Assembly (NCBI GenBank): GCA_943736015.1
Contig: OX031060.1
Span: 10,057,501 to 10,121,500 of the forward strand
Reading direction: 5' to 3'
DNA length: 64,000 bases
DNA from: Tridacna crocea
Lineage: Eukaryota > Mollusca > Bivalvia > Cardiida > Cardiidae
Position numbers and translations under genes: made by a program. Positions 1 to 64,000 of this stretch are shown piece after piece (position 1 is the stretch's first letter; each line of letters begins with the position of its first letter). The notes under the pieces were generated by a model that was not told the origin of the DNA, made no database searches, and was given only the letters and a program-made list of their open reading frames with translations.

Positions 1-190
1 CACCAGTTCTAATGTCCCTGGCTGAAAAAGCTCTGGAAAGCCATATGGATAAGTTACTAGTATTTCTCCTTTTTCCACGATGTTTTCTATCTTTTCAAAG
101 AAAAGAAAAATAACTATTACATTTAAATTAACATTGTCTGCTAATGCAACCTGTATGAGTCTAAAATTTTACCACCAGGTAAAGGTTTAA
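1..190 (-). mobile_element. TTAA hairpin MITE, type A, diverged, cut by window start
   Basis: The right half is recognisable: tttctcctttttccacgatg, then ttttcaaag, then the distal arm ctgctaatgcaacc and gtctaaaattttac. Strand is set by the long arm, which carries the gcaaatgctttcaatttgga motif; minus means that arm lies to the right of the palindrome. Confidence 0.5.
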
Positions 191-454
191 ATCTACTGAA
201 ATATAGATAACAAATGAATTCAAAGACATTTTTTCAATCATGTTTTATTTATATCAAAGAGTATATTGCAGAAAATAGATGATCCCAAGAAAAAGAAACA
301 TAAACAAGATTCTATGTAAAAATTTAAAAAAAGAAAGAAAAAGAGGGTCAAGCAAGCCCTTGGTTGCTCACCTGAATATAAAAATTATGTATAGCTATGA
401 AATGGAGTTTAACTCTTAATGAAACAGACCTATTTTAACAAATCTGAGAAAAAA

Positions 455-610
455 AACTGATAAAAACACTGAGATAATGACGGTAACCAGTATTATCTCC
501 TCTCTTACCATGTTTTCAACCCTTCAAAAGAAGTATCAACTCGTTTTAGAAACATTAACATATTCTTTTGTCGGGATAGGCTTAGTAAAGAGTTAAATAG
601 TAGTGTTTTA
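455..610 (-). mobile_element. Degenerate type A hairpin MITE fragment
   Basis: Only the core ggtaaccagtattatctcc and the following atgttttcaacccttcaaa are similar to the family. The ends are not identifiable. Confidence 0.3.
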
Positions 611-837
611 ACTTAACATAATTATGTGATCATAGATAATCCTTTGTTGTTGTTCACATCTTGGAAGAGGACTATGATAGGATATGTGGCAATAAACATT
701 ATTCAAAAACAAATCTTAAGTTTTGTTCTAACCAGAATGCATTCTGACATAGACAAGTATGTCTGTAAAAATCAACCTAAGCTTTAGATATACCCTTTTG
801 ATTCGAAAGGGTCCTCGATTTAGAAGCGGCCATAACA

Positions 838-1062
838 AATTTATTTGTTTGTTTGATGTTTTACGCCGCTTTTAACATTTTTTTGGTCATATCATATAGA
901 CAGTTCACATATTCATTCATCAGTAATTGGCTAGATTCTGAAGTGTCTAACCCAAGAACACCTGTGAATAAATCCAGTGAGCCAGTGAGGCGCTAACCCG
1001 GGACCTCCAGGTCACGAGTCCTACACTTTACCACTGAGCCACAAAAGACCCCTACCATAAAA
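838..1062 (-). mobile_element. tRNA-derived SINE
   Basis: Read on the minus strand, the head at about 995-1057 has an A-box-like ggctcagtggtaaagt and a B-box-like ggtcccgggttagc. The body ends in an AAAC/AAAT-rich tail near 838-850. A tRNA gene is unlikely because there is no full cloverleaf and the body continues well past the head. Confidence 0.6.
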
Positions 1063-1093
1063 GAACGAACTTATGTTGAGTAAAGTTGGGATG

Positions 1094-1262
1094 GTAAAAC
1101 TTTGCAATACAATACATGTATAGTCCAGTCAGGTGGCAGTTCACTTGGAAAACTGTGGCGAATCATGTTGCCACCTTGCTTTCTGCTCGGGGCTACATAA
1201 TTTGCATCTGCAGCCGTGCACAAATTCTCAAGTGACCTACCACCTTACCGTACAATTAATAA
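1094..1262. mobile_element. Foldback element, family D, diverged copy
   Basis: It shares gtaaaactttgca, tcaggtggca and ctcggggc with the better copy at 19641-19830. The outer parts are inverted with many mismatches. Confidence 0.5.
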
Positions 1263-1499
1263 TTTTCCCACTCTTCCGTTTATTTCTCTAACAGAAACAC
1301 ACTCACAGTAACTTCACAACAATACTGATTGTAAAAAGCTGAATAATTTAACACATACAACTGCAAAAATAGGAGAAGCTAAGTGATTATTTGTTGTGCT
1401 CATAGCACCAATCTTTTTATCAACATAATTATACATCGTATAGGTAAACTTTATACATGATCACTATTCAAATGAAAAGCAAAGATAACCTAATCACTC

Positions 1500-1720
1500 T
1501 TTAATGAATAATCCCTACTTTAAAACACTAAGAAAGAAAACTTGAAAAAAAAAAAAAAAATTCGGGAAAAGACGAAAATGCTGGTAAACAGTATTTTCTC
1601 ATTCTCCAAATGTTTTTAACTCTTCTGAAGACAAATTCCATCATTCGAGTCATATTTAAACTGTCATCAGCAAATGCATTCAATTTGGACAAGTGTACAC
1701 CTATGCTGTATGGTAAAAAG
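1500..1720 (-). mobile_element. Diverged type A hairpin MITE
   Basis: The left end is ttaatgaataatccctac, the core aaaatgctggtaaacagtattttctc, and the right arm carries catcagcaaatgcattcaa. It contains an A run at 1544-1560. Confidence 0.55.
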
Positions 1721-2054
1721 ATAATTATGTTCATCTTTGTACTGGTTATCCTCATAATGTCAGCAATCTAGTCAGAATGAATAATTCAACTTCCAGTGGT
1801 GCAACTCTTCAACCAGTACCCAGACCATGTGTAAGCATACCCTGTGGCAGTGCATACGAAATACAGTGAAATGCAACTGTACTAATGGTTTTAAAAACAG
1901 AGGCAGGTGTCATTGCAATGTTTTGTCTTAAAAATGTATTCAGGCTTTTATGTCTCATTTATAATTCTCGTTACAATAAGCTAATAATATGTCTATATTA
2001 CAGGCACCACAATTGTCTTAAACCTTAGGCTGCTATGCCGAACTCACATACTTT
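1721..2054. other. No gene or repeat recognised
   Basis: AT-rich sequence. I see no splice-flanked open frame and no match to the repeats found elsewhere in the window. Confidence 0.4.
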
Positions 2055-2109
2055 TTGCGGACAGTGTAGATCAAAAACATGCAGTCTGATCTTTGATCTA
2101 CACCGTACA
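2055..2109. repeat. Short inverted repeat, family I
   Basis: acagtgtagatcaaa at the left pairs with tttgatctacaccgt at the right around a cagtctgatc motif. Relatives lie near 14110, 32290 and 39780. Confidence 0.5.
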
Positions 2110-2331
2110 ATGAGGACATATTCCCCCTACACCTTAGCTGGATACGGGTAAAAATATTATAGAGTCTGGAAAGGTCTGTTTGATTTCTGAATAAATATTT
2201 TCAAAGAGAAAAAACTTTACTGGAATGTTGGTAATAAACACTGTAAATTGGTCCCTCCCTCTCATTTCCTTTTTGCTTACATCGAGAAAAAGATAAAGAT
2301 AAAGATGGAGAGGTTGTGATGAATTTACTGA

Positions 2332-2560
2332 TTAACTCTTTACCAAACGACAAAATTTTAGACTGGCCCAAATTGAAAGCATTTGCAGACGACAAAATAA
2401 AAGAGAATGAAAAATTGAAATTTGTTTTGTGAAGGGTAGAAAATACTGTGGGAAAAGGAGAAAATGCTGGTTACCAGCATTTTCTCCTTTTCCCACAATG
2501 TTTTCTAAAGGCTTCTTTCTCAAGGTCATCAAAAGTAGGGATTGTGTGGTAATGGGTTAA
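2332..2560 (+). mobile_element. TTAA hairpin MITE, type A, intact
   Basis: TTAA stands at both ends, the inverted ends are ctctttacca and tggtaatggg, the long arm has attgaaagcatttgcag, and the central palindrome spans about 2452-2502. Confidence 0.9.
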
Positions 2561-2639
2561 GTAGTTCAGATTTGTATACAGATTATTGTAAAAATAAACA
2601 AAAAGGTAAGAGAAATTATTTCAAAATCTTCGTATTTTA

Positions 2640-3640
2640 TGGATCGATAATCATGTTTTATATCAGTGACCTATTCTTTTATAAAGTTTTGTCACCTTCT
2701 TTCAAATTAGTCTATACATGTACGATCAAGACTTGTAATCCGACCCAAATTCATAATAATTGGACCAAAAATGTTGCCTCTAAAGTACAAAACAAAGATT
2801 TTCTGATATTTGTCCAGGTGACGTATTTTTGTAACCCATATTCATGCTCATCCTTCAAATCAAATGTGAAAAACATTCTTGTCAACTTTGCGGGTCTTTG
2901 GACAGCGATTGAGGCCTCGGCCTCTTGATTTCATATAACTGTTTTCTTATATCTGTTGTTGTGATCTACTTTTTGACCTCACCAGTCCTCTTGAGTGCAC
3001 ATATTTTTTTTCAGAATTTATTCGAATGATGGACAGATTTTTATAATGAGTGACCCATTTTCAAATTAGTCCAAGATACCATCGGGATAAATAAACTGTC
3101 CAAATTTCACCAAAACTGAACTGTTAAAGTGGTTTTTACAGTGCATATATATATTTTCTTTTATAAGTATGTCTACTGATCTAGTTGTTTACCTGACAAG
3201 ACCTGAATTCAAAATTTGTGCAAGAAGTAATCAAGACAAATATTTTCAAATTTATGAGTATTGGACTGCTGACATAATCACGTAAACACTAATTCGAAAT
3301 TTTGAACTTTAATAGGCTACTTTTCCCATATTGTTTATTGAAGCTATTAATGAAATAAACACATTGTGCAAGTTTCACGAAAATCTGACAATAAATGCAG
3401 ACTTATCACATAAACAAGAACTGGAAATTTTCAAATTGAAATGGCTACTTTTCCCATATTGTTAATTGGAATTTTCTCAAAATCAAAATAACCTGTGCAA
3501 GTTTCACTAAAATCTGACAAAAACTGTAGAATTTATTGTGTAAACAAGAAAAAGAATAACAGACCGACAAACGGATGGACAGACGAGTGACCGAAACCCC
3601 GCCATGACCTAAGCTCTGCTGGCTTTCAGCCATAGATTTA
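2640..3640 (+). mobile_element. Tandem-core (pearl/CvA-like, Helentron-associated) element
   Basis: Two core types are joined. The first (about 2660-3090) is a diverged relative of the 145-bp units at 35.3-37.1 kb. The second (about 3290-3545) has the atggctacttttcccatatt unit that recurs at 32.5-33.3 kb. The 3' end carries gaccgacaaacggatggac and the hairpin-forming gctctgctggctttcagcc. The 5' end is not defined. Confidence 0.6.
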
Positions 3641-3756
3641 ATTATTTGCAAAAATATTTACCTCTTGCAAAGGTTTGAAATGAAGGAAAATATGTAAAAA
3701 CATGTAGCAAAAACAGAAATTGTTCTTGACGATCAATTTCTTTTTTTAACCATATA

Positions 3757-3882
3757 TTTTCACAAGTTGCTATGTGTTTTCACCCTGTTGTCATTTTCAT
3801 AAGTCCCTAGATGTTTTCACAAGTTGCCACAGGTTTCCATATGTTTTCACAAGTTGCCAGATGTTTTCACAAGTTGTCTGAA
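3757..3882. repeat. Degenerate tandem repeat
   Basis: Four to five imperfect copies of a unit containing gttttcacaagttgcca, spaced about 20-40 bp apart. Confidence 0.55.
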
Positions 3883-4032
3883 AGAAAAATAGTCACCTGC
3901 AAATGGAATTGTGGTCATTTACTGATAATTTCAATTGAAATTATCTCAAGGCATCACTAATACATATTGTACTGTGTTTTCTCCTTGTTGACAGCTATTC
4001 TGGGTTATCTAAAGCTAACTGTACATTTCAAA

Positions 4033-5280
4033 CAAGAGGACCATGATGGTCCTATATCGCTCACCTGAGTACCAAACAACAAAGGTCTAAAATAAAAGAT
4101 AAATACTAAATATCAAGGTTCAAGGCCAAATGATAATGAAACAAGAGCAGCAAATTGTCGCAATCTGACTCGAGACTTCCAAGTTCTGTTCCATACAAGC
4201 GAGAAATACTGTAAAAATGAAGATCAAAATGGAATTACTCAAAATTTGGGCTAGGTAGAGTTATTTGCTCTTGCACACTGCACTCCGTAATATTGCAACA
4301 AACAGTCATTCTGACCTGAGATGACCAATTTATATTTCTGATGGCACAAAATAGTGTAAAAATGATATTCAAAAAGAAATAACTCAAAGACAGCATGAAT
4401 CTGATACAGTTATAATTCTTGTGCACTGCACTTCCAAATATTACAACAAATAAGCATACCCAAATTCCAAGTCATTCCTACTTAAGATGACAAGGTTTTG
4501 CTCCGAACAAGCAAGAAATGCTGTAAAAATGAAGGTCAAAGGGGTAATAACTCAAGCTTTGCACTAGGAAGAGTTATGGTTCTTGTGTACTGCACTCATA
4601 ATTTTTCAACAATCACTCATATCAAATTTGAAGATTTTCAGCTGTAGATGAGAAAGTTATATACCAGACAAGCAGAAAATGCTGTAAAAATGACAATCAA
4701 AGGGAAATAACTCATAGACAGTATGAGGTAGAGATATGGTTCTTTCACACTGCACTCTGTATTATTGCAACAAACACAAATGCTAAGTTTCAAGTCAATC
4801 AGACTGGAGATGACAAAGTTATGCTCCAAACTAAGAACTATTCTAAAGAACTTTCTAATTCAAGGGCAAATAACTCCACTTGTTCTGGTCTGATAACATC
4901 CATATTCAAATTCATCTGAGATCTTCGAGCCATATATACTTTGACCAAGTTTGGTACTGACTGGTTGATATTTGTAGTTGCTAGAGTGTAAACAAAGTCA
5001 AATATAGCAATGTTTTTAATTCAAGGGAAAATAACTCCAGATGTTCTGGTCTGGTTGGACCCATAATCAAACTCATCCAAGATCTTATGGTCATACATAC
5101 TTTGACCAAGTTTGGTGCTGATTGATTGACATTTGTAGATGCTAGAGTGTAAACAAGGAAATGTGAATGGAAGCTGGACGGATGGACGATGGAGGGATGG
5201 ACGACGGATGGATGGACGGACGACGACGGACAGAAAGTCATCACAATAGCTCTATCTGAGCACATTGTCCAAAAGACAAT
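4033..5280 (+). mobile_element. Tandem-core (pearl/CvA-like) element
   Basis: The 5' end is acaagaggaccatgatggtc followed by gctcacctgag. The core has repeats of about 160 bp (gctgtaaaaatgaaggtcaa, gcactgcactc, ttgcaacaa). A GGAC/GGACG microsatellite lies at 5167-5235 and the element ends near tcacaatagctc. The minus-strand SVHPS-type frames come only from the microsatellite. Confidence 0.7.
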
Positions 5281-5339
5281 GCAGTGCCAGACTAATGAGT
5301 GACTAAGCGACATGTGCAAGCAATTAACATACTAAAAAA

Positions 5340-6774
5340 ACACACAAGAAAAGCGTGCAAAACATCTTTATATGGCAAGACAAAATTCTGGATTAACAAC
5401 AAAACAAATAAAAAAATAAAACACAATAAACTGGCAATAAAACAGCATTGGTTATATAAATAAGCTTCAAATACTGCTGGAAAACTTTGCGAATACTCAT
5501 GGCAATAATTTATAAGGAATGTCTTTGTTATAGTGTAAAAAAAAGCAGAACAAATGCATTGTATGTAAGTGCCAATTCTTGGCTGAAGTTCCTTTTAGTG
5601 AATATTTTTATGTCAAAAAAGAGGCATATCTGTGTTAAAAATAGTTTGATGGTTACCTGTCACAGTAGCATGGGTTCCCCTTTTTCTTTATAGTTACAAA
5701 TTAGTCCAATTATAAAGTAATTCTCCTTAGTGATAACAGAGATATTATTTCATGCCAAAGTTTTTGCACCATCACGACTATGCAGACAACTAGGTCATCA
5801 CAAGGGCTATGACAATTATACATGAACATTTTCTTCGAAGAAAAAAGCATCTTAAAAATTGAAAATAGGATAAAAAAATCATTTTTTGGTTAACTATTGT
5901 TAAATTTATTTAAATTGTCAAAGAAAGCCCTGGCCAAAATATTGATATAGAGTTTTTGATTTTATACACATTGGAGAGGTCATCAGACCTCTTCAAAAGT
6001 GGTGAGTTAAAAAGGCAGACTGCCAGTTTCTGTCTAAATCATTTTTCTTGTGAAAATTTTCTGACAAAAAGTCTTTTACATCATGGTTTTGTAAATAAAG
6101 CGAAATAAAAAATGAAATAGGTAATCTACAGGTTTGTTTTTATATGACGAATTTTGAAAAAAAAAAAAATTGTTATATTATTTTGCCATGGCTGCAAATG
6201 ACCTTTCAAATAATTGTAATTTTTCATGAAGCAAATAAGTCTTTAGCAGAAGAAAAAGTAAGAAGAATTTTGTTAAAATAGAATAAGAAGATCATGCTAC
6301 TTGAAAGCCCGGGAAGAAGGTCACATGACTGTCATGTAAAGAATTGGAGTTTTTTTTCCTTATTTATTTGTTTACATGTACCAAAATATATCAAAATTAA
6401 AAACCATCAAACTATCTGTAAACTCTGATGCTGATCTCTCTTGGCTTCTTTCGTAAAGAAGCCAAGTTGTACATATTGTTGTTGACAATCTCCATTTACA
6501 CTTGTTGACTCAAAGGAATTTGCATTCAGTTAAGCTACACTTACAGTTCATTTTTCTCTAGATATGTGTAAAATCATTCTGTGCAATCCGATCTTGATAG
6601 ACACTTACATACATTCATCTAAAAGTTAAGCTTAGCATTTTAAGACTAATAAGTCTTCAAGCAACAACAACATTGGAACAAAATCAACAACTTCAACAAC
6701 ATATCTTCATCATCAACAAAACCAGCAGTGCAACATACCTACTACATGTGAACCATGTTCTGGCAAAAGGGGGC
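5340..6774. other. About 1.4 kb with no recognised gene
   Basis: AT-rich, with short frames that lack splice context. The only structure I see is a small hairpin, cttggcttctttcgtaaaga and onwards, at about 6439-6466. Confidence 0.4.
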
Positions 6775-6926
6775 TTAATTTAAAATTTGTTTTGTGAAGG
6801 GTAGAAAACATTGTGGGAAAAAGGAGAAAATGCTGGTTACCAGCATTTTCTCCTTTTCCCACAATGTTTTCTATAGGCTTCTTTCTCAGGGGCGTCAAAA
6901 GTAGGGATTGTGTGGTAATGGGTTAA
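6775..6926 (+). mobile_element. Type A hairpin MITE, left arm truncated
   Basis: After the left TTAA the sequence jumps directly to aaatttgttttgtgaagg, so the first 60-70 bp of the long arm are missing. Core and right arm are intact. The flanks are gggggcttaa and ttaagccccc, so the insertion sits at the centre of a palindromic target. Confidence 0.85.
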
Positions 6927-6929
6927 GCC

Positions 6930-7540
6930 CCCTTTTCTACACAGCATGACTCATGTATATAAACATATCACAGGAAAATCTCCAGTGCAAATTTGTCATT
7001 TATCTTAAAGTGATATGCAAAACCACCACCGGTTTTTTAAATATATGGCACACGGTAAGGTATTAAAGCTTATAAACATTTTTCAAAATAAATAAACCTA
7101 ACAATTAAATAGGATTTTTCTCATCCTTTCATCTCATTGATGCTAAGAGGGCTAGTTAACAAATTGTTGCTATGGTTAAACAACTATAATTTCAATGCTG
7201 TCAAGCGCACACCTAAGATTAAACCATATCAATTGAAAGAGTATTGATTTTTTCTTGTAAACTGGCATGAAAATGGCACCGAAATCAACTAACATGTTAA
7301 TGACACTAAATTAATTGTAAAGCATGTTTTATACTCTTTATAAGCATGTTTTATACTCTGATTACAGTAGGTGTAATATTTCAATGACAGAAAAAAAAAA
7401 GGCTTCATCTAGCTATCTAGCTGCATATTTTGTTTTTTTCACAGAGAGCTGAGGGAGTATCATATTAGATAAATGGATTGATTCTCTTTGGTACACCATA
7501 AATTAATTAAAGCTATTTCCACCAAAGGCAAATGAGACAC
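6930..7540. other. No gene recognised
   Basis: AT-rich. It contains a short direct duplication, agcatgttttatactct, at about 7322-7358. No coding signal. Confidence 0.4.
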
Positions 7541-7544
7541 ACAC

Positions 7545-7777
7545 TTAAGTCTTTACCAAACAACATTTTAGACTAGTCAAAATTGAAAAAATAATTTTGC
7601 AGAAGAAAATTTATTTAATGGGGTTTAAATGTTCAAATAAATCTTTTTGTTGGTGTAGAAAACATTGAGTGAAAAGGAGAAAATGCTGGTAACCAGCATT
7701 TTCTACTATTCCCTCAATGTCTTCATATGTTTCCCTTCATGGTAGTTAAAATCCAGGATTGTTTGGTGAAGAGTTAA
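7545..7777 (+). mobile_element. Type A hairpin MITE, diverged
   Basis: TTAA at both ends, core gaaaatgctggtaaccagca, and an insertion in the long arm. Confidence 0.8.
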
Positions 7778-7845
7778 GCAAAGGGAATGCCTTTTTCAAA
7801 AAAAAAAAAAAGTCATGGTGGTCACATACAACTGTTACAGTTCCT

Positions 7846-8069
7846 TTAACTCTTTACCAAATGACAAAATTTTAGACTGGTCCAAACCAGAAGGATTTGC
7901 AGATGACAAAATAAAAGTGACTCAAAAATTGAAACTTGACTTTAGAAGAGTAGAAAATATTGTGAAAAAAATGGTGAAAATGAGCATTTTCTCCCTTTTC
8001 CCACAATTTTTTTCTGAAGGCCTTTTCCTCTCGGTCATAAAAACCAAGCATTGTTTGGTAGAGGGCTAA
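7846..8069 (+). mobile_element. Type A hairpin MITE, first of a chain of three
   Basis: The left TTAA is intact and the right one has decayed to CTAA. The core has lost part of the loop (atggtgaaaatgagcatttt). Confidence 0.8.
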
Positions 8070-8298
8070 TCCTTTACCACATGACAACACTTTACACCAG
8101 TCCAAGAATAAAGTTTTTGCACACGCAAAATAAAAAGAAGCTAAAACTGTCAAACTTGTCTTTGATAGGATGGAAAACATTTTGGGCGGAAAAGGAGAAA
8201 ATGCTGGTTAACAATATTTTCTCCTTTTCCCCAAACGTTTTTTACAGTCATCTATCTCAAGGTCATTAAAAGTCAGCATTGTGTGGTAAAGGCTCATC
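8066..8298 (+). mobile_element. Type A hairpin MITE, second of the chain
   Basis: It shares its left end with the previous copy. The core is gagaaaatgctggttaacaa and the right end is tggtaaaggctcatc. Confidence 0.75.
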
Positions 8299-8475
8299 CC
8301 TTTACCAAAAAGCTTAAGTTTTAATGACCCTGATGTAAAAGGTGATAACGAGCATTTCCTCAATATCCAACAATTGTGTTCCAAACTTTCTGATACAAAT
8401 CCCATCAGTACCTTTTTAATTGTTGTCTGCAAATACTTTGCTCTTGGACCAGTCTAAAACTTGGTCATTTGGTAA
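8296..8475 (-). mobile_element. Type A hairpin MITE, third of the chain, inverted and truncated
   Basis: The core is reduced to gataacgagcatttcctc. The right arm ttgtctgcaaatactttgct and accagtctaaaac is clear. Confidence 0.7.
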
Positions 8476-8703
8476 ACAGCTGAATTATATTTCAATTAAA
8501 AAAATATGGCAATTTTATGAACACAAAATCTATTGTTAATATACAAAAAAAATTGTTTACTCTTCAAAAGGCAAGAATGTAAAGAAAAAAAAAAACAACT
8601 TCTGTTGCAAAATTATATATATCTGCATTAGGTTGTCATGGTTTTTTGGTGCAGAGGGGAAAAAAGAAGCTACAGCATGTATTAGTAAAATAATCATGTC
8701 AGT

Positions 8704-8932
8704 TTAACCCATTCCCACACAAGAAAATTTAGACTGGTCCATATTGAAGGCATTTGCAGACAACAAAATAAAATGCAACTCAAAAAATGAAATTTGGTTT
8801 GAGAAAAGTAGAAAACATTGTGGGAAAAGGAGAAAATGCTGGTTACCAGCATTTTCTCCTTTTCCCACAATGTTTTCAAAAGGCTTCTTTCTCAGGGTCG
8901 TTAAAAGTTGGGATTGTGTGGTAAAGAGTTAA
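8704..8932 (+). mobile_element. Type A hairpin MITE, intact
   Basis: TTAA at both ends and a palindrome at about 8820-8871 with matching arms. Confidence 0.9.
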
Positions 8933-9169
8933 AAAACTATTACTTATGATGATCAACTGAATGGCATATGAGACTCTGATATACATTATGTTACAAACAT
9001 GTGGAGAACAACAGAATATTTATTTGCAGTATTATTCAAATTCATATTAGACTAAATGGTTGATGAATTGCCGTTAAAACACAGGATTGTCCGTAAAACG
9101 TTTAACATAATTTAATCTCATCATGGCCAAAGCATACTTATCTACATGTGTCATGGATCTAAACAGAAC

Positions 9170-9436
9170 CTTTTGTAAACATTTTGGAAAAAAGAAAATC
9201 CTAGAAATCAGCATTTTCTCCTTTTCCCACAATGTTTTTACCCTATGAAAGACAATTTCATCAGGTATGCATAATTATATCCATATTGTCTTCTGAAAAT
9301 GCTCCCAATTTAGAGGAGTCTTAATCATCATTCTAATCAAAGACGAATTTCATTATGTAAGTTACATTGACAATGTAGTCTGAAAAAGCTCTCAATCTGG
9401 ACTAAATTATCATTGTTTGGTAAAGAATTAAATAAC
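9170..9436 (-). mobile_element. Degenerate type A MITE fragments
   Basis: The core at 9184-9240 (gcattttctccttttcccac) is followed by decayed arms. A right end, gtttggtaaagaattaa, lies at 9418-9434. Confidence 0.5.
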
Positions 9437-9519
9437 ATCAAATTTTTCAGGGAACAATTAATACCATATATGCCTCTTTTTAAAGACTGAGGATGTCTTT
9501 AGCCTGGGTTCAAGCTCAA

Positions 9520-10005
9520 TCATATTTTCTTTTTATTTCATGGTTTCTAGTGTGTTATCAAGAAATATATTCTATATTCTAACTCTTCCAGTTAAGGCGG
9601 AAACAGTAGCTCAAACACACTAGTTACCAAGGTAAAATGTGCATCCTCACAACCAGATGAAAATTTGACACAATTTACCTTACATTTCTCACGCTTGATA
9701 TAATACTGAAATGCATTGCTATGCAGAGGGGGTACACCATGGGGAATAACTGAAAAGAACTGAACTGGATTTTGATTAAGTTCCCCAAAAAGGGTTGAAA
9801 ACATGAAATAAATAGAATATTTGTTTTTTTCCCGTGAAAAATAGAAATATATTTCATCTTACTAACATCATCAGTAACGTCTTCACTCATGGCTGTGGAA
9901 CTCTTGAAAATTTGACTGATGATGTTCACTTGATGAAATAAATTCTGAACTTTCACCTTAAAAATCAAATATCCTCTATTATTCACCGTTAAACCAAATA
10001 TCATC
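9520..10005. repeat. Dispersed repeat family E, copy without hairpin MITE
   Basis: Shares cttgatataatactgaaatg, the gctatgcagagg block and gaaataaatagaatatttg with 22190-22880. It gives the unoccupied version of the MITE site at 22480. Confidence 0.65.
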
Positions 10006-10263
10006 TATATGGCTTGCAACATTCGGACATTTGCTTAAACTGTTGTCTCTGATCAGCCTGCGCAGTCCGCGCAGGCTAATCCTAGACGGCACTTTACGAC
10101 TATATTAGATTTTCTACTTCAGTATACTTTGCACGAGACAGAAAATTACATAAAAACGGAAAGTGTTGCCTCGGATTAGCGTGCACAGACTGTGCAGGCT
10201 GATCTGAGATGACACTCTACGCAAATGTCAGAATGTCCCTTTTCGCGTGTTGCAGACCATATA
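10006..10263. mobile_element. MITE family H, about 258 bp
   Basis: Inverted ends tatatggcttgcaac and gttgcagaccatata. The body has inverted cagcctgcgcagtccgc and tgtgcaggctgatctgaga blocks. Other copies are at 23128 and 26347, with deleted ones near 44561 and 46425. Confidence 0.75.
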
Positions 10264-10457
10264 GTATCATGTGTTACCTTATCAAAGATAATTCACAATT
10301 ACAAATGCCAATTTGTATGGACCATGAAAGGAAACCATACTAAGCAGTATTAGTAAAGATTTTTATGGTCTGAACCCAGCCTGTATGTCTTTCATCAGCA
10401 ATATTAAAGCTAATGATATGAAAAAATATATCCTTTATGTGTATTACATTGCAACAA

Positions 10458-10686
10458 TTAACTCATTGACGAACGACAATAATTTAGGTTTGTCCAAATT
10501 GAAAGCATTTGCAGACGACAAAATAAAAGTGACTGAAAATTTGAAATTTGTTTTGTGAAGGGTAGAAAACATTGTGGGAAAAGGAGAAAATGCTGGTTAC
10601 CAGCATTTTCTCCTTTTCCCACAATGTTTCCTAAAGGTTTCTTTCTCAGGGGCGTCAAAAGTAGGGAACGTGTGGTAATGTGTTAA
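10458..10686 (+). mobile_element. Type A hairpin MITE, intact
   Basis: TTAA at both ends, the long arm is gaaagcatttgcagacgac, and the palindrome runs at about 10576-10625. Confidence 0.9.
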
Positions 10687-11020
10687 CTCATTACGAGACA
10701 TGAACATTTCAGATCAATCAATTTTAAAAGCATTGACAGTTGACAAATTGAAAATGGCTAAATTCATATGATTTGTTGTTGAAAAGGTATAAACATTAAG
10801 GGAAGAGGACATATGCTACTGTATAAGTTGAAATTTTTGCGATGCAGATTTTTTTTATGCGATTTTTGTGCTCCATATTTTCCGACTTTTTCAACAAGTA
10901 AATTTATCTACATATACAGTATTTCTCAACATGTTATCCTTTTCTCAAAATGTTTTACAAAGCCATCCATATATAACTGTTTCAACATGTAGAGTTACTT
11001 AAAAGGTTAAAACAAAATTA
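10683..11020 (+). mobile_element. Degenerate type A MITE chained to the preceding copy
   Basis: It begins at the shared TTAA with ctcattacgag, has gaaaaggtataaacattaag and a distant right arm tatccttttctcaaaatg. An unrelated stretch interrupts the core. Confidence 0.45.
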
Positions 11021-11146
11021 TAAAACAAGAAGAGAATACATTAGAAAAATAAAACAAACAGAAATGCTCCGATAACAAGCACTCATAATATCATAATACT
11101 GAGGATTATCATACAAAAGAAAAAAGAAACATTGAAAAATATACAG

Positions 11147-11375
11147 TTAACTCTTTAGCACATGACAAAATTTTAGACTGGTTCAAACTGAAAGCATTTG
11201 CAGACGACAAATTAAAGGTGACTGAAAAATTTAAATTTGTACTGGGAAGGGTAGAAAACACTGTGGGAAAAGGAGAAAATGCTGGTTACCAGCATTTTCT
11301 CCTTTTCCTAAAGTGTTTTCAAAAGGCTTCTTTCTCAGGGGTGTCAAAAGTAGGAGTTGTGTGGTAATGGGTTAA
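11147..11375 (+). mobile_element. Type A hairpin MITE
   Basis: TTAA at both ends. The left stem has cactgtggg but the right stem has cctaaagtg, so pairing at the base is partly lost. Confidence 0.9.
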
Positions 11376-11542
11376 AGCAGTCTAAATAGCCACTTCTTCA
11401 ATAGAAGCAGCCTGTATTAAAGTTGGTTTTCAAAATTTTCACATCTCACCAGATCATATATATCACTTAGATCTATATGAAAAACAATACAAACAGCAAT
11501 AATTAAGAATCATTACATTACAATAAGACAATACAAGCGATA

Positions 11543-11713
11543 CCTTAAGATGCTACATAGCCTTTTAAGGGAACACGATGAAAAAAATGGTTTTTTTGCA
11601 ATTTTATGAGTCTTAATTATTGATGATTTGTATTATTTTTTTCATATGAATTTCAGTGGTAAATATATTTTTTAAATTGATGAGATGTAAAAATTCTAAA
11701 TACCCACCTTTAA
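11543..11713 (-). mobile_element. Truncated TTAA element, family C
   Basis: It matches the right third of 46515-47057: tgctacatagccttttaag, gtcttaattattgatgattt, and the end taaatacccacctttaa. The internal part with the short open frame is missing. Confidence 0.65.
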
Positions 11714-12417
11714 CTATTCACTTTAAAAAACTATCTTAGATTCACCCATCTTGCAACTGACAAATTTAATTTCAGTCAAAACATGTGATTTTTTCAAAAG
11801 AAAGGTAGGCGATATTGTTGAAAAAGGAGAAGATGCTGGCTGCTTTTCCCACAATAATTTCAAAAGTATTACTTCAAAAGGTTATTAAATCTCACATTAA
11901 TACCAACATGTGCTGCCTAATTTTAATCCAGTTTCTTTACCCTTGCAGATAAAAAGCTATTTACTTTTTAGCTGTGTTTTACAAAAACAAAAGATTCACA
12001 TGAAAGTTTAAACAGCTTTAACATGAAGTTGTTTGTGGCTAATTTTCCTGTAGAGGTAATGAGCCAAAAATGCATCCAACCTGAGATACACTAAATGAAT
12101 AGAAATTAAAAATCAGTATAACTACTTTTTTGGTCCCAAACACATGAAATTTTAGCTTTAGAAATTCGAGTATGATATGCTGTAAGCAATACATGATCAA
12201 AATGGAAATTCCTCTCATTATTGAACAACAACAACAAAAAAAAAAAGAGTTATAAATTTCAGATTTAAATGTGTCTCTTGCCTTTATTTTTCTTGAGAAG
12301 GATGTGTGTGCTTGGGTATGGCCAAAGCTCCATAGGACAAAAGCTCCACAGGACAAAAGCCCCACAGGCAAAGCCAAATAGGGGAAAAAAATCCATGATA
12401 ATAAATACTAGTAATAT
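11714..12417. other. No gene recognised; short tandem repeat inside
   Basis: A decayed hairpin trace (gaaaaaggagaagatgctgg) lies at 11818-11860. Three imperfect 18-bp repeats of gacaaaagctccacag lie at about 12323-12371. Confidence 0.4.
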
Positions 12418-12572
12418 TTAACTATTTATCACACAAGCATTTTCTCCTTTTCCCACAATGTTTTCTACCCTTCACAAAACAAATTTCAAATTTTCAGTCA
12501 CTTTTATTTTGTCATCTGCAAATGCTTTCAATTTGGACCAGTCTAAAATATTGTCGTTTGGTAATGGGTTAA
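12418..12572 (-). mobile_element. Type A hairpin MITE with half of the palindrome deleted
   Basis: After ctatttatcacacaa the sequence goes straight to gcattttctccttttcccac, so the short arm and left stem are gone. TTAA is kept at both ends. Confidence 0.8.
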
Positions 12573-12746
12573 TAATCTTCTGACCTTTTAGCTTTTGACT
12601 GGATGCTGATGTAAAAATGGAGTGAAATGGATATTTAATGGATAAAAATTGAAAAATATAAATCTAGTTACATTAAGAATCACAAAAAAATCCTTATTGA
12701 TAAAAAACAAAATGATTAGATACAGTTAATTTTGCAAATTTGTAAG

Positions 12747-12929
12747 TACAGTTAAACCTGTGTTAGAGACCACCTGTATTAAGAGACCACCTGCTTTAAG
12801 AGACCACCGTTCTGATACAACAAGCGTTTTTACATTAACCTAATATAAACTGCATTTAAAGACCACCTGCTGTAAGAGACCAATTTCAGTACTTCCCTTG
12901 AGTGGTCTCTGAATACAGGTTGTACTGTA
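12747..12929. mobile_element. Tc1/mariner-type MITE
   Basis: TA dinucleotides flank a 179-bp element that starts CAGTTAAACCTG and ends CAGGTTGTACTG. Internal repeats of agagaccacctg occur in both orientations near the ends. A TA target and CAG termini are typical of Tc1/mariner. Confidence 0.65.
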
Positions 12930-13226
12930 TGTTTTACTGGTTACAGATAAAGTCAAATTGTTTTCCACAACACAGATAAAAACAGGGCTATCAAAAGTAT
13001 CTTCCCACAAAACAGTAAAACTCAAAATCATAATTAAACATTATGAAAGTGTAACATTTCAAATTGTTTATACTTAAAAATTTGAATTGAAAAAAAAAGC
13101 TTTTGGCTAAAAGTTGCCTCTGGGTCTTTTTGTAAATTCCAGTTAACAGCCCTATAATAAATCTAAAAGCCATTTCCACAGTCCACACTATCTGCTGTGT
13201 AACACACTACCAAAGAAGTATCGTTA

Positions 13227-13456
13227 TTTACTTCTTTATCACACAATCCAACTTGTAACGACACTTAGAAATAACCCTTTTGAAGAAAATGTGGAAAAAC
13301 AAGAAAATGCTGATAACCAGCATTTTCTCTATTTCCAAGAATTTTTTCTACCCTTTACAAAACAAAATATCATATTTTCAGTCATTTTTATTTTGTCGTC
13401 TGCAAATGCTTTCAATTTAGACCAGTCTAAAATTTTGTCGTTTGGTAGTGATTTAA
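13227..13456 (-). mobile_element. Type A hairpin MITE
   Basis: Core aaaatgctgataaccagcat; long arm tcgtctgcaaatgctttcaa. The left TTAA has mutated to TTTA. Confidence 0.8.
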
Positions 13457-13554
13457 AACAAAAGCTTATTGTAAACCTAAATCTATTCAATCTGTGATTC
13501 TGCAAAATCTGTAAAGTTTTACATTATAAACTATTTACAAACAAATCCCCTGCT

Positions 13555-13863
13555 TCATCAACCCTGGGGAAGAATTCTTTTAAAGACATTGTATGAAAAA
13601 GAAAAAATGCTGCAAACCATCATTTATCCTTTTTCCGCAATGGTCTCCACCATTTGAAAAGGAGAAAATGCTGCCAATCAGCATGTTCTTTTTTCACCAT
13701 GTTTTCTAACATTTGAAAGAAAAATTCCACAATGTTTTCTACCCTTCGAATAAAGATTGTTAAGTTTCAAACTTTTGAAAAACTTTTTATTTATCATCTG
13801 CAAATGCTTTCAAATGCTTTCAAATTGACAAGTCCACTACTTTTCCCTAAGGTATAGAGTTAA
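13555..13863 (-). mobile_element. Two overlapping decayed type A hairpin cores
   Basis: Cores lie at about 13598-13645 and 13657-13705, followed by a duplicated atgctttcaa in the arm and the end ggtatagagttaa. Confidence 0.6.
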
Positions 13864-14099
13864 ATGTTCTAAAATACATCATGGGTTTGAAAAACCATTT
13901 TTCTTCAAGGATGTTTAAACACAGGCTCATTCTATAAAGGGTTAAAAGTAAACAGGAAAAAAATATCAATGTACACTCCATGTGCAAGTACATTGATAAC
14001 AGACTAGCGATTTGATTGGCCTAGAAACTGACCAATCACAAACAATGTTATAAATTAAAAATTAAATCTAAAATGGTTTGTTATCCTCTAGGTTAAGTG

Positions 14100-14178
14100 A
14101 GACTCATTGACATTTTGTAGACCGTGTAGATCAAGATCAGACTACAAAGAATATGCAATCTGGTCTTGGATCCACACT
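14100..14178. repeat. Short inverted repeat, family I
   Basis: gtgtagatcaagatcagact at the left and tctggtcttggatccacact at the right are imperfectly inverted. Confidence 0.45.
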
Positions 14179-14279
14179 TTCAGACAAAGAGATATTTTTC
14201 CTAAAATATTTACACATAAAATTGCAAAAATTGGATTCTTCCCATAAGCCTGAATGCTTCATTTCAATTTTTTAGCAGC

Positions 14280-14508
14280 TTAACTCTTTACCACACAATC
14301 CCAACTTTTAATGACCCTAAGAAAGATCCCTTTTGAAAACATTGTGGAAAAAGGAGAAAATGCTGGTAACAAGCATTTTCTTTTTTACCCACAATGTTTT
14401 CTATACTTCCCAAAAGGAATTTCAATTTTTTGGTCACATTCATTTTGTCTTCTGCAAATGCTTACAATTTAGACAAGTCTTTCAATTTGTTGTTTGGTAA
14501 AGAATTAA
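14280..14508 (-). mobile_element. Type A hairpin MITE
   Basis: TTAA at both ends. The core gaaaatgctggtaacaagca has mismatches in the stem. Confidence 0.85.
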
Positions 14509-14767
14509 GGGTAAACATGGTACATGAAACCTATGTAAAACCAGTGATTTCGTTTGATCCATTATATGTGTAACAGATGGGCAGGTAAAAAATATGTCAG
14601 ATGCTCCATGTTATCTTTCTAATGAGATCAGGTATTGATTAAATCTACACATAAAAAATTACCTGGTGAGATCAACTGGCAGGAAACATTATTGCTGCTT
14701 TCAATCATTTTGGCTCATGAATAAAGAACCAGTTCTTCTGTTCCAACCCCAAAGATGTTTTCAGTAT

Positions 14768-14860
14768 TTAACCCTTTACTCCATAGATACTCGTTTCTAC
14801 GCATTGCTTGTAGGAGCCTTTTGAAAACATTGTGACAAAAGGTGAAAGGTAAAGGGTTAA
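14768..14860 (-). mobile_element. TTAA hairpin MITE, type B, internally deleted
   Basis: Ends ccctttactccatagatact and ggtaaagggttaa. The core stops after acaaaaggtgaaa, so the palindrome and the long arm are lost. Confidence 0.75.
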
Positions 14861-14929
14861 AATGAGGTCTTACTTTACAAGAAAACAGGAGTTATTAATA
14901 AATGTGATCAATACCCTCCACCAGCTCCT

Positions 14930-15240
14930 TGTCACAAAACAGGTCTTTGTCACAAAAAGCAGGATAGTTTAGTACAAAGTAAGAGTTGAAAAAAAGTTCA
15001 AGGGTCAATAACTCTGCAACAAATAGCACCAGGGTCATGAAAATTGCACAAGCACAACTTCATATGTATAGAAAAACTATAGCAAATTAGAGTTCAGTCG
15101 CTGAAAAACTGTTACAGTATTTTGACAGACAAATTTGTGTCTACGGACAGACGGATGAACAGACAGATATGTACAGACAACAATGGCGATTCCAGTATAC
15201 CCCTCTCTACCTTGTTGTGTGGGGTATGAAAAAGCAATAG
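14930..15240 (+). mobile_element. Tandem-core element fragment, family K
   Basis: aagttcaagggtcaataact, a GACAGACGGA-type microsatellite at 15129-15180, and the end gattccagtatacccctc. Relatives are at 17075-17215 and 24840-25200. It lies just beyond the stop codon of the NB-ARC-like gene, so it may form part of that 3' UTR. Confidence 0.6.
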
Positions 15241-15328
15241 AGAAGATTCTTTTCATACTTCTGAGTTTGTTTTGCTTTGATTGTTCCACAGTAATCTCAA
15301 GACTAGGTATGACACTGACCTTCAAGGG

Positions 15329-16153
15329 TTAGTCACTGTCATTTAGTGACCTTGCAAGGCCAGTATCAGGAGACAAAAGCCCAGAATTGTTCTGCGTTTT
15401 TCCAAATTCCTCACTTTCACCATTTTCAAGTCTTTTCGGAACCTTTAATGAGCCAGTTTTTACCAACTCCTTATGGATACCATCTTTCCTTTCCACATCA
15501 AGGTTCAACTTTTCAAAAGGCAAATTAAGGTTTCCCTGAGGTTTCTGACCTTGAGAATCAACTTCTAGCTTCTGACATTCAAGAAATACGGTGGGTTTAT
15601 CTCTAATGCTACCTTCTACTTTAGTTGCAATACCATTGGTTAAAGTTTTAGCAGCAAGACCAGCATCTTGGATAACACCTTCCTCTTTTCCTTGATCTAG
15701 TCGTTGGTCAACCATCTCATCCTTGTCATTTATTTCCTTCCGTGAATCTGGAAGTTTTGCTTCATTAGATACCTTCAAAACACCTCTAGTACCTTCATTC
15801 TCTTCACTTATGTTCAAGCTTCTGGTAAATGCTGCTTGCAGTTGATAATCACTACCATTACACATTCTACCTAAATTGTTACAGCCTGTACCATCTCCTT
15901 CACTGTCACATTCTCCAAGACTCACAAGCCCTAAAGCATGTGGACCACCTAAGGAGTCATAACCACTGTTCGTGTTCTTGTCGCTCAGCTTTTTGGAGCA
16001 CATGCATGTATCAATATTGACATTATCTACATAATTATTACAGACATGGAAAGGCCTGCGACAAAAACTGCAGATTTCCGTTCCGGCATTATCACTCATT
16101 AATTTTTCAGGGCAATATGGCAGTGGGAAATAATTTACCTTTTTCGTAGGCTC
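15329..16153 (-). CDS. NB-ARC-like gene, exon 6 (last coding)
   Basis: The acceptor is ttttctttttgcag followed by GAG, in phase 0, and the TAA stop is at 15329-15331. It encodes residues 413-686. Cysteines at 426, 440, 443, 450, 462 and 464, with a CSFC pair, could form a zinc site. From about residue 470 on the sequence is rich in Glu, Lys, Asp, Gly and Ser, with little hydrophobic patterning, so it is probably disordered. An apparent earlier Met (MVIFFLQ) is intronic. Confidence 0.75.
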   Translation of the reverse strand, partial: EPTKKVNYFPLPYCPEKLMSDNAGTEICSFCRRPFHVCNNYVDNVNIDTCMCSKKLSDKNTNSGYDSLGGPHALGLVSLGECDSEGDGTGCNNLGRMCNGSDYQLQAAFTRSLNISEENEGTRGVLKVSNEAKLPDSRKEINDKDEMVDQRLDQGKEEGVIQDAGLAAKTLTNGIATKVEGSIRDKPTVFLECQKLEVDSQGQKPQGNLNLPFEKLNLDVERKDGIHKELVKTGSLKVPKRLENGESEEFGKTQNNSGLLSPDTGLARSLNDSD

Positions 16154-19100
16154 CTGCAAAAAGAAAATGACCACAAGATTATTTTTACAATGCAGCTCTT
16201 AACCCTTTACCACACAAGAAAATTTTAGACTGGTCCAAATTGAAAACATTTGCAGACAATAAAATAAAGGTGAGCAAAAAATCGAAATTTGGTTTGGAAA
16301 GGATAGAAAACATCGTGGGAAAAGGAGAAAATGCTGGTTTCTCCTTTTCTCACAGTGTTTTCAAAAGACTTCTTTCTCAGGGTTGTTAAAAGTCGGGATT
16401 ATGTGGTAAAGAGTTAACCCAGGAGCAAAGCTAGGAGTGTTGTAAAGATGAAGCCCAATTTATTTCGTGCTTTCAGTAGTTTTTCAACAAATAACAGTGA
16501 AATAGTGTTAAATATTTTATAGTTATGACTAGTAAAAACTAGAGCTGAATGTGACTTAACCCATTACCACACAATCCCTACTTTTGATGCCCCTGAGAGA
16601 AGCCTTTTGAAAAACACTGTGGGAAAAGGAGAAAATGCTGGTATCCAGCATTTTCTCCTTTTCCCCCAGTGTTTTCTATCCTTCCCAAAACACATTTCAA
16701 TTTTTGAGTCACCTTTATTTTGTCGTCTGCAAATGCTTTCAATTTGGACCAGTCTAAAATTTTCTTGCCCGCCCGGGTGGCTTAGTGGTGAGTGTGTCAG
16801 ACTCATGACCTGGTGGTTGTGAGTTCGATACTCGGTTGAGGCAAACTTTCTTTCCGGCATATTTTCGCCTATCACCTCTGCTGAAGCATGTGAGAAAAGT
16901 AGTCGGTGGCTTTGGAAAGAAAAGTAGTGTAAGTTCTGGTGTCAAAAGCCAAGAAACACATGTGCGTCCCGACCACCATGATATGACCTTAGCCGTTAAA
17001 GTGGCATTAAACCCTAATACAACCAACCAGCCAACCAACAACTAAAATTTTCTTGTGTGGTAAAGAGTTAATCCCCTATCAGCGCTTTGACAGAAACAGG
17101 CAATTATTTGTACACAGACAAACATACAGACAGACGCGCATGCAGACAAATGTACTGACAGGCAGATTCCAGTATAGCCCTGAAAACATTCATTTTGTTG
17201 CTAGTAAAAGGCTCCAGTGGCACTATCATTTCTAACAATAACTTCAAGCTTTAACTCTTTACCAAACAATCCCAGATTTTCACGCGTTTGAAAAAGAAGG
17301 CTTTTGCTAACCAGCATTTTCTCCTTTTACCACAATAATTTCTACTCTTCTAAAGTCAATTTTCAATTTTTGAGTCAAGTGTATTTTGTCGCCTGCAAAT
17401 GCTTTTGATTTGGACCAGTCTTAAGTTTTGTCCTTTGGAAAAGAATTAAAGCATCTGTAGACATACATGATAGTACAATGGCAAAGTTTTTTTGGGCTTT
17501 GAAAATTAAGCAAAAGTAAATTACCCACCTCAATGTCTTGTCTTCTGTAATTTCCTTTCCGGTCATCCTGTGAGTCTAAAATCAGAGCAAAACCCTTTTT
17601 ATTTACAGTAGTCAAAAATGGAAACACAATCACAAGTTTAACTTTAACTCTATACCACAAAATCCTGAGTTTTAACTACCTAGCGGAAGAAGTCTTAAAG
17701 GTGGGTATTTAGAATTTTCACATCTCACCAAATTAAAAAATAAATATATCATTGAAATTCATATGAAAATATAATACAATTCATCAATAATTAAGCTTCA
17801 TAAAATTACAAAAAAAATTTTTTTGATGGTATTCCCTTAAAAGGTTACGTAGCCACTTAAGGTATTATTAAATTTCGCGCCAAAAATCAATAAAGCATTT
17901 CGGTAATGCCTAGTGACAGTCACGTGACTCATAACGCTTAGATTCCATTACATAGCAAACATGTAATAATTATTTTTCATAATGTCTTCTTCAGACGCTA
18001 TGTTTGAAACTTTATCTGTGTATTCCTGTATGTAAATGAGCAAATTGATCATCTAAAAATAGAACGTGTCCCCCGTCGGTGTCGACCTGGGTTGTAGTAA
18101 ATCTCTAATTTCTCGTGTTGTTGGACAGTGTTCGACTACTGGGGTTTTTTGAATGAAAATTAAACGGCTCTGGGAGCATAAGGATGATTTTTTTGCATTT
18201 TTGTATAATTTCTGTCCCAAAATCTGAAGGGCCACTTTTAACACTTTAATCCATTACCACACAATCCCTACTTTTGATGCCCCTGAAAAAGAAGCCTTTA
18301 GAAAACATTGTAGGAAAAGGAGAAAATGCTGGTAACCAGCATTTTCTCCTTTTCCTACAATGTTTTCTACCCTTTACTAAAAAAATTTAAAATTTTCAGT
18401 CACTTTTATTTTGTCGTCTACAAATGCTTTCAATTTGGACAAGCCTAAAATATTGTCGTTTGGTAATGATTTAACTCTTTACCAACCTACAAAATTTTAG
18501 ACTTGTCAAAATTGAAGGCATTTGCAGACAACAAAAAAAACTTTACTCAAAAAGGTAAGCTTGACTTTAGAAGAGTAGAAAACATTGTGGGAAAAGGAGA
18601 AAATATGTGTTACCAGCATTTTCTCCTTTTCCCACCATGTTTTCAGAAGGCTTCTTCCTCTGGGTCATAAAAACTAGGAATTGTTTGGTAAACTGGTAAC
18701 CAGGGTATTCTCCTTTTCCCACGTTATTTTCTACCTTATCAAAGACAAAAATCATCATTTGAGCTACTTTTATTTTGTCGTCTGCAAATGCTTTCAATTT
18801 GGTTGAGTGCAAAATTTTGTCTTTCGGTAAACAGTTCAATTACAAATTAAACCTGTATTAAAATTAACTCTTTACCAAACAACAAAATTTTAGTCCGATT
18901 CAAATTGAAAGCAGTTGCAGACGACAAAATAAACATAACTCAAGAACTGAAATTTGTTTCCAGCAAGATAGAAAACATTGTGGGAAAAGGAGAAAATGCT
19001 GGTTACCAGCATTTTCTCCTTTTCCCACAATGTTTTCAAAAGGCTTCCATCTCAGGGACACAAAAACCAGGGATTGTTTGGTATAGGGTTAATTAACAAA

Positions 19101-22100
19101 CAATGCATCTCAGCTCTTTACCAAACAACAGAAGGGGCATTGTGAGAAAAAGTGGAAATGCTGGTTTCTTGCATTATATCCTTAGACCAGAACATTTTTA
19201 CAAGCCTTTTTTCCTTGGAGTCATTAAAACATGGGATTGTTTTGTACAGGGATTGTTTTGGGATTGTTTTGTACAGGGTTAACTCTGTAATGGATTACAA
19301 ACAGACTTATTATACTGCAAAGAAATTTCTCATGATCTGATTGGTTAACATGCCGGAATCATAACATCATGTTCCCTGGCAAAAACCACGTAAAACCAGT
19401 TTCCCTTTCGAGTGCCCCGTAAACATCACTACACGTGCAATACATCATTCAAAATGACGGCGTCGATCGATCACCAGACTGCACATTTATGCACCAAACT
19501 GCACATTTTAGTGAGGTCAGTTTCCAGTGACGTCAGTTTTCATTGAATTGGGGCACACAGAAGGGAATTTCTATGTCGTCAGCATACTCCTTTCGTGAAA
19601 TTATAAAACAGGAAAAATTCGCTTAATGCAACTTTGAAAGGGTAAAACTTTGCAGTATAATAAATTCATTGTACGGTCAGGTAGCAGGCGACTTGGAAAC
19701 TTGTTCACGGCTGTGGTGAATCGCGTCGCCACCTCGCCTTAGGCTCGGGGCCACATGATTTAACCACAGCCGTGAACAAGTTTCCAAGTCCCCTGCCACC
19801 TGACCGTACAACTAATATTGTCCATTCTGAATGTACTTGCAGCAGGCGAAAATTTGGTCTTACTAGATTTGTCTTTGAGAAGGTATAAGACTTCATGGGA
19901 AAAGGAGAAAGGTCTCATTGGCAGAGGCCTTCTCAAACAGGTCGTTAACCCTTTACCACACAATCCCAAGTTTCAATGACCCTGAGAAAGAGGCCGTTTG
20001 AAAACATTGTGGGAAAAGAGGAAAATCTTCATTGGCAGAGGCCTTCTCAATCGGAGTCCATATTTCCCAAACTATTCTTGAGATTTTCCTTTGTCTTATT
20101 CTCTAGGATTTTCTGAATTTGAAAGTAACACATTTGATTGGCTAAACCAAATGGTTCTTAACAATACCTACTTATATGATAAATAGCCAAAGTTTGGCAT
20201 TATCTCCCGCTAAATGGCATTCTACAAATATACCTGTATCTAATTTGGGCATCCTGGGTAAAGAACAAAACTACTTTTCTACGCGACAAGTGTCACTTTA
20301 AATTTCAAACTAAAATAAATGTTTACTCAATAAAATGCTACCTGGTGTGATTAGTTTAAACTTTATTTTATTTCAAAACTTTCATACACGGTACCATTTA
20401 ACATGAACAAATAAGATGGGATTGGGAAACAAGCTTGTGGCTTATATTAATTCCTTTCCCGATAATATTTACAAAAGAAAAATTTTTACCGTTGTGTAAG
20501 GTGTCATAGATAGGGATATCTTTTCGTTTTAACCATGAATGGACATTTAATTTTTTGTAAGATTACACTTACTTTTGTGGTTCACCATTATAGTCGCAGT
20601 GCTGGCTATTCAATCCTCAGAAAAAAAGGGGGAAGCTTTTCCTTAAGTAGAAAACCTTTTGGTTGCTAAGATGAAACGATGGACCTCAGCAAATATTTGT
20701 TTGTTTTCATCTATTGTTAAACGATCGTTCCCAAGAAGTAAATTATTTGTAGTTAATGGACAAAGGAGGTTGGAAAAAATATTGATACGGATCACCTGGT
20801 GGGATTCATTCAGCTATGACCAGTAGTTTAGATAAATTTGGAGCTAAAACAGGCCTGATTTCTCCTCAAAAGTATGGATAAAAGCCATTTTCTCCATTGC
20901 TACTTTATAGCCTGTATTACTACAATCCTCCCAATAATGGGAGGAGTGATGCGTCATATACATTGTAAAACAGGTTGAATCTTTGAAGAATATGATATGC
21001 GCAGACAATGCCAAGTTTGGCAATTTCAATTATAAAACAGCCTAGCATGTCATTAACAAAAATGCTATTTCAGTCTGGTTTCAAAAACACATTTGTCACA
21101 AATTTGACAAAAGAGACTGTCAATGCAATTTTTTTATTTCTCACCATAATTATTGTCTTCTACCATGCTGTTTAGAAAGTTTTCCAGCTTTCTTAGATCA
21201 TCAGCAATATCCTCTGGTGCTCCAGCTAGCTTGGCTAACTTAAACCTTCCTTCCTGTAGATCACTTTTGATCTCTTTATCTTCTTCTGTCACTGCAAATA
21301 TAATCATCTTTATTTCATGCTTCCTGGTAGTTTATCCAGAAATAATGGTGATTATGTTTCTCGATATTTCATGATTACGACTAGTATGAAATAGAGTTTA
21401 TTTGATCAGCTTGTGGTCAATATGGGGAAATATTAGCTGAAAAAGTGAAAGGTATGCGAAAATAACGAGTGCCGTAAGGCACAAGTTATTTTTGCTGACC
21501 TTTCCCTTTTGAGGCAAACAATAGTTTTTGACCTGACCTGACCCATTTTTGAATCCATTTGAGATATCATCAATACAAACATTCAAAACAACTTTCAAGA
21601 TCATTGGACTGAAAATGTGGCCTCTAGAGCATACACAAGGTAAAAGTTGACAATAATATTCACTTCATGTTTCGCAAACACAAGCTTGACTGTCTCTTGC
21701 TTTCTAACAAAAAGAAATGCACTATTCTTGACAGTGATAATGAACAACAGCACCTGACTACCTTTTCAGTGTTTGAAAGATAGTTTTTAACCCTTTACCA
21801 CACAGGAGAATTTTAGACCTATTCAGCTCGAAAGCATTTGCAGATGATAATTTCATAGTAGCTCAACTGATGCTCTTTGATAGAGTAGAAAACTTGGTGT
21901 GAAAAGGAGAAAATGCTGTTTACCAGCACTTTCTCCTTTTTCCACAAGGCCTCTTTCTCAGAGTCATTAAAGTCGTCATTATGTGTTAAAAGTCGTCATT
22001 ATGTGGTAAAGGGTTTAGCCACAGTTGTTGTCCTTTTTCTTGTAGCGGCTCTTGTAGCAACCGCCATTTTAAATATGAAGTGATCAATGCAGACTTATGT

Positions 22101-25100
22101 ATATCTATGTATATTCATCTGCCATCCATAAATATTGTACGTATACATGTACACCATGAAATGAATCTTTATTTATTTGTATCCATTTTGAGATATTTCT
22201 TTTTATTTCATGCTTTCCGGTAGGATATCGAGAATTAACAGTGAAAATATTTTTCGATCTTTCACTGGCACTAACGGTGAAAATACCCATTTTCACGTTC
22301 TTGTTGCCTAGGTAAATTGCGCATGCATAACAACCAGATGGGAAATATGACGTCATATACCATACATTTCTCGCGCTTGATGTAATACTGTAATGCGTTG
22401 CTATGCGGGAGAGGTACACCGAGGGGGAATAATGGAAAAGAACTGTACTGGATTTTGATAAAGCTTCTCCTAGAAAGGGTTAACCCATTACCACACAACA
22501 ATGTTTTAGACTGGTCCAAATTGAAAGCATGTGCAGATGACAAAATAAAGGTGACTGAAAAATTGGAATTTGTTCTGGGAAGGGTAGAAAGCACTGTGGG
22601 AAAAGGAGAAAATGCTGGTTACCAGCATTTTCTCCTTTTCCCACAGTGTTTTCAAAAGGCTTCTTTCTCAGAGGCGTCAAAAGTAGGGATTGTGTGGTAA
22701 TGGGTTAAAAGCATGAAATAAATAGAGTATTTGTATTTTTTGGTGAAATATCAAAATTTATTTCATCTTGTGATCACCATCGGTAATATTTTCACTTGTG
22801 GCTCTGCCAATGTTGAAAATATTACCAATGGTGTTCACTCGATGAAATAAATTTCGATCTTTCACTGAAAAAAACAAATATCCTCGATATAGTTATTGTG
22901 GTGAGGTATATAATAACAGAAATATTACAACTGCCTACCTTTCTTCAAGGTTGGTTCATGTGGAAAGAGGTGCATATCAGAATCAACCTTCAGTCTCATT
23001 CGATATGCACCACTTTACACACCAAACTTGACAAAGTGCTGGATGGTGCCTCTGTTAGTTATGGTGAAAAAATACCAATCAATCCAAGCAAAATGTATAG
23101 TTAATTTAAAGAGTGTAACTACCGAGTATTTATGACTTGCAACATGCAAAATGGGGAATTCAAACATTTGTGTACAGTTTTGCCTTGGATCAGCCTGCTC
23201 AGTCCATGCAGGCTAATCCTACATAATTATGTCACTTTACGGCTATATTAAACTTTGTTCTTCATCAGACTTGTGTAAACAAAAAAATACATAAAAGCGG
23301 AAAGTGATATTTTGAATTAGCCTGCCTAGACTGCATAAGCCAACACTTTACCCTCATGTCCGAATCCATTTTTGCATGTTGCACACCATATACTATTTCT
23401 AAGTCATAACTTACATAAAGATTTCATAGCAAGAAGACATTCTCTGAATATGGAATGCATTTTAAACTTCTTGCTTTTCATGCTGTACTGCATTACGTTG
23501 TTGTCCACTACCAATCTTGTGTTCTGTTTAACTTCCGCATTAGAATCTACAACATCAATAAAACAAACCATTACTCGCCAATTCTGAGTTTTGACAACCA
23601 TGAGGGAGACATCCTTTGAAAACACTATGGAAAAAGGAAGAAAATGCCGATAACCAGCATTTTCTCTTCTTTCCAACTAAGTTTTCTACCCTTTCATACA
23701 AGATTTATACCATGTCAGCAACATCAGCCATAACTAGGAGTTGTCTTTTGGATTTGAGAAATCGTGAAATTGGGTTTTGACAAATCCAAAAACTTTGATA
23801 TATCCATTACTCCTTCCACTGCAGAGCTTTCCATAGAACTAAAAATCAGCATTTCCCTTTCCTTTAACCCTTTACCACACAACCATGACTTTCCAGAATT
23901 TCTTCTGTTTTTCCACCGAGGTTTTCTACATTAGTAAAGGCAAATTGAACATCTAATTTGCTGACTGCAAATTCTTTCAATTTGCAGGACTGAGCTCTTA
24001 GTCAGTAGCATACTTGACTTGAGAATTGAGGGTCGCTGGTTTGACCCCCCAGTTTGGCCAACTTCTTTCCTGGACTGATGATAGTCATTGCAACAGGGCT
24101 CATTCCCCTCTCTCTTGCTGACCATTATTTTGATGGCTAAGTGGGAAAGCAGCCAGTGGCTTAAAAAGCATGTTATGCAGATTACTAGTAAAAAAAACTC
24201 CTGGAAAGCCTGGATAGGTGCATAACGCCATAACAGAACTGAAACCATGTTGAAAACAGTGTTAAAACACCATACAATCATTAATTTTGATAGGGAAAAA
24301 TCACAACTTTGTTGGCTGGTGTAGACCGAGACATATTTGTTTTTATGACAATGAAGTCAAAGACTTTTTGAAACATTAACCGAAATGTAAAAGTACTTGT
24401 AAACAATTTCTCCTTTTCCAACATTGTTGTGGAATAATCCTATCTCATTATAGAAGCCCATACAAAAAATGGTCCTCTTCGAATATTTTCCATAAGGTCA
24501 AGGCTGTAAGTCTTTCATCTAATAAAGAATTCTTAATTCTTAATCCTTCATCAAAAAATCTAAGTGTTTAAACCACACAAAAGAAGAAGGCTCATGAAAA
24601 CATTGTTGGAAAAGAAGAAAATGCTGGTACCCAGCATTTTCTCCTTTTCCCAGACAGTTTTCTACCATTTCAGAGAAAGAAATAATCTTTTGAGCTATGT
24701 TTGAATTGTCAACTGCAAATTCTTTTATTTGGTCAACTCTCAAATTTAGTTGTCTAGTAATAAAGAAAATTGTTCAAAACTTATTAGTCATATGCCTGTG
24801 CCATGGACCACAGTCACTGATACGGTTGAATCCAAGTTGTTTTTTCTCGCGCCTGGTAACTAGTAAAACTAGAGCTGTCACTAAATGTGAATTAACACCC
24901 CCGCTAGAACTTTGACTGAAAAAAGTGTCAAGTTCAAGGGGAGATAATTCCTCAATCAGACAGAGTTGACACTTGATTACTGTGTCTTGCAAATCTTCAT
25001 ATATGATCAATATTATGTCCAAAGTTTCAATAAAATTGAATTTAAACTTTAGGAGGAGTTTGCGACAAAAAAATACTAGGATTTTGTACACAGACCGACA

Positions 25101-28100
25101 CATGGATGGACAGACACACAGAAGGACACGCAGACGGACAGACAGACGGGGTGATTCCACTATACCCTCGGAAACATTCCTTTTGCAGGGGTATGACAAT
25201 GTAAAATTTATTGGTTATATACCTGTGCTGCTGACCATGCTGACATAGTTGACTCTAAAGTTTTGTTGCCAAATACATGTAGTAAGTAAGATTATACAAA
25301 AAATTATTAATTAGATACCTTTGCCACCAACCTCTTTGACATCATTGATGGATGCTGTGTTGTCTGTTCCCATCTTACTGTTGAAAGCATCAATCAACTC
25401 GCGTCTTTTATTCAGAAAGAGGTTCTGCAATGGCTTTTTGTATGTTTCTGAAAGATTGAAATTATTGAACAGTATATATTTGCTTTTGATTGATCAGTAT
25501 ATATTGGTGTTTGATTGGTCAGTATATATTGGCATCTGACCTATAATTGTGAATAGATGTTCAGGCTACTTTTAACCCTTTTACCAGATACGCCCTGGAT
25601 TTTCTGACCTTGACATAAGCAGCTTCTGAAAACATTTTGGGAAAAGGAGAAAATGCTTGTAACAAGCATTTTCTCCATTTCCCAAAATGTTTTCTCCCCT
25701 TCCAGAGGAAAAGTCCCATCATTTGAGCCACTGTTATTTCATTGCCTGCAAAATAATACTTTCAATTCGGACAAGACTAAAATTCTGTTACCTGGTAAAG
25801 AGTTAATTGGAGTGATGTGCTGTAATATGGCTGGGTGGTTCAAGTTTTGAATTAACAGTCTGGGTGTCTTGGGTTCGATTCTCTATCCAGGCACCTGAGT
25901 TTTTATGACACTGTCCTAGGGTAAGGCATACAAGTGTGCCATTGCTGCATTATCTCCCGCTAGATGGCATTCTATAAATACTCATCTATCTAATTTGGGC
26001 ATCCTGGGTACAGAACTGAACCACTTTCCTACTCGACAACCGTTACTTTGAATTTCAAACTAAAATAAAATGTTTATTCAATAAAACGTTACCTCGTGCA
26101 ATTCACTTAGCTATGATCAGCAGTAAAGAGAAATCTGGAGCTTATAGCAGGTCTCATTTCTCCTCAAACATATTGATAAAAGCTATTTTCTACATTACTA
26201 CTTTATAGAGCGTAATATTACAGTCAGCCTGCTTTTGTGGCTAGTGATGCATCATATAAGACAGTCGAATCTTCGAAGAATATGACATGCGCAGACAACG
26301 CCATTGCTGCGACAGGACTAAAATGGCAGTTTGTTCTATCACCTCATACAGTCTGCAACATGCGAAAAGTGATATTTGGATAATTGCGTAAAGCGTCATC
26401 TCAAAGCAGCCTGCGCTGCCAGGTTAATTCAAGACAGCACTACACAACTACATTCAATTTTGTCCTAGAACAGACTTGTACGACACAGAATGCAAAGTGT
26501 TGTCTCGGATTAGCCTGCGCAGGCTGATCTGCATGACACTTAACGGAATTGTCCAAATGTCCTTCTTACTGTGTTGCAGGCCATATAACCAGCATGGTAA
26601 TCAGGAGAACTAGCTCCAACAAGGCTAAGATGGCCCTGGATCACTCATTTTTGAGAAGACCACAAACAATTTTTTGTACAGATAGTATTGAAACTTTGGA
26701 AACAAAATCACTATTTCCTAAGCAATTTTGAAAAACTACTCAAAGAAGAAACCCTTTTAAGACAGAAATATGGCATATACCTCATACAAAACACTTTTGT
26801 TATAGCAAGAAAATTATTTATTGCAAAACAGAATAGCTTCTTTTCCAACAAGCTTCTACATTAATAATCCTATACCAAATGAAACAAGAGGGCCATTGGC
26901 CCTGGAGCGCTCGCCTGAGACTATAGCTGCATTTCTGTCATGATAATGTGATGAACTTTAAACTGTCCACTTAACCTAACCATACTAAAATGTCTTGAAT
27001 TTGACAGGTGAGTGGGGTGGGTGGGTGGTGGGGTTCACCTATTCTTTTGCTTCTGATAACAAATTCTTTTTCTTTATCAGATACATCAATGTTGAAGTCT
27101 CCAAGTATAACTAAGCTGCTGTTTTTATTCAAGAGAGGAATGAGCTCTTTTTGAATAGTTCTCAAGTAATCCCTTTCATACATTGTTGGAGAAAAAGTAA
27201 TTTAAAGTTTTCCTTCTTTGTTCCTATGTTCCAACCTGTGACCTCCGGGGCAGAGCCAGTTTTTATGCCAGGGACATCATATGATCAAATTTGGTAGAGG
27301 TCCACTACAAGATTCTGCATACCATAATCAAAGCTCTGCACCATTAAGTTTCAGAAAAAAAGATTTCTAAAGTTTTCCTTCTTTGTTGCTATGTTCGAAC
27401 CTTTGACCCCCCGGGGCAGGACCAGTTCTGACCCTAAGGGCATAATATGACCAAACTTGGTAGAGGTCAACAAGGTATTGCTACATGCCAAATACCAAAG
27501 CTCTATGCCTTCTAGTTTTAGAGAAAAGAATTTTGAAATTTTCTTTCTTTGTTCCTATGTTCGAACATGTGACACCCGGGGCAGGGCCAGTTTTGACCCC
27601 AGGGGCATCATGAAGAAACTTGGTTGAGGTCCACTGGAAGATGCTACATATCAAATATCAAAGTTCTACACCATAAAGTTTCAGAGACGAAAATTTTTAA
27701 AGTTTTCCTTCTTTGTTCCTGTGTTCAAACTTATGTCCCCGGGATGGGGCCAGTTTTGACCCCCAGGGGCATCATTTGAACAAACTTGGTAGAGGTCAAC
27801 TAGGAGATGCTACATACTAAATATCAAAGCTCTACGCTTTCTAATTTCAGAGCAGAAGATTTTCAAAGTTTTCCGTCTTTGTTCCTATGCTCAAACTTGT
27901 GACCCACGGGGCGGGGCCAGTTTTGACCCTAAGGGCATCATTTGAACAAACTCATATTATGACATTTCCTTGGTCCACTAGATGCTACATACCAAATATC
28001 AAAACTCTACCCTTCTAGTTTCAGAGGAGAAGATTTTCAATGTTTTCCTTCTTTGTTCCTATGCTCAAACCTGTGACCCCTAAGGTGGGACCAGTTTTGG

Positions 28101-29117
28101 GGGCATCATTAGAACAAACTTGGAAGAGGTCCACTAGGAGATGCCACATAACAAATATCAAAGCTCTACACTTTCTAGTTTCAGAGAAGAAGATTTTCAA
28201 AGTTTTCCTTCTTCGGTTCCCATGCTCAAAATTGTGACCCCCAGGGCATTACCAGTTTTGACCCCAGGGGCATAATTTGAACAAATTTGGTAGAGGTCCA
28301 CTAGGACATGCCACTGACCAAATATCAACGCTCTATGCTTTCTAGTTTCAGATAAGATGAATTTTAAAGTTTTCTTTCTTTGTTCCTATGCTCAAACTTG
28401 TGACCCCCGGGGTGTTGCCAGTTTTGACCCTAGGGGCATAATTTGAACAAACTATTAAAGCTCTACACCTTCTGGTTTCAGAGAAGAAGATTTTCAAAGA
28501 TTCTGTACTTTTTTCCTTTTTGTTGCAATGGCAACCAGACTTAAGAATGGAATTCAATTCTTTGAACAACTTTGGTAGAGCTTCAACCAAGGAATATCCC
28601 TGCCAAGTTTCATCAAGATTGGGCCAGTGGTTTTGTAGAAGATGTTTAAAGAAATTGTTGACAGACTACGGACACCTTACATAGGGCGATCACAATAGCT
28701 CACTTTTAGCTCACTGTTGTTAAGGTGAGCTAAAAACAATGCTGACTTGTTCAACTTTGAAGCATTTGCAAACTACATAATTATTAGATGTGGCTCAAAT
28801 GATAACATATGTTCAAGAAATGATAAAAAAAATTGCTGGAAAAAGAGAAAATGCTGGTTTCCTGCATTTTCTCTTTTCCCACAATTTTTTCAAATGCTAG
28901 GTTTGTAAAAAATTTTAGATTATTTGGTAAAAAATTTTCCCTAGCAGATACACACCAGCTTTGTCGAGGTCTGGGTAGCACTCTGGACTGAGTGTATGCA
29001 AGCAGTCCTTTATGAGCAGCACGATCATGTCTTTTGGTTCGAATAATCCATTGTTTGCTGTTAACTCAGACCCTGAAACAGAAGCACAAGCAGACCATTT
29101 TGACATTGTATCATTAA

Positions 29118-29148
<31 letters not shown>

Positions 29149-32100
29149 GTTTTTTTTGTTTTTTTTTGGGGGGGTGGGGGGGTAAAGTATTACAGAGTTG
29201 GCTTTAGGTTAATAAGGAAATCCTTTAGGTTAATAAGGAGATGCTTTAGGTTAATAAGGAGATATAAGAAGATAAAACCCCGTACCACACTTCACACTTT
29301 CCCAAGATTTAACTACCCATAGAAAGAAACCTTTCGAAAAAAATTGTGGGAAAAAGGAAAAAATGCAAGTTACCAGCATTTTCTCCTTTTCTAAAAAGAT
29401 TTTTTACCTGTTTCAAAATGAATGATTCCGAAATTTTGCCGTGCAGTAAAGGGTTAAATTCCAACAAATCTTAACTCTTTACCAAACAACAAAATTTTGG
29501 ACCATTCCAAATTAAAAGCATTTGCAGACAAAAAATAAATGTGAATCAAAAATTGAAATTTGATTTGGAAAGGGTAGAAAACATTGTGGGAAAAGATGAT
29601 AGGAGGGCCATAATGGCCCTGTATTGCTCCACTGGCTAATAAGCAAAAACACTACAATTCAAACATTACAATATTTGGCCAATTGGTTTCAAACTTGAGG
29701 ACATACAAGATTTTTTCTATAAAATCCTACAAGAAAGTTATGACCCCTAAGCAAAGCCAATTTTGACCGCAAAGCTATAATTACTCGAATCCTGGTGGAG
29801 GTCCACAAGAAAAAGCCCATATCAAATATATATTGTGGTGTCCGTGGTCGTGAGATAGAGAATCGGCCTCACAACCTAAAGGTCCTGAGTTTGATACCCG
29901 GGAACGGGTGTCAACTTTGAGACTTTTTATTGGCCCACACATTCTGTGCGAGTACTGATGTAGTTCCCAAAAAGCAGAATCGAGAGAGATTAGTGTAAGT
30001 TGCAAGAACTTGTTTCTCAATCGATGTAAAATAAATATGTTTAAACTAAACTAATAATACAGGTCTAGAATGTCTGGTTATAAACAAGAAGATTTTCAAA
30101 GTTTTCTCAATAAAAGGTCCTGTAAATTAGAAACCCAGGAGACAGGGCTAAATTTCATAGCCCTAGTCTTAAATCATGGTTAGTAACAAGATGACTTAGA
30201 AGGTTCTCACCACAAAAGCCTATGCAAAGCTTGTGATCCCTGGTGTGGGTACAAACTTGAGCCCAAGGCTATAATTTGGGCCCTCCTGGTTGAGGCCCAC
30301 TAGATAAAGCTACATGCAAAATTTGGTAGCCCTAGGCCTTATGGCTAGGTACAAGTAGATTTTTAAGATTACCCAATATGAGCCCATGTAAAACCTGTGA
30401 CCCCCAGGACGAGGCCAAATTTAATCCCAAGGGTATAACTTGGGCACCTTTGGTAGACAACCACCTGATAAAGCTAGATGGAAAATTGAGTACCCTTAGG
30501 CCTTATGGCTTAGTACGAGCAGTTTTCCCTATATAAGCCTGTATCAACTTGTGAACCCGGGGCCAGGCCAAATTTGACCCCTGGGCACTCTTGGTAGACA
30601 ACCACTTGATAAAGATACATGCCAAATTTGGTAGCCCTAAGCCCTATGGCTAGGTACCAGAATTATTTTAACGTTTTCCATACATAAGCCTATATAAAAC
30701 TTGTGACCCCCGGGGCAGGGCCAATTTTGACCCCAGGGCTATTATTTGAAGGAACTTGGTAGAGTCCACTAGATAAAGCTACATGCCAAATTTAGTAGCC
30801 CTAAGCCTTATGGTTTCAAACAAGAAGATTATTAAAAATTTTCAATATTTTTCTGTTTTGTTGCCATGGCAACCAGAGTTTTTGAAAATATTTTTTTTCA
30901 TGGAATTGAAAAGAGGACAATGTCAGGATCGTTTCTGTGAAGTTTCATCAAAATTGGATGGGCAGTTTCAGAGAAGAAGATGTTTGAAATAAAAGTTAAC
31001 GCAAGGACGGACGGACACAACACAGACGGACGCATGACAGACACTGGGCCATGACATAAGCCCGCTGGCCTTCGGCCAGAGGTGCTAAAAATACTGGTTA
31101 CCAGCATTTTCTCCCTTTCCAACTATGTTTTCAAAGGGTTTCTTTCTCAGGATCCTTAAAAGTGGGGATTTTGTGGTAAAAAGTAAAGGCGGAAACAGCC
31201 AGGAGAAAATTGTCATGATTTGAAGAAATGCTATAGTTTTAGCTATTTTTGGCTGTTCCGTGGTAGCTCAGTTGGAAGTGCAAGGGACTTGAGAATAGGA
31301 GGTTGCTGGGTTGATCCCTGGTCCAGGCAATTTCTTTCCCAAGATTGATGGTAAGAAATTGTGACAGGATTCATTCCTCTCTCGCTACTGACCATGACAG
31401 TTATGTGGGAAAGTAGCCAGTGGCTTGGAAATAATATTTAGTTGAGCGCTGGTAACAGAAGCTCCAGGAAAGTATGGATAGGTGCACTGGCTGCTACAAC
31501 TGAAATAATATGGAAAATGGCATTAAATACCATATAATCAGTCAATCCATCATTAAGTTTTTCTTGTATCACATGTTTTTCCCTAGTTTTTTCAAGTCAA
31601 AAGTACAGAAATCTGCTTGCATAAATACAGAGTATTTTGAATTATTTACAGTCACGGAGATACTGGTACATCTTAAAAAGCAACTTGATAAATTAATGTT
31701 TGTATTGTATTTCATACTGCCTTAACCCTTTACTAAACAATCGAAGGTTCTCACCATCCAGAGGTAGATACCTTTTGAAAACATCATGGGAAAAGGAAAA
31801 TATGCTGGTAACCAGCATTTTCTCTTTTTCTCACAATGTTTTCTACCTCATAGAAACCTCTAGAAACTTTACTTCATTAGAAATACTTTCAAATTCATCA
31901 TCTACAATAGTTCATTAGAAAACTTTCAAATTTATCATCTGCAGGTGCTTTTAATTTGGAAGGGTCTAAATTTTGCTGTTTGTGAAAGGATTAAACAGTA
32001 CTTCCACAGAACTCTTTACCAAACAATGAAATTTGAAAACTTGTCCAAAATGAAATCATCTGCAGATAACAAAATAAATGTGACTCAAAAACGGAGATTT

Positions 32101-34250
32101 GCTTTGTGAAGGACAGAAAAAAATGTGGGAAAAGAAGGAAATGCTGCTTACCAGCATTTTCTCCTTTTCCCACGGTATTTTCAAAACTATTCTTTTAAGG
32201 TCATCATACCTCGGAATGTTTAGCTGATAATAAAGACCCACATTTTGCTATTTCTAAGGTTTAATTCTTTTGGTAAAAAATTTGCTTTTAAACTGGATAA
32301 ATCAAAGATCAGACTGCAGCTTTTGTGCAGTTTAATCTAGACTGCAGCTTTTGTGCAGTCTAATCTTGATCTATACTGGCCGCAACAGGTCAGAGAGTCG
32401 GGCAAAGCAGCCTAAAAGTTAACTAGAAGGTCCTGAAGGGCCTGAATATGCTCTACTGGCAGAGAGTTTGCTTTTAAATAAAGCATACAAAGGAATTCAG
32501 TACGCAAAAACACAAAAAAGTTGACATTTTCAACTCAAAATGGCTACTTTTCCATTACTGTTTGTTGAATTTTTTTAAAACTCAAATGGGTTAAAAAGCT
32601 ATTGATGGGATAAACAAGCTGAAAAATTCATAAAAATCTGATCACAAAATCACTTTATCATGTAAACAGGCAATGAATTTGTTCAATTTGAAATGGCTAC
32701 TTTTCCCATACTGTTTGTTGGATTTTTTTCAAAATCAATAGGGTTGAAGCTATTGATAAGATAAACAAACTGTGTAAGTTTCACAGAAATCTGACCAAAA
32801 ATGAAGACTTTATCGCATAAACAAGAAATGAAAATTTTCAACTTAAAATGGCTACTTTTCCCATACTGTTTGTTGGATTTTTTTTCAAAATCAATAGGGT
32901 TAAAGCTATCGATCAGATAAACGAATTGTGTAAGTTTCACAGAAATCTGACTAAAAATGAAGACTTTATCGTGTAAACAAGAAATGAAAGTGTTCAACTT
33001 GAAATGGCTACTTTTCCCATACTGTTTTTTGGATTTTTTTCAAAATCAATAGGGTTGAAGCTATTGATAAGATAAACAAACTCTGCAAGTTTCATGGAAA
33101 TCTGACCAAAAATACAGACTTAATCGCGTAAACAAGAAATGGAAATTTTAAACTTGAAATGGCTACTTTTCCCATACGGTTCATCAGATTTTTTTCAAAA
33201 TCAATAGGGTTAAAGCTATCGATGAGATAAACGAACTGTGTAAGTTTCACGAAAATCTGACCAGAAATGAAGACTTTATCGCGTAAAAAAGAAAAAGACT
33301 AACGGACGGATGGACGGACGGACGCACGGACGGACGGACAGACGGACTGACGACGGAAACCACGCCATGACATAAGCTCTGCTGGCTGAAAGCCAGTAGA
33401 GCTAAAAATATGGACCAAGGTATTATTCTGACATACACGGAAAACATAACTTACCAATCATGATAGCCACTTTAGGAAGGCCTGCACAGAGCTCCACTAA
33501 TGCATCTATGAATTTTTGGTTGGTCTCTGACAGAATCATTGATGCTAGGGATTTGTGAGCATTATCATCCCCTTTATTTTCATTACTATCTTCCCCATGG
33601 TCTTCCTCATCATCATTATTGTCATCATCATCATTAGTCCCTTTCTCTTTTATGACAGACTCAAAGAGCTTTCGAATCTCACTTGTTCTTAATGTCCCAA
33701 CTTCACAATCAGAAAAAGCTCTTGAAGTGAGTCGAACTTTCTCCGATGCTGTGAAGATAACTTTAAAGTTATCTGTCTGACTATTACAGACTTTATTCAT
33801 AAAATGCAGAAAGTAAGTTTTAAATTGAACATCTTGAACCTTGTGGTAGTCATCAACAAACAACCAAGTTGGTTCATCCAATGACTCGAGCTTTTTCACA
33901 ACGTCGTCGATCACTGTAGTTACATCCTGTGATGGCATATTTTGACGTTCTTCATTTTGAGGCAGCTTCTTAAAGTTTAGCTCATTCTGAAGTTTTACTA
34001 AAAGTTCTTCTATATTTGCACTGTTTAAGCTATTACTGAAAAATTCCATCAAAATACATCTCTTTTCAAGACATTTTTTCAAAACCTGTGTCAATACCCG
34101 AGATGCCCCTATTTCTGGCATTCCATGAATCTGGACAACTAGCTTTTCTTCCCCATTTATATCCTTCAAAATCTTCTTTATCTCACGTTCTCTTCCAACA
34201 AATGGATACTGTCTGTCTTCACTCTTTATTCTGCGATTTGCATTTCCCAT
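15329..34250 (-). CDS. NB-ARC/STAND-like protein with degenerate P-loop, six exons
   Basis: Join of 33455-34250, 28956-29072, 25319-25447, 21145-21291, 17529-17575 and 15329-16153 on the minus strand: 2061 nt, 686 residues plus stop. All introns are GT-AG, and introns 1-4 are in phase 1. Residues 17-23 (FVGRERE) and 43-50 (GMPEIGAS) are in the place of the linker and Walker A of NB-ARC ATPases, but the lysine is Ala49. Residues 129-134 (WLFVDD) resemble Walker B, 163-167 (KVIFT) the sensor strand, and 257-260 (GLPK) the GLPL motif. I see no LRR, WD40 or TPR repeats. The family call is from motifs. Loss of the lysine suggests weak or no ATP binding. The role, perhaps in innate immunity or cell death as for other STAND proteins, is inference. 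Confidence 0.8.
16199..16417 (+). mobile_element. Type A hairpin MITE in intron 5, loop shortened
   Basis: TTAA at both ends. The core reads aaaatgctggtttctccttt, so the ccagcatt half of the loop is deleted. Confidence 0.85.
16556..17071 (-). mobile_element. Type A hairpin MITE interrupted by a SINE
   Basis: TTAA at both ends. The core is at about 16617-16670, with cactgtggg and cccccagtg at the stem base. The long arm is split at taaaattttcttg by the SINE at 16768-17041. Confidence 0.9.
16768..17041 (+). mobile_element. tRNA-derived SINE with 14-bp target duplication
   Basis: The head gcccgggtggcttagtggtg (A-box region) and gtgagttcgatactcgg (B-box) continue into a body ending in AACC/AACA repeats. 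The duplication ctaaaattttcttg is present at 16754-16767 and 17042-17055. Confidence 0.85.
17075..17215 (+). mobile_element. Tandem-core element fragment, family K
   Basis: tatttgtacacagacaaaca, CAGACAGACG-type repeats, and the end cagattccagtatagccc. Confidence 0.5.
17251..17449 (-). mobile_element. Type A hairpin MITE, half core deleted
   Basis: TTAA at both ends. The left stem is missing: aggcttttgctaaccagcat runs directly into the right stem. Confidence 0.8.
17529..17575 (-). CDS. NB-ARC-like gene, exon 5 (47 nt)
   Basis: The acceptor is gctctgattttag followed by ACTCACAG, and the donor is ATTGAG followed by gtgggt. It takes phase 1 from exon 4 and delivers phase 0 to exon 6, encoding a charged stretch (DSQDDRKGNYRRQDIE). 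The AG eight bases downstream would give a 39-nt exon with an immediate in-frame stop, so the upstream AG was chosen. Confidence 0.7.
17646..17694 (-). mobile_element. Type A MITE left-end fragment
   Basis: ttaactctataccacaaaat and gttttaactac match the short arm. It is cut by the family C element that starts at 17695. Confidence 0.5.
17695..18241 (-). mobile_element. TTAA element, family C, about 547 bp
   Basis: TTAA-flanked ends aggtgggtatttaga and gggccacttttaa are inverted (AGGTGG/CCACCT type). It is a full-length inverted relative of 46515-47057. The minus strand carries an open frame (18053-18244) that also exists in that copy. Confidence 0.75.
18246..18474 (-). mobile_element. Type A hairpin MITE, intact
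   Basis: TTAA at both ends. The stem carries a paired change, attgtagg on the left and cctacaat on the right. Confidence 0.9.
18471..18699 (+). mobile_element. Type A hairpin MITE sharing TTAA with the previous copy
   Basis: The left TTAA at 18471-18474 is the right TTAA of the copy before. The loop has changed to aaatatgtgttaccagc. The right end is decayed. Confidence 0.8.
18700..18838 (-). mobile_element. Type A MITE half copy
   Basis: Right stem tattctccttttcccacgtt and the long arm with tcgtctgcaaatgctttcaa. Confidence 0.65.
18864..19092 (+). mobile_element. Type A hairpin MITE, intact
   Basis: TTAA at both ends and a symmetric palindrome at about 18978-19031. Confidence 0.9.
19107..19282 (+). 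mobile_element. Type A MITE, long arm deleted
   Basis: ctctttaccaaacaac is followed directly by gcattgtgagaaa. The right end shows a local duplication of gggattgttttgtaca. Confidence 0.65.
19283..19640. other. No gene recognised
   Basis: Less AT-rich than its surroundings, with several CpG (gacggcgtcgatcgatcacc). The repeated gactgcacattt and paired gtcagtttccagtgacgtca look like decayed repeats. No splice-flanked frame. Confidence 0.35.
19641..19830. mobile_element. Foldback element, family D
   Basis: Inverted arms 19670-19717 and 19763-19810, 48 bp each, with a few mismatches, e.g. tgtacggtcaggtagcag against its partner. The 45-bp spacer is GC-rich. Confidence 0.75.
19945..20027 (-). mobile_element. 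Type A MITE fragment
   Basis: It starts at TTAA with ccctttaccacacaatccc and stops in the left stem (attgtgggaaaagaggaaaa). A related core scrap lies at 19880-19945. Both are followed by ttggcagaggccttctcaa. Confidence 0.6.
20050..20160 (+). mobile_element. MITE family J fragment
   Basis: aaactattcttgagattttc, tctaggattttctgaatttg and tttgattggctaaaccaaat match the left part of 57547-57740 and 62530-62731. Confidence 0.5.
20185..20965 (+). repeat. Dispersed repeat family V, interrupted
   Basis: tggcattatctcccgctaaa, taatttgggcatcctgggta and ctgatttctcctcaaaagta match 25930-26300, and in reverse 41000-41255 and 43600-43745. A 446-bp insertion at 20348-20793 splits it. Confidence 0.65.
20348..20793. 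mobile_element. 446-bp insertion with 8-bp flanking repeat
   Basis: acctggtg flanks it at 20340-20347 and 20794-20801. The copy of the host repeat at about 26090 has one uninterrupted version (gttacctcgtgcaattcac). I see no terminal inverted repeats. Confidence 0.55.
21145..21291 (-). CDS. NB-ARC-like gene, exon 4
   Basis: Acceptor gattatatttgcag, donor AATTATG followed by gtgaga, 147 nt, phase 1 to phase 1. It encodes residues 348 to about 396, a charged helical stretch. LAKLAGAPEDIADDLRKLEN has a heptad-like pattern, so it may be a helical bundle or coiled coil C-terminal to the NB-ARC-like part. Confidence 0.8.
21500..21655 (+). repeat. Single unit of the 145-bp core repeat
   Basis: tttgagatatcatcaataca and gaaaatgtggcctctagagc match units of the 35.3-37.1 kb array. 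Confidence 0.6.
21787..22017 (+). mobile_element. Type A hairpin MITE
   Basis: Core gagaaaatgctgtttaccag. The right arm has a direct duplication of aaagtcgtcattatgtg. The right TTAA has decayed to TTTA. Confidence 0.85.
22190..22880. repeat. Dispersed repeat family E, occupied by a MITE
   Basis: It matches 9520-10005. The last part, 22741-22869, is itself an inverted repeat (gtgaaatatcaaaatttatt and gaaataaatttcgatctttc). The MITE at 22480-22708 is inserted in it. Confidence 0.65.
22480..22708 (+). mobile_element. Type A hairpin MITE, intact, with empty-site partner
   Basis: TTAA at both ends. The stem base is paired as cactgtggg and cccacagtg. The empty site at about 9797 reads agggttgaaaacatgaaata. 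Confidence 0.95.
23128..23392. mobile_element. MITE family H
   Basis: Left end tatgacttgcaacatgc and right end gcatgttgcacaccata. Internal cagcctgctcagtccatgc. Confidence 0.7.
23568..23720 (-). mobile_element. Degenerate type A MITE
   Basis: Core gaaaatgccgataaccagca with paired gaagaaaatgc and gcattttcttc-like arms. Termini are not clear. Confidence 0.6.
23864..23988 (-). mobile_element. Type A MITE, cut by a SINE
   Basis: It starts TTAAccctttaccacacaac. Most of the core is deleted. The long arm ctgcaaattctttcaatttg runs into the SINE. Confidence 0.65.
23989..24275 (+). mobile_element. tRNA-derived SINE
   Basis: Head with gtcgctggtttgacccccc (B-box). The body has tgatagtcattgcaacaggg, and ccagtggcttaaaaagcatg as at 31256-31540. 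It ends gtgttaaaacaccatacaat. Confidence 0.65.
24540..24765 (-). mobile_element. Type A hairpin MITE, diverged
   Basis: The core is aaaatgctggtacccagcat, with a long arm like tgtcaactgcaaattctttt. Confidence 0.7.
24840..25200 (+). mobile_element. Tandem-core element fragment, family K
   Basis: gtgtcaagttcaaggggaga, a GGACAGACACAC/GACGGACAGACAGACGG tract at 25085-25150, and the end gattccactataccctcgga. Confidence 0.65.
25319..25447 (-). CDS. NB-ARC-like gene, exon 3
   Basis: Acceptor caataatttcaatctttcag, donor GGCAAAG followed by gtatct, 129 nt, phase 1 to phase 1, residues 305-347. No motif recognised. It is Lys/Asn-rich and helical in character. Confidence 0.8.
25465..25535. repeat. Three imperfect tandem repeats of about 25 bp
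   Basis: cagtatatattggtgtttga-like units directly upstream (minus strand) of the exon 3 acceptor. Confidence 0.6.
25572..25806 (-). mobile_element. Type A hairpin MITE with paired stem changes
   Basis: TTAA at both ends. The stem base is cattttggg on the left and cccaaaatg on the right, and the loop is gcttgtaacaagc. Both are paired departures from the consensus. Confidence 0.9.
25812..25905 (+). mobile_element. SINE head fragment
   Basis: atggctgggtggttcaagtt and gtcttgggttcgattctc (B-box). Confidence 0.45.
25930..26300 (+). repeat. Dispersed repeat family V, uninterrupted
   Basis: ccattgctgcattatctccc through tgatcagcagtaaagagaaa. It gives the unoccupied version of the site at 20340. Confidence 0.6.
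26347..26588. mobile_element. MITE family H
   Basis: Left cagtctgcaacatgcgaaaa, right gtgttgcaggccatata. Confidence 0.7.
26787..26883. repeat. Block duplicated at 37136-37235
   Basis: gcaagaaaattatttattgc and the following 60 bp match 37136-37235 at roughly 90 percent. Confidence 0.7.
26884..28737 (+). mobile_element. Tandem-core (pearl/CvA-like) element, 1.85 kb, in intron 2
   Basis: 5' end acaagagggccattggccct with gctcgcctgag. About nine units of roughly 165 bp follow (ctagtttcagagaagaagat, cccccggggcagggccag). At the 3' end tcacttttagctcac lies before aaggtgagctaaaaa. Both ends are set by comparison with the empty copy at 37230-37256. A GACGG microsatellite is nearly absent. Confidence 0.75.
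27055..27204 (-). pseudogene. Relic of an endonuclease/exonuclease/phosphatase-like domain
   Basis: About 45 open codons on the minus strand include LVILGDFNIDV. GDFN followed by Asp is a hallmark of the APE-type endonuclease of non-LTR retrotransposons and Helentrons. It sits in the 5' part of the tandem-core element, antisense to it. The remaining domain is absent, so this is a fragment. Confidence 0.5.
28744..28936 (+). mobile_element. Diverged type A MITE next to exon 2
   Basis: ttgaagcatttgcaaactac, core gagaaaatgctggtttcctg, right end atttggtaaaa. The copy at 37236-37432 is its duplicate. Confidence 0.65.
28956..29072 (-). CDS. NB-ARC-like gene, exon 2
   Basis: Acceptor gcttctgtttcag, donor AAAGCTG followed by gtgtgt, 117 nt, phase 1 to phase 1, residues 266-304. 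It follows the GLPK motif and has LFEPKDMIVLLIKDCLHTLS, a hydrophobic helix pattern. Its 3' end, with donor, is duplicated at 37450-37482. Confidence 0.8.
29119..29180. repeat. GT microsatellite with T and G runs
   Basis: (GT)n at 29119-29150, then a T run and a G run, about 50 bp upstream of the exon 2 acceptor on the minus strand. Confidence 0.9.
29200..29265. repeat. 22-bp tandem repeat, three copies
   Basis: Units containing ctttaggttaataaggaga. Confidence 0.85.
29273..29457 (-). mobile_element. Type A hairpin MITE, long arm partly deleted
   Basis: Left ccccgtaccacac, core aaaatgcaagttaccagcat, right cagtaaagggttaa. Confidence 0.7.
29471..29596 (+). mobile_element. Type A hairpin MITE, left half
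   Basis: It starts TTAActctttaccaaacaac, and its left stem (attgtgggaaaaga) is interrupted by the tandem-core element. The right half resumes at 31089. Confidence 0.85.
29597..31088 (+). mobile_element. Tandem-core (pearl/CvA-like) element inside a hairpin MITE
   Basis: 5' end aggagggccataatggccct. About six units of roughly 165 bp (atgccaaatttggtagccct). A GGACGGACGGAC tract lies at 31003-31025. The 3' hairpin gctggccttcggccag comes just before gtgctaaaaa. A SINE is nested at 29832-30050. Confidence 0.8.
29832..30050 (+). mobile_element. tRNA-derived SINE
   Basis: Head gtccgtggtcgtgagatag and B-box-like gtcctgagtttgatacccg. Tail aaataaatatgtttaaacta. Confidence 0.65.
31089..31195 (+). mobile_element. 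Type A hairpin MITE, right half of 29471-29596
   Basis: actggttaccagcattttct, then the short arm aaagggtttctttctcagga and ggtaaaaagtaaa. Confidence 0.75.
31256..31540 (+). mobile_element. tRNA-derived SINE
   Basis: A-box gtggtagctcagttggaag, B-box gttgctgggttgatccctg. The body shares tccaggaaagtatggatagg with 23989-24275. It ends ggcattaaataccatataat. Confidence 0.75.
31722..31994 (-). mobile_element. Type A hairpin MITE with local duplication
   Basis: TTAA at both ends, core tatgctggtaaccagcattt. About 45 bp of the long arm (ttcattagaaa, ctttcaaattcatcatct) are duplicated. Confidence 0.8.
32008..32236 (+). mobile_element. Type A hairpin MITE
   Basis: Left end ctctttaccaaacaatg, core ggaaatgctgcttaccagca. 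The termini are decayed. Confidence 0.75.
32287..32388. repeat. Inverted repeat, family I, internally duplicated
   Basis: aaatcaaagatcagactgca at the left and gtctaatcttgatctatact at the right. gactgcagcttttgtgcagt occurs twice. Confidence 0.5.
32419..33408 (+). mobile_element. Tandem-core (pearl/CvA-like) element in intron 1
   Basis: 5' end actagaaggtcctgaagggc. About five units of roughly 155 bp (aaatggctacttttcccata, gataaacaaactgtgtaagt). A (GACG)n tract lies at 33302-33352. The 3' hairpin gctggctgaaagccag precedes agagctaaaaa. Confidence 0.8.
33455..34250 (-). CDS. NB-ARC-like gene, first coding exon
   Basis: The ATG at 34250 opens residues 1-265; the donor is ATGATTG followed by gtaagt. 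FVGRERE is at 17-23, the degenerate P-loop GMPEIGAS at 43-50, WLFVDD at 129-134, KVIFT at 163-167 and GLPK at 257-260. An acidic low-complexity insert at about 206-229 comes from a GAT/GAC-rich tract at roughly 33570-33640. MGNANR lacks the usual Ser/Thr at position 6 of a myristoylation site. Confidence 0.85.
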
Positions 34251-34319
34251 TTTGTTTATAGATCTATGTCTATAAGCCTGTTTTCTATCACCACGATATC
34301 AGTGTATATTCATTTGAGC
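34251..34319 (-). other. 5' UTR part of the first coding exon
   Basis: On the minus strand gtattttttttcag precedes GCTCAAATG, a good acceptor, so an upstream non-coding exon is likely. The leader holds a four-codon upstream frame (ATG to TGA, about 34312-34298) ahead of the main ATG. Confidence 0.5.
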
Positions 34320-34357
34320 CTGAAAAAAATACAAAATGGAATGCAGTTTCACCTCAG

Positions 34358-34585
34358 TCAATCCTTTACCACATAATCCCAAGTTTTAACAACGCTGAGG
34401 AAGAAGTCTTTTGAAAACATTGTGGGAAAGACAGAAAATGCTGGTAACCAGCATTTTCTCCTTTTCCCACAATGTTTTCTACCATTTCCAAACAAATTTC
34501 AAACTTTCAGTCACTTTCATCTTGTCATCTGCAAATGCTTTCAATTCGGACCAGTCTTAAATTTTGTCGTATGGTAAGGAGTTAA
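34358..34585 (-). mobile_element. Type A hairpin MITE
   Basis: Core aaaatgctggtaaccagcat. The left end is TCAA (TTAA in the duplicate) and the right is TTAA. Confidence 0.85.
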
Positions 34586-34924
34586 TACAGATTTACACGT
34601 CATGTACACTGCTATTGTCCTCAATGTGTTCTACATGTATTTTCATGCAGTTTGAAAATAACTTTTATACCAGGTGTAATGTTTTGCTCCATATAAAAAC
34701 AAAATATGTACAAGAACAAAGGGAAAAAGTAAATTGAGGTCACAATTATTGTTTTTTCGTGCCCTGCACTTGCCCATTATTTTATCTATCTGCAAACAAA
34801 GTCAAAAGTCAAAAGTCAAATTAGTTAAACAAAGTCAAAACCATGCAGACAAAAGCAGAACAAGTACTGACACACAAAATTGCTGAATTTAGTTTCCTTA
34901 GTATACTGTGAAAAGTAGTTGTTG

Positions 34925-35172
34925 AATTCCTGAACAATTCCTGACCTACAGTCCATGAACAATCACATCAACTGCAAATGGCCGGTTCATGAACCATTTT
35001 TGTTCATGAACCTTTGTTTTGGTTCTATGAACTGTTCGTGAACAGTTGATGAACTGCTTATGAATAACAGCTCTTAATAAGTTCCATGAACAATTCCATG
35101 AACAGTTCAATGAAGTAAGTATTGAACTGTAGGCCAACCTTTCTTGAATCAAAGTTCATGAACTGGATGTGG
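34925..35172. repeat. Cluster of palindromic GTTCATGAAC-like motifs
   Basis: About a dozen GAAC/GTTC half-sites spaced 3-15 bp apart, e.g. ggttcatgaacc, gttcatgaacc, agttcatgaactg. Also present in the duplicate. Confidence 0.65.
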
Positions 35173-35305
35173 TGTCTCAGACATTTTCCTATAATAGTAG
35201 AAAACCTTGGATCATAAACCCCAATCCTTCAGTTACCTTAATTCAGTTAGGTTGCAGCAGCAAAGTAGCTTTGAAAGAAATTTGCAGGAAGTTTTACTCA
35301 TAGAC

Positions 35306-37135
35306 GTGAAGTTTAAATCATTATCAAACTCTTTTGAGACATCACCAAAACAAACATTCTCACCAAGTCTGAAGAGTATCAGGCAGAAAATGTAGCCTCT
35401 AGAGTTTACACAAGGTTTTTCTAATATTTGACCCATTGACCTAGTTTTTGACTCCACATGACCCACTTTCAAACTCATTCAAGGTATCACCAGTATCAGA
35501 CTGAAAATGTGTCCTCCAGAGCATACAAAAGGTGTTATAGCATTTGACCTATTGACCCAGTTTTTGACCCAACATGACCCATTTTCAAACTCATCCAAGA
35601 TATTATAAAGGCAAACATTCTGACTCATCTGACCTGGTGACCTAGTTTTTAACCCCCAATGACCCATTTTCAAACCTGTCTGAGATATCATCAAGACAAA
35701 CATTCTGACCAACTTACAAGAGTTTCGGACTGAAAATGTGGCCTCTAGAGCCTACAAAAGGTTTTTCTAACATTTGACCTAGTTTTTTACCCCACATGTC
35801 CAATTTTCGATCTTGTCCGAGATATCATCCAGGCAAACATCCTGACCAACTTTCATGAGTATCCAACTGAAAATGTGGCCTCTAGAGCATACACAAGGTT
35901 TTTCTAAGATTTGACCTAGTGACCTAGTTTTTGACCCCACATGACCCATTTTCAAACTCGTCCGAGATATCATCCAGACAAATATTCTGACCAACTTACA
36001 AGAGTTTCGGACTGAAAATGTGGCCTCGAGAGCCTACAAAAGGTTTTTCTAAGATTTGACCTAGTGACCTAGTTTTTGACCCACTTGACCAATTTTCGAA
36101 TTCGTCCGAGATATCATCCAGACAAACATCCTGACCAACTTTCATGAGTATCCAACTGAAAATGTGGCCTCTAGAGCGTACACAAGGTTTTTCTAAGATT
36201 TGACCTGGTGACCTAGTTTTTGACCCCACGTGACCCATTTTCGAACTCGTCCGAGATATCATCCAGACAAACATCTTGACCAACTTTCATGAGTATCTGA
36301 CTGAAAATGTGGCCTCTAGAGCGTACACAAGGTTTTTCTAACATTTGACCTGGTGACCTAGTTTTTGACTCCACATGACCCATTTTCATACTCGTCTGAG
36401 CTATCATCCAGACAAACATCCTGACCAACTTTCATGAGTATCTGACTGAAAATGTGGCCTCTAGAGCGTACACAAGGTTTTTCTAAGATTTGACCTGGTG
36501 ACCTAGTTTTTGACCCCACGTGACCTATTTTCGAACTCGTCCGAGATATCATCGAGACAAACATCCTGACCAACTTTCATGAGTATCCGACTGAAAATGT
36601 GGCCTCTAGAGCGCACACAAGGTTTTTCTAAGATTTGACCTGGTGACCTAGTTTTTGCCCCAATGTGACCCATTTTCGAACTCGTCTGAGATATCATCCA
36701 GACAAACATCCTGACCAACTTTCATGAGTATCCGACTGAAAATGTGGCCTCTAGAGCGTACACAAGGTTTTTCTAAGATTTGACATAGTGACCTAGTTTT
36801 TGACCCCACGTGACCCATTTTCGAACTCGTCTGAGATATAATCGAGACAAACATCCTGACCAAATTTCATGAGTATCCGACTGAAAATGTGGCCTCTAGA
36901 GCGTACACAAGGTTTTTCTAAGATTTGACCTAGTGACCTAATTTTTGACCCCACATGACCCATTATCGAACTCGTACGAGATTTTATCGAGACAAACATC
37001 CTGACCAACTTTCATGAGTATCCGACCAAAACTGTAGCCTCTAGAGCGTACACAAGGTAAAAGGTTGACGACGGACGACAGACACAGCACTATCACAATA
37101 GCTCACCATGAGCACTTCGTGCTCAGGTGAGCTAA
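35306..37135 (+). repeat. 145-bp tandem array of a tandem-core element
   Basis: About 12 units. Copies of gaaaatgtggcctctagag recur every 145 bp from about 36167 to 36892, with less regular spacing at the edges. The 3' end has gacgacggacgacagac, the hairpin gagcacttcgtgctc, and gtgagctaaaaa. No 5' acaagaggg end, so it is 5'-truncated. The repeated 71-residue minus frames are by-products. Confidence 0.85.
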
Positions 37136-37481
37136 AAACACTTTCGTCATAGCAAGAAAATTATTGATTGCAAAACAAAATAGCTTCTTTTCCAACTGGC
37201 GTCTACCTTAATAATCCTATACAAAATGAAAAAAAAAAACATAGACCTGTTAACTTTGAAGCATTTGCAGACTACATATTAGATGTGGCTCAAATGATAA
37301 CATATGTTCAAGAAATAAAAAAAAACATTGCAGGAAAAGGAGAAATGCTAGTTTCCAGCATTTTCTCCCTTTCCCACAATGTTTTCAAACGCTAGGTTTG
37401 TAAAAAATTTTAGATTATTTGGTAAAAAGTTTTCCCTAGCATATACATACCAGCTTTGTCGAGGTCTGGGTAGCACTCTGG
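37136..37481. pseudogene. Older duplicate of intron 2 sequence and the end of exon 2
   Basis: 37136-37235 matches 26787-26883, and 37256-37481 matches 28755-28984, at about 90 percent. The 1.85-kb element at 26884-28737 is absent here. 37450-37481 is the end of exon 2 (GACCTCGACAAAGCTG) with donor gtatgt on the minus strand. The rest of the gene is missing. Confidence 0.75.
37236..37432 (+). mobile_element. Diverged type A MITE, duplicate of 28744-28936
   Basis: ttgaagcatttgcagactac, core gagaaatgctagtttccagc. Confidence 0.65.
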
Positions 37482-38468
37482 AATGCAGTTTCACCTCAGT
37501 TAATCCTTTACCACATAATCCCAAGTTTTAACAATGCTGAGGAAGAAGTCTTTTGAAAACATTGTGGGAAAGACAGAAAATGCTGGTAACCAGCATTTTC
37601 TCCTTTTCCCACAATGTTTTCTACCATTTCCAAACAAATTTCAAACTTTCAGTCACTTTCATCTTGTCATCTGCAAAATTTATGCTTTCAATTCGGACCA
37701 GTCTTAAATTTTGTCGTATGGTAAGGAGTTAATACAGATTTACACGTCATGTACACTGCTATTGTCCTCAATGTGTTCTACATGTATTTTCATGCAGTTT
37801 GAAAATAACTTTTATACCAGGTGTAATGTTTTGCTCCATATAAAAACAAAATATGTACAAGAACAAAGGGAAAAAGTAAATTGAGGTCACCATTATTATG
37901 TTTTTTCGTGCCCTGCACTTGCCCATTATTTTATCTATCTGCAAACAAAGTCAAAAGTCAAAAGTCAAATTAGTTAAACAAAGTCAAAACCATGCAGACA
38001 AAAGCAGAACAAGTACTGACACACAAAATTGCTGAATTTAGTTTCCTTAGTATACTGTGAAAAGTAGTTGTTGAATTCCTGAACAATTCCTGACCTACAG
38101 TCCATGAACAATCACATCAACTGCAAATGGCCGGTTCATGAACCATTTTTGTTCATGAACCTTTGTTTTGGTTCTATGAACTGTTCGTGAACAGTTGATG
38201 AACTGCTTATGAATAACAGCTCTTAATAAGTTCCACGAACAATTCCATGAACAGTTCAATGAAGTAAGTATTGAACTGTAGGCCAACCTTTCTTGAATCA
38301 AAGTTCATGAACTGGATGTGGTGTCTCAGACATTTTCCTATAATAGTAGAAAACCTTGGATCATAAACCCCAATCCTTCAGTTACCTTAATTCAGTTAGG
38401 TTGCAGCAGCAAAGTAGCTTTGAAAGAAATTTGCAGGAAGTTTTACTCATAGACGTGAAGTTTAAATC
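37482..38468. repeat. Recent duplication, copy 2
   Basis: It starts gaatgcagtttcacctcag right after the exon 2 fragment. The match to copy 1 ends at gaagtttaaatc, where copy 1 enters the 145-bp array. Confidence 0.9.
37500..37732 (-). mobile_element. Type A hairpin MITE, duplicate of 34358-34585
   Basis: TTAA at both ends. Confidence 0.85.
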
Positions 38469-38585
38469 CCTATATCCCTGTTTACCGTCAACAGAATTTC
38501 TGTGGCTTTAATTATTCTTTGCATAGAGGTCAATTTCTTGTCATAAACTGGAAACCACAATCAACTGGAAACCACAATCAGCTAT

Positions 38586-38814
38586 TTAACCCTTTACCAC
38601 ACAACAAGATTTTAGAACTGTTGGAAATGAAAGTATTTGCTGATTATAGTTTCAATGTGGCTCATATGAAATTAGTTTTCTTTCATTGGTTGGAAAACAT
38701 TGTGGGAAAAGGAGAAAATGCTGGTAACCAGCATTTTCTTCTTTTCCCAAAATGTTTTCGAAAGCCTTCTCTTATAAGGGTGTTAAAAGTCGTCATTGTG
38801 TGGTAAAGGGTTAA
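38586..38814 (+). mobile_element. Type A hairpin MITE
   Basis: TTAA at both ends. The long arm is diverged (gaaagtatttgctgattata). Core gaaaatgctggtaaccagca. Confidence 0.85.
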
Positions 38815-38892
38815 AACCACAATAAACTGACTGAACAAGTTCATACTTCTTAACCTTCATGATCAGACCTGCTAAAAAAAGTTATATTCAAC

Positions 38893-39698
38893 CACAGGAA
38901 TTTGACATTCTATAACCAAAATAAATGATAAAGTATGAAATAAAAATCTCCCCTGTAAAATATAAACACAAGGAATGCAATGTCTCAATTGCTGGCGCTG
39001 ACACCCGACAGCCTTTCCCAACCAAAATCACCCACAAAACAAACATTGATCATAATCTCATTTAGCCTAGCGATAGACAACACAATAATGTACCTGCGAC
39101 ATCCGGTGATACCTCAGTAGACACCTTTCAACCGGAGATATCCGTCATGTTTTACAACTCTATCCGAAAATTTTGATTCGTCTGAGACACCATTTGCTGA
39201 CGTCACAAAAAGAGCCAGGAAGCGTTTTTTCGTATTACTTATTACTTTTATTTTTTCGTTTTTAAGATGCTTATGGACATCACATTTTCCTAGAATCTTT
39301 AGTATCATTTGATGTCCATAAATATCTTAAAACGAAAAAAATAATAGCAATAAGTAATACAAAAATACGCTTCCTTGCACTTCTTATGACGTCAGCGCAT
39401 GGAGTCTCAGACGAATCAAAATTTTCGAATAGAGTTGTAAAACATGACGGATATCTCCGGTTGAAAGGTGTCTACCGAGGTATCGCCGGATGTTGCAGGT
39501 ACATTATTGTGTTGTCTATCGCTAGGCTAAATGAGATTATGATCAATGTTTGTTTCGTGGGTGATTTTGGTTGGAAAAGGCTGTCGGGTGTTAGCGCCAG
39601 CAATTGAGACGTTGCATTCCTTGTGTTCATATTATATAGGGGAGATTTTTTTTCATGTTTTATCATTTATTTTGGTTATAGAATGTCAAATTCCTGTG
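38893..39698. mobile_element. Giant foldback element, about 390-bp arms
   Basis: Arms 38893-39282 and 39310-39698 are inverted copies (e.g. gcctagcgatagacaacaca against tgtgttgtctatcgctaggc) around a 27-bp loop. attcaac flanks it at 38886-38892 and 39699-39705. Open frames in the arms read through the palindrome and have no protein features. Confidence 0.85.
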
Positions 39699-39778
39699 AT
39701 TCAACTTTCAAGCAGATGGGAAATAACCAGTTAATGCTAATTCAAACTTACTTCTTGGAGAAAATATCTCAATATTAG

Positions 39779-39850
39779 ACAGTGCAGATCCAAGTTGGGA
39801 CTGAACGTTCTGTGCAGTCTGATCTGATTCTACACTGTCTGCAAAGGGTT
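39779..39850. repeat. Short inverted repeat, family I
   Basis: cagtgcagatccaagttggg at the left and gatctgattctacactgtct at the right. Confidence 0.45.
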
Positions 39851-40184
39851 AGTAAGTCACACTCTGCACTACAGTTGGGTAAGAGCTAAACACTTGGCGA
39901 AAACAAGTATGCCTCCCATAGTGTTTTGTCATCTTCAAAAGATACACATCACAAATCAAGCCACATTTTAATAATATGTCCTCTGCAATTCAAGCTTGTA
40001 ATAGGGGTGTGGTAAAGAATTAAAAAGGAAGGCTTACCCTATCTGTTAAAAATTTCTATCATATAAATCACAAAAAACAATGTTCCTTGAAGATCTACTT
40101 CATCGATTTCAATGACATTATTAAACCCGACAAATTCAATTCATAAGCTATCTTTGTAGAACAATGAAACTGGTATGTACTGTA

Positions 40185-40412
40185 TTTACCCTTTACCCCA
40201 TAAGGCATTTCTATGGTATCTCTAATTGATCCTAAATAACAGCAAGGATGAAGCCTTATCTTATGTGTATATGACATCTTTTGATAGTGTAGAAAACATT
40301 GTGGCAATAGGTGAAATTGCTCGTGACGAGCAATTTCACCTTTTGCCACAATGTTTCAAAAGGCCCCTACAAGCGATGCGTAGAAATGAGTATCTATGGA
40401 GTAAAGGGTTAA
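40185..40412 (+). mobile_element. TTAA hairpin MITE, type B
   Basis: Ends ccctttaccccataaggc and gagtaaagggttaa. The core ggtgaaattgctcgtgacga pairs with its right arm. The arm sequence differs from type A. Confidence 0.85.
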
Positions 40413-40534
40413 TTTTATAAACATCCTTAGTTCTAAAAATAGCCATTACAAAGCATTCAGTATTTTCTTCCAGGAAAGGGGACAAAACTTTTTGACAACT
40501 GAACACAAAAAATTTCATTTATGTATGCTTCTGA

Positions 40535-40745
40535 TTGAATTGGATTTTAACGTCGTTTTAGAGCTTAAGTCATATTACAGCAGTCTGTGTACCTATCCAT
40601 GTGTTTCCTGGCCTTCTCTTATGCATACTGACACAACGTTCATTCCAACCCAGTGACTTACTTTTCCCACATGGATCAGAGATGAGAGGCAAAAAAATGG
40701 TAAAACAAAGTTAGCCTAAACTGGGTATCAAACTTGTAACCACCA
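40535..40745 (-). mobile_element. tRNA-derived SINE, diverged
   Basis: ttaacgtcgttttagagctt, cctatccatgtgtttcctgg, and the decayed head near 40720-40745 (gggtatcaaacttgtaacc). Confidence 0.55.
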
Positions 40746-40764
40746 CTTGTAGTAATATGTGCTA

Positions 40765-40992
40765 TTAACCCTTTCCCAAATGACAAATTTTGGACTCTTC
40801 CGAACCGAAATAGTTTGCAGACGACAATTTTAGATTTTGAGAAAACGGCAGAAATGTTCTCAAAAAGGGTTGAAAACACTGTGGGAAAAGGAGAAAATGC
40901 TCGTAATGAGCAATTTCTCCTTTTCCTACAGTGTTTTCATAAGACTTTTACTGCAGACACGTAAGATCAGGGCTTGTTTGGGAAAGTGTTAA
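40765..40992 (+). mobile_element. Type A/B intermediate hairpin MITE
   Basis: TTAA at both ends. The stem is type A (gtgggaaaaggagaaaatgc) and the loop is type B-like (gctcgtaatgagc). Confidence 0.85.
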
Positions 40993-40999
40993 AGTAGCA

Positions 41000-41255
41000 A
41001 TGGCAAAAATAGCTTTTATCAATATGTTTGAGGAGAAATAAGGCCTGTTTTAGCTCCAGATTTCCCTAAACTGCTGATCATTTATGACTTGCTCCAGGTA
41101 GCATTTCATTGAGTAAATGTTTATTTTAGTTTGAAATTCAAAGTAACAGTTGTAGCGTAGAAAAAGTAGTCCGGTTCTGTAGCCAGAATGGCCAAATTAG
41201 ATAGATCATGTAATTTGTAGAATGCCATCTAGTGGGAAATGATGCCAAAAAGAAG
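41000..41255 (-). repeat. Dispersed repeat family V
   Basis: ttgaggagaaataaggcctg, attctgtagccagaatggcc-like segment, tgtagaatgccatctagtgg. Confidence 0.6.
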
Positions 41256-41497
41256 CTTTGATAAAGGAAAATTTTAGGGTAATATTGCAAACTCAGTAGA
41301 CCATTGTCACAAAATACTTATATTAGTCCAAATGTTTTCTTCTCGGTTATGACCCAACTGTCTCTTCATCTTGTGACGAGCCATGGTCAATACCCTACCC
41401 GGCTTGACAACGGGGCTCAAGCTGCAGTTTCAATTCCTGAAGTGGCTTCGAAAGGAAATTTTTAAGGGCACTGCTAAATTTAGGAACTCCAGTATTA

Positions 41498-42658
41498 CCC
41501 CCCGGTCTCATAGACCCCGATTTAATCCCGATTTCGAAAATTTCAAAATCGGCGCGAAATCGGCTAGCTTCGGGAGAGTCGTAGTGCCTCCTGACTCAAA
41601 TCCGCATCAATTCGGGATCAAAAATAAATCGGGACAAAAATTTCAACATGCGCAAATTTTTCTCCCGATTTGAAAAATCGTGCCGAAATCGGCGCACCTC
41701 GGTGTACCTCATACTAAGTCGTCGTTGTTCGTAGTAAGCAAATCGGCGTTATTCGGCGTTATTCGGTCCTATTTCGGCGTACCTACCTCGGCGATGAAGC
41801 CCGAATAACGCCGATGTACCACGAGTAACTCCGGATTCTCGCCGATGAACTACGACGAGATACGCAACTAGCATCACGAGCTACACCGACCTACACCGAA
41901 TAACTACGAACTGCTAAGATATCATCCCGTATTACTACGAAGTACCCCGAAATCCGATTGGTATAAAAAGGCGAATCAACTTTGAAAACAATTAATTTGC
42001 AGATTTTTTCCAAACCTTTAAACGAGACGCTTGCCTATACTTCGATACAATGGGACCAAAAAGGGGGCTTTCGAAGAAAAAGCACTCAGCTACAACAGAT
42101 ATGCCTCTTCCATCGAGCATCTAAGCTACACCATTAAGCACAGAGAACTAACCTGACCCTGAATTTATGCCGGATCAGCCAGTTTTCCTGCAAAATGAGT
42201 TTGAGGATGACGTCTAATATCCATATGATAACTGATTTTTTTTTTGCTGTTAATCACAGAATTTATACCCATTGGACGAAATCGGGGCATAATCCTGAAA
42301 TAAGATTTGAAACTCGTAGTCGATTCGGATCTGTCGGCGTATGTCGCAGTTAATCTTTGTGCATCGTAGTCCATCGTAGTAAGAAATTGGGACAGTTGGT
42401 CTAGATCGTACTGTTTCGTAGTAACTTGGCTCCTAAACTCGGCGTACTTCGGAACAAAATCGGGGCAAAAGCGTAGTAAATCGTATCGCATCGTAGTTTT
42501 TCGCAGCCCATCGGGAACACACCGATGTATGTCTAAAAATACCCCTCGTCCAAGGATGATCAGAGAAAAATGGCTTGAATTCGTGGTAAATCGGAGAAAA
42601 TGCGCTCTCCCGAAGCACTACGATTATTTTGGAAATCGGGGTCTGTGAGACCGGGGGG
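41498..42658. mobile_element. PIF/Harbinger-like element, 1.16 kb
   Basis: The inverted ends ccccccggtctcatagaccc and gtctgtgagaccgggggg are flanked by TTA at 41495-41497 and 42659-42661. A 3-bp TWA target fits PIF/Harbinger. The subterminal 400-500 bp on each side are packed with cgtagt/actacg and atcgg/ccgat words. A TATA box (tataaaaag) lies at 41962-41970. An ATG at 42050 opens a 24-codon basic frame (MGPKRGLSKKKH). No transposase remains. Confidence 0.75.
42050..42124 (+). pseudogene. Short basic open frame inside the Harbinger-like element
   Basis: Starts 80 bp after the TATA box; 24 codons then TAA. The KRGLSKKKH stretch resembles a nuclear localisation signal. It may be a remnant of the N-terminus of an element protein; no homologue recognised. 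Confidence 0.3.
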
Positions 42659-42710
42659 TTAGGCACCTGATGGCAATTCTGGCATAACTGAAATAATTTT
42701 GAAAACAGTG

Positions 42711-42945
42711 GTAACTCTTTACCACACAACAAAATGTAGGACTTGATGAAATTGAAAGCATTTGTAAACAACAAATCAAATGTAGCTCAAAGAATAATGA
42801 TTTCTATCTGTGATGGGACGGAAAACATTGTGGGAAAAGGAGAAAATGCTGGTTACCAGCATTTTCTCCTTGTCCTTCAATGTTTTCGAAAGCCTTCTTC
42901 TTCAGGGATACAGGTAAGGATTACTGTACTAAGGCAAAGAATAAA
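42711..42945 (+). mobile_element. Type A hairpin MITE
   Basis: Left end ctctttaccacacaac, core gaaaatgctggttaccagca. The right end is decayed. Confidence 0.8.
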
Positions 42946-43020
42946 TATGATGCAACCTAAACTTTACAATATATTGCATTTTGCAAAACTCAGGTCTCCT
43001 TTCAATGTCTTATGTAGATT

Positions 43021-43229
43021 TTAACTTTTTTCCTCAACAAACCTATAAAAATAAGCCCTTGAAAAGATTGTGGATACAGGAGAAAATGCTGGTAAGCAGC
43101 ACTTTCTCCTTCTTCCACAATCTTTTCTCAACTCTTTCAGACATAAATTTCAACAATTGAGCAACACTTAATTTGTCGTCTGCAAATGCTTTCAATTTGG
43201 ACCACTAGATTATATAAATTTGTCGTTAA
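43021..43229 (-). mobile_element. Type A hairpin MITE, chain copy 1
   Basis: TTAA at both ends, core gaaaatgctggtaagcagca; the stem base is diverged (gattgtggata, ttccacaatc). Confidence 0.8.
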
Positions 43230-43442
43230 CTCTTTACCACAATAAACCTAAGAAAATAAAAGCCCTTGAAAAGATTGTGGATACAGAGGAAAATGCTGGT
43301 AACCAGCATTTTTTCCTTTTTTTCCAACTTTTCTCAACTCTTTCTGAGATGAATTTCAACAATTAAGCCCCACTTAATTTGTCAATTGCAACAGCTTTGA
43401 ATCTGGAGAAGTCTGCAATTTTGTCATCTGGTAAGGGGTTAA
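43226..43442 (-). mobile_element. Type A hairpin MITE, chain copy 2
   Basis: It shares TTAA 43226-43229 and the gattgtggata variant with copy 1, so the two look like sister copies. Confidence 0.8.
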
Positions 43443-43599
43443 GGATGGACAGTTTGTCATGTAATTTTGAGCTTTAGTTATTTTTACTTGAGGATCTGTG
43501 CCGTTGTCTGTGCATGTCATATTCTTCCAAAATTCTTCCTGGCTTATATGACATGTCACTCTTCCTGATATTTGGAATATTGTAGTAATATGTACTATA

Positions 43600-43745
43600 A
43601 GGTAACAGTGGAGAAAATAGCTTCTATTAACATGTTTGAGGAAAAATCAGGCCTGTTTTAGCTCAATTTCTCTTAATTGCTGATCTTAGCTGAATGAATC
43701 CCAAGATGATGGGATCCTGGATTATTAAGCGAATGCCATTCTAAA
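43600..43745 (-). repeat. Dispersed repeat family V
   Basis: taacatgtttgaggaaaaat, tgctgatcttagctgaatga. Confidence 0.55.
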
Positions 43746-43986
43746 AAAAATTATATCAGTTATTTATAGCTTGATTTAGTATGTGATATTCTGTCTCAGT
43801 GACCCTTTTTTTGAGGATGGTTTCATTGTGAAAATAATGAGACCTAAATAACGTGTGCCAGCTCAATATCAGGATCCCTGTATTAGTAAGTGACTTTGAA
43901 ACCAACACCTTCAGTTATTTATAGATCGATTCCACATGAGACATCTGCCGAGACTGTGACCATTCTTTTTGCTTTAATTTTCAGAT

Positions 43987-44143
43987 TTAACCCTTTCCCA
44001 AACAATCCCTGGTTTTTATGGGTCTGGAATAGTAGCCTTTTGAAAGCATTGTTTCCCACACTGTTTTCTACCCAATCATAGACAGAAATCATCTTTTCAG
44101 CAAGAGTTGAATTGTCAAAGTTTGTTGTTTGGGAAAGGGTTAA
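43987..44143 (-). mobile_element. Type A hairpin MITE with the whole loop deleted
   Basis: TTAA at both ends. gaaagcattg joins directly to tttcccacactg. Confidence 0.85.
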
Positions 44144-44327
44144 GATAAAAAAGAGACTTGCATTAAAAAATGTATGCCAGCTCAATCTCGGGATCTCTGC
44201 ATTAGTAAGTGATTTCCAAAACTGTCCAAGTCTGGTAACCTAAACCTTCAGTTATTTATAGCTTCAGAACTCCAAATAGTGGGAGTGATTTTGATTTAAA
44301 AATTGAAAATATCAATAATTCTTCACT

Positions 44328-44404
44328 AAACCCTATGTTATGGGTACTCATTAGAATCACCTCATTTAGACGATTCTAATGAGTACCCACAACATTAGGT
44401 TTTG
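44328..44404. repeat. Family G hairpin
   Basis: aaccctatgttatgggtact and its inverse around tcattagaatcacctcattt; arms about 35 bp. Confidence 0.75.
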
Positions 44405-44560
44405 GAGAGAAATAGAGGAATAAGATCACCATAACTCCCTCTTATCCGGAACTCTGGCTTAAAAGCTTTTTTGAACATAAGTTGCCTGCCTAGTCTTTGA
44501 CCCTTTTTTTGCATTAAATTTTCAGATTCTAAGAATAAAGAGACCTACATTATATGGCTT

Positions 44561-44690
44561 AATTTCAACACGCAAAAAGTGGCATCCAGACATAGGCGTA
44601 AAGTGTTGTTTCAGATTAGCCTGCATGGCTGATCTGAGATAACACCTTACGCAAATGCCCGAATGCCCCTTTTTGCATGTTGAAAGCCGT
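44561..44690. mobile_element. MITE family H, left part deleted
   Basis: tcaacacgcaaaaagtggca and tttttgcatgttgaaagcc ends. Confidence 0.55.
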
Positions 44691-44921
44691 TTAACTGTTA
44701 ACCACACAATCCCTACTTTTAATGACCCTAAAGAAATTAGGCCTATCGAAAACATTATGAGAAAAAGAGAAAATCCTGGTAACCAGCATTTTCTCCTTTT
44801 CCCAGAATGTTTTCTAGCCTTCCCAAACAAAACTTTAGTTGAGCAGTCACTTTTATTTTGACAGCTGCAAATGCTTTCAATTTGGACCAGTCCAAAATTT
44901 TTTTGTGTGGTAAAGAGTTAA
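44691..44921 (-). mobile_element. Type A hairpin MITE
   Basis: TTAA at both ends, core gaaaatcctggtaaccagca. Confidence 0.85.
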
Positions 44922-45318
44922 TGTAGATCTCTTTATTCTAAGAATCTGAAAATTCAAAGCAAAAAAAGGGTCTCAGACATCACTTCTTGCAAGCTATATA
45001 ATGCCAGCTCATTCTCGTAATCCCTGCGTTTGTAAGTGATTGCCAAACTGGTAACCTACACCTTCAGTTATTTAAAGTTTTATATGACAATAGAGTCCTG
45101 CCTAGTCTGTGACCATTCTTTTTGCTTTAATTTTCAGTTTTAAGAAAACAATTAGACCTACAATAAACAATGTATGCCAGCTCAACCTCACAGGATCCCT
45201 GCATTAGTAAGCAATTCCAAACTGTCTCAATCTCGTAACCTACACCTTCAGTTATTTATAGCATGATTTGAAATGTGACATCTGTGACATCTGAGTAGTA
45301 TTTGGCCCTTTTTCAGCA

Positions 45319-45546
45319 TTAACGCATTACCAAATGACAAAATTTTGGGTTTGTCCAAATCTAAAGCTTTTGCAGACGACAAAATAAAAGTGACTGAAAA
45401 TTTGAATTTGTTTTGTGAAGGGTAGGAAACATTGCGGGAAAAGGAGAAAATGCTGATTACCAGCATTTTCTCCTTTTCCCACAATGTTTTCGAAAGGCTT
45501 TTTTCTCAGGGGCGTCAAAAGTAGGGATTGTGTGGTAATGGGTTAA
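45319..45546 (+). mobile_element. Type A hairpin MITE, intact
   Basis: TTAA at both ends, core gaaaatgctgattaccagca. Confidence 0.9.
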
Positions 45547-45589
45547 CTTTCACATTAGAATGAAGAGACCTCACATAACATGTATGCCA

Positions 45590-45800
45590 GCTCTTGAGGT
45601 CTTACATGGTTCCGTAGTGTCAAGTGTTTGAGCTGCACTGGGATTCACTGGGTTATTTTCAAAGGAGTGTCCTCAAGCAAGACACTTTAGAACCCTAGCC
45701 TAGTAAAACCCGAGAAAACATGAATATGTGACCTGTTGCCATGATATGACTGAAATAATGTTGAAAGCAGCGTAAAACACCTCTCAATAAATCAAACAAC
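45590..45800 (+). mobile_element. SINE body fragment
   Basis: gagtgtcctcaagcaagaca, gccatgatatgactgaaata, aagcagcgtaaaacacctct. Same family as the minus copies at 838, 46245 and 55140. Confidence 0.5.
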
Positions 45801-45986
45801 TAAATCTCGGAATCTCTGCATCAGGAAGTAACTTCCTAACCAATTTGACCATTGACAACATTCCATTCTACATGCAACTTTCAAACACACGCATATCAAG
45901 ATCGCATAATGAAGTATACTTCAGGTAATGGGGGGATTCATAAATCTCCACATGTTGTATTGTATTGAATGATGTTGTATGCCACT

Positions 45987-46219
45987 TTAACCCTAAATTA
46001 CCACACAATGACGACTTTTAACGCCCATGAAAGAGAGGGCTTTTAAAAACATCATGGGAAAAGGAGAAAATGCTGATTACCAGCATTTTCTCCTTTTCCC
46101 ACAATGTTTTCTTCCCTTTCAAAGAAAAATCATTTCAAAATGAGCCACATTGAAAATGTCATCAGCAAATGCTTTCAATTCGGACAGGTCTAAAATCTTG
46201 TCATGTGGTAACTGGTTAA
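45987..46219 (-). mobile_element. Type A hairpin MITE
   Basis: TTAA at both ends, with an extra taaa in the left end (ccctaaattaccacac). Confidence 0.9.
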
Positions 46220-46244
46220 AGTTATATCATTTACATCATGCTGT

Positions 46245-46390
46245 CAGCTCACATGTTCATTAATTTCCAGGAATACCACCTATACGAGGCTAGGATTCTG
46301 AAGTGTCTTACCAAAGGACACTCCCATCAAAAATATTCTTGATTCAGTCAGGCTTTCCTACACTTAACCAATGAGCCACTCTAATTTGTA
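46245..46390 (-). mobile_element. SINE, diverged
   Basis: ctaggattctgaagtgtctt, caaaggacactcccatc, head end acttaaccaatgagccactc. Confidence 0.5.
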
Positions 46391-46514
46391 TGACAATAGA
46401 TTGAATCATGAAGCAGACAGGTCCTTTGGCATGCAGAAAAGTGATGATAGCAAACAGTTTCAGCCTAAGTTTGCCTGCGTCAGCTAACCTAGGTCAACAC
46501 TTTTTGCAGATGCA

Positions 46515-47057
46515 TTAAAGGTGGCCCTTCAGATTTTGGGACGAGAAATATACATAACTGCAAAAAAATCATCCCTATACTCCCAAAGCCTTTTAATATG
46601 CTTTCATAAAACCCCTGTAGTGGAAAACCATCCAACAACAAGAGAAATTAGAGATTTACTACAGCCCAGGTTGACACCAACAGGAGACATATTCTATTTT
46701 TAGATGATCAGTTCTCTCATTTACATACAGGAACACACAGACAAAGTTTCAAACATAGCGTCCGAAGAAGACATTATGGAAAATAATTATTACATGTTTG
46801 TTATGTAATGGAATTTAAGCGTTATCAGTCACGTGCCAGTCACTTGACATTCCCACAATGCTTTATTGATTTTTGGCATGAAATCTAAATGTACCTCAAG
46901 AGGCTACGTAGCCTTTTAAGGAAACACCATATTATGATGAGTCTTAATTATTGCTGATTTGTATTATTTTTTCATATAAATTTCAGTGATATAATTATAC
47001 ATGTATATATGTATTTTAACTTGGTGAGATGTAAAAATTCTAAATACCCACCTTTAA
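46515..47057 (+). mobile_element. TTAA element, family C, about 543 bp
   Basis: TTAA-flanked ends aggtggcccttcaga and taaatacccacctttaa. The open frame at 46521-46703 matches codon by codon, without gaps, the one in 18053-18244. Confidence 0.8.
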
Positions 47058-47173
47058 GCCCCCTTTTTAAAGAACATGGCTCAAACAGATTCATAATATC
47101 TCCAAACCATACTAAGTGGAAATTAATCCTGTCTTGGGTCAACATGGCAGATTAACAAAAACAGGCCATATTT

Positions 47174-47404
47174 TTAACTCTTTACCAAACAACAAGTTTT
47201 TGGACTGGACCAAATTGAAAGCATCTGAAGACAACAAATTAAATGTTTTAATATACTGATTTCTGACTTTGACAGGGTAGAAAATATTGTGGGAAAAGAT
47301 GAAAATGCTGGTTACCAGCATTTTCTCCTTTAAATACCACAATATTTTCTATAGGCTTCTCTTTCAGGGTCGTTAAAAGTCAGGATTGTGTGGTTAAGAG
47401 TTAA
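47174..47404 (+). mobile_element. Type A hairpin MITE
   Basis: TTAA at both ends, core gaaaatgctggttaccagca. The right stem contains an insertion (ctcctttaaataccacaata). Confidence 0.85.
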
Positions 47405-47454
47405 ACACTTGAGTAGTTATATACTGATAATGAAATGACAAAATTAATGCATAG

Positions 47455-47590
47455 AGGGTATTTGGGGTTTTTTTTGTGAAAGATTAAAATTTATATCATG
47501 AACAACATCAGTAATATTGTCATGAGTGGGGCAAATATTATCGATATGTTCTTTCCATGAAATAAATTTTGATATTTCACTGAATAATAC
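47455..47590. repeat. Family E inverted-repeat tail
   Basis: tgtgaaagattaaaatttat and gaaataaattttgatatttc are inverted, as at 22741-22869. Confidence 0.5.
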
Positions 47591-47689
47591 AAAATTTATA
47601 TTTAAGTTCATGCTTCTTTCCTTTTTTTCTTTACTTTCGTCAGAATCCTAATACAACTGTTTTCAGTGGCACCCCTCAGCATACTACCC

Positions 47690-48355
47690 TCAAATAAAAA
47701 CAAGATGTCTATAAAATAGTCATGCCCCCCCCCCCTCCACCCACTGTCACATTGATACAGAAAGTGGCAAAATTCATAAATTGACATCAAAACACGTGTT
47801 TGACTTCTGCTTTTTCCCAGTTTACTTCGATGCTTACCACATCCCTGCTTATATGCAAATAAAGATTGTTCGAGCCACAAGTTGAGCTAGATATGATGAT
47901 GTTTGAGAGACTTTAATTTTTTTCTTAGCCAATGGCTGTAGTGGCAAACAGCAGCATGGGCCCTGAATCATCTGGTAGTCAACGTGACCTTAACCTTTCA
48001 CAGATTAACCATAAAATCTATAGCAATCATTTACACTCCAAGATGAATATCTGTACAGAATTCGAAGGCTGTATGTCAATTCTGTGTCTAGTTATCATCT
48101 GGACAAGGTGTGGTCTATGTATCATTAAGTTTAAGGCCACTGTGACCTTGACCTTAGATGGATTAATCTCAAAATCAATAGGAATCATTAACACTCCGAG
48201 GTGAATATCTGTACAGAATTTGAAGGATATTATGTCAATACTGTATCTATCATATGGACAATATATCATTAAGTTGATGGCCACAGTGACCTTGACCTTT
48301 TATGGATCAATCTCAAAATCAGTAGGAATCATCTACTCTCGGAGACCCATGTACA
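47690..48355 (+). mobile_element. Tandem-core element fragment with about 146-bp units
   Basis: It begins with aacaagatgtctataaaata and a C run at 47726-47738. Roughly three units carry tgaccttgacctt, tcaaaatcaataggaatcat and gaatatctgtacagaatt. A 3' microsatellite is absent. Confidence 0.6.
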
Positions 48356-48365
48356 GTATGTGGGG

Positions 48366-48594
48366 TTAACCCTTTACTTCATAGATACTCATTTCTAGGC
48401 ATAGCTTGTAGGAGCCTTTGGAAAACATTGTGGCAAAAGGTGAAATTGCTTGTGACGAGCAATTTGACCTTTTGTCACAATGTTTTCTATGCTATCAAAA
48501 GGTGTCATATACTCATAAAAAACGGTTTCATCCTTGCTGTTATTTAGGGTCAATCAGAGTTACCATAGAAATGCCCTATGAGGTAAAGGGTTAA
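48366..48594 (-). mobile_element. TTAA hairpin MITE, type B
   Basis: TTAA at both ends, core ggtgaaattgcttgtgacga. The stem is slightly mismatched. Confidence 0.9.
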
Positions 48595-48764
48595 GCTTTT
48601 ACCATGCATCCAAAATTCTTCACAAACCTGAACAAGAAGGCCTTAAAAAAGCATGGTAGAAAAAGGGAAAAATGCTGGTCACTAGCATTTTCTCCTTTTT
48701 CTACAAAGTATGCCATGAACAGCTCACATTCAATTTATTGTCTGCAAATGCATTCAATTTGATT
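48591..48764 (-). mobile_element. Type A MITE sharing TTAA with a type B copy
   Basis: ttaagcttttaccatgc, core aaaatgctggtcactagcat. The right end is cut by the element at 48765. Confidence 0.7.
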
Positions 48765-49117
48765 AAGGTAAGACCTGTGTCATGGAAAACAGCTATTTCC
48801 ACTAAAACATCATCCTGCAAAATTAGCTATATTGAACTACTTTCACCAATTCATTTTTTAAAAATTTTTTCCTTCTTTGAATTATCATTTACAAATCTAA
48901 AACCACTATATTCTCAATTCAAAAAGAGATAATAATTACCTCCCTTTTCAGAAAACTAAAAAAAGTATCAAAAAATAATTTCAAGATAGACATAAACAGA
49001 ATTTCTGATCCGTTAGAAAAGCTGCAAAAATATCACATCTGCATAAATCCTTATTTATCAACCAATTAGAATTTTTGCCCCATGCTCACTGGAAGTGCAT
49101 TACACAGGTCTTACCTT
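48765..49117. mobile_element. 353-bp element with perfect 16-bp inverted ends
   Basis: aaggtaagacctgtgt at 48765-48780 is exactly inverted at 49102-49117. The interior is AT-rich and has no open frame. Confidence 0.6.
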
Positions 49118-49164
49118 CGGTACAAAATTCCATCTTATAGTAATGGATTAACGGCAATTATTGA

Positions 49165-49380
49165 TTGATCGCTTGTATGGCGTTTAATGCCGTTTTCAAA
49201 ATTATTTCTGTAATATCATGGCGGCCAGTGCACCTAGAGTCTATTTTATCAGTATTCTGCACAATTTTCTTTCCAAGCCACTGGCTGCTTTCCCAAAAAG
49301 ACATTGTCGAGGTGATGGTCAGTGGTGGGAGAGGAATGAATCCTGTCGCAATGACTATCATCAATCCTTGGAAAACAGGC
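49165..49380 (-). mobile_element. SINE body
   Basis: tggcgtttaatgccgttttc, tttccaagccactggctgct and gaatcctgtcgcaatgacta are the reverse of 31256-31540. The head is missing. Confidence 0.6.
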
Positions 49381-49657
49381 AATTATACACTGTAGGTTAT
49401 CGAAAAAACAATGAAATGTGAACAATACATAAGAGAAAGTAAATTTTGTAATAGAAAAGACGAAACAGTCCTTTCCAATTGGAGTGGGAAATTTTTGCCA
49501 TTTCTTATGAAATTTACAGTTTAGAAATTGAAAATGGTAAACTGAAAACAGAAACTGAAACACATGACTGTAATAAACAGAGCCCCAGATGCAGATGCCC
49601 CAGATGGAGGAAACAATTTTTTACTTTAAAATTGAAAATATTAATTACTCTCCCTTA

Positions 49658-49732
49658 AACCCTATGTTGTGGGTACTCATTAGAATTGTCTCATCGAAAC
49701 AATTCTAATGAGTACTCACTACATAGGGTTTT
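49658..49732. repeat. Family G hairpin
   Basis: accctatgttgtgggtactc and its inverse; loop tctcatcgaaac. Confidence 0.75.
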
Positions 49733-49801
49733 GAAGAGAAATAATGACTGTAGAATACCACTTAAAGATGTTGTCCTATTTGAAAAGTTCCAAATTCATT
49801 G

Positions 49802-50013
49802 TTAAACTCATTACCAAGCGACAATATTTTAAGCTTATCCAAATCGAAAGCATTTGCAGACGGCAAAATAAAAGTGACTGAAAATTTGGAATTTGTTTTG
49901 TGAAGGGTAGAAAACATTGTGGGAAAAGGAGAAAATGCTGGTCCCACTATGTTTTCTAAGGGCTTCTTTCTCAAGGTCGTCAAAAGTAGGGAAAATGTGC
50001 GGTAATGGGTTAA
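49802..50013 (+). mobile_element. Type A hairpin MITE, right stem shortened
   Basis: TTAA at both ends. gagaaaatgctgg joins directly to tcccactatg. Confidence 0.85.
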
Positions 50014-50084
50014 ATTATGAGATACTGCTGAATGTTTCCGTCAAATCTTTTCAATTGATTGATAGATCAAACTTACTCATTTTC

Positions 50085-50270
50085 AACATTATTTCAGTGA
50101 CATCATGGCAGCCTGTGCACCTATCCATACTTTCCTTGAGAGTCCTTTACCAGTACTGATTGCACAATATTCTTTCTAAGCCACAGCCTGCTTTCCCACA
50201 ATGTAAGCCACCATCAAAACAATAGTGGTGACAGCAGAATGAATCCTGTCACAATGACAATCATTCAGAG
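50085..50270 (-). mobile_element. SINE body fragment
   Basis: ttcagtgacatcatggcagc, cacctatccatactttcctt, tgaatcctgtcacaatgaca. Confidence 0.55.
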
Positions 50271-50289
50271 CTACAGATAGAGGGAGTCA

Positions 50290-50518
50290 TTAACTCTTTA
50301 CCACACGAGAAAATTTTAGACTGGTCCAAATTGAAAGCATTTGCAGACAACAAAATAAAGGTGACTCAAAAATAGAAATTTGTTCTGGTAAGGGTAGAAA
50401 ACACTGTGGGAAAAGGAGAAAATGCTGGTTACCAGCATTTTCTCCTTTTCCCACAGTGTTTTCAAAAGGCTTCTTTCTCAGGGGCATCACAAGTAGGGAT
50501 TGTGTGGAAATGGGTTAA
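50290..50518 (+). mobile_element. Type A hairpin MITE, intact
   Basis: TTAA at both ends. The stem base is paired as cactgtggg and cccacagtg. Confidence 0.9.
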
Positions 50519-51030
50519 TTGAATTCAACATTAAAAATATTATTCTCCACTAAACCCTATGTTCTGGGTACTCATTAGAATTGTCTCATCGAGACGATTC
50601 TAATGAGTACCCACAACATTGGGTTTTGAGAAGCAATACTGGACTTAGAATACCATCACTCCCTCTTATCTGGACCTATGTATCATCAATCCTTGGAAAG
50701 AAACAGGCCCAGCCTAGGATCGTACTAGCTACCCTATGCTCTTTAGATACAGGGAGATTTTGAATTCGAAATTAAAAATATTAATTATTCTCCACTAAAC
50801 CCTATGTTCTGGTTACTCATTAAAATCGTCTCATCAAGACAATTCTACTGAGTACCCACAGCATAGGGTTTTTGAGAAGCAATACTGGACTTAGAATACC
50901 ATCACTCCCTCTGGACCTATGTATCATCAATCCTTGGAAAAAAACAGGCTCAGCCGAGGATCGAACCAGCTACCCCATGCTCTTTAGTCCTTTGCACTAC
51001 CAGCCAAGCTAATTGGGGGCTTGGCTACTA
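50519..51030 (-). repeat. Tandem pair of family G hairpin plus SINE segment
   Basis: Two repeats of about 240 bp, each with the G hairpin (50552-50627 and 50798-50873), ggacttagaataccatcact and catcaatccttggaaa. The second ends in a tRNA-like head. On the minus strand it reads ggctggtagtgcaaaggact, then ctggttcgatcctcggct (B-box). Confidence 0.65.
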
Positions 51031-51336
51031 ATCTTTTTGATAGTGCCTCAGACATGACATCTTTGCAAGCCAAGACCGACAATTCACTACACTACTCTAC
51101 CCTTGGCGCATCAAGCTTGATTTTTATGTTCACCCCATACGCTTTTTCATTGGAAGCAGCCAGCTCTAGCTGCAACAAATGAAATCACTCATGGCATTTA
51201 ATCTTTGATCAAAATAGAACAATAGGTCTCTACCTTTCAAATAGAAGGTAAAACATGGAAACCCACGTGGATGTCTGCTTATCGCTTCATGTGTATTCGT
51301 AAGCAGTTTGTAAAACGATATTTCATTTGCTTTTAG

Positions 51337-51421
51337 AAATATGATGAAAATGGGGGGTAATAACCAGCATCCAATAGAAGGCGCATCGCAGGAATCTCGA
51401 AATCGGGCTCAATCAGCCAAG
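51337..51421 (+). CDS. Candidate coding exon, function unknown
   Basis: The acceptor cgatatttcatttgcttttag and donor GCCAAG followed by gtaaga fit the consensus. 85 nt are open in one frame: one base, then 28 codons including MMKMGGNNQHPIEG and SRNRAQSAK, ending in phase 0. It could be a first coding exon with ATG at 51341. No family recognised and no partner exon found. Confidence 0.45.
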
Positions 51422-51588
51422 GTAAGATCCACCTGGTGATGATGTAAACTTGGCTTGCGAATATACTGACATGATGACTGAATTATATTTATCTCACTTA
51501 TTTTGACACTATAATCCCCATGTCAGTTGTCCCCTATCTGAACTATCCTTAGCATAACATTGCCAAACAATCCAATGACTTACAACCT

Positions 51589-51817
51589 TTAACCCATTAC
51601 CACGCAATCCCTACTTTTGACGCTCCTGAGAAAGAAGCCTTTTGAAAACACTTTGGGAAAAGGAGAAAATGCTGGTAACCAGCATTTTCTCCTTTTCCCA
51701 CGGTGTTTTCTACCCTTTCCAGAACAAATTTCTATTTTTCAGTCACCTTTATTTTGTCGTTTGCAAATGCTTTCAATTTTGACCAGTCCAAACTTTTCTG
51801 GTGTGGTAATGAGTCAA
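51589..51817 (-). mobile_element. Type A hairpin MITE
   Basis: The left TTAA is intact; the right has decayed to TCAA. Stem base cactttggg and cccacggtg. Confidence 0.85.
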
Positions 51818-51957
51818 AACAGTGTGGGTCAAGAAGAAAAGGCTGGTAACTGGCATTTTTACATTGCCTTCAATGTTTTCTATGCTATTAAAAACAAGCC
51901 GTTTAAGCCAGTTTTTTTTTATCATCTGCAAATGCATTATATAAGATCTACTTTCAA
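51818..51957 (-). mobile_element. Type A MITE fragment
   Basis: gtgtgggtcaagaagaaaag, core aggctggtaactggcatttt, arm tatcatctgcaaatgcatta. Confidence 0.6.
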
Positions 51958-52432
51958 TTAACTCATTACCAAACAGCAAAATTTTAGACTGGTCAAAATT
52001 GAAAGCAACTGCAGACGACAAAATAAACATAACTCAAAAGCTTAAATTTGTTTCCAGCTGGGTAGAAAACATTGTGGGAAAAGGAGAAAATGCTGGTTAC
52101 CAGAATTTTCTCCTTTTCCCATCATGTTTTCAAAAGGCTTTTATCTCAGGGTCGTAAAAACCAGGGATTGTTTGGTTGGTTGGTTGGTTGTAATGGGGTT
52201 TAACGACACTTTAACAGCTAAGGTCATATCATGGCAGTCGTTGACGCACATGTGTTTCCTGGCTTTCTCACACCGGTACTAACACAACTTTCTTTCCAAA
52301 GCCACCAACTACTTTTCTCACATGCTTCAGCAGAGGTGAGAGGCGAAAATATGCCGGAAAGAAAATTCGTCTAAACCGGGTATTGAACTCACATCCACTG
52401 AGCCACCCGGGTGGGCGGATTGTTTGGGTTAA
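51958..52432 (+). mobile_element. Type A hairpin MITE interrupted by a SINE
   Basis: TTAA at both ends, core gaaaatgctggttaccagaa. The SINE interrupts the right end at ggattgtttgg. Confidence 0.9.
52176..52416 (-). mobile_element. tRNA-derived SINE with 11-bp target duplication
   Basis: ggattgtttgg stands at 52165-52175 and 52417-52427. On the minus strand it starts with the cacccgggtggctcagtgg head and ends in CCAA repeats, as in 16768-17041. Confidence 0.85.
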
Positions 52433-52554
52433 ACAAGGAAAAAATTAAGTTTTCTGGCAAAGTCTGTATTACTGGCTCTTGTTTAAAATGAGTATCTAAA
52501 TATCGGAAAATGTCAGCTGCTCATTTTCTGAAAAAAGCACTTATTCCCTTATTG

Positions 52555-52711
52555 TTACATCTTTATCAAACACTCCCATATTAAAGGACCCTGAGCTAAG
52601 AGGTTTTTGAAAATAAATAAAAATGTGGATATAGGAAGAAATGCTGGTTACCAACGTTTTCTCCTTTACTGGCAGTTTTCTACCCCTTCAAACACAAGTC
52701 CCATCCTTTAA
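52555..52711 (-). mobile_element. Type A MITE, diverged
   Basis: ctttatcaaacactcccata, core gaaatgctggttaccaacgt. Confidence 0.65.
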
Positions 52712-52914
52712 CCCTTTACAAAAGAATCCCTAGTTATAACAACCCTGAGAAAGAAGCCTTCTGGAAAACATTGTGACCACTATTTTCTCCTTTTCCCACC
52801 TTTTTTTCTACTCTTCCAAAGTCAAGTTTCAATTCTTGAGTCATGTTTATTTTGTAATCTGCAAACGTTTCCAATTTGGACTAGTCTAAAATTTTGTTGT
52901 TTGTTAAAGAGTTG
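52708..52914 (-). mobile_element. Type A MITE, left stem deleted
   Basis: It starts at TTAA 52708. gaaaacattgtgaccactat replaces the left stem. The right end is ttgttaaagagttgt. Confidence 0.75.
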
Positions 52915-52986
52915 TGACATCTTTAATTTGTTGTCTGCAAACCCTTCTAATTTGAACAAAAAATTTTGCCATTTTGTAAAGGTCTA
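52915..52986 (-). mobile_element. Type A MITE long-arm fragment
   Basis: tttgttgtctgcaaaccctt, attttgtaaaggtctaa. Confidence 0.5.
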
Positions 52987-53127
52987 ACTCAACACCGTAT
53001 AAAGGCTAATGGTACTTTATGTAAACATAACACTAAGATGAAAAATATGCTACTCAAATTTTGATAGGGATTATTTTGATATTTCAATACAGTAACTGGT
53101 ATCTGTTACAAAAAAAAACAATTTTGC

Positions 53128-53352
53128 TTAACTCTTTATCACACAGTCCTGACTTTTAATGACCTTGAGAGTCTCAGAAAGCTTTTGAAAGCATTGTGGG
53201 AAAAGGAGAAAATGCTGGTAACCAGCATTTTCTCCTTTTCCCGCAATGTTTTCTATCCTTCACCTAACATTTCAATTTTTGAGTCACATTTATTTTGTCG
53301 TCTGCAAATGCTTTAAATTTGGACTAGTCAAAAATTTTGTCATTTGGCATTG
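53128..53352 (-). mobile_element. Type A hairpin MITE
   Basis: The left TTAA is intact, the core is symmetric (attgtgggaaaagg and ccttttcccgcaat). The right end is decayed. Confidence 0.85.
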
Positions 53353-53814
53353 TTCCATACTGAAAAACCAAACCTGATGCATGCCACATAATACATATAT
53401 GCTGATTCTCAAATGGTGGTCCCTAGCAAATTTTAAGTAGTATAATTTAGGGTGCTGACTGTATCATGATTTTTTTCTTTCATGCATCTAACATTCAAGT
53501 TATCTATAATTAGATACAGTTTCAACATATCTTCTTTGACAACCCTATAATTTTTTCTTTTCCCTAAGCGGTTTCAAAGTCGGGTGATCTTAAGAGGCTT
53601 TTTGAGTCGTCTTTGTGATTGGTCAGAATTCCGTCCATTTCGAGTCTTGCAAAAATTTACCAATTAAGCTGGTTACTATTAATAATTCCAATTTCTACTC
53701 CCTGCAATCTTGTGAAGTCGAAAAACAACCAGGCTCATCCAAATGGTGAATTTTCCATTTATAAATATCAAGAAACAGATAGAACTCTCACGACCATTTT
53801 ACATTGAATTTTAC
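53353..53814. other. No gene recognised; intron-like
   Basis: AT-rich stretch next to the candidate exon at 53815, with no repeat match. Confidence 0.35.
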
Positions 53815-53938
53815 CTTCATGCCCGATTAAGAAATTTTGAGTTAAAACCTTAAGTTTGTCAGTACCTCGATAAAATTTCCTGCAAACTTGTATTAAGTTA
53901 CCATCATCAAAATAATCATGATTGTCATCTCCTATTTC
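53815..53938 (-). CDS. Candidate coding exon, function unknown
   Basis: On the minus strand the acceptor is gcgttaattttctgccag and the donor GCATGAAG followed by gtaaaa. 124 nt, phase 0 to phase 1, about 41 codons of protein-like composition (EIGDDNHDYFDDGNLIQVC, then KFYRGTDKLKVLTQ). No family recognised. Direct splicing to the exon at 34319 would hit a stop, so it belongs to another gene or needs intermediate exons. Confidence 0.5.
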
Positions 53939-54379
53939 CTGGCAGAAAATTAACGCTACCATACAGGCCTTTTCTAAAGCATTGATATTATTTATAAACA
54001 AATGTTTTATTACAAATTAGCAAAACGTCTGATTTCATGATGTGTTTTCATATTTTCATCAGGTAGAACACCAAACTTTAGGACAGAATGTAACCCAACG
54101 TCATCAGCTGATGTCAGTATCTTTCGAAATTTAGTCACGACTACAAATCTCTGGAATGACTAACTTTCCGACAAAATGTTTTCAAAACCAGAAATGACAC
54201 TGAATTATAACGTCAGTCACTTTTGCGCCAAAATTCCATATGGCTTTTACATTTTTAAACATTTTATAAAAAATTAAAATGTCAAAATTTGAACAGACTT
54301 TAAGTCCCTCTACACTGGTTGCCAAAGAAACCTAATTCACAGAATCTACAACAGAAGAAGACCTGACAAAATTTGTCAT
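53939..54379. other. No gene recognised
   Basis: AT-rich, non-repetitive, flanking the candidate exon. No second splice-flanked frame. Confidence 0.35.
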
Positions 54380-54466
54380 TTAACCCATTACCGTACAATC
54401 CCCACTTTTGAGGACCCTACGAAAGAATCTTTAGAAAACATTGTGGGAAAAGAAGAAAATGTATTC
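54380..54466 (-). mobile_element. Type A MITE, short-arm half only
   Basis: TTAAcccattaccgtacaat through attgtgggaaaagaagaaaa. Confidence 0.7.
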
Positions 54467-54557
54467 AATTTAAACAGATTTTTGACAACAATACAGGGTG
54501 ATGGAACAGCCTTTATAAATACATGTATATTGTAGCTCTACAAAGGATAAACACAAT

Positions 54558-54778
54558 TTAAGTCTTTATCACACTATCCCAACTTTTAATTAATGACCCT
54601 TAAAAATAAGGCTTTTGAAAACAGAGGGAAGAGAAGAAAATGCTGGTTACCAGCATTTTCTCCTTTTCCCACAATGTTTTCTACTCTCCTAAAGTCAAGT
54701 TTCAGTTTTTGAGTCATGTTTATTTTGTTGTCTGCAACTGCTTTAAATTAAGACAATATTGTTGTTTGGTAGAGTTAA
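54558..54778 (-). mobile_element. Type A hairpin MITE
   Basis: TTAA at both ends. The left stem base is damaged (acagagggaagagaag). Confidence 0.85.
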
Positions 54779-55130
54779 CCCTTTACCCCATAAGGCATTT
54801 CTATGGTATAATACTATTTCTAATTGACCCTAAATAACAGCAAGGATGAAGCCGTTTCTTTTGTGTATATGACACCTTTTGATAGTGTAGAAAACATTGT
54901 GGCAAAAGGTGAAATTGCTCGTCACGAGCAAGTTCACCTTTTGCCACAATGTTTTCCAAAGGCTCCTGCAAGCAATGCATAGAAATGACTACCTTTAGTC
55001 TGAAGGTGTCTGCTCCGATGCTATTTTTGTGACTGGTCTTCGCTAACGAAGACCAGTCACAAAAATAGCATCGGAGCAGACACCTTCAGACTGAAGGTAA
55101 GAAATGAGTATCTATGGAGTAAAACGTTAA
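54775..55130 (+). mobile_element. TTAA hairpin MITE, type B, with nested foldback
   Basis: It shares TTAA 54775-54778 with the type A copy before it. Core ggtgaaattgctcgtcacga. The right arm is split by the hairpin at 54990-55099. Confidence 0.9.
54990..55099. mobile_element. Near-perfect foldback, 53-bp arms
   Basis: Arms 54990-55042 and 55047-55099 pair with one mismatch (54996 against 55093) around a ctaa loop. agaaatga flanks it at 54981-54988 and 55100-55107; an 8-bp duplication fits hAT-type insertion. Confidence 0.85.
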
Positions 55131-55139
55131 TATGGATTT

Positions 55140-55290
55140 TTTTAATAGTGTTTTAGGCCGCTTTCAACAGTATTTCAGTCATATCATTGTGACAGTTCAC
55201 ATAATTATTCATGTTTCCTTGGTTTCACCAGTACTAGGCTAGGCTCTGAAGTGTCTTGCCCAAGGACACTCCTGTGAAGTTAATATGGAA
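55140..55290 (-). mobile_element. SINE body, truncated
   Basis: gttttaggccgctttcaaca, tctgaagtgtcttgcccaag, gacactcctgtgaagtt. Confidence 0.55.
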
Positions 55291-55431
55291 GGATAACAGA
55301 ATACCTTACAAAGGAAAGAGCTGAAAATTTAATGTGGTGACCTTGAAATGGAAAACAGATACACTGTGAGCTTCCCAGTAAACCAAGGGGGTTTTGCTTC
55401 AGATAACAGAAAGAAGTAAACAAATTATCAC

Positions 55432-55514
55432 CCTTCCTCTTTTTATCATTTCCCAAAGTGTAACAGATGCCATATTTGTAAATTCATCCATTTGCCATCG
55501 GATATTTAAATTGA
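55432..55514 (-). CDS. Candidate coding exon, weak
   Basis: On the minus strand the acceptor is ccaggtcttttttgacag and a possible donor GGAAGG followed by gtgata. 83 nt, phase 1 to phase 0 (LNIRWQMDEFTNMASV, then LWEMIKRGR). Its end phase fits the start of 53815-53938, so the two could be consecutive exons. The donor is weak. Confidence 0.3.
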
Positions 55515-55739
55515 CTGTCAAAAAAGACCTGGAATTCTGGACTAATAATTTGGAAGCAAAGTTGATGAAAACAGTGTGCAAAATGAACAAATTGCTCTTT
55601 ATCAAAATGATTTCATCATTAAATATTGTTAAACCTGTGTTAAAGGCCCTATAGAGGCCAAATGTATAACAATTCTGGTAAAATGCACGTAAATTTCATT
55701 CATACCAATAAAATATAAAAAGTATGGCCATATATATAA

Positions 55740-56236
55740 CTGTAAGCTGCCATGGACAACCTACGTCATAACAGAGGTGTCGGAATAGCCGCCATTTTGT
55801 GCGCAAAATGCAGATTAATTACTTTAAAAAGATATATGTATCTAAAATTTACTTAGAATACCTACTTCATCTGGTGACGGTAAATTTAATATGTTTGTCC
55901 TATTCGGAAGATCAAAATGCCATGAAACAATGTTGAAGCTCTAAACACTTCAACACAATTATTCTTAATGACATTGTATACGACTATTTTTAAATCGCGC
56001 ATGTGTCACCGGCTTCGAAAATTGTGTGAAAGTAATTGCAAATTCAACGAAACTAATGAACATAATATTAATGTATACTAACGAAGAAAGTTGTCGGGTA
56101 CCATATACACTGCTTTGTTTGGACAAATCTTCAAAAACAATAATGTACAAGCTGAAAAACTTACCTTTTAAAACGAAAATGGCGGATTTAAAATGTCTCA
56201 GATGACGTATGCTATAACCTAGGTTGTTACCCCTGG
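55740..56236 (-). repeat. Family X repeat, uninterrupted copy
   Basis: Inverted match to 57205-57340 plus 59560-60120 (gaggtgtcggaatagccgcc, catgaaacaatgttgaagct, cttttaaaacgaaaatggcg). It gives the empty site of the MITE at 59835. Confidence 0.75.
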
Positions 56237-56294
56237 TATATGGTTATTCACTGGGAGAACAATGAAAATGAGCCATGCTGTGTGAAAATGGGGT

Positions 56295-56526
56295 TTAACC
56301 CATTACCACACAATCCCTACATTTGACGCCCATGAGAAAAAAGCTTTTATAAAAAAAAATTGTGGGAAAAGGAGAAAATGCTGGTTACCAGCATTTTCTC
56401 CTTTTCCCACAATGTTTTCTACCCTTTACAAAACAAATTTCAAATTTTCAGTCACTTTTATTTTGTCATCTGCAAATGCGTTCATTTTGAACTAGTCTAA
56501 AATATTGTCGCTTGGTAATGAGATAA
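56295..56526 (-). mobile_element. Type A hairpin MITE
   Basis: The left TTAA is intact; the right is ATAA. The core is intact. Confidence 0.85.
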
Positions 56527-56595
56527 AACATCTGCACAAAAGTATTGCCCATAACTCAAGATTAAGTTAATAGTTCTTTACAAAAATGGCTAAAT

Positions 56596-56824
56596 ATAAC
56601 CCATTACCAAATGACAAAATTTTAGCTTTATCCAAATCGAAAGCATTTGCAGACGACAAAATAAAAGTGACCCAAAATTTGAAATTTATTCTGTGAAAGG
56701 TAGAAAATATTGTGGGAAAAGGAGAAAATGCTGGTTTCCAGCATTTTCTCCTTTTCCCACAATGTTTTCTAAAGGCTTCTTTCTCAGGGGCGTCAAAAGT
56801 AGGGATTGTGTGGCAATGGGTTAT
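56596..56824 (+). mobile_element. Type A hairpin MITE
   Basis: Termini decayed to ATAA and TTAT, core gaaaatgctggtttccagca. Confidence 0.85.
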
Positions 56825-56878
56825 TTGTATTCATTCTTATGAAATGGCTTGATTGGTATCATATATCAAGGAAATGCA

Positions 56879-57111
56879 TTAACCCTTTACTACACAATGG
56901 CAATTTTTGACGACCCTGTGGAAGAAGCCTTTTGAAAACATAATGTGGGAAAAGGAGAAAATGCTGGTAGCCAGCATTTTCTCCTTTTCCCACGAAGTTT
57001 TCTACCCTATCAAAAGAAAATTGTGTCATGTGAGCCGCTATGAAATTGTTGTCTGCAAATGCTTTCAATTTGGATAGGTCTAAAATTTTGCCAGGTGGTA
57101 ATGTCAGTTAA
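56879..57111 (-). mobile_element. Type A hairpin MITE
   Basis: TTAA at both ends, core gaaaatgctggtagccagca. Confidence 0.9.
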
Positions 57112-57204
57112 GCCCACTTTTGCCTAAACATGACTCATGTGAAAGTAGCATTGACAACATTTGAACAGCCTTTTTTTTTTTAAATTAAAACTAACAGATT
57201 CCTA

Positions 57205-57340
57205 TGTCATAGCACAGGTCATCCGAGACATTTTAAATCCGCTATTTTCGTTTTAAAAAGGTGAGTTTTTCAGCTTGTTCATTATTGTTACTGAAGATCT
57301 GTCCCAACGAAGAAGTGCATAAAATAATGATGAATGTAGG
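57205..57340 (+). repeat. Family X repeat, left part of interrupted copy
   Basis: gagacattttaaatccgcta through tgaagatctgtcccaacgaa. The right part resumes near 59560. Confidence 0.6.
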
Positions 57341-57348
57341 TAAAAATG

Positions 57349-57402
57349 TCAGAGGTAAAAATGCCATAGGAAAAAATGTCATAGGTAAAAATGTCAGATG
57401 TA
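57349..57402. repeat. 15-bp tandem repeat
   Basis: Four copies of ggtaaaaatgtcata-like units. Reverse-oriented arrays lie at 58056-58100 and 59496-59552. Confidence 0.8.
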
Positions 57403-57423
57403 TTTATCATAGTATAAATATAT

Positions 57424-57480
57424 GGAGTTAGCTCAGTTGGTCAAGGCTTAGCAAGTTCGAAATCTTGTTGGGGTTCACTT
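57424..57480 (+). mobile_element. SINE head fragment
   Basis: gagttagctcagttggtcaa (A-box), then gcaagttcgaaatcttg (B-box-like). Confidence 0.45.
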
Positions 57481-57546
57481 ATTTCTGGCCTCTGAATCAT
57501 CTAGGATAGCAGTCAGTAAATATCAAGATTGGTACATGGACTAACA

Positions 57547-57740
57547 GGGCCTGTATTCACCAACCATTCTTGAGAATATTCTAAGTCTTATCCTCTAGGG
57601 TCTTCTAAATTTGTGACATAACTCCTGATTAGCTATACCGAATGGTTTAGCCAATCTGAAGTTGTGTTACTGACAAATGTAGAAAATTCTAGAAAATAAG
57701 ACAAAGATCATTCTTAAGAATGGTTGGTGAATACGGGCCC
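57547..57740. mobile_element. MITE family J
   Basis: Inverted ends gggcctgtattcaccaacca and tggttggtgaatacgggccc. Relatives at 62530 and 20050. Confidence 0.8.
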
Positions 57741-57994
57741 AGAAGAACTAAGATCACATACTATTGTCCAAGATACTTTTTCACAGATGTATTACCAAGG
57801 TTTGCAATGTTTTCAAAAGGACAGTATGTTAGGGAGAACTTCCTTAAACAACCCATTCATCACAATTCATAAACAATATTGCAGCAATATCTTGTTGGTT
57901 TTATTCAAGTTTAATTCGAAAAGATATCATGAAACATCAATAGAAAGTAAGGACATAAATATTATAAAAGTTATATCTAGCATCTATCATTTAT

Positions 57995-58042
57995 TTAACT
58001 CTATACCAAACTGCACAATATTTGACTGGTCCAAATTTAATA
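57995..58042 (+). mobile_element. Type A MITE left-end fragment
   Basis: TTAActctataccaaactgc, tttgactggtccaaattta. Confidence 0.6.
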
Positions 58043-58105
58043 TATACCTAGTACCTCTGACATTTTTACCCATGACATTATTACCTATGACATATTTACC
58101 ACTTT

Positions 58106-59485
58106 CACGGGTAGGAAACTTCATATTCAGAGCCAATGGCTCCGACGAGAAAATGTTGTGTTGGTCTTCCGTTTCTGAAGATGTCGGCTGAAAAACAATC
58201 CCAAAACAGGTAGGCATGTCAGTATTTGTAATTATGTGTTCTTACGCCTTTGAAATTAAAATAGAGGAGAATGTCATTCGATCCTCTGGTCTTTCAACGT
58301 GTTTTCTGCACTACGGAAAGTTGGAACAGGTGTTCCATGATGTCTGAATCATTTTTGGCATGGGTTGACCCTAGCCAAAATAATACGTCTCAGAGATAAA
58401 TGCAGGCTCTTTCTGCCCTTTAAATAAGCAGACTAAAGAAATTTTCCTGTTCTACAGGCTTAGATAATTGTCTTTGACGTTTCCATTCGCTCAATCCAAG
58501 AATCTAGAGAAAACTATCCAAAACGGGCGTAATTTAAGAAAGGCTCCGACTGTGTGGGTCGGTTACGAAAATATCGGTTGGCTCCGATGGAAGAGGAATT
58601 CATTTCGTTTATTATTTTTTTCTCTCTAATTTTAGGGTATATAAAAAGGTGCGTCGAGTTGAATGTGAAGCAACAGTTCATTTTAAGCCTATTTTCTCGT
58701 TTTTTTTTATATATAGCAAAGAGAAGTATTTTACCAATTTTACATAATTACTGTCAAATTGGCATTTTGCTTATATGAATGTACAATCAGAAAACGTAAA
58801 AGATGCCATTCATTCCATTTTTTAGCAACATGCTCGAGGGGAACTTTTAGATCAGATCTGTCCGTCGTGCGTTGTCTGTCATTCGTCGTCCATCGTCAGC
58901 TATTTCTTTAAACATCTTCACCTCCTTTACCACAGGGCCAATTTGGACCAAACTTGGCCGGAATGCTCCTTGGGAGGTCCTCTTTAAAAACTGTTCACAG
59001 AATTTGATTCAATCTAAAACGCAAGTTGCCATGGCAACCAAATGGAGCCTTTCTTAAATTACGCCCGTTTTGGATAGTTTTCTCTAGATTCTTGCATTGA
59101 GCGAATGGAAACGTCAAAGACAATTATCAAATCCTGTAGAATAGAAAGATTTCTTTAGTCTGCTTATTTAAAGGGCAGAAAGAGCCTGCATTTATCTCCG
59201 AGACGTATAATTTTGGCTAGGGTCAACCCACGCCACAAATGATTCAGACAACATCGTACACCTGTTCCAACTTTCCGTAGTGCAGAAAACACGTTGAAAG
59301 ACCAGAGGATCGAATGAAATTCTCCTTTTTTTGAATTTCAAAGACATAAGAACACATAATTACAAATACTGACATGCCTACCTGTTTTGGGATTGTTTTT
59401 CAGCCGACATCTTCAGAAACAGAAGACCAACACAACATTTTCTCGTCAGAGCCATTGGCTCTGAATATGAAGTTTCCTACCCGTG
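58106..59485. repeat. Inverted repeat with 442-bp arms
   Basis: 58106-58547 and 59044-59485 are reverse complements at roughly 93 percent, without net indels. The spacer contains a piece of a tandem-core element. Arrays of gacatttttacctat units lie outside both arms (58056-58100 and 59496-59552). Confidence 0.85.
58846..59043 (-). mobile_element. Tandem-core element fragment in the inverted-repeat spacer
   Basis: Reverse-oriented GACGG-type microsatellite (gtccgtcgtgcgttgtctgt) followed by ccatggcaaccaaatgg. Confidence 0.55.
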
Positions 59486-59559
59486 ACTTTGACTCTGACA
59501 TTTTTACCTATGACATTTTTACCTATGGCATTTTTACCTCTGACATTTTTACCTCACAC

Positions 59560-60120
59560 CAATTAGTTATGGTACCTGACAACTTTTTAATATTTTGTTC
59601 ATTAGTTTCGTTGATATTGCAATTACCTATGCACAATTTTTGAAGCCGGTGACACAAGTCATGTGCAATTTAAAAAAAGATGTCATATACAATGCCGTTA
59701 AGAATAATTGTGCTGAAGTGTTTAGAGCTATAACATTGTTTCATGGCATTTTGATTTCATGAATAGGACAAATATATTTACCCTCACAAGATGAAGTAGG
59801 TTTTCTATATACATTTTAAGTACATAATATCTTTTTAACTCATTACCAAACGACAATATTTTAGGCTTGTCCAAATCGAAAGCATTTGCTGAAGACAAAC
59901 TATAAGTGAGTAAAAATTTGAAATTTGTTTTGTGAAGGGTAGAAAACATTGTGGGAAAAGGAGAAAATGCTGGTTACCAGCATTTTCTCCTTTTCCCACA
60001 ATGTTTTCTAAAGGCTTCTTTATCAGGGGCGCCAAAAGTAGGGATTGTGTGGTAATGGGTTAAAGTAATTAATTTGCACTTTGCACACAAAATGGCGGCT
60101 ATTCCGACACCTCTGCTATG
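59560..60120 (+). repeat. Family X repeat, right part, occupied by a MITE
   Basis: gacaactttttaatattttg, gtttcatggcattttgattt, aaaatggcggctattccgac. Confidence 0.7.
59835..60063 (+). mobile_element. Type A hairpin MITE, intact, with empty-site partner
   Basis: Flanks atatcttt-TTAA and TTAA-agtaattaattt. The empty site on the minus strand near 55842 has atatctttttaaagtaatta with a single TTAA. Confidence 0.95.
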
Positions 60121-60352
60121 TCGCCTTTGGATACTTTGTGAAGAAAAATTGCACTGACTTGTCGTTTTACCATTAGTGTGGAGAAAAATACACAAAAAAT
60201 ACCATAAGGATGGTACTGTGTATGTTGTAGATGGGGGGAAAAAGATAATAAAAAAATAATTTGCCAGTCTGCCTAGATTCAAACTGACTACCTATCACTC
60301 TTGTAAGGTGTAAGGTGCTGTCTAGACCAACCTTTATTCTACAGCAGACACC

Positions 60353-60463
60353 AATATTTCTCCTTTTCCCACAATGTTTTCAAAAGCCCTCTTAGTCAAG
60401 GTTGTTGCAACTTAAGATTGTTTGGTACATGTTTAATCCTTTACCACACAATCCCTGTATTAA
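60353..60463 (+). mobile_element. Type A MITE right half plus an end fragment
   Basis: tatttctccttttcccacaa to gtttggtacatgtttaa, then ttaatcctttaccacacaat, an end fragment abutting the next copy. Confidence 0.65.
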
Positions 60464-60690
60464 CCCTTTACCAAACAAGCCCTGGTTTTACGACCCTGAC
60501 ATAGAAGACTTTTAAAAACATTGTAGGAAAAGGAGAAAATGCTGGTAACCAGCATGTTCTCCTTTTCCTACAATGTTTTCTACTGTGCTGGAAACAAATT
60601 TCAATTTTTGAGTTAATACATTCAATTTGTTTTCTGCAAGTGTTTTCAATTTGGACCAGTCTAAAATTTTGTAGTTTGGTAAAGGGTTAA
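60460..60690 (-). mobile_element. Type A hairpin MITE, chain copy
   Basis: TTAA at both ends. Paired stem change attgtagg and cctacaat. Confidence 0.9.
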
Positions 60691-60895
60691 CGACCCTGTA
60701 AAAGGCTATTTAAAACATTATTGTGGGAAAAGGAGAAAATGCTGATAACTAGTTTTTTTCTTCTTTTCCCACAATAATGTTTTCCATCCTAGTAAAGATA
60801 GAATTATCGTCACTTGAGCTACACTTATTTTGTTTTCTGCAAATGTTTTCAATTTACTAAAGTCCAAAATGTTGTCATTAATGGTAAAGAGTTAA
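60687..60895 (-). mobile_element. Type A hairpin MITE, chain copy
   Basis: Shares TTAA on both sides with its neighbours. The stem base is extended to attattgtggg and cccacaataat, again paired. Confidence 0.85.
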
Positions 60896-61113
60896 CTCTT
60901 TACTACACAATGCCTACGTTTGAGGCTCCTGGAAAAGAACCTTTTGAAAACATTATGGGAAAAGAAGAAAATGCTGGTAACCCGCATTTCCTCCTTTTCA
61001 AACAATGTTTTCTTCTCTATCAAAGAAAAATTACCCCATTTGAGCCACAATGAAATTGTCGTCTGCAATATGCTTTCAATTTTGCTAAAATTTTGTCGTC
61101 TGGTAAAGGCTTC
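60892..61113 (-). mobile_element. Type A hairpin MITE, chain copy
   Basis: Starts at the shared TTAA, core gaaaatgctggtaacccgca. The right end is decayed. Confidence 0.8.
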
Positions 61114-61272
61114 AGAGTCAAATATGGCAGCTAATGTCTAGACAGGCCTTTGATCTGCAGCAGGCATCAGTATCACTCAAGTCTGTGCGAAACAGAGGTC
61201 AAGGGCCAAATATTGCATGTCTAGACAGTTACAGTCATTACCATAATTTTTTGTGAATCTTGGTCTGAAATC

Positions 61273-61490
61273 TTAATCTTTACCAGACAACAAAATTTAT
61301 GACTGCTCCAAATTGAAAGCATTTGCAGATAATGAATGAAATGTTTTTTTCCAACAATCAGATTTTATTCTGAAAAGGTAGAGGCATTGTGGGAACAGAA
61401 GAAAAGGCTGGATACCAGCATTTTTCTCTTTTCCAACAATGTTTTAAAAAGGTTTCTGACCCTGAGGGTTAAAACTTGGGAATGTTAATG
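61273..61490 (+). mobile_element. Type A hairpin MITE, diverged
   Basis: ttaatctttaccagacaac, ccaaattgaaagcatttgca, core gaaaaggctggataccagca. Confidence 0.75.
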
Positions 61491-62185
61491 GTTTACCAGC
61501 TATTCCCTAACTTAAGGCAGTCATGGTAATCAGTCATCACAACGCCAAATTCCATACCTACATCTAGCTACATGTACCTGTCATTATCAAGGAGATTCCT
61601 ATTTTGAAATGAGAATCACATGATTCTATAGCATAATTATATATACATGTATCATAAACAACCTTGATGAAGTTACTTACAACAGTCTGTCTATTTGTCA
61701 GTGAAAACTTCAATCAGAATTGATAAACCATGTTTAAAAATGCATGTATGAACTGTTTGTCAACTGAATTAATAGTTAGAAAGATTTTGATAGAAAAATG
61801 GAACTCAAGTTTTCTTTTGTAAAAGGAGCCTTACAATTTCCAGAATGGTAAACAGTTGTATTTCCAGGCGATGAAATTGTACTGATCTGATGCATATCAA
61901 TCCACCAGTTTAAGTCAGCCAAGCAATATGATGGCTCCCATCACCTGAGCTATGCCTAATACCAATAATGAAATATCAGAATGGAACGCTTCTGGGTCAC
62001 AACCCAAAAGTAGTCCCACTTGAAAATTTTATAGGTCTACCAAGCACTTTTGCCACAATGTTTTACAATGAAAGATAATAGGAAAGGTCCAAAACATGTT
62101 TCTGAAGTTGATTTGATTATCTCAAATAAATAATTTTAAAGCAATGGATGCTTTTTTTTCCAGGACTATTTTTTGTGGGTGACCT
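61491..62185. other. No gene or repeat recognised
   Basis: AT-rich unique-looking sequence without a splice-flanked frame. Confidence 0.4.
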
Positions 62186-62337
62186 TGCAAAAAGGCAAGG
62201 TTTGTCACCAGTGAGGGCCCATGACGGACAGCGATTTTCTGAGGGTTGATAAATGAAGAGGAAAAGCTAAGAAGTTCATTGCTCATGATGTCATTTTCTG
62301 CTGCTTTTCGTGTAAGACACTATCGTTGATTTCCTTC

Positions 62338-62386
62338 AAAAACCTTGTTACTACAGCTTGAAACAAGCTGTGGTTACAAGGTTTTT
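62338..62386. repeat. Imperfect hairpin
   Basis: aaaaaccttgttactacagc pairs with gctgtggttacaaggttttt around ttgaaacaa. Confidence 0.6.
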
Positions 62387-62529
62387 TAAAGTAAACTGAC
62401 AATTTAATATACTTAAGATAGAAAAACTGCAAAGCTCCCCCTTTGTCAGGGAATCAGCATCAGGTAGTCAAAGTTAGTTTTTGCTCTATTGTCAACAAGC
62501 AAGACAGTTACCGGTATAATATAAGACCT

Positions 62530-62731
62530 GGGTCCGTATTCACCAACCATTCTTGAGAATATTCTTAGTCTTACTCTCAAAGGTTTTCTAAATTTGTAAG
62601 TAACACAACATCTGATTGGCAAAACTGAATGGTTTAGCCAATCAAAGGTTGTGTTACTTACAAGTGTAGAAAATTCTGGCGAATACTGGAGTTAGAACGT
62701 TCTTAAGAATGGTTGGTGAAAATACGGGCCC
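62530..62731. mobile_element. MITE family J
   Basis: Ends gggtccgtattcaccaacca and tggttggtgaaaatacgggc. Confidence 0.8.
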
Positions 62732-62759
62732 TGATACATACAGTATTGAAGTCTCTTGC

Positions 62760-62947
62760 TTAACTCATTACCAAATTTTAAAAAAAATTAGGTTCGTCCA
62801 AATCGAAAACATCTGCAGACGACAAAATGAAAGTGACTGAAATTATGAAATTTATTTTGTGAAGCATTTTCTTCTTTTCCAACAATGTTTTCCAAAGGCT
62901 TCTTTCTCAGGGTCATCAAAAAAAGAGAATGTGTGGTAATGGGTTAA
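62760..62947 (+). mobile_element. Type A hairpin MITE, loop deleted
   Basis: TTAA at both ends. ttttgtgaagcattttcttc shows loss of the left stem. Confidence 0.85.
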
Positions 62948-63055
62948 CTCTTTACCACAATGTGAAAATCTTAGAAAAATCGAAATTGGAAGCATTTCCA
63001 ATGGACATAATAGATGTGGCACAAGTTATGGGATTTGCCTGTGAAAGTTAAGATG
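62944..63055 (+). mobile_element. Type A MITE, left arm only, chained
   Basis: Shared TTAA then ctctttaccacaatg and attggaagcatttccaatgg. The core is absent. Confidence 0.6.
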
Positions 63056-63412
63056 ATAATCTAACAAGTAACCACGATAGGGTTTTAATTACAGAAATAA
63101 CATTTGATGTATTGGAATATCAATACCAAAACTTAAAAAGAGACTATCAATTTGTAAGTGCATAATGCATTCAAACTCTGCAATGAGATAAACTGAACTG
63201 GCATATTGCCTTCTTGTTATTTGAAGTTTGGTGACATTGTCTTTGTTAAAAGTGCATGAATAATCATTGTCACATGACCAAGGTAATCAAGTTCTTTATT
63301 AGAGCACTCAGTTCCAAACCCTTTGTACCGAAACTGCAATATTTTGTTTCTAGCCAATATCTACCCGTATAATGCATGCGTCAAACCTTGCATTGTGATA
63401 CACTGCTGCCAT
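63056..63412. other. No gene or repeat recognised
   Basis: AT-rich, with no coding signal. Confidence 0.4.
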
Positions 63413-63455
63413 TTAACCCATTACCACACAATTTTCTCATGTGGTAAAGAGTTAA
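63413..63455. mobile_element. 43-bp terminal-only TTAA MITE
   Basis: TTAA, then cccattaccacacaatttt, then ctcatgtggtaaagag, then TTAA. Only the two ends remain, abutted. Confidence 0.85.
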
Positions 63456-63678
63456 CCCTTTACAACTCAACCCTAAGTTTTAATGACCCAGAAGAAGAAG
63501 GCTTTTTAAAACATTGTAGGAAAAGGAGAAAATGCTGATACCAGCATTTTCTTTTTTTCCAACAATGTTTTCCACCCTGCTGGAAACAAATATCAATTTT
63601 TGAATTACATAAATTTTCTTGTCTGCAAATGCTTTCAATTTGGACAAGTCTAAAATTTTGTCATTTGGTAAAGAGTCA
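63452..63678 (-). mobile_element. Type A hairpin MITE, chained to the 43-bp copy
   Basis: The left TTAA is shared with 63413-63455. Core gaaaatgctgataccagcat. The right end is TCAA. Confidence 0.85.
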
Positions 63679-63739
63679 ACCAACTAACCATTAACCATTA
63701 AATATGACCAAAGTATTCAGGCTTTGCCAGCTTTGTTCA

Positions 63740-63968
63740 TCAACCCATTACCATACAATCCCTACTTTTGACGCCCCCAAGAAAGAAGCCTTTAGAAAAC
63801 ATTGTGGGAAAAGGAGAAAATGCTGGTAACCAGCATTTTCTCCTTTTCCCACAATGTTTTCTACCCCTCACAAAACAAATTTCAAATTTTCAGTCATTTT
63901 TATGTTGTCGTCTTCAAATGCTTTCAATTTGGACCAGTCTAAAATATTGTTGTTTGGTAATGGGCTAA
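63740..63968 (-). mobile_element. Type A hairpin MITE
   Basis: The core is fully symmetric. The termini have decayed to TCAA and CTAA. Confidence 0.85.
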
Positions 63969-64000
63969 ATCTTGTGCAATGTTAAGCACCATTTTTAACA

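What the first reader, a model, noticed from the sequence alone, without database searches (positions are those of the whole stretch)
1..64000. Swarm of about 80 TTAA-flanked hairpin MITEs
Copies of one roughly 230-bp hairpin element, in both orientations and all stages of decay, fill about a quarter of the window, including every larger intron of the only clear gene. TTAA targets and ccctttacc ends suggest mobilisation by a piggyBac-type transposase, but no such gene is present here. The density is exceptional for one locus.
Basis: partly seen in the sequence, partly recalled or inferred. Interest (0 to 1): 0.75.

Follow-up and report, generated by a model that had tools for sequence, protein, structure and literature searches.

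The report
Hairpin transposon filling a mollusc genome
A single kind of tiny, gene-less jumping element with a hairpin in its middle makes up roughly a fifth to a quarter of this whole animal genome, probably a giant clam's, so the crowd of copies in this window is the genome's normal state and not a local oddity.

Summary
The window carries 91 non-overlapping copies (48 near-full, 26.4% of its bases) of one ~229-bp element with CYCTTTACC ends beside TTAA. Five filled sites match empty sites holding one TTAA, so TTAA is the target duplication.
The window is not exceptional. Eighteen random 10-kb stretches, one per large contig, average the same (261 copies, 26.1%; controls 0). The exact 31-bp hairpin core occurs 183,553 times genome-wide (reversed control 0). 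That implies about 1.2-1.5 million copies, 21-26% of a 1.05-Gb genome, probably Tridacna crocea (inferred).
It is a non-autonomous DNA transposon (MITE). A piggyBac-type transposase is the likeliest mover: 26 of 118 piggyBac matches have long uninterrupted frames, and three families end TTAA-CCC, but none has the MITE's own ends; its partner is unidentified.
Unexpected: the hairpin (about 33 bases per arm) evolves by paired changes. Three subfamily consensuses differ from the main one at 1, 3 and 4 hairpin pairs, each changed on both arms, with no one-sided change. The structure looks maintained in source copies; close relatives show little sign of repair after insertion.

The parts
2332..2560 (+). 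Well-preserved copy, TTAA to TTAA; prototype used to start the profile
   Evidence: 242.9 bits
2439..2505 (+). Central hairpin of that copy (33 bases per arm around one central base at 2472)
6771..6925 (+). 5'-truncated copy
7847..8068 (+). Copy abutting the next one; the two profile matches overlap by two bases at a shared, here mutated, TTAA (CTAA)
8067..8292 (+). Copy abutting the previous one
8705..8931 (+). Near-full copy
10459..10685 (+). Near-full copy, abutting a half copy at 10684-10811
11148..11374 (+). Near-full copy
14281..14507 (-). Near-full copy
16200..16416 (+). Near-full copy with exact TTAACCCTTTACC end
18247..18473 (-). Near-full copy joined left end to left end with 18472-18691 (+) at a shared TTAA
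18865..19091 (+). Near-full copy
22480..22708 (+). Near-full copy whose empty site (single TTAA, 89% over 197 columns) is in L022
34360..34584 (-). Near-full copy inside a duplicated segment (twin at 37501-37731, 0.9% different)
38587..38813 (+). Near-full copy with exact TTAACCCTTTACC / GGTAAAGGGTTAA ends
40188..40411 (+). Subfamily D copy: hairpin pairs 3, 8, 13 and 20 swapped on both arms
40766..40991 (+). Subfamily C-like copy: pairs 3 and 26 swapped, pair 8 changed on one arm only
45320..45545 (+). Near-full copy
48367..48593 (-). Subfamily D copy (pairs 8, 13 and 20 swapped)
50291..50517 (+). Near-full copy (242.8 bits)
51590..51814 (-). Near-full copy
54776..54985 (+). Subfamily D copy
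56597..56823 (+). Near-full copy
59835..60063 (+). Near-full copy whose empty site (single TTAA, 87% over 164 columns) is in L011
60688..61112 (-). Two copies in the same orientation (60688-60894, 60893-61112) sharing one TTAA
63742..63966 (-). Near-full copy. This table is a selection: all matches are listed, and the 91 non-overlapping ones are counted

Best explanation
It is a very old, extremely amplified clade of non-autonomous DNA transposons (MITEs). SHOWN: each ~229-bp copy carries short terminal inverted repeats (about 13 bp after TTAA, CYCTTTACCA...), two different outer arms and a central near-perfect hairpin of about 33 bases per arm; it sits at TTAA, which is single in the empty sites found; copies occur in every one of 18 stretches sampled from the 18 large contigs, and counts imply about 1.2-1.5 million. 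INFERRED: a cut-and-paste transposase that targets TTAA, most likely of the piggyBac superfamily, supplied by other elements, cut the copies out at their ends and inserted them at new TTAA sites, including the TTAA that borders older copies. INFERRED: the hairpin is kept in the mobile source copies because it helps them move or escape silencing. Its paired changes arose in source lineages and were inherited by subfamilies.
For: TTAA at 101/123 left and 109/123 right ends. Five empty sites with one TTAA and no gap in it or within 8 bases of it (J12, J20, J31, J54, J105), among 45 of 123 joined sites with any spanning match. 133,483 exact TTAACCCTTTACC genome-wide against 48 for the reversed pattern. 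183,553 exact hairpin cores, control 0. Density in 18 stretches; controls 0. 19 pairs of abutting copies, 16 with exact TTAA at the junction. 118 piggyBac domain matches, 26 with uninterrupted frames of 460 aa or more; three families end TTAA-CCCTTTATATAC, TTAA-CCCATTTATGCC, TTAA-CCCTAGTCATGC. Hairpin covariation 148 against 36.1 +/- 5.7 in 300 permutations (max 52) and 14-34 with slid partners; no excess beyond the stem (113 against 129).
Against: No element with the MITE's own termini and a transposase was found, and the flanks of only 13 of the 118 piggyBac matches were read (10 loci, 3). Other TTAA-using superfamilies were not searched. In the empty-site test most of the 45 spanning matches are not clean, and some have a gap inside or beside the TTAA (J18, J27, J46, J60, J92, J117). 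The hairpin's benefit is inferred: no transposition or expression data. Core columns also change less within one tight subfamily (singletons 1.6% against 3.4% per site, p=0.008), which neutral decay from a single source does not predict.
Confidence: 0.7

Rival explanations
1. The copies were moved by another TTAA-targeting transposase, such as Kolobok or Sola3, and not by piggyBac.
For: Kolobok, Sola3 and PiggyBac are listed as separate MITE superfamilies in PMC5199201 (passages); that Kolobok and Sola3 also use TTAA is recalled. The partner was not found among the piggyBac families whose ends were read.
Against: CYC/GRG termini next to TTAA resemble the piggyBac pattern (recalled), and the resolved piggyBac elements of this genome share TTAA-CCC, and one family CCCTTTA, with the MITE. 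No Kolobok or Sola3 search was made, so this rival is untested.
Confidence: 0.2
2. The hairpin is kept by arm-to-arm repair after insertion (template switching or cruciform-mediated correction), with no selection for it.
For: Excess of compensated pairs; core differs less than outer sequence between close relatives (ratio 0.62 over 71 pairs) and within one tight subfamily; in subfamily D all four fixed changes swap the two bases of a pair between the arms (G-C to C-G, A-T to T-A), which copying one arm over the other could produce.
Against: Such repair should leave many private two-sided changes. Close pairs show 267 one-sided, 10 two-sided paired and 12 two-sided unpaired changes (12.8 two-sided expected by chance): a modest excess. 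The tight 26 subfamily shows 18 one-sided and 0 two-sided. The D hairpin state coincides with an outer-arm clade.
Confidence: 0.2
3. A local satellite or segmental expansion.
For: Two sampled stretches (L018, L019) are tandem satellites that carry embedded copies; one pair in the window is a segmental duplicate (34360/37501).
Against: Copies in 18 of 18 stretches from different contigs at the same mean density; 183,553 exact cores genome-wide; flanks differ and empty sites exist.
Confidence: 0.01
4. The copies are really SINEs or Helitron (rolling-circle) derivatives, as automated annotation may have filed part of them.
For: PMC11700175 Table 2 gives T. crocea 22.48% rolling-circle and 16.01% SINE but only 14.19% DNA transposons (section 9 read), too little for a 21-26% MITE if the genome is T. 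crocea.
Against: Terminal inverted repeats and a 4-bp TTAA duplication; ARAGORN found no tRNA gene in the window. PMC10858879 lists 34.9% as DNA/Unknown and 1.03% as Helitron for the same species (passages).
Confidence: 0.02

Closest known systems
piggyBac-type MITEs (TTAA, CCY termini; pattern recalled)
   Same: TTAA target duplication, short inverted repeats beginning CYC, no coding capacity, high copy number, single-TTAA empty sites
   Different: Central hairpin of about 33 bases per arm that evolves by paired substitutions; about 1.2-1.5 million copies; partner transposase not identified
piggyBac elements of this genome (L029; L032-L036; the C1/C13 family)
   Same: TTAA and CCC termini; two of them (L033, L035) sit directly at a MITE copy's TTAA or inside a copy
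   Different: Termini CCCATTTATGCC, CCCTTTATATAC, CCCTAGTCATGC, not CYCTTTACCA; 2.8-2.9 kb with a full transposase frame where both ends were read in one piece (L029, L032-L036)
Kolobok and Sola3 MITEs (TTAA use recalled)
   Same: TTAA duplication (recalled)
   Different: Not compared: no such transposase was searched for here
DNA/Unknown class of the published T. crocea annotation (PMC10858879)
   Same: Very abundant class II repeats: 2,578,864 elements, 34.9% of that assembly (passages)
   Different: Published as an unnamed class; no family, target site or hairpin is described in the passages I saw. That the MITE is in this class is my inference
Insect MITE catalogue iMITEdb (PMC5199201)
   Same: Same kind of element
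   Different: Superfamily copy numbers over 98 insect genomes together reach at most 334,508, and Aedes aegypti MITEs occupy about 6.4% of its genome (passages), against one clade at 21-26% here

Membership tests
MITE (non-autonomous DNA transposon) | Short, no coding capacity, terminal inverted repeats | tested here: met
   about 229 bp, CYCTTTACCA ends in inverted orientation
MITE (non-autonomous DNA transposon) | Target-site duplication of fixed length, single in empty sites | tested here: met
   TTAA; five clean empty sites of 45 spanning matches from 123 joined sites; the rest ambiguous, some with gaps at the junction
MITE (non-autonomous DNA transposon) | Dispersed, many copies | tested here: met
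   18 of 18 sampled contigs; 183,553 exact cores
piggyBac superfamily MITE | TTAA target | tested here: met
piggyBac superfamily MITE | Termini beginning CCY (pattern recalled) | tested here: inconclusive
   Second base of the left end C 0.42 / T 0.53; right end mostly CCC (0.74)
piggyBac superfamily MITE | Termini and subterminal sequence shared with an autonomous piggyBac element | tested here: inconclusive
piggyBac superfamily MITE | Mobilised by a piggyBac transposase | not testable with these tools
   needs an excision assay
Kolobok or Sola3 MITE | Partner transposase with matching ends | not tested
   no family model at hand
SINE | tRNA-like promoter, tail, variable-length duplication | tested here: not met
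   TTAA duplication and inverted repeats; no tRNA gene found in the window
Satellite | Head-to-tail tandem array | tested here: not met
   304 single runs, 17 doublets, 1 triplet in the window and 16 random stretches; the satellites L018 and L019 were left out of that count

The most novel reading that the evidence does not exclude
This is among the most numerous single transposon clades in any animal, and its success rests on an internal hairpin that is a selected structural signal for mobilisation: source copies may change its sequence only when both arms change together, so the element is recognised, or protected, through a folded DNA or RNA shape as well as through its ends.
Probability: 0.3. 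Interest if true: 0.82.

Novelty: new variant of a known kind. Interest (0 to 1): 0.66.

Why it matters
If 21-26% of a gigabase genome is one hairpin MITE clade, it is a main contributor to that genome's size. If the genome is T. crocea, it would also explain why two published repeat tables for the species disagree (22.5% rolling-circle in one, 34.9% unclassified DNA in the other), and one curated consensus would settle it. Over a million copies of one hairpin, in recognisable subfamilies, are also a natural experiment: whether long palindromes are kept by selection or by repair, and whether a structure inside a transposon affects its mobility, can be tested by counting.

Tried and rejected
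Local satellite: rejected by genome sampling. Autonomous partner among piggyBac hits: ends resolved for L029, L032-L036 and the C1/C13 family, none matching; L027, L028, L030 and L031 gave no convincing TTAA end pair within 1.5 kb; the C5 copy of the 492-aa family showed only ordinary MITE copies in the flanks read. Long frames in the 268 kb first held (window, L001-L026): 12 stop-to-stop frames of 170 aa or more were listed, of which 4 were scanned with Pfam and 8 were not; 10 further window frames were scanned. No transposase was recognised in those scans. Arm-to-arm repair as the main keeper of the hairpin: weakened, not excluded. Rfam: no family at the gathering threshold in the window.

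Papers: PMC11700175 section 9 whole and passages; PMC10858879 passages; PMC11490831 passages; PMC5199201 passages; others search listings only. The statement that I found no description of this family in print rests on searches and on those passages alone.

A genome-wide double-mutant count at hairpin pair 12 was planned; only its first pattern was sent, repeatedly, and it did not complete.
Full report
What was checked. I started from one well-preserved copy (2332-2560) and iterated a profile over the window and the loci then held, L001-L026. The result is 91 non-overlapping copies in the window, 48 near-full, covering 26.4%. The final profile finds nothing in reversed or in one set of Markov-simulated versions of the window and the 18 random stretches. 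Among 123 copies aligned to both ends, 101 begin and 109 end in exact TTAA, and base composition becomes unstructured immediately outside.

TTAA is the target duplication. I joined the flanks of those 123 copies with one TTAA and searched the fetched DNA for unfilled counterparts. 45 had some spanning non-self match. Most of these are weak, gapped, or lie at other MITE ends, and some have a gap inside or beside the TTAA (J18, J27, J46, J60, J92, J117); I do not count them. Five have a single TTAA with no gap in it or within 8 bases of it: J12 (window 22480, 89% over 197 columns, in L022), J31 (window 59835, in L011), J20 (window 43987), J54 and J105. 19 junctions of directly abutting copies were found (404 complete ends in the window and 16 random stretches); 16 of the 19 read exact TTAA at the junction, as expected if later insertions used the TTAA bordering older copies.

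The window is ordinary for its genome. It lies at G000:C5:10057501-10121500 in a 1,048,827,098-bp assembly. Eighteen 10-kb stretches, one per large contig at random positions within the first 25 Mb, hold 261 copies and are 26.1% covered (14.5 per 10 kb, against 14.2 in the window; range 2 to 30). Bootstrap intervals are 19.6-32.6% coverage and 1.14-1.93 million copies. Two stretches (L018, L019) are tandem satellites with embedded copies and are included in those densities. Whole-genome counts: 133,483 exact TTAACCCTTTACC (reversed control 48) and 183,553 exact 31-bp hairpin cores (reversed control 0). The 18 stretches hold 38 exact cores where the whole-genome count predicts 31.5, so the sample is slightly rich; scaling gives about 1.2 million copies and, by my arithmetic, 21-22% of the genome. 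I therefore state 1.2-1.5 million copies and 21-26%.

Which genome. Eighteen large contigs and 1,048 Mb match the Tridacna crocea assembly size in Table 2 of PMC11700175 (section 9 read); T. derasa also has 18 chromosomes but 1,060.2 Mb (PMC11490831 passages). I treat T. crocea as likely, not shown. For that species two published tables disagree: PMC11700175 gives DNA transposons 14.19%, rolling-circle 22.48% and SINE 16.01%, while PMC10858879 (a different, 1.30-Gb assembly) gives DNA/Unknown 34.9% in 2,578,864 pieces and Helitron 1.03% (passages). If the species is right, a MITE clade at 21-26% cannot fit inside 14.19%, so part of it must be filed under another class in the first table. My searches listed no paper whose title or abstract start describes the family; those listings were not read in full.

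Anatomy. Consensus: TTAA, CYCTTTACCA, an outer left arm with a fairly conserved block (about positions 39-63), a less conserved spacer, the hairpin (about 107-175), a short right arm, and an inverted CYCTTTACCA-TTAA. The consensus hairpin folds into 32 pairs with a 3-base loop at -38.2 kcal/mol as DNA. Mean column identity is about 90% in the hairpin, 87% at the ends and 79% in the outer arms.

The hairpin evolves in pairs. Over 249 copies (11 from the satellites L018 and L019 dropped from 260), changes on both sides that keep pairing number 148. Permuting one arm gives 36.1 +/- 5.7 (maximum 52 of 300), sliding the partner by 1-3 columns gives 14-34, and positions beyond the stem show no excess (113 against 129). 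Without the five subfamily-marking pairs it is 65 against about 22, maximum 34 of 200. A tree from the outer arms only (174 copies) places the D type in a clade of its own, 9 of 9 with support 0.99; the C type is 5 of 5 but with support 0.08; the 26 type (15 copies) lies mostly together but is not monophyletic. Subfamily consensuses differ from the main one at 1 (26), 3 (C) and 4 (D) hairpin pairs, five distinct pairs in all, each changed on both arms, and none shows a one-sided difference; the outer arms differ at 9, 34 and 47 of up to 125 sites. The groups were defined by those marker pairs, so the number of changed pairs is conditioned on them; the absence of any one-sided fixed difference and the outer divergence are not. 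One copy (40766-40991) has pair 8 changed on one arm only, a possible intermediate. Terminal branches make up 27.3 of 33.0 units of tree length, a star-like shape.

Selection or repair. If arms were corrected against each other after insertion, close relatives should show many two-sided changes. In 71 disjoint nearest pairs there are 267 one-sided changes, 10 two-sided paired and 12 two-sided unpaired, with 12.8 two-sided expected: a modest excess. In the tight 26 subfamily (14 copies) there are 18 one-sided and 0 two-sided. So correction after insertion is at most weak, and the paired changes belong mainly to source lineages. Against a simple picture, the core still changes less than the outer arms between close pairs (ratio 0.62) and within that subfamily (singletons 1.6% against 3.4% per site outside CpG, p=0.008; all differences 2.0% against 5.6%); unresolved source diversity, lower mutability or some conversion could cause this.

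The mover. A search with the piggyBac transposase family finds 118 matches, a lower bound, 26 with uninterrupted frames of at least 460 aa. I read flanks of 13 of them. Ends resolved for eight: CCCTTTATATAC (L032-L036, 2.8 kb; L033 and L035 sit directly at MITE copies), CCCATTTATGCC (L029, 2.9 kb), CCCTAGTCATGC (one locus each on C1 and C13), all after TTAA. They share TTAA-CCC, and the first shares CCCTTTA, with the MITE, but none has its CYCTTTACCA and subterminal sequence. L027, L028, L030, L031 and a copy of the 492-aa family gave no ends. I keep piggyBac as the likeliest mover and leave Kolobok or Sola3, which I did not search for, open.

Scale. In PMC5199201 (passages) copy numbers per MITE superfamily over 98 insect genomes together reach at most 334,508, and MITEs make up about 6.4% of Aedes aegypti. 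From recall, human Alu has about 1.2 million copies and about 10% of the genome. A MITE clade of 1.2-1.5 million copies and 21-26% is therefore extreme.

Verdict.

Noticed in passing
L018 and L019 (random stretches on C10 and C11): Tandem satellites of about 1.64 kb and 1.85 kb units, each unit with an embedded piece of the MITE: MITE copies carried along by satellite amplification.
   Followed up: partly
window 33423-34250 (-): Long open frame with a STAND-type NTPase domain (Pfam ATPase_2, 3.8e-9).
   Followed up: partly
window 34360-35228 and 37501-38377: Near-identical duplicated segment including a MITE copy (0.9% different), on either side of a 145-bp tandem array (35630-37058).
   Followed up: no
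window 57990-58241 (-) and 59350-59640 (+): Inverted duplicate whose translations share a 45-residue stretch, with a similar 15-bp minisatellite (TGACATTTTTAC-like) in both and its complement at 57338.
   Followed up: no
window 27193-28453, 32526-33294: Tandem arrays with 166-bp and 155-bp units.
   Followed up: no
L032-L036: piggyBac elements (2.8 kb, CCCTTTATATAC ends) with uninterrupted transposase frames and near-identical scores at several loci: possibly a recently active family.
   Followed up: partly
window 40310-40340 and 40890-40920: Copies whose hairpin core differs from the consensus on both arms in step; this led to the covariation test.
   Followed up: yes
window 26974-27201 (-): Frame with weak similarity to an endonuclease domain also found in retrotransposons (Exo_endo_phos, E 0.06, below cut-off).
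   Followed up: no
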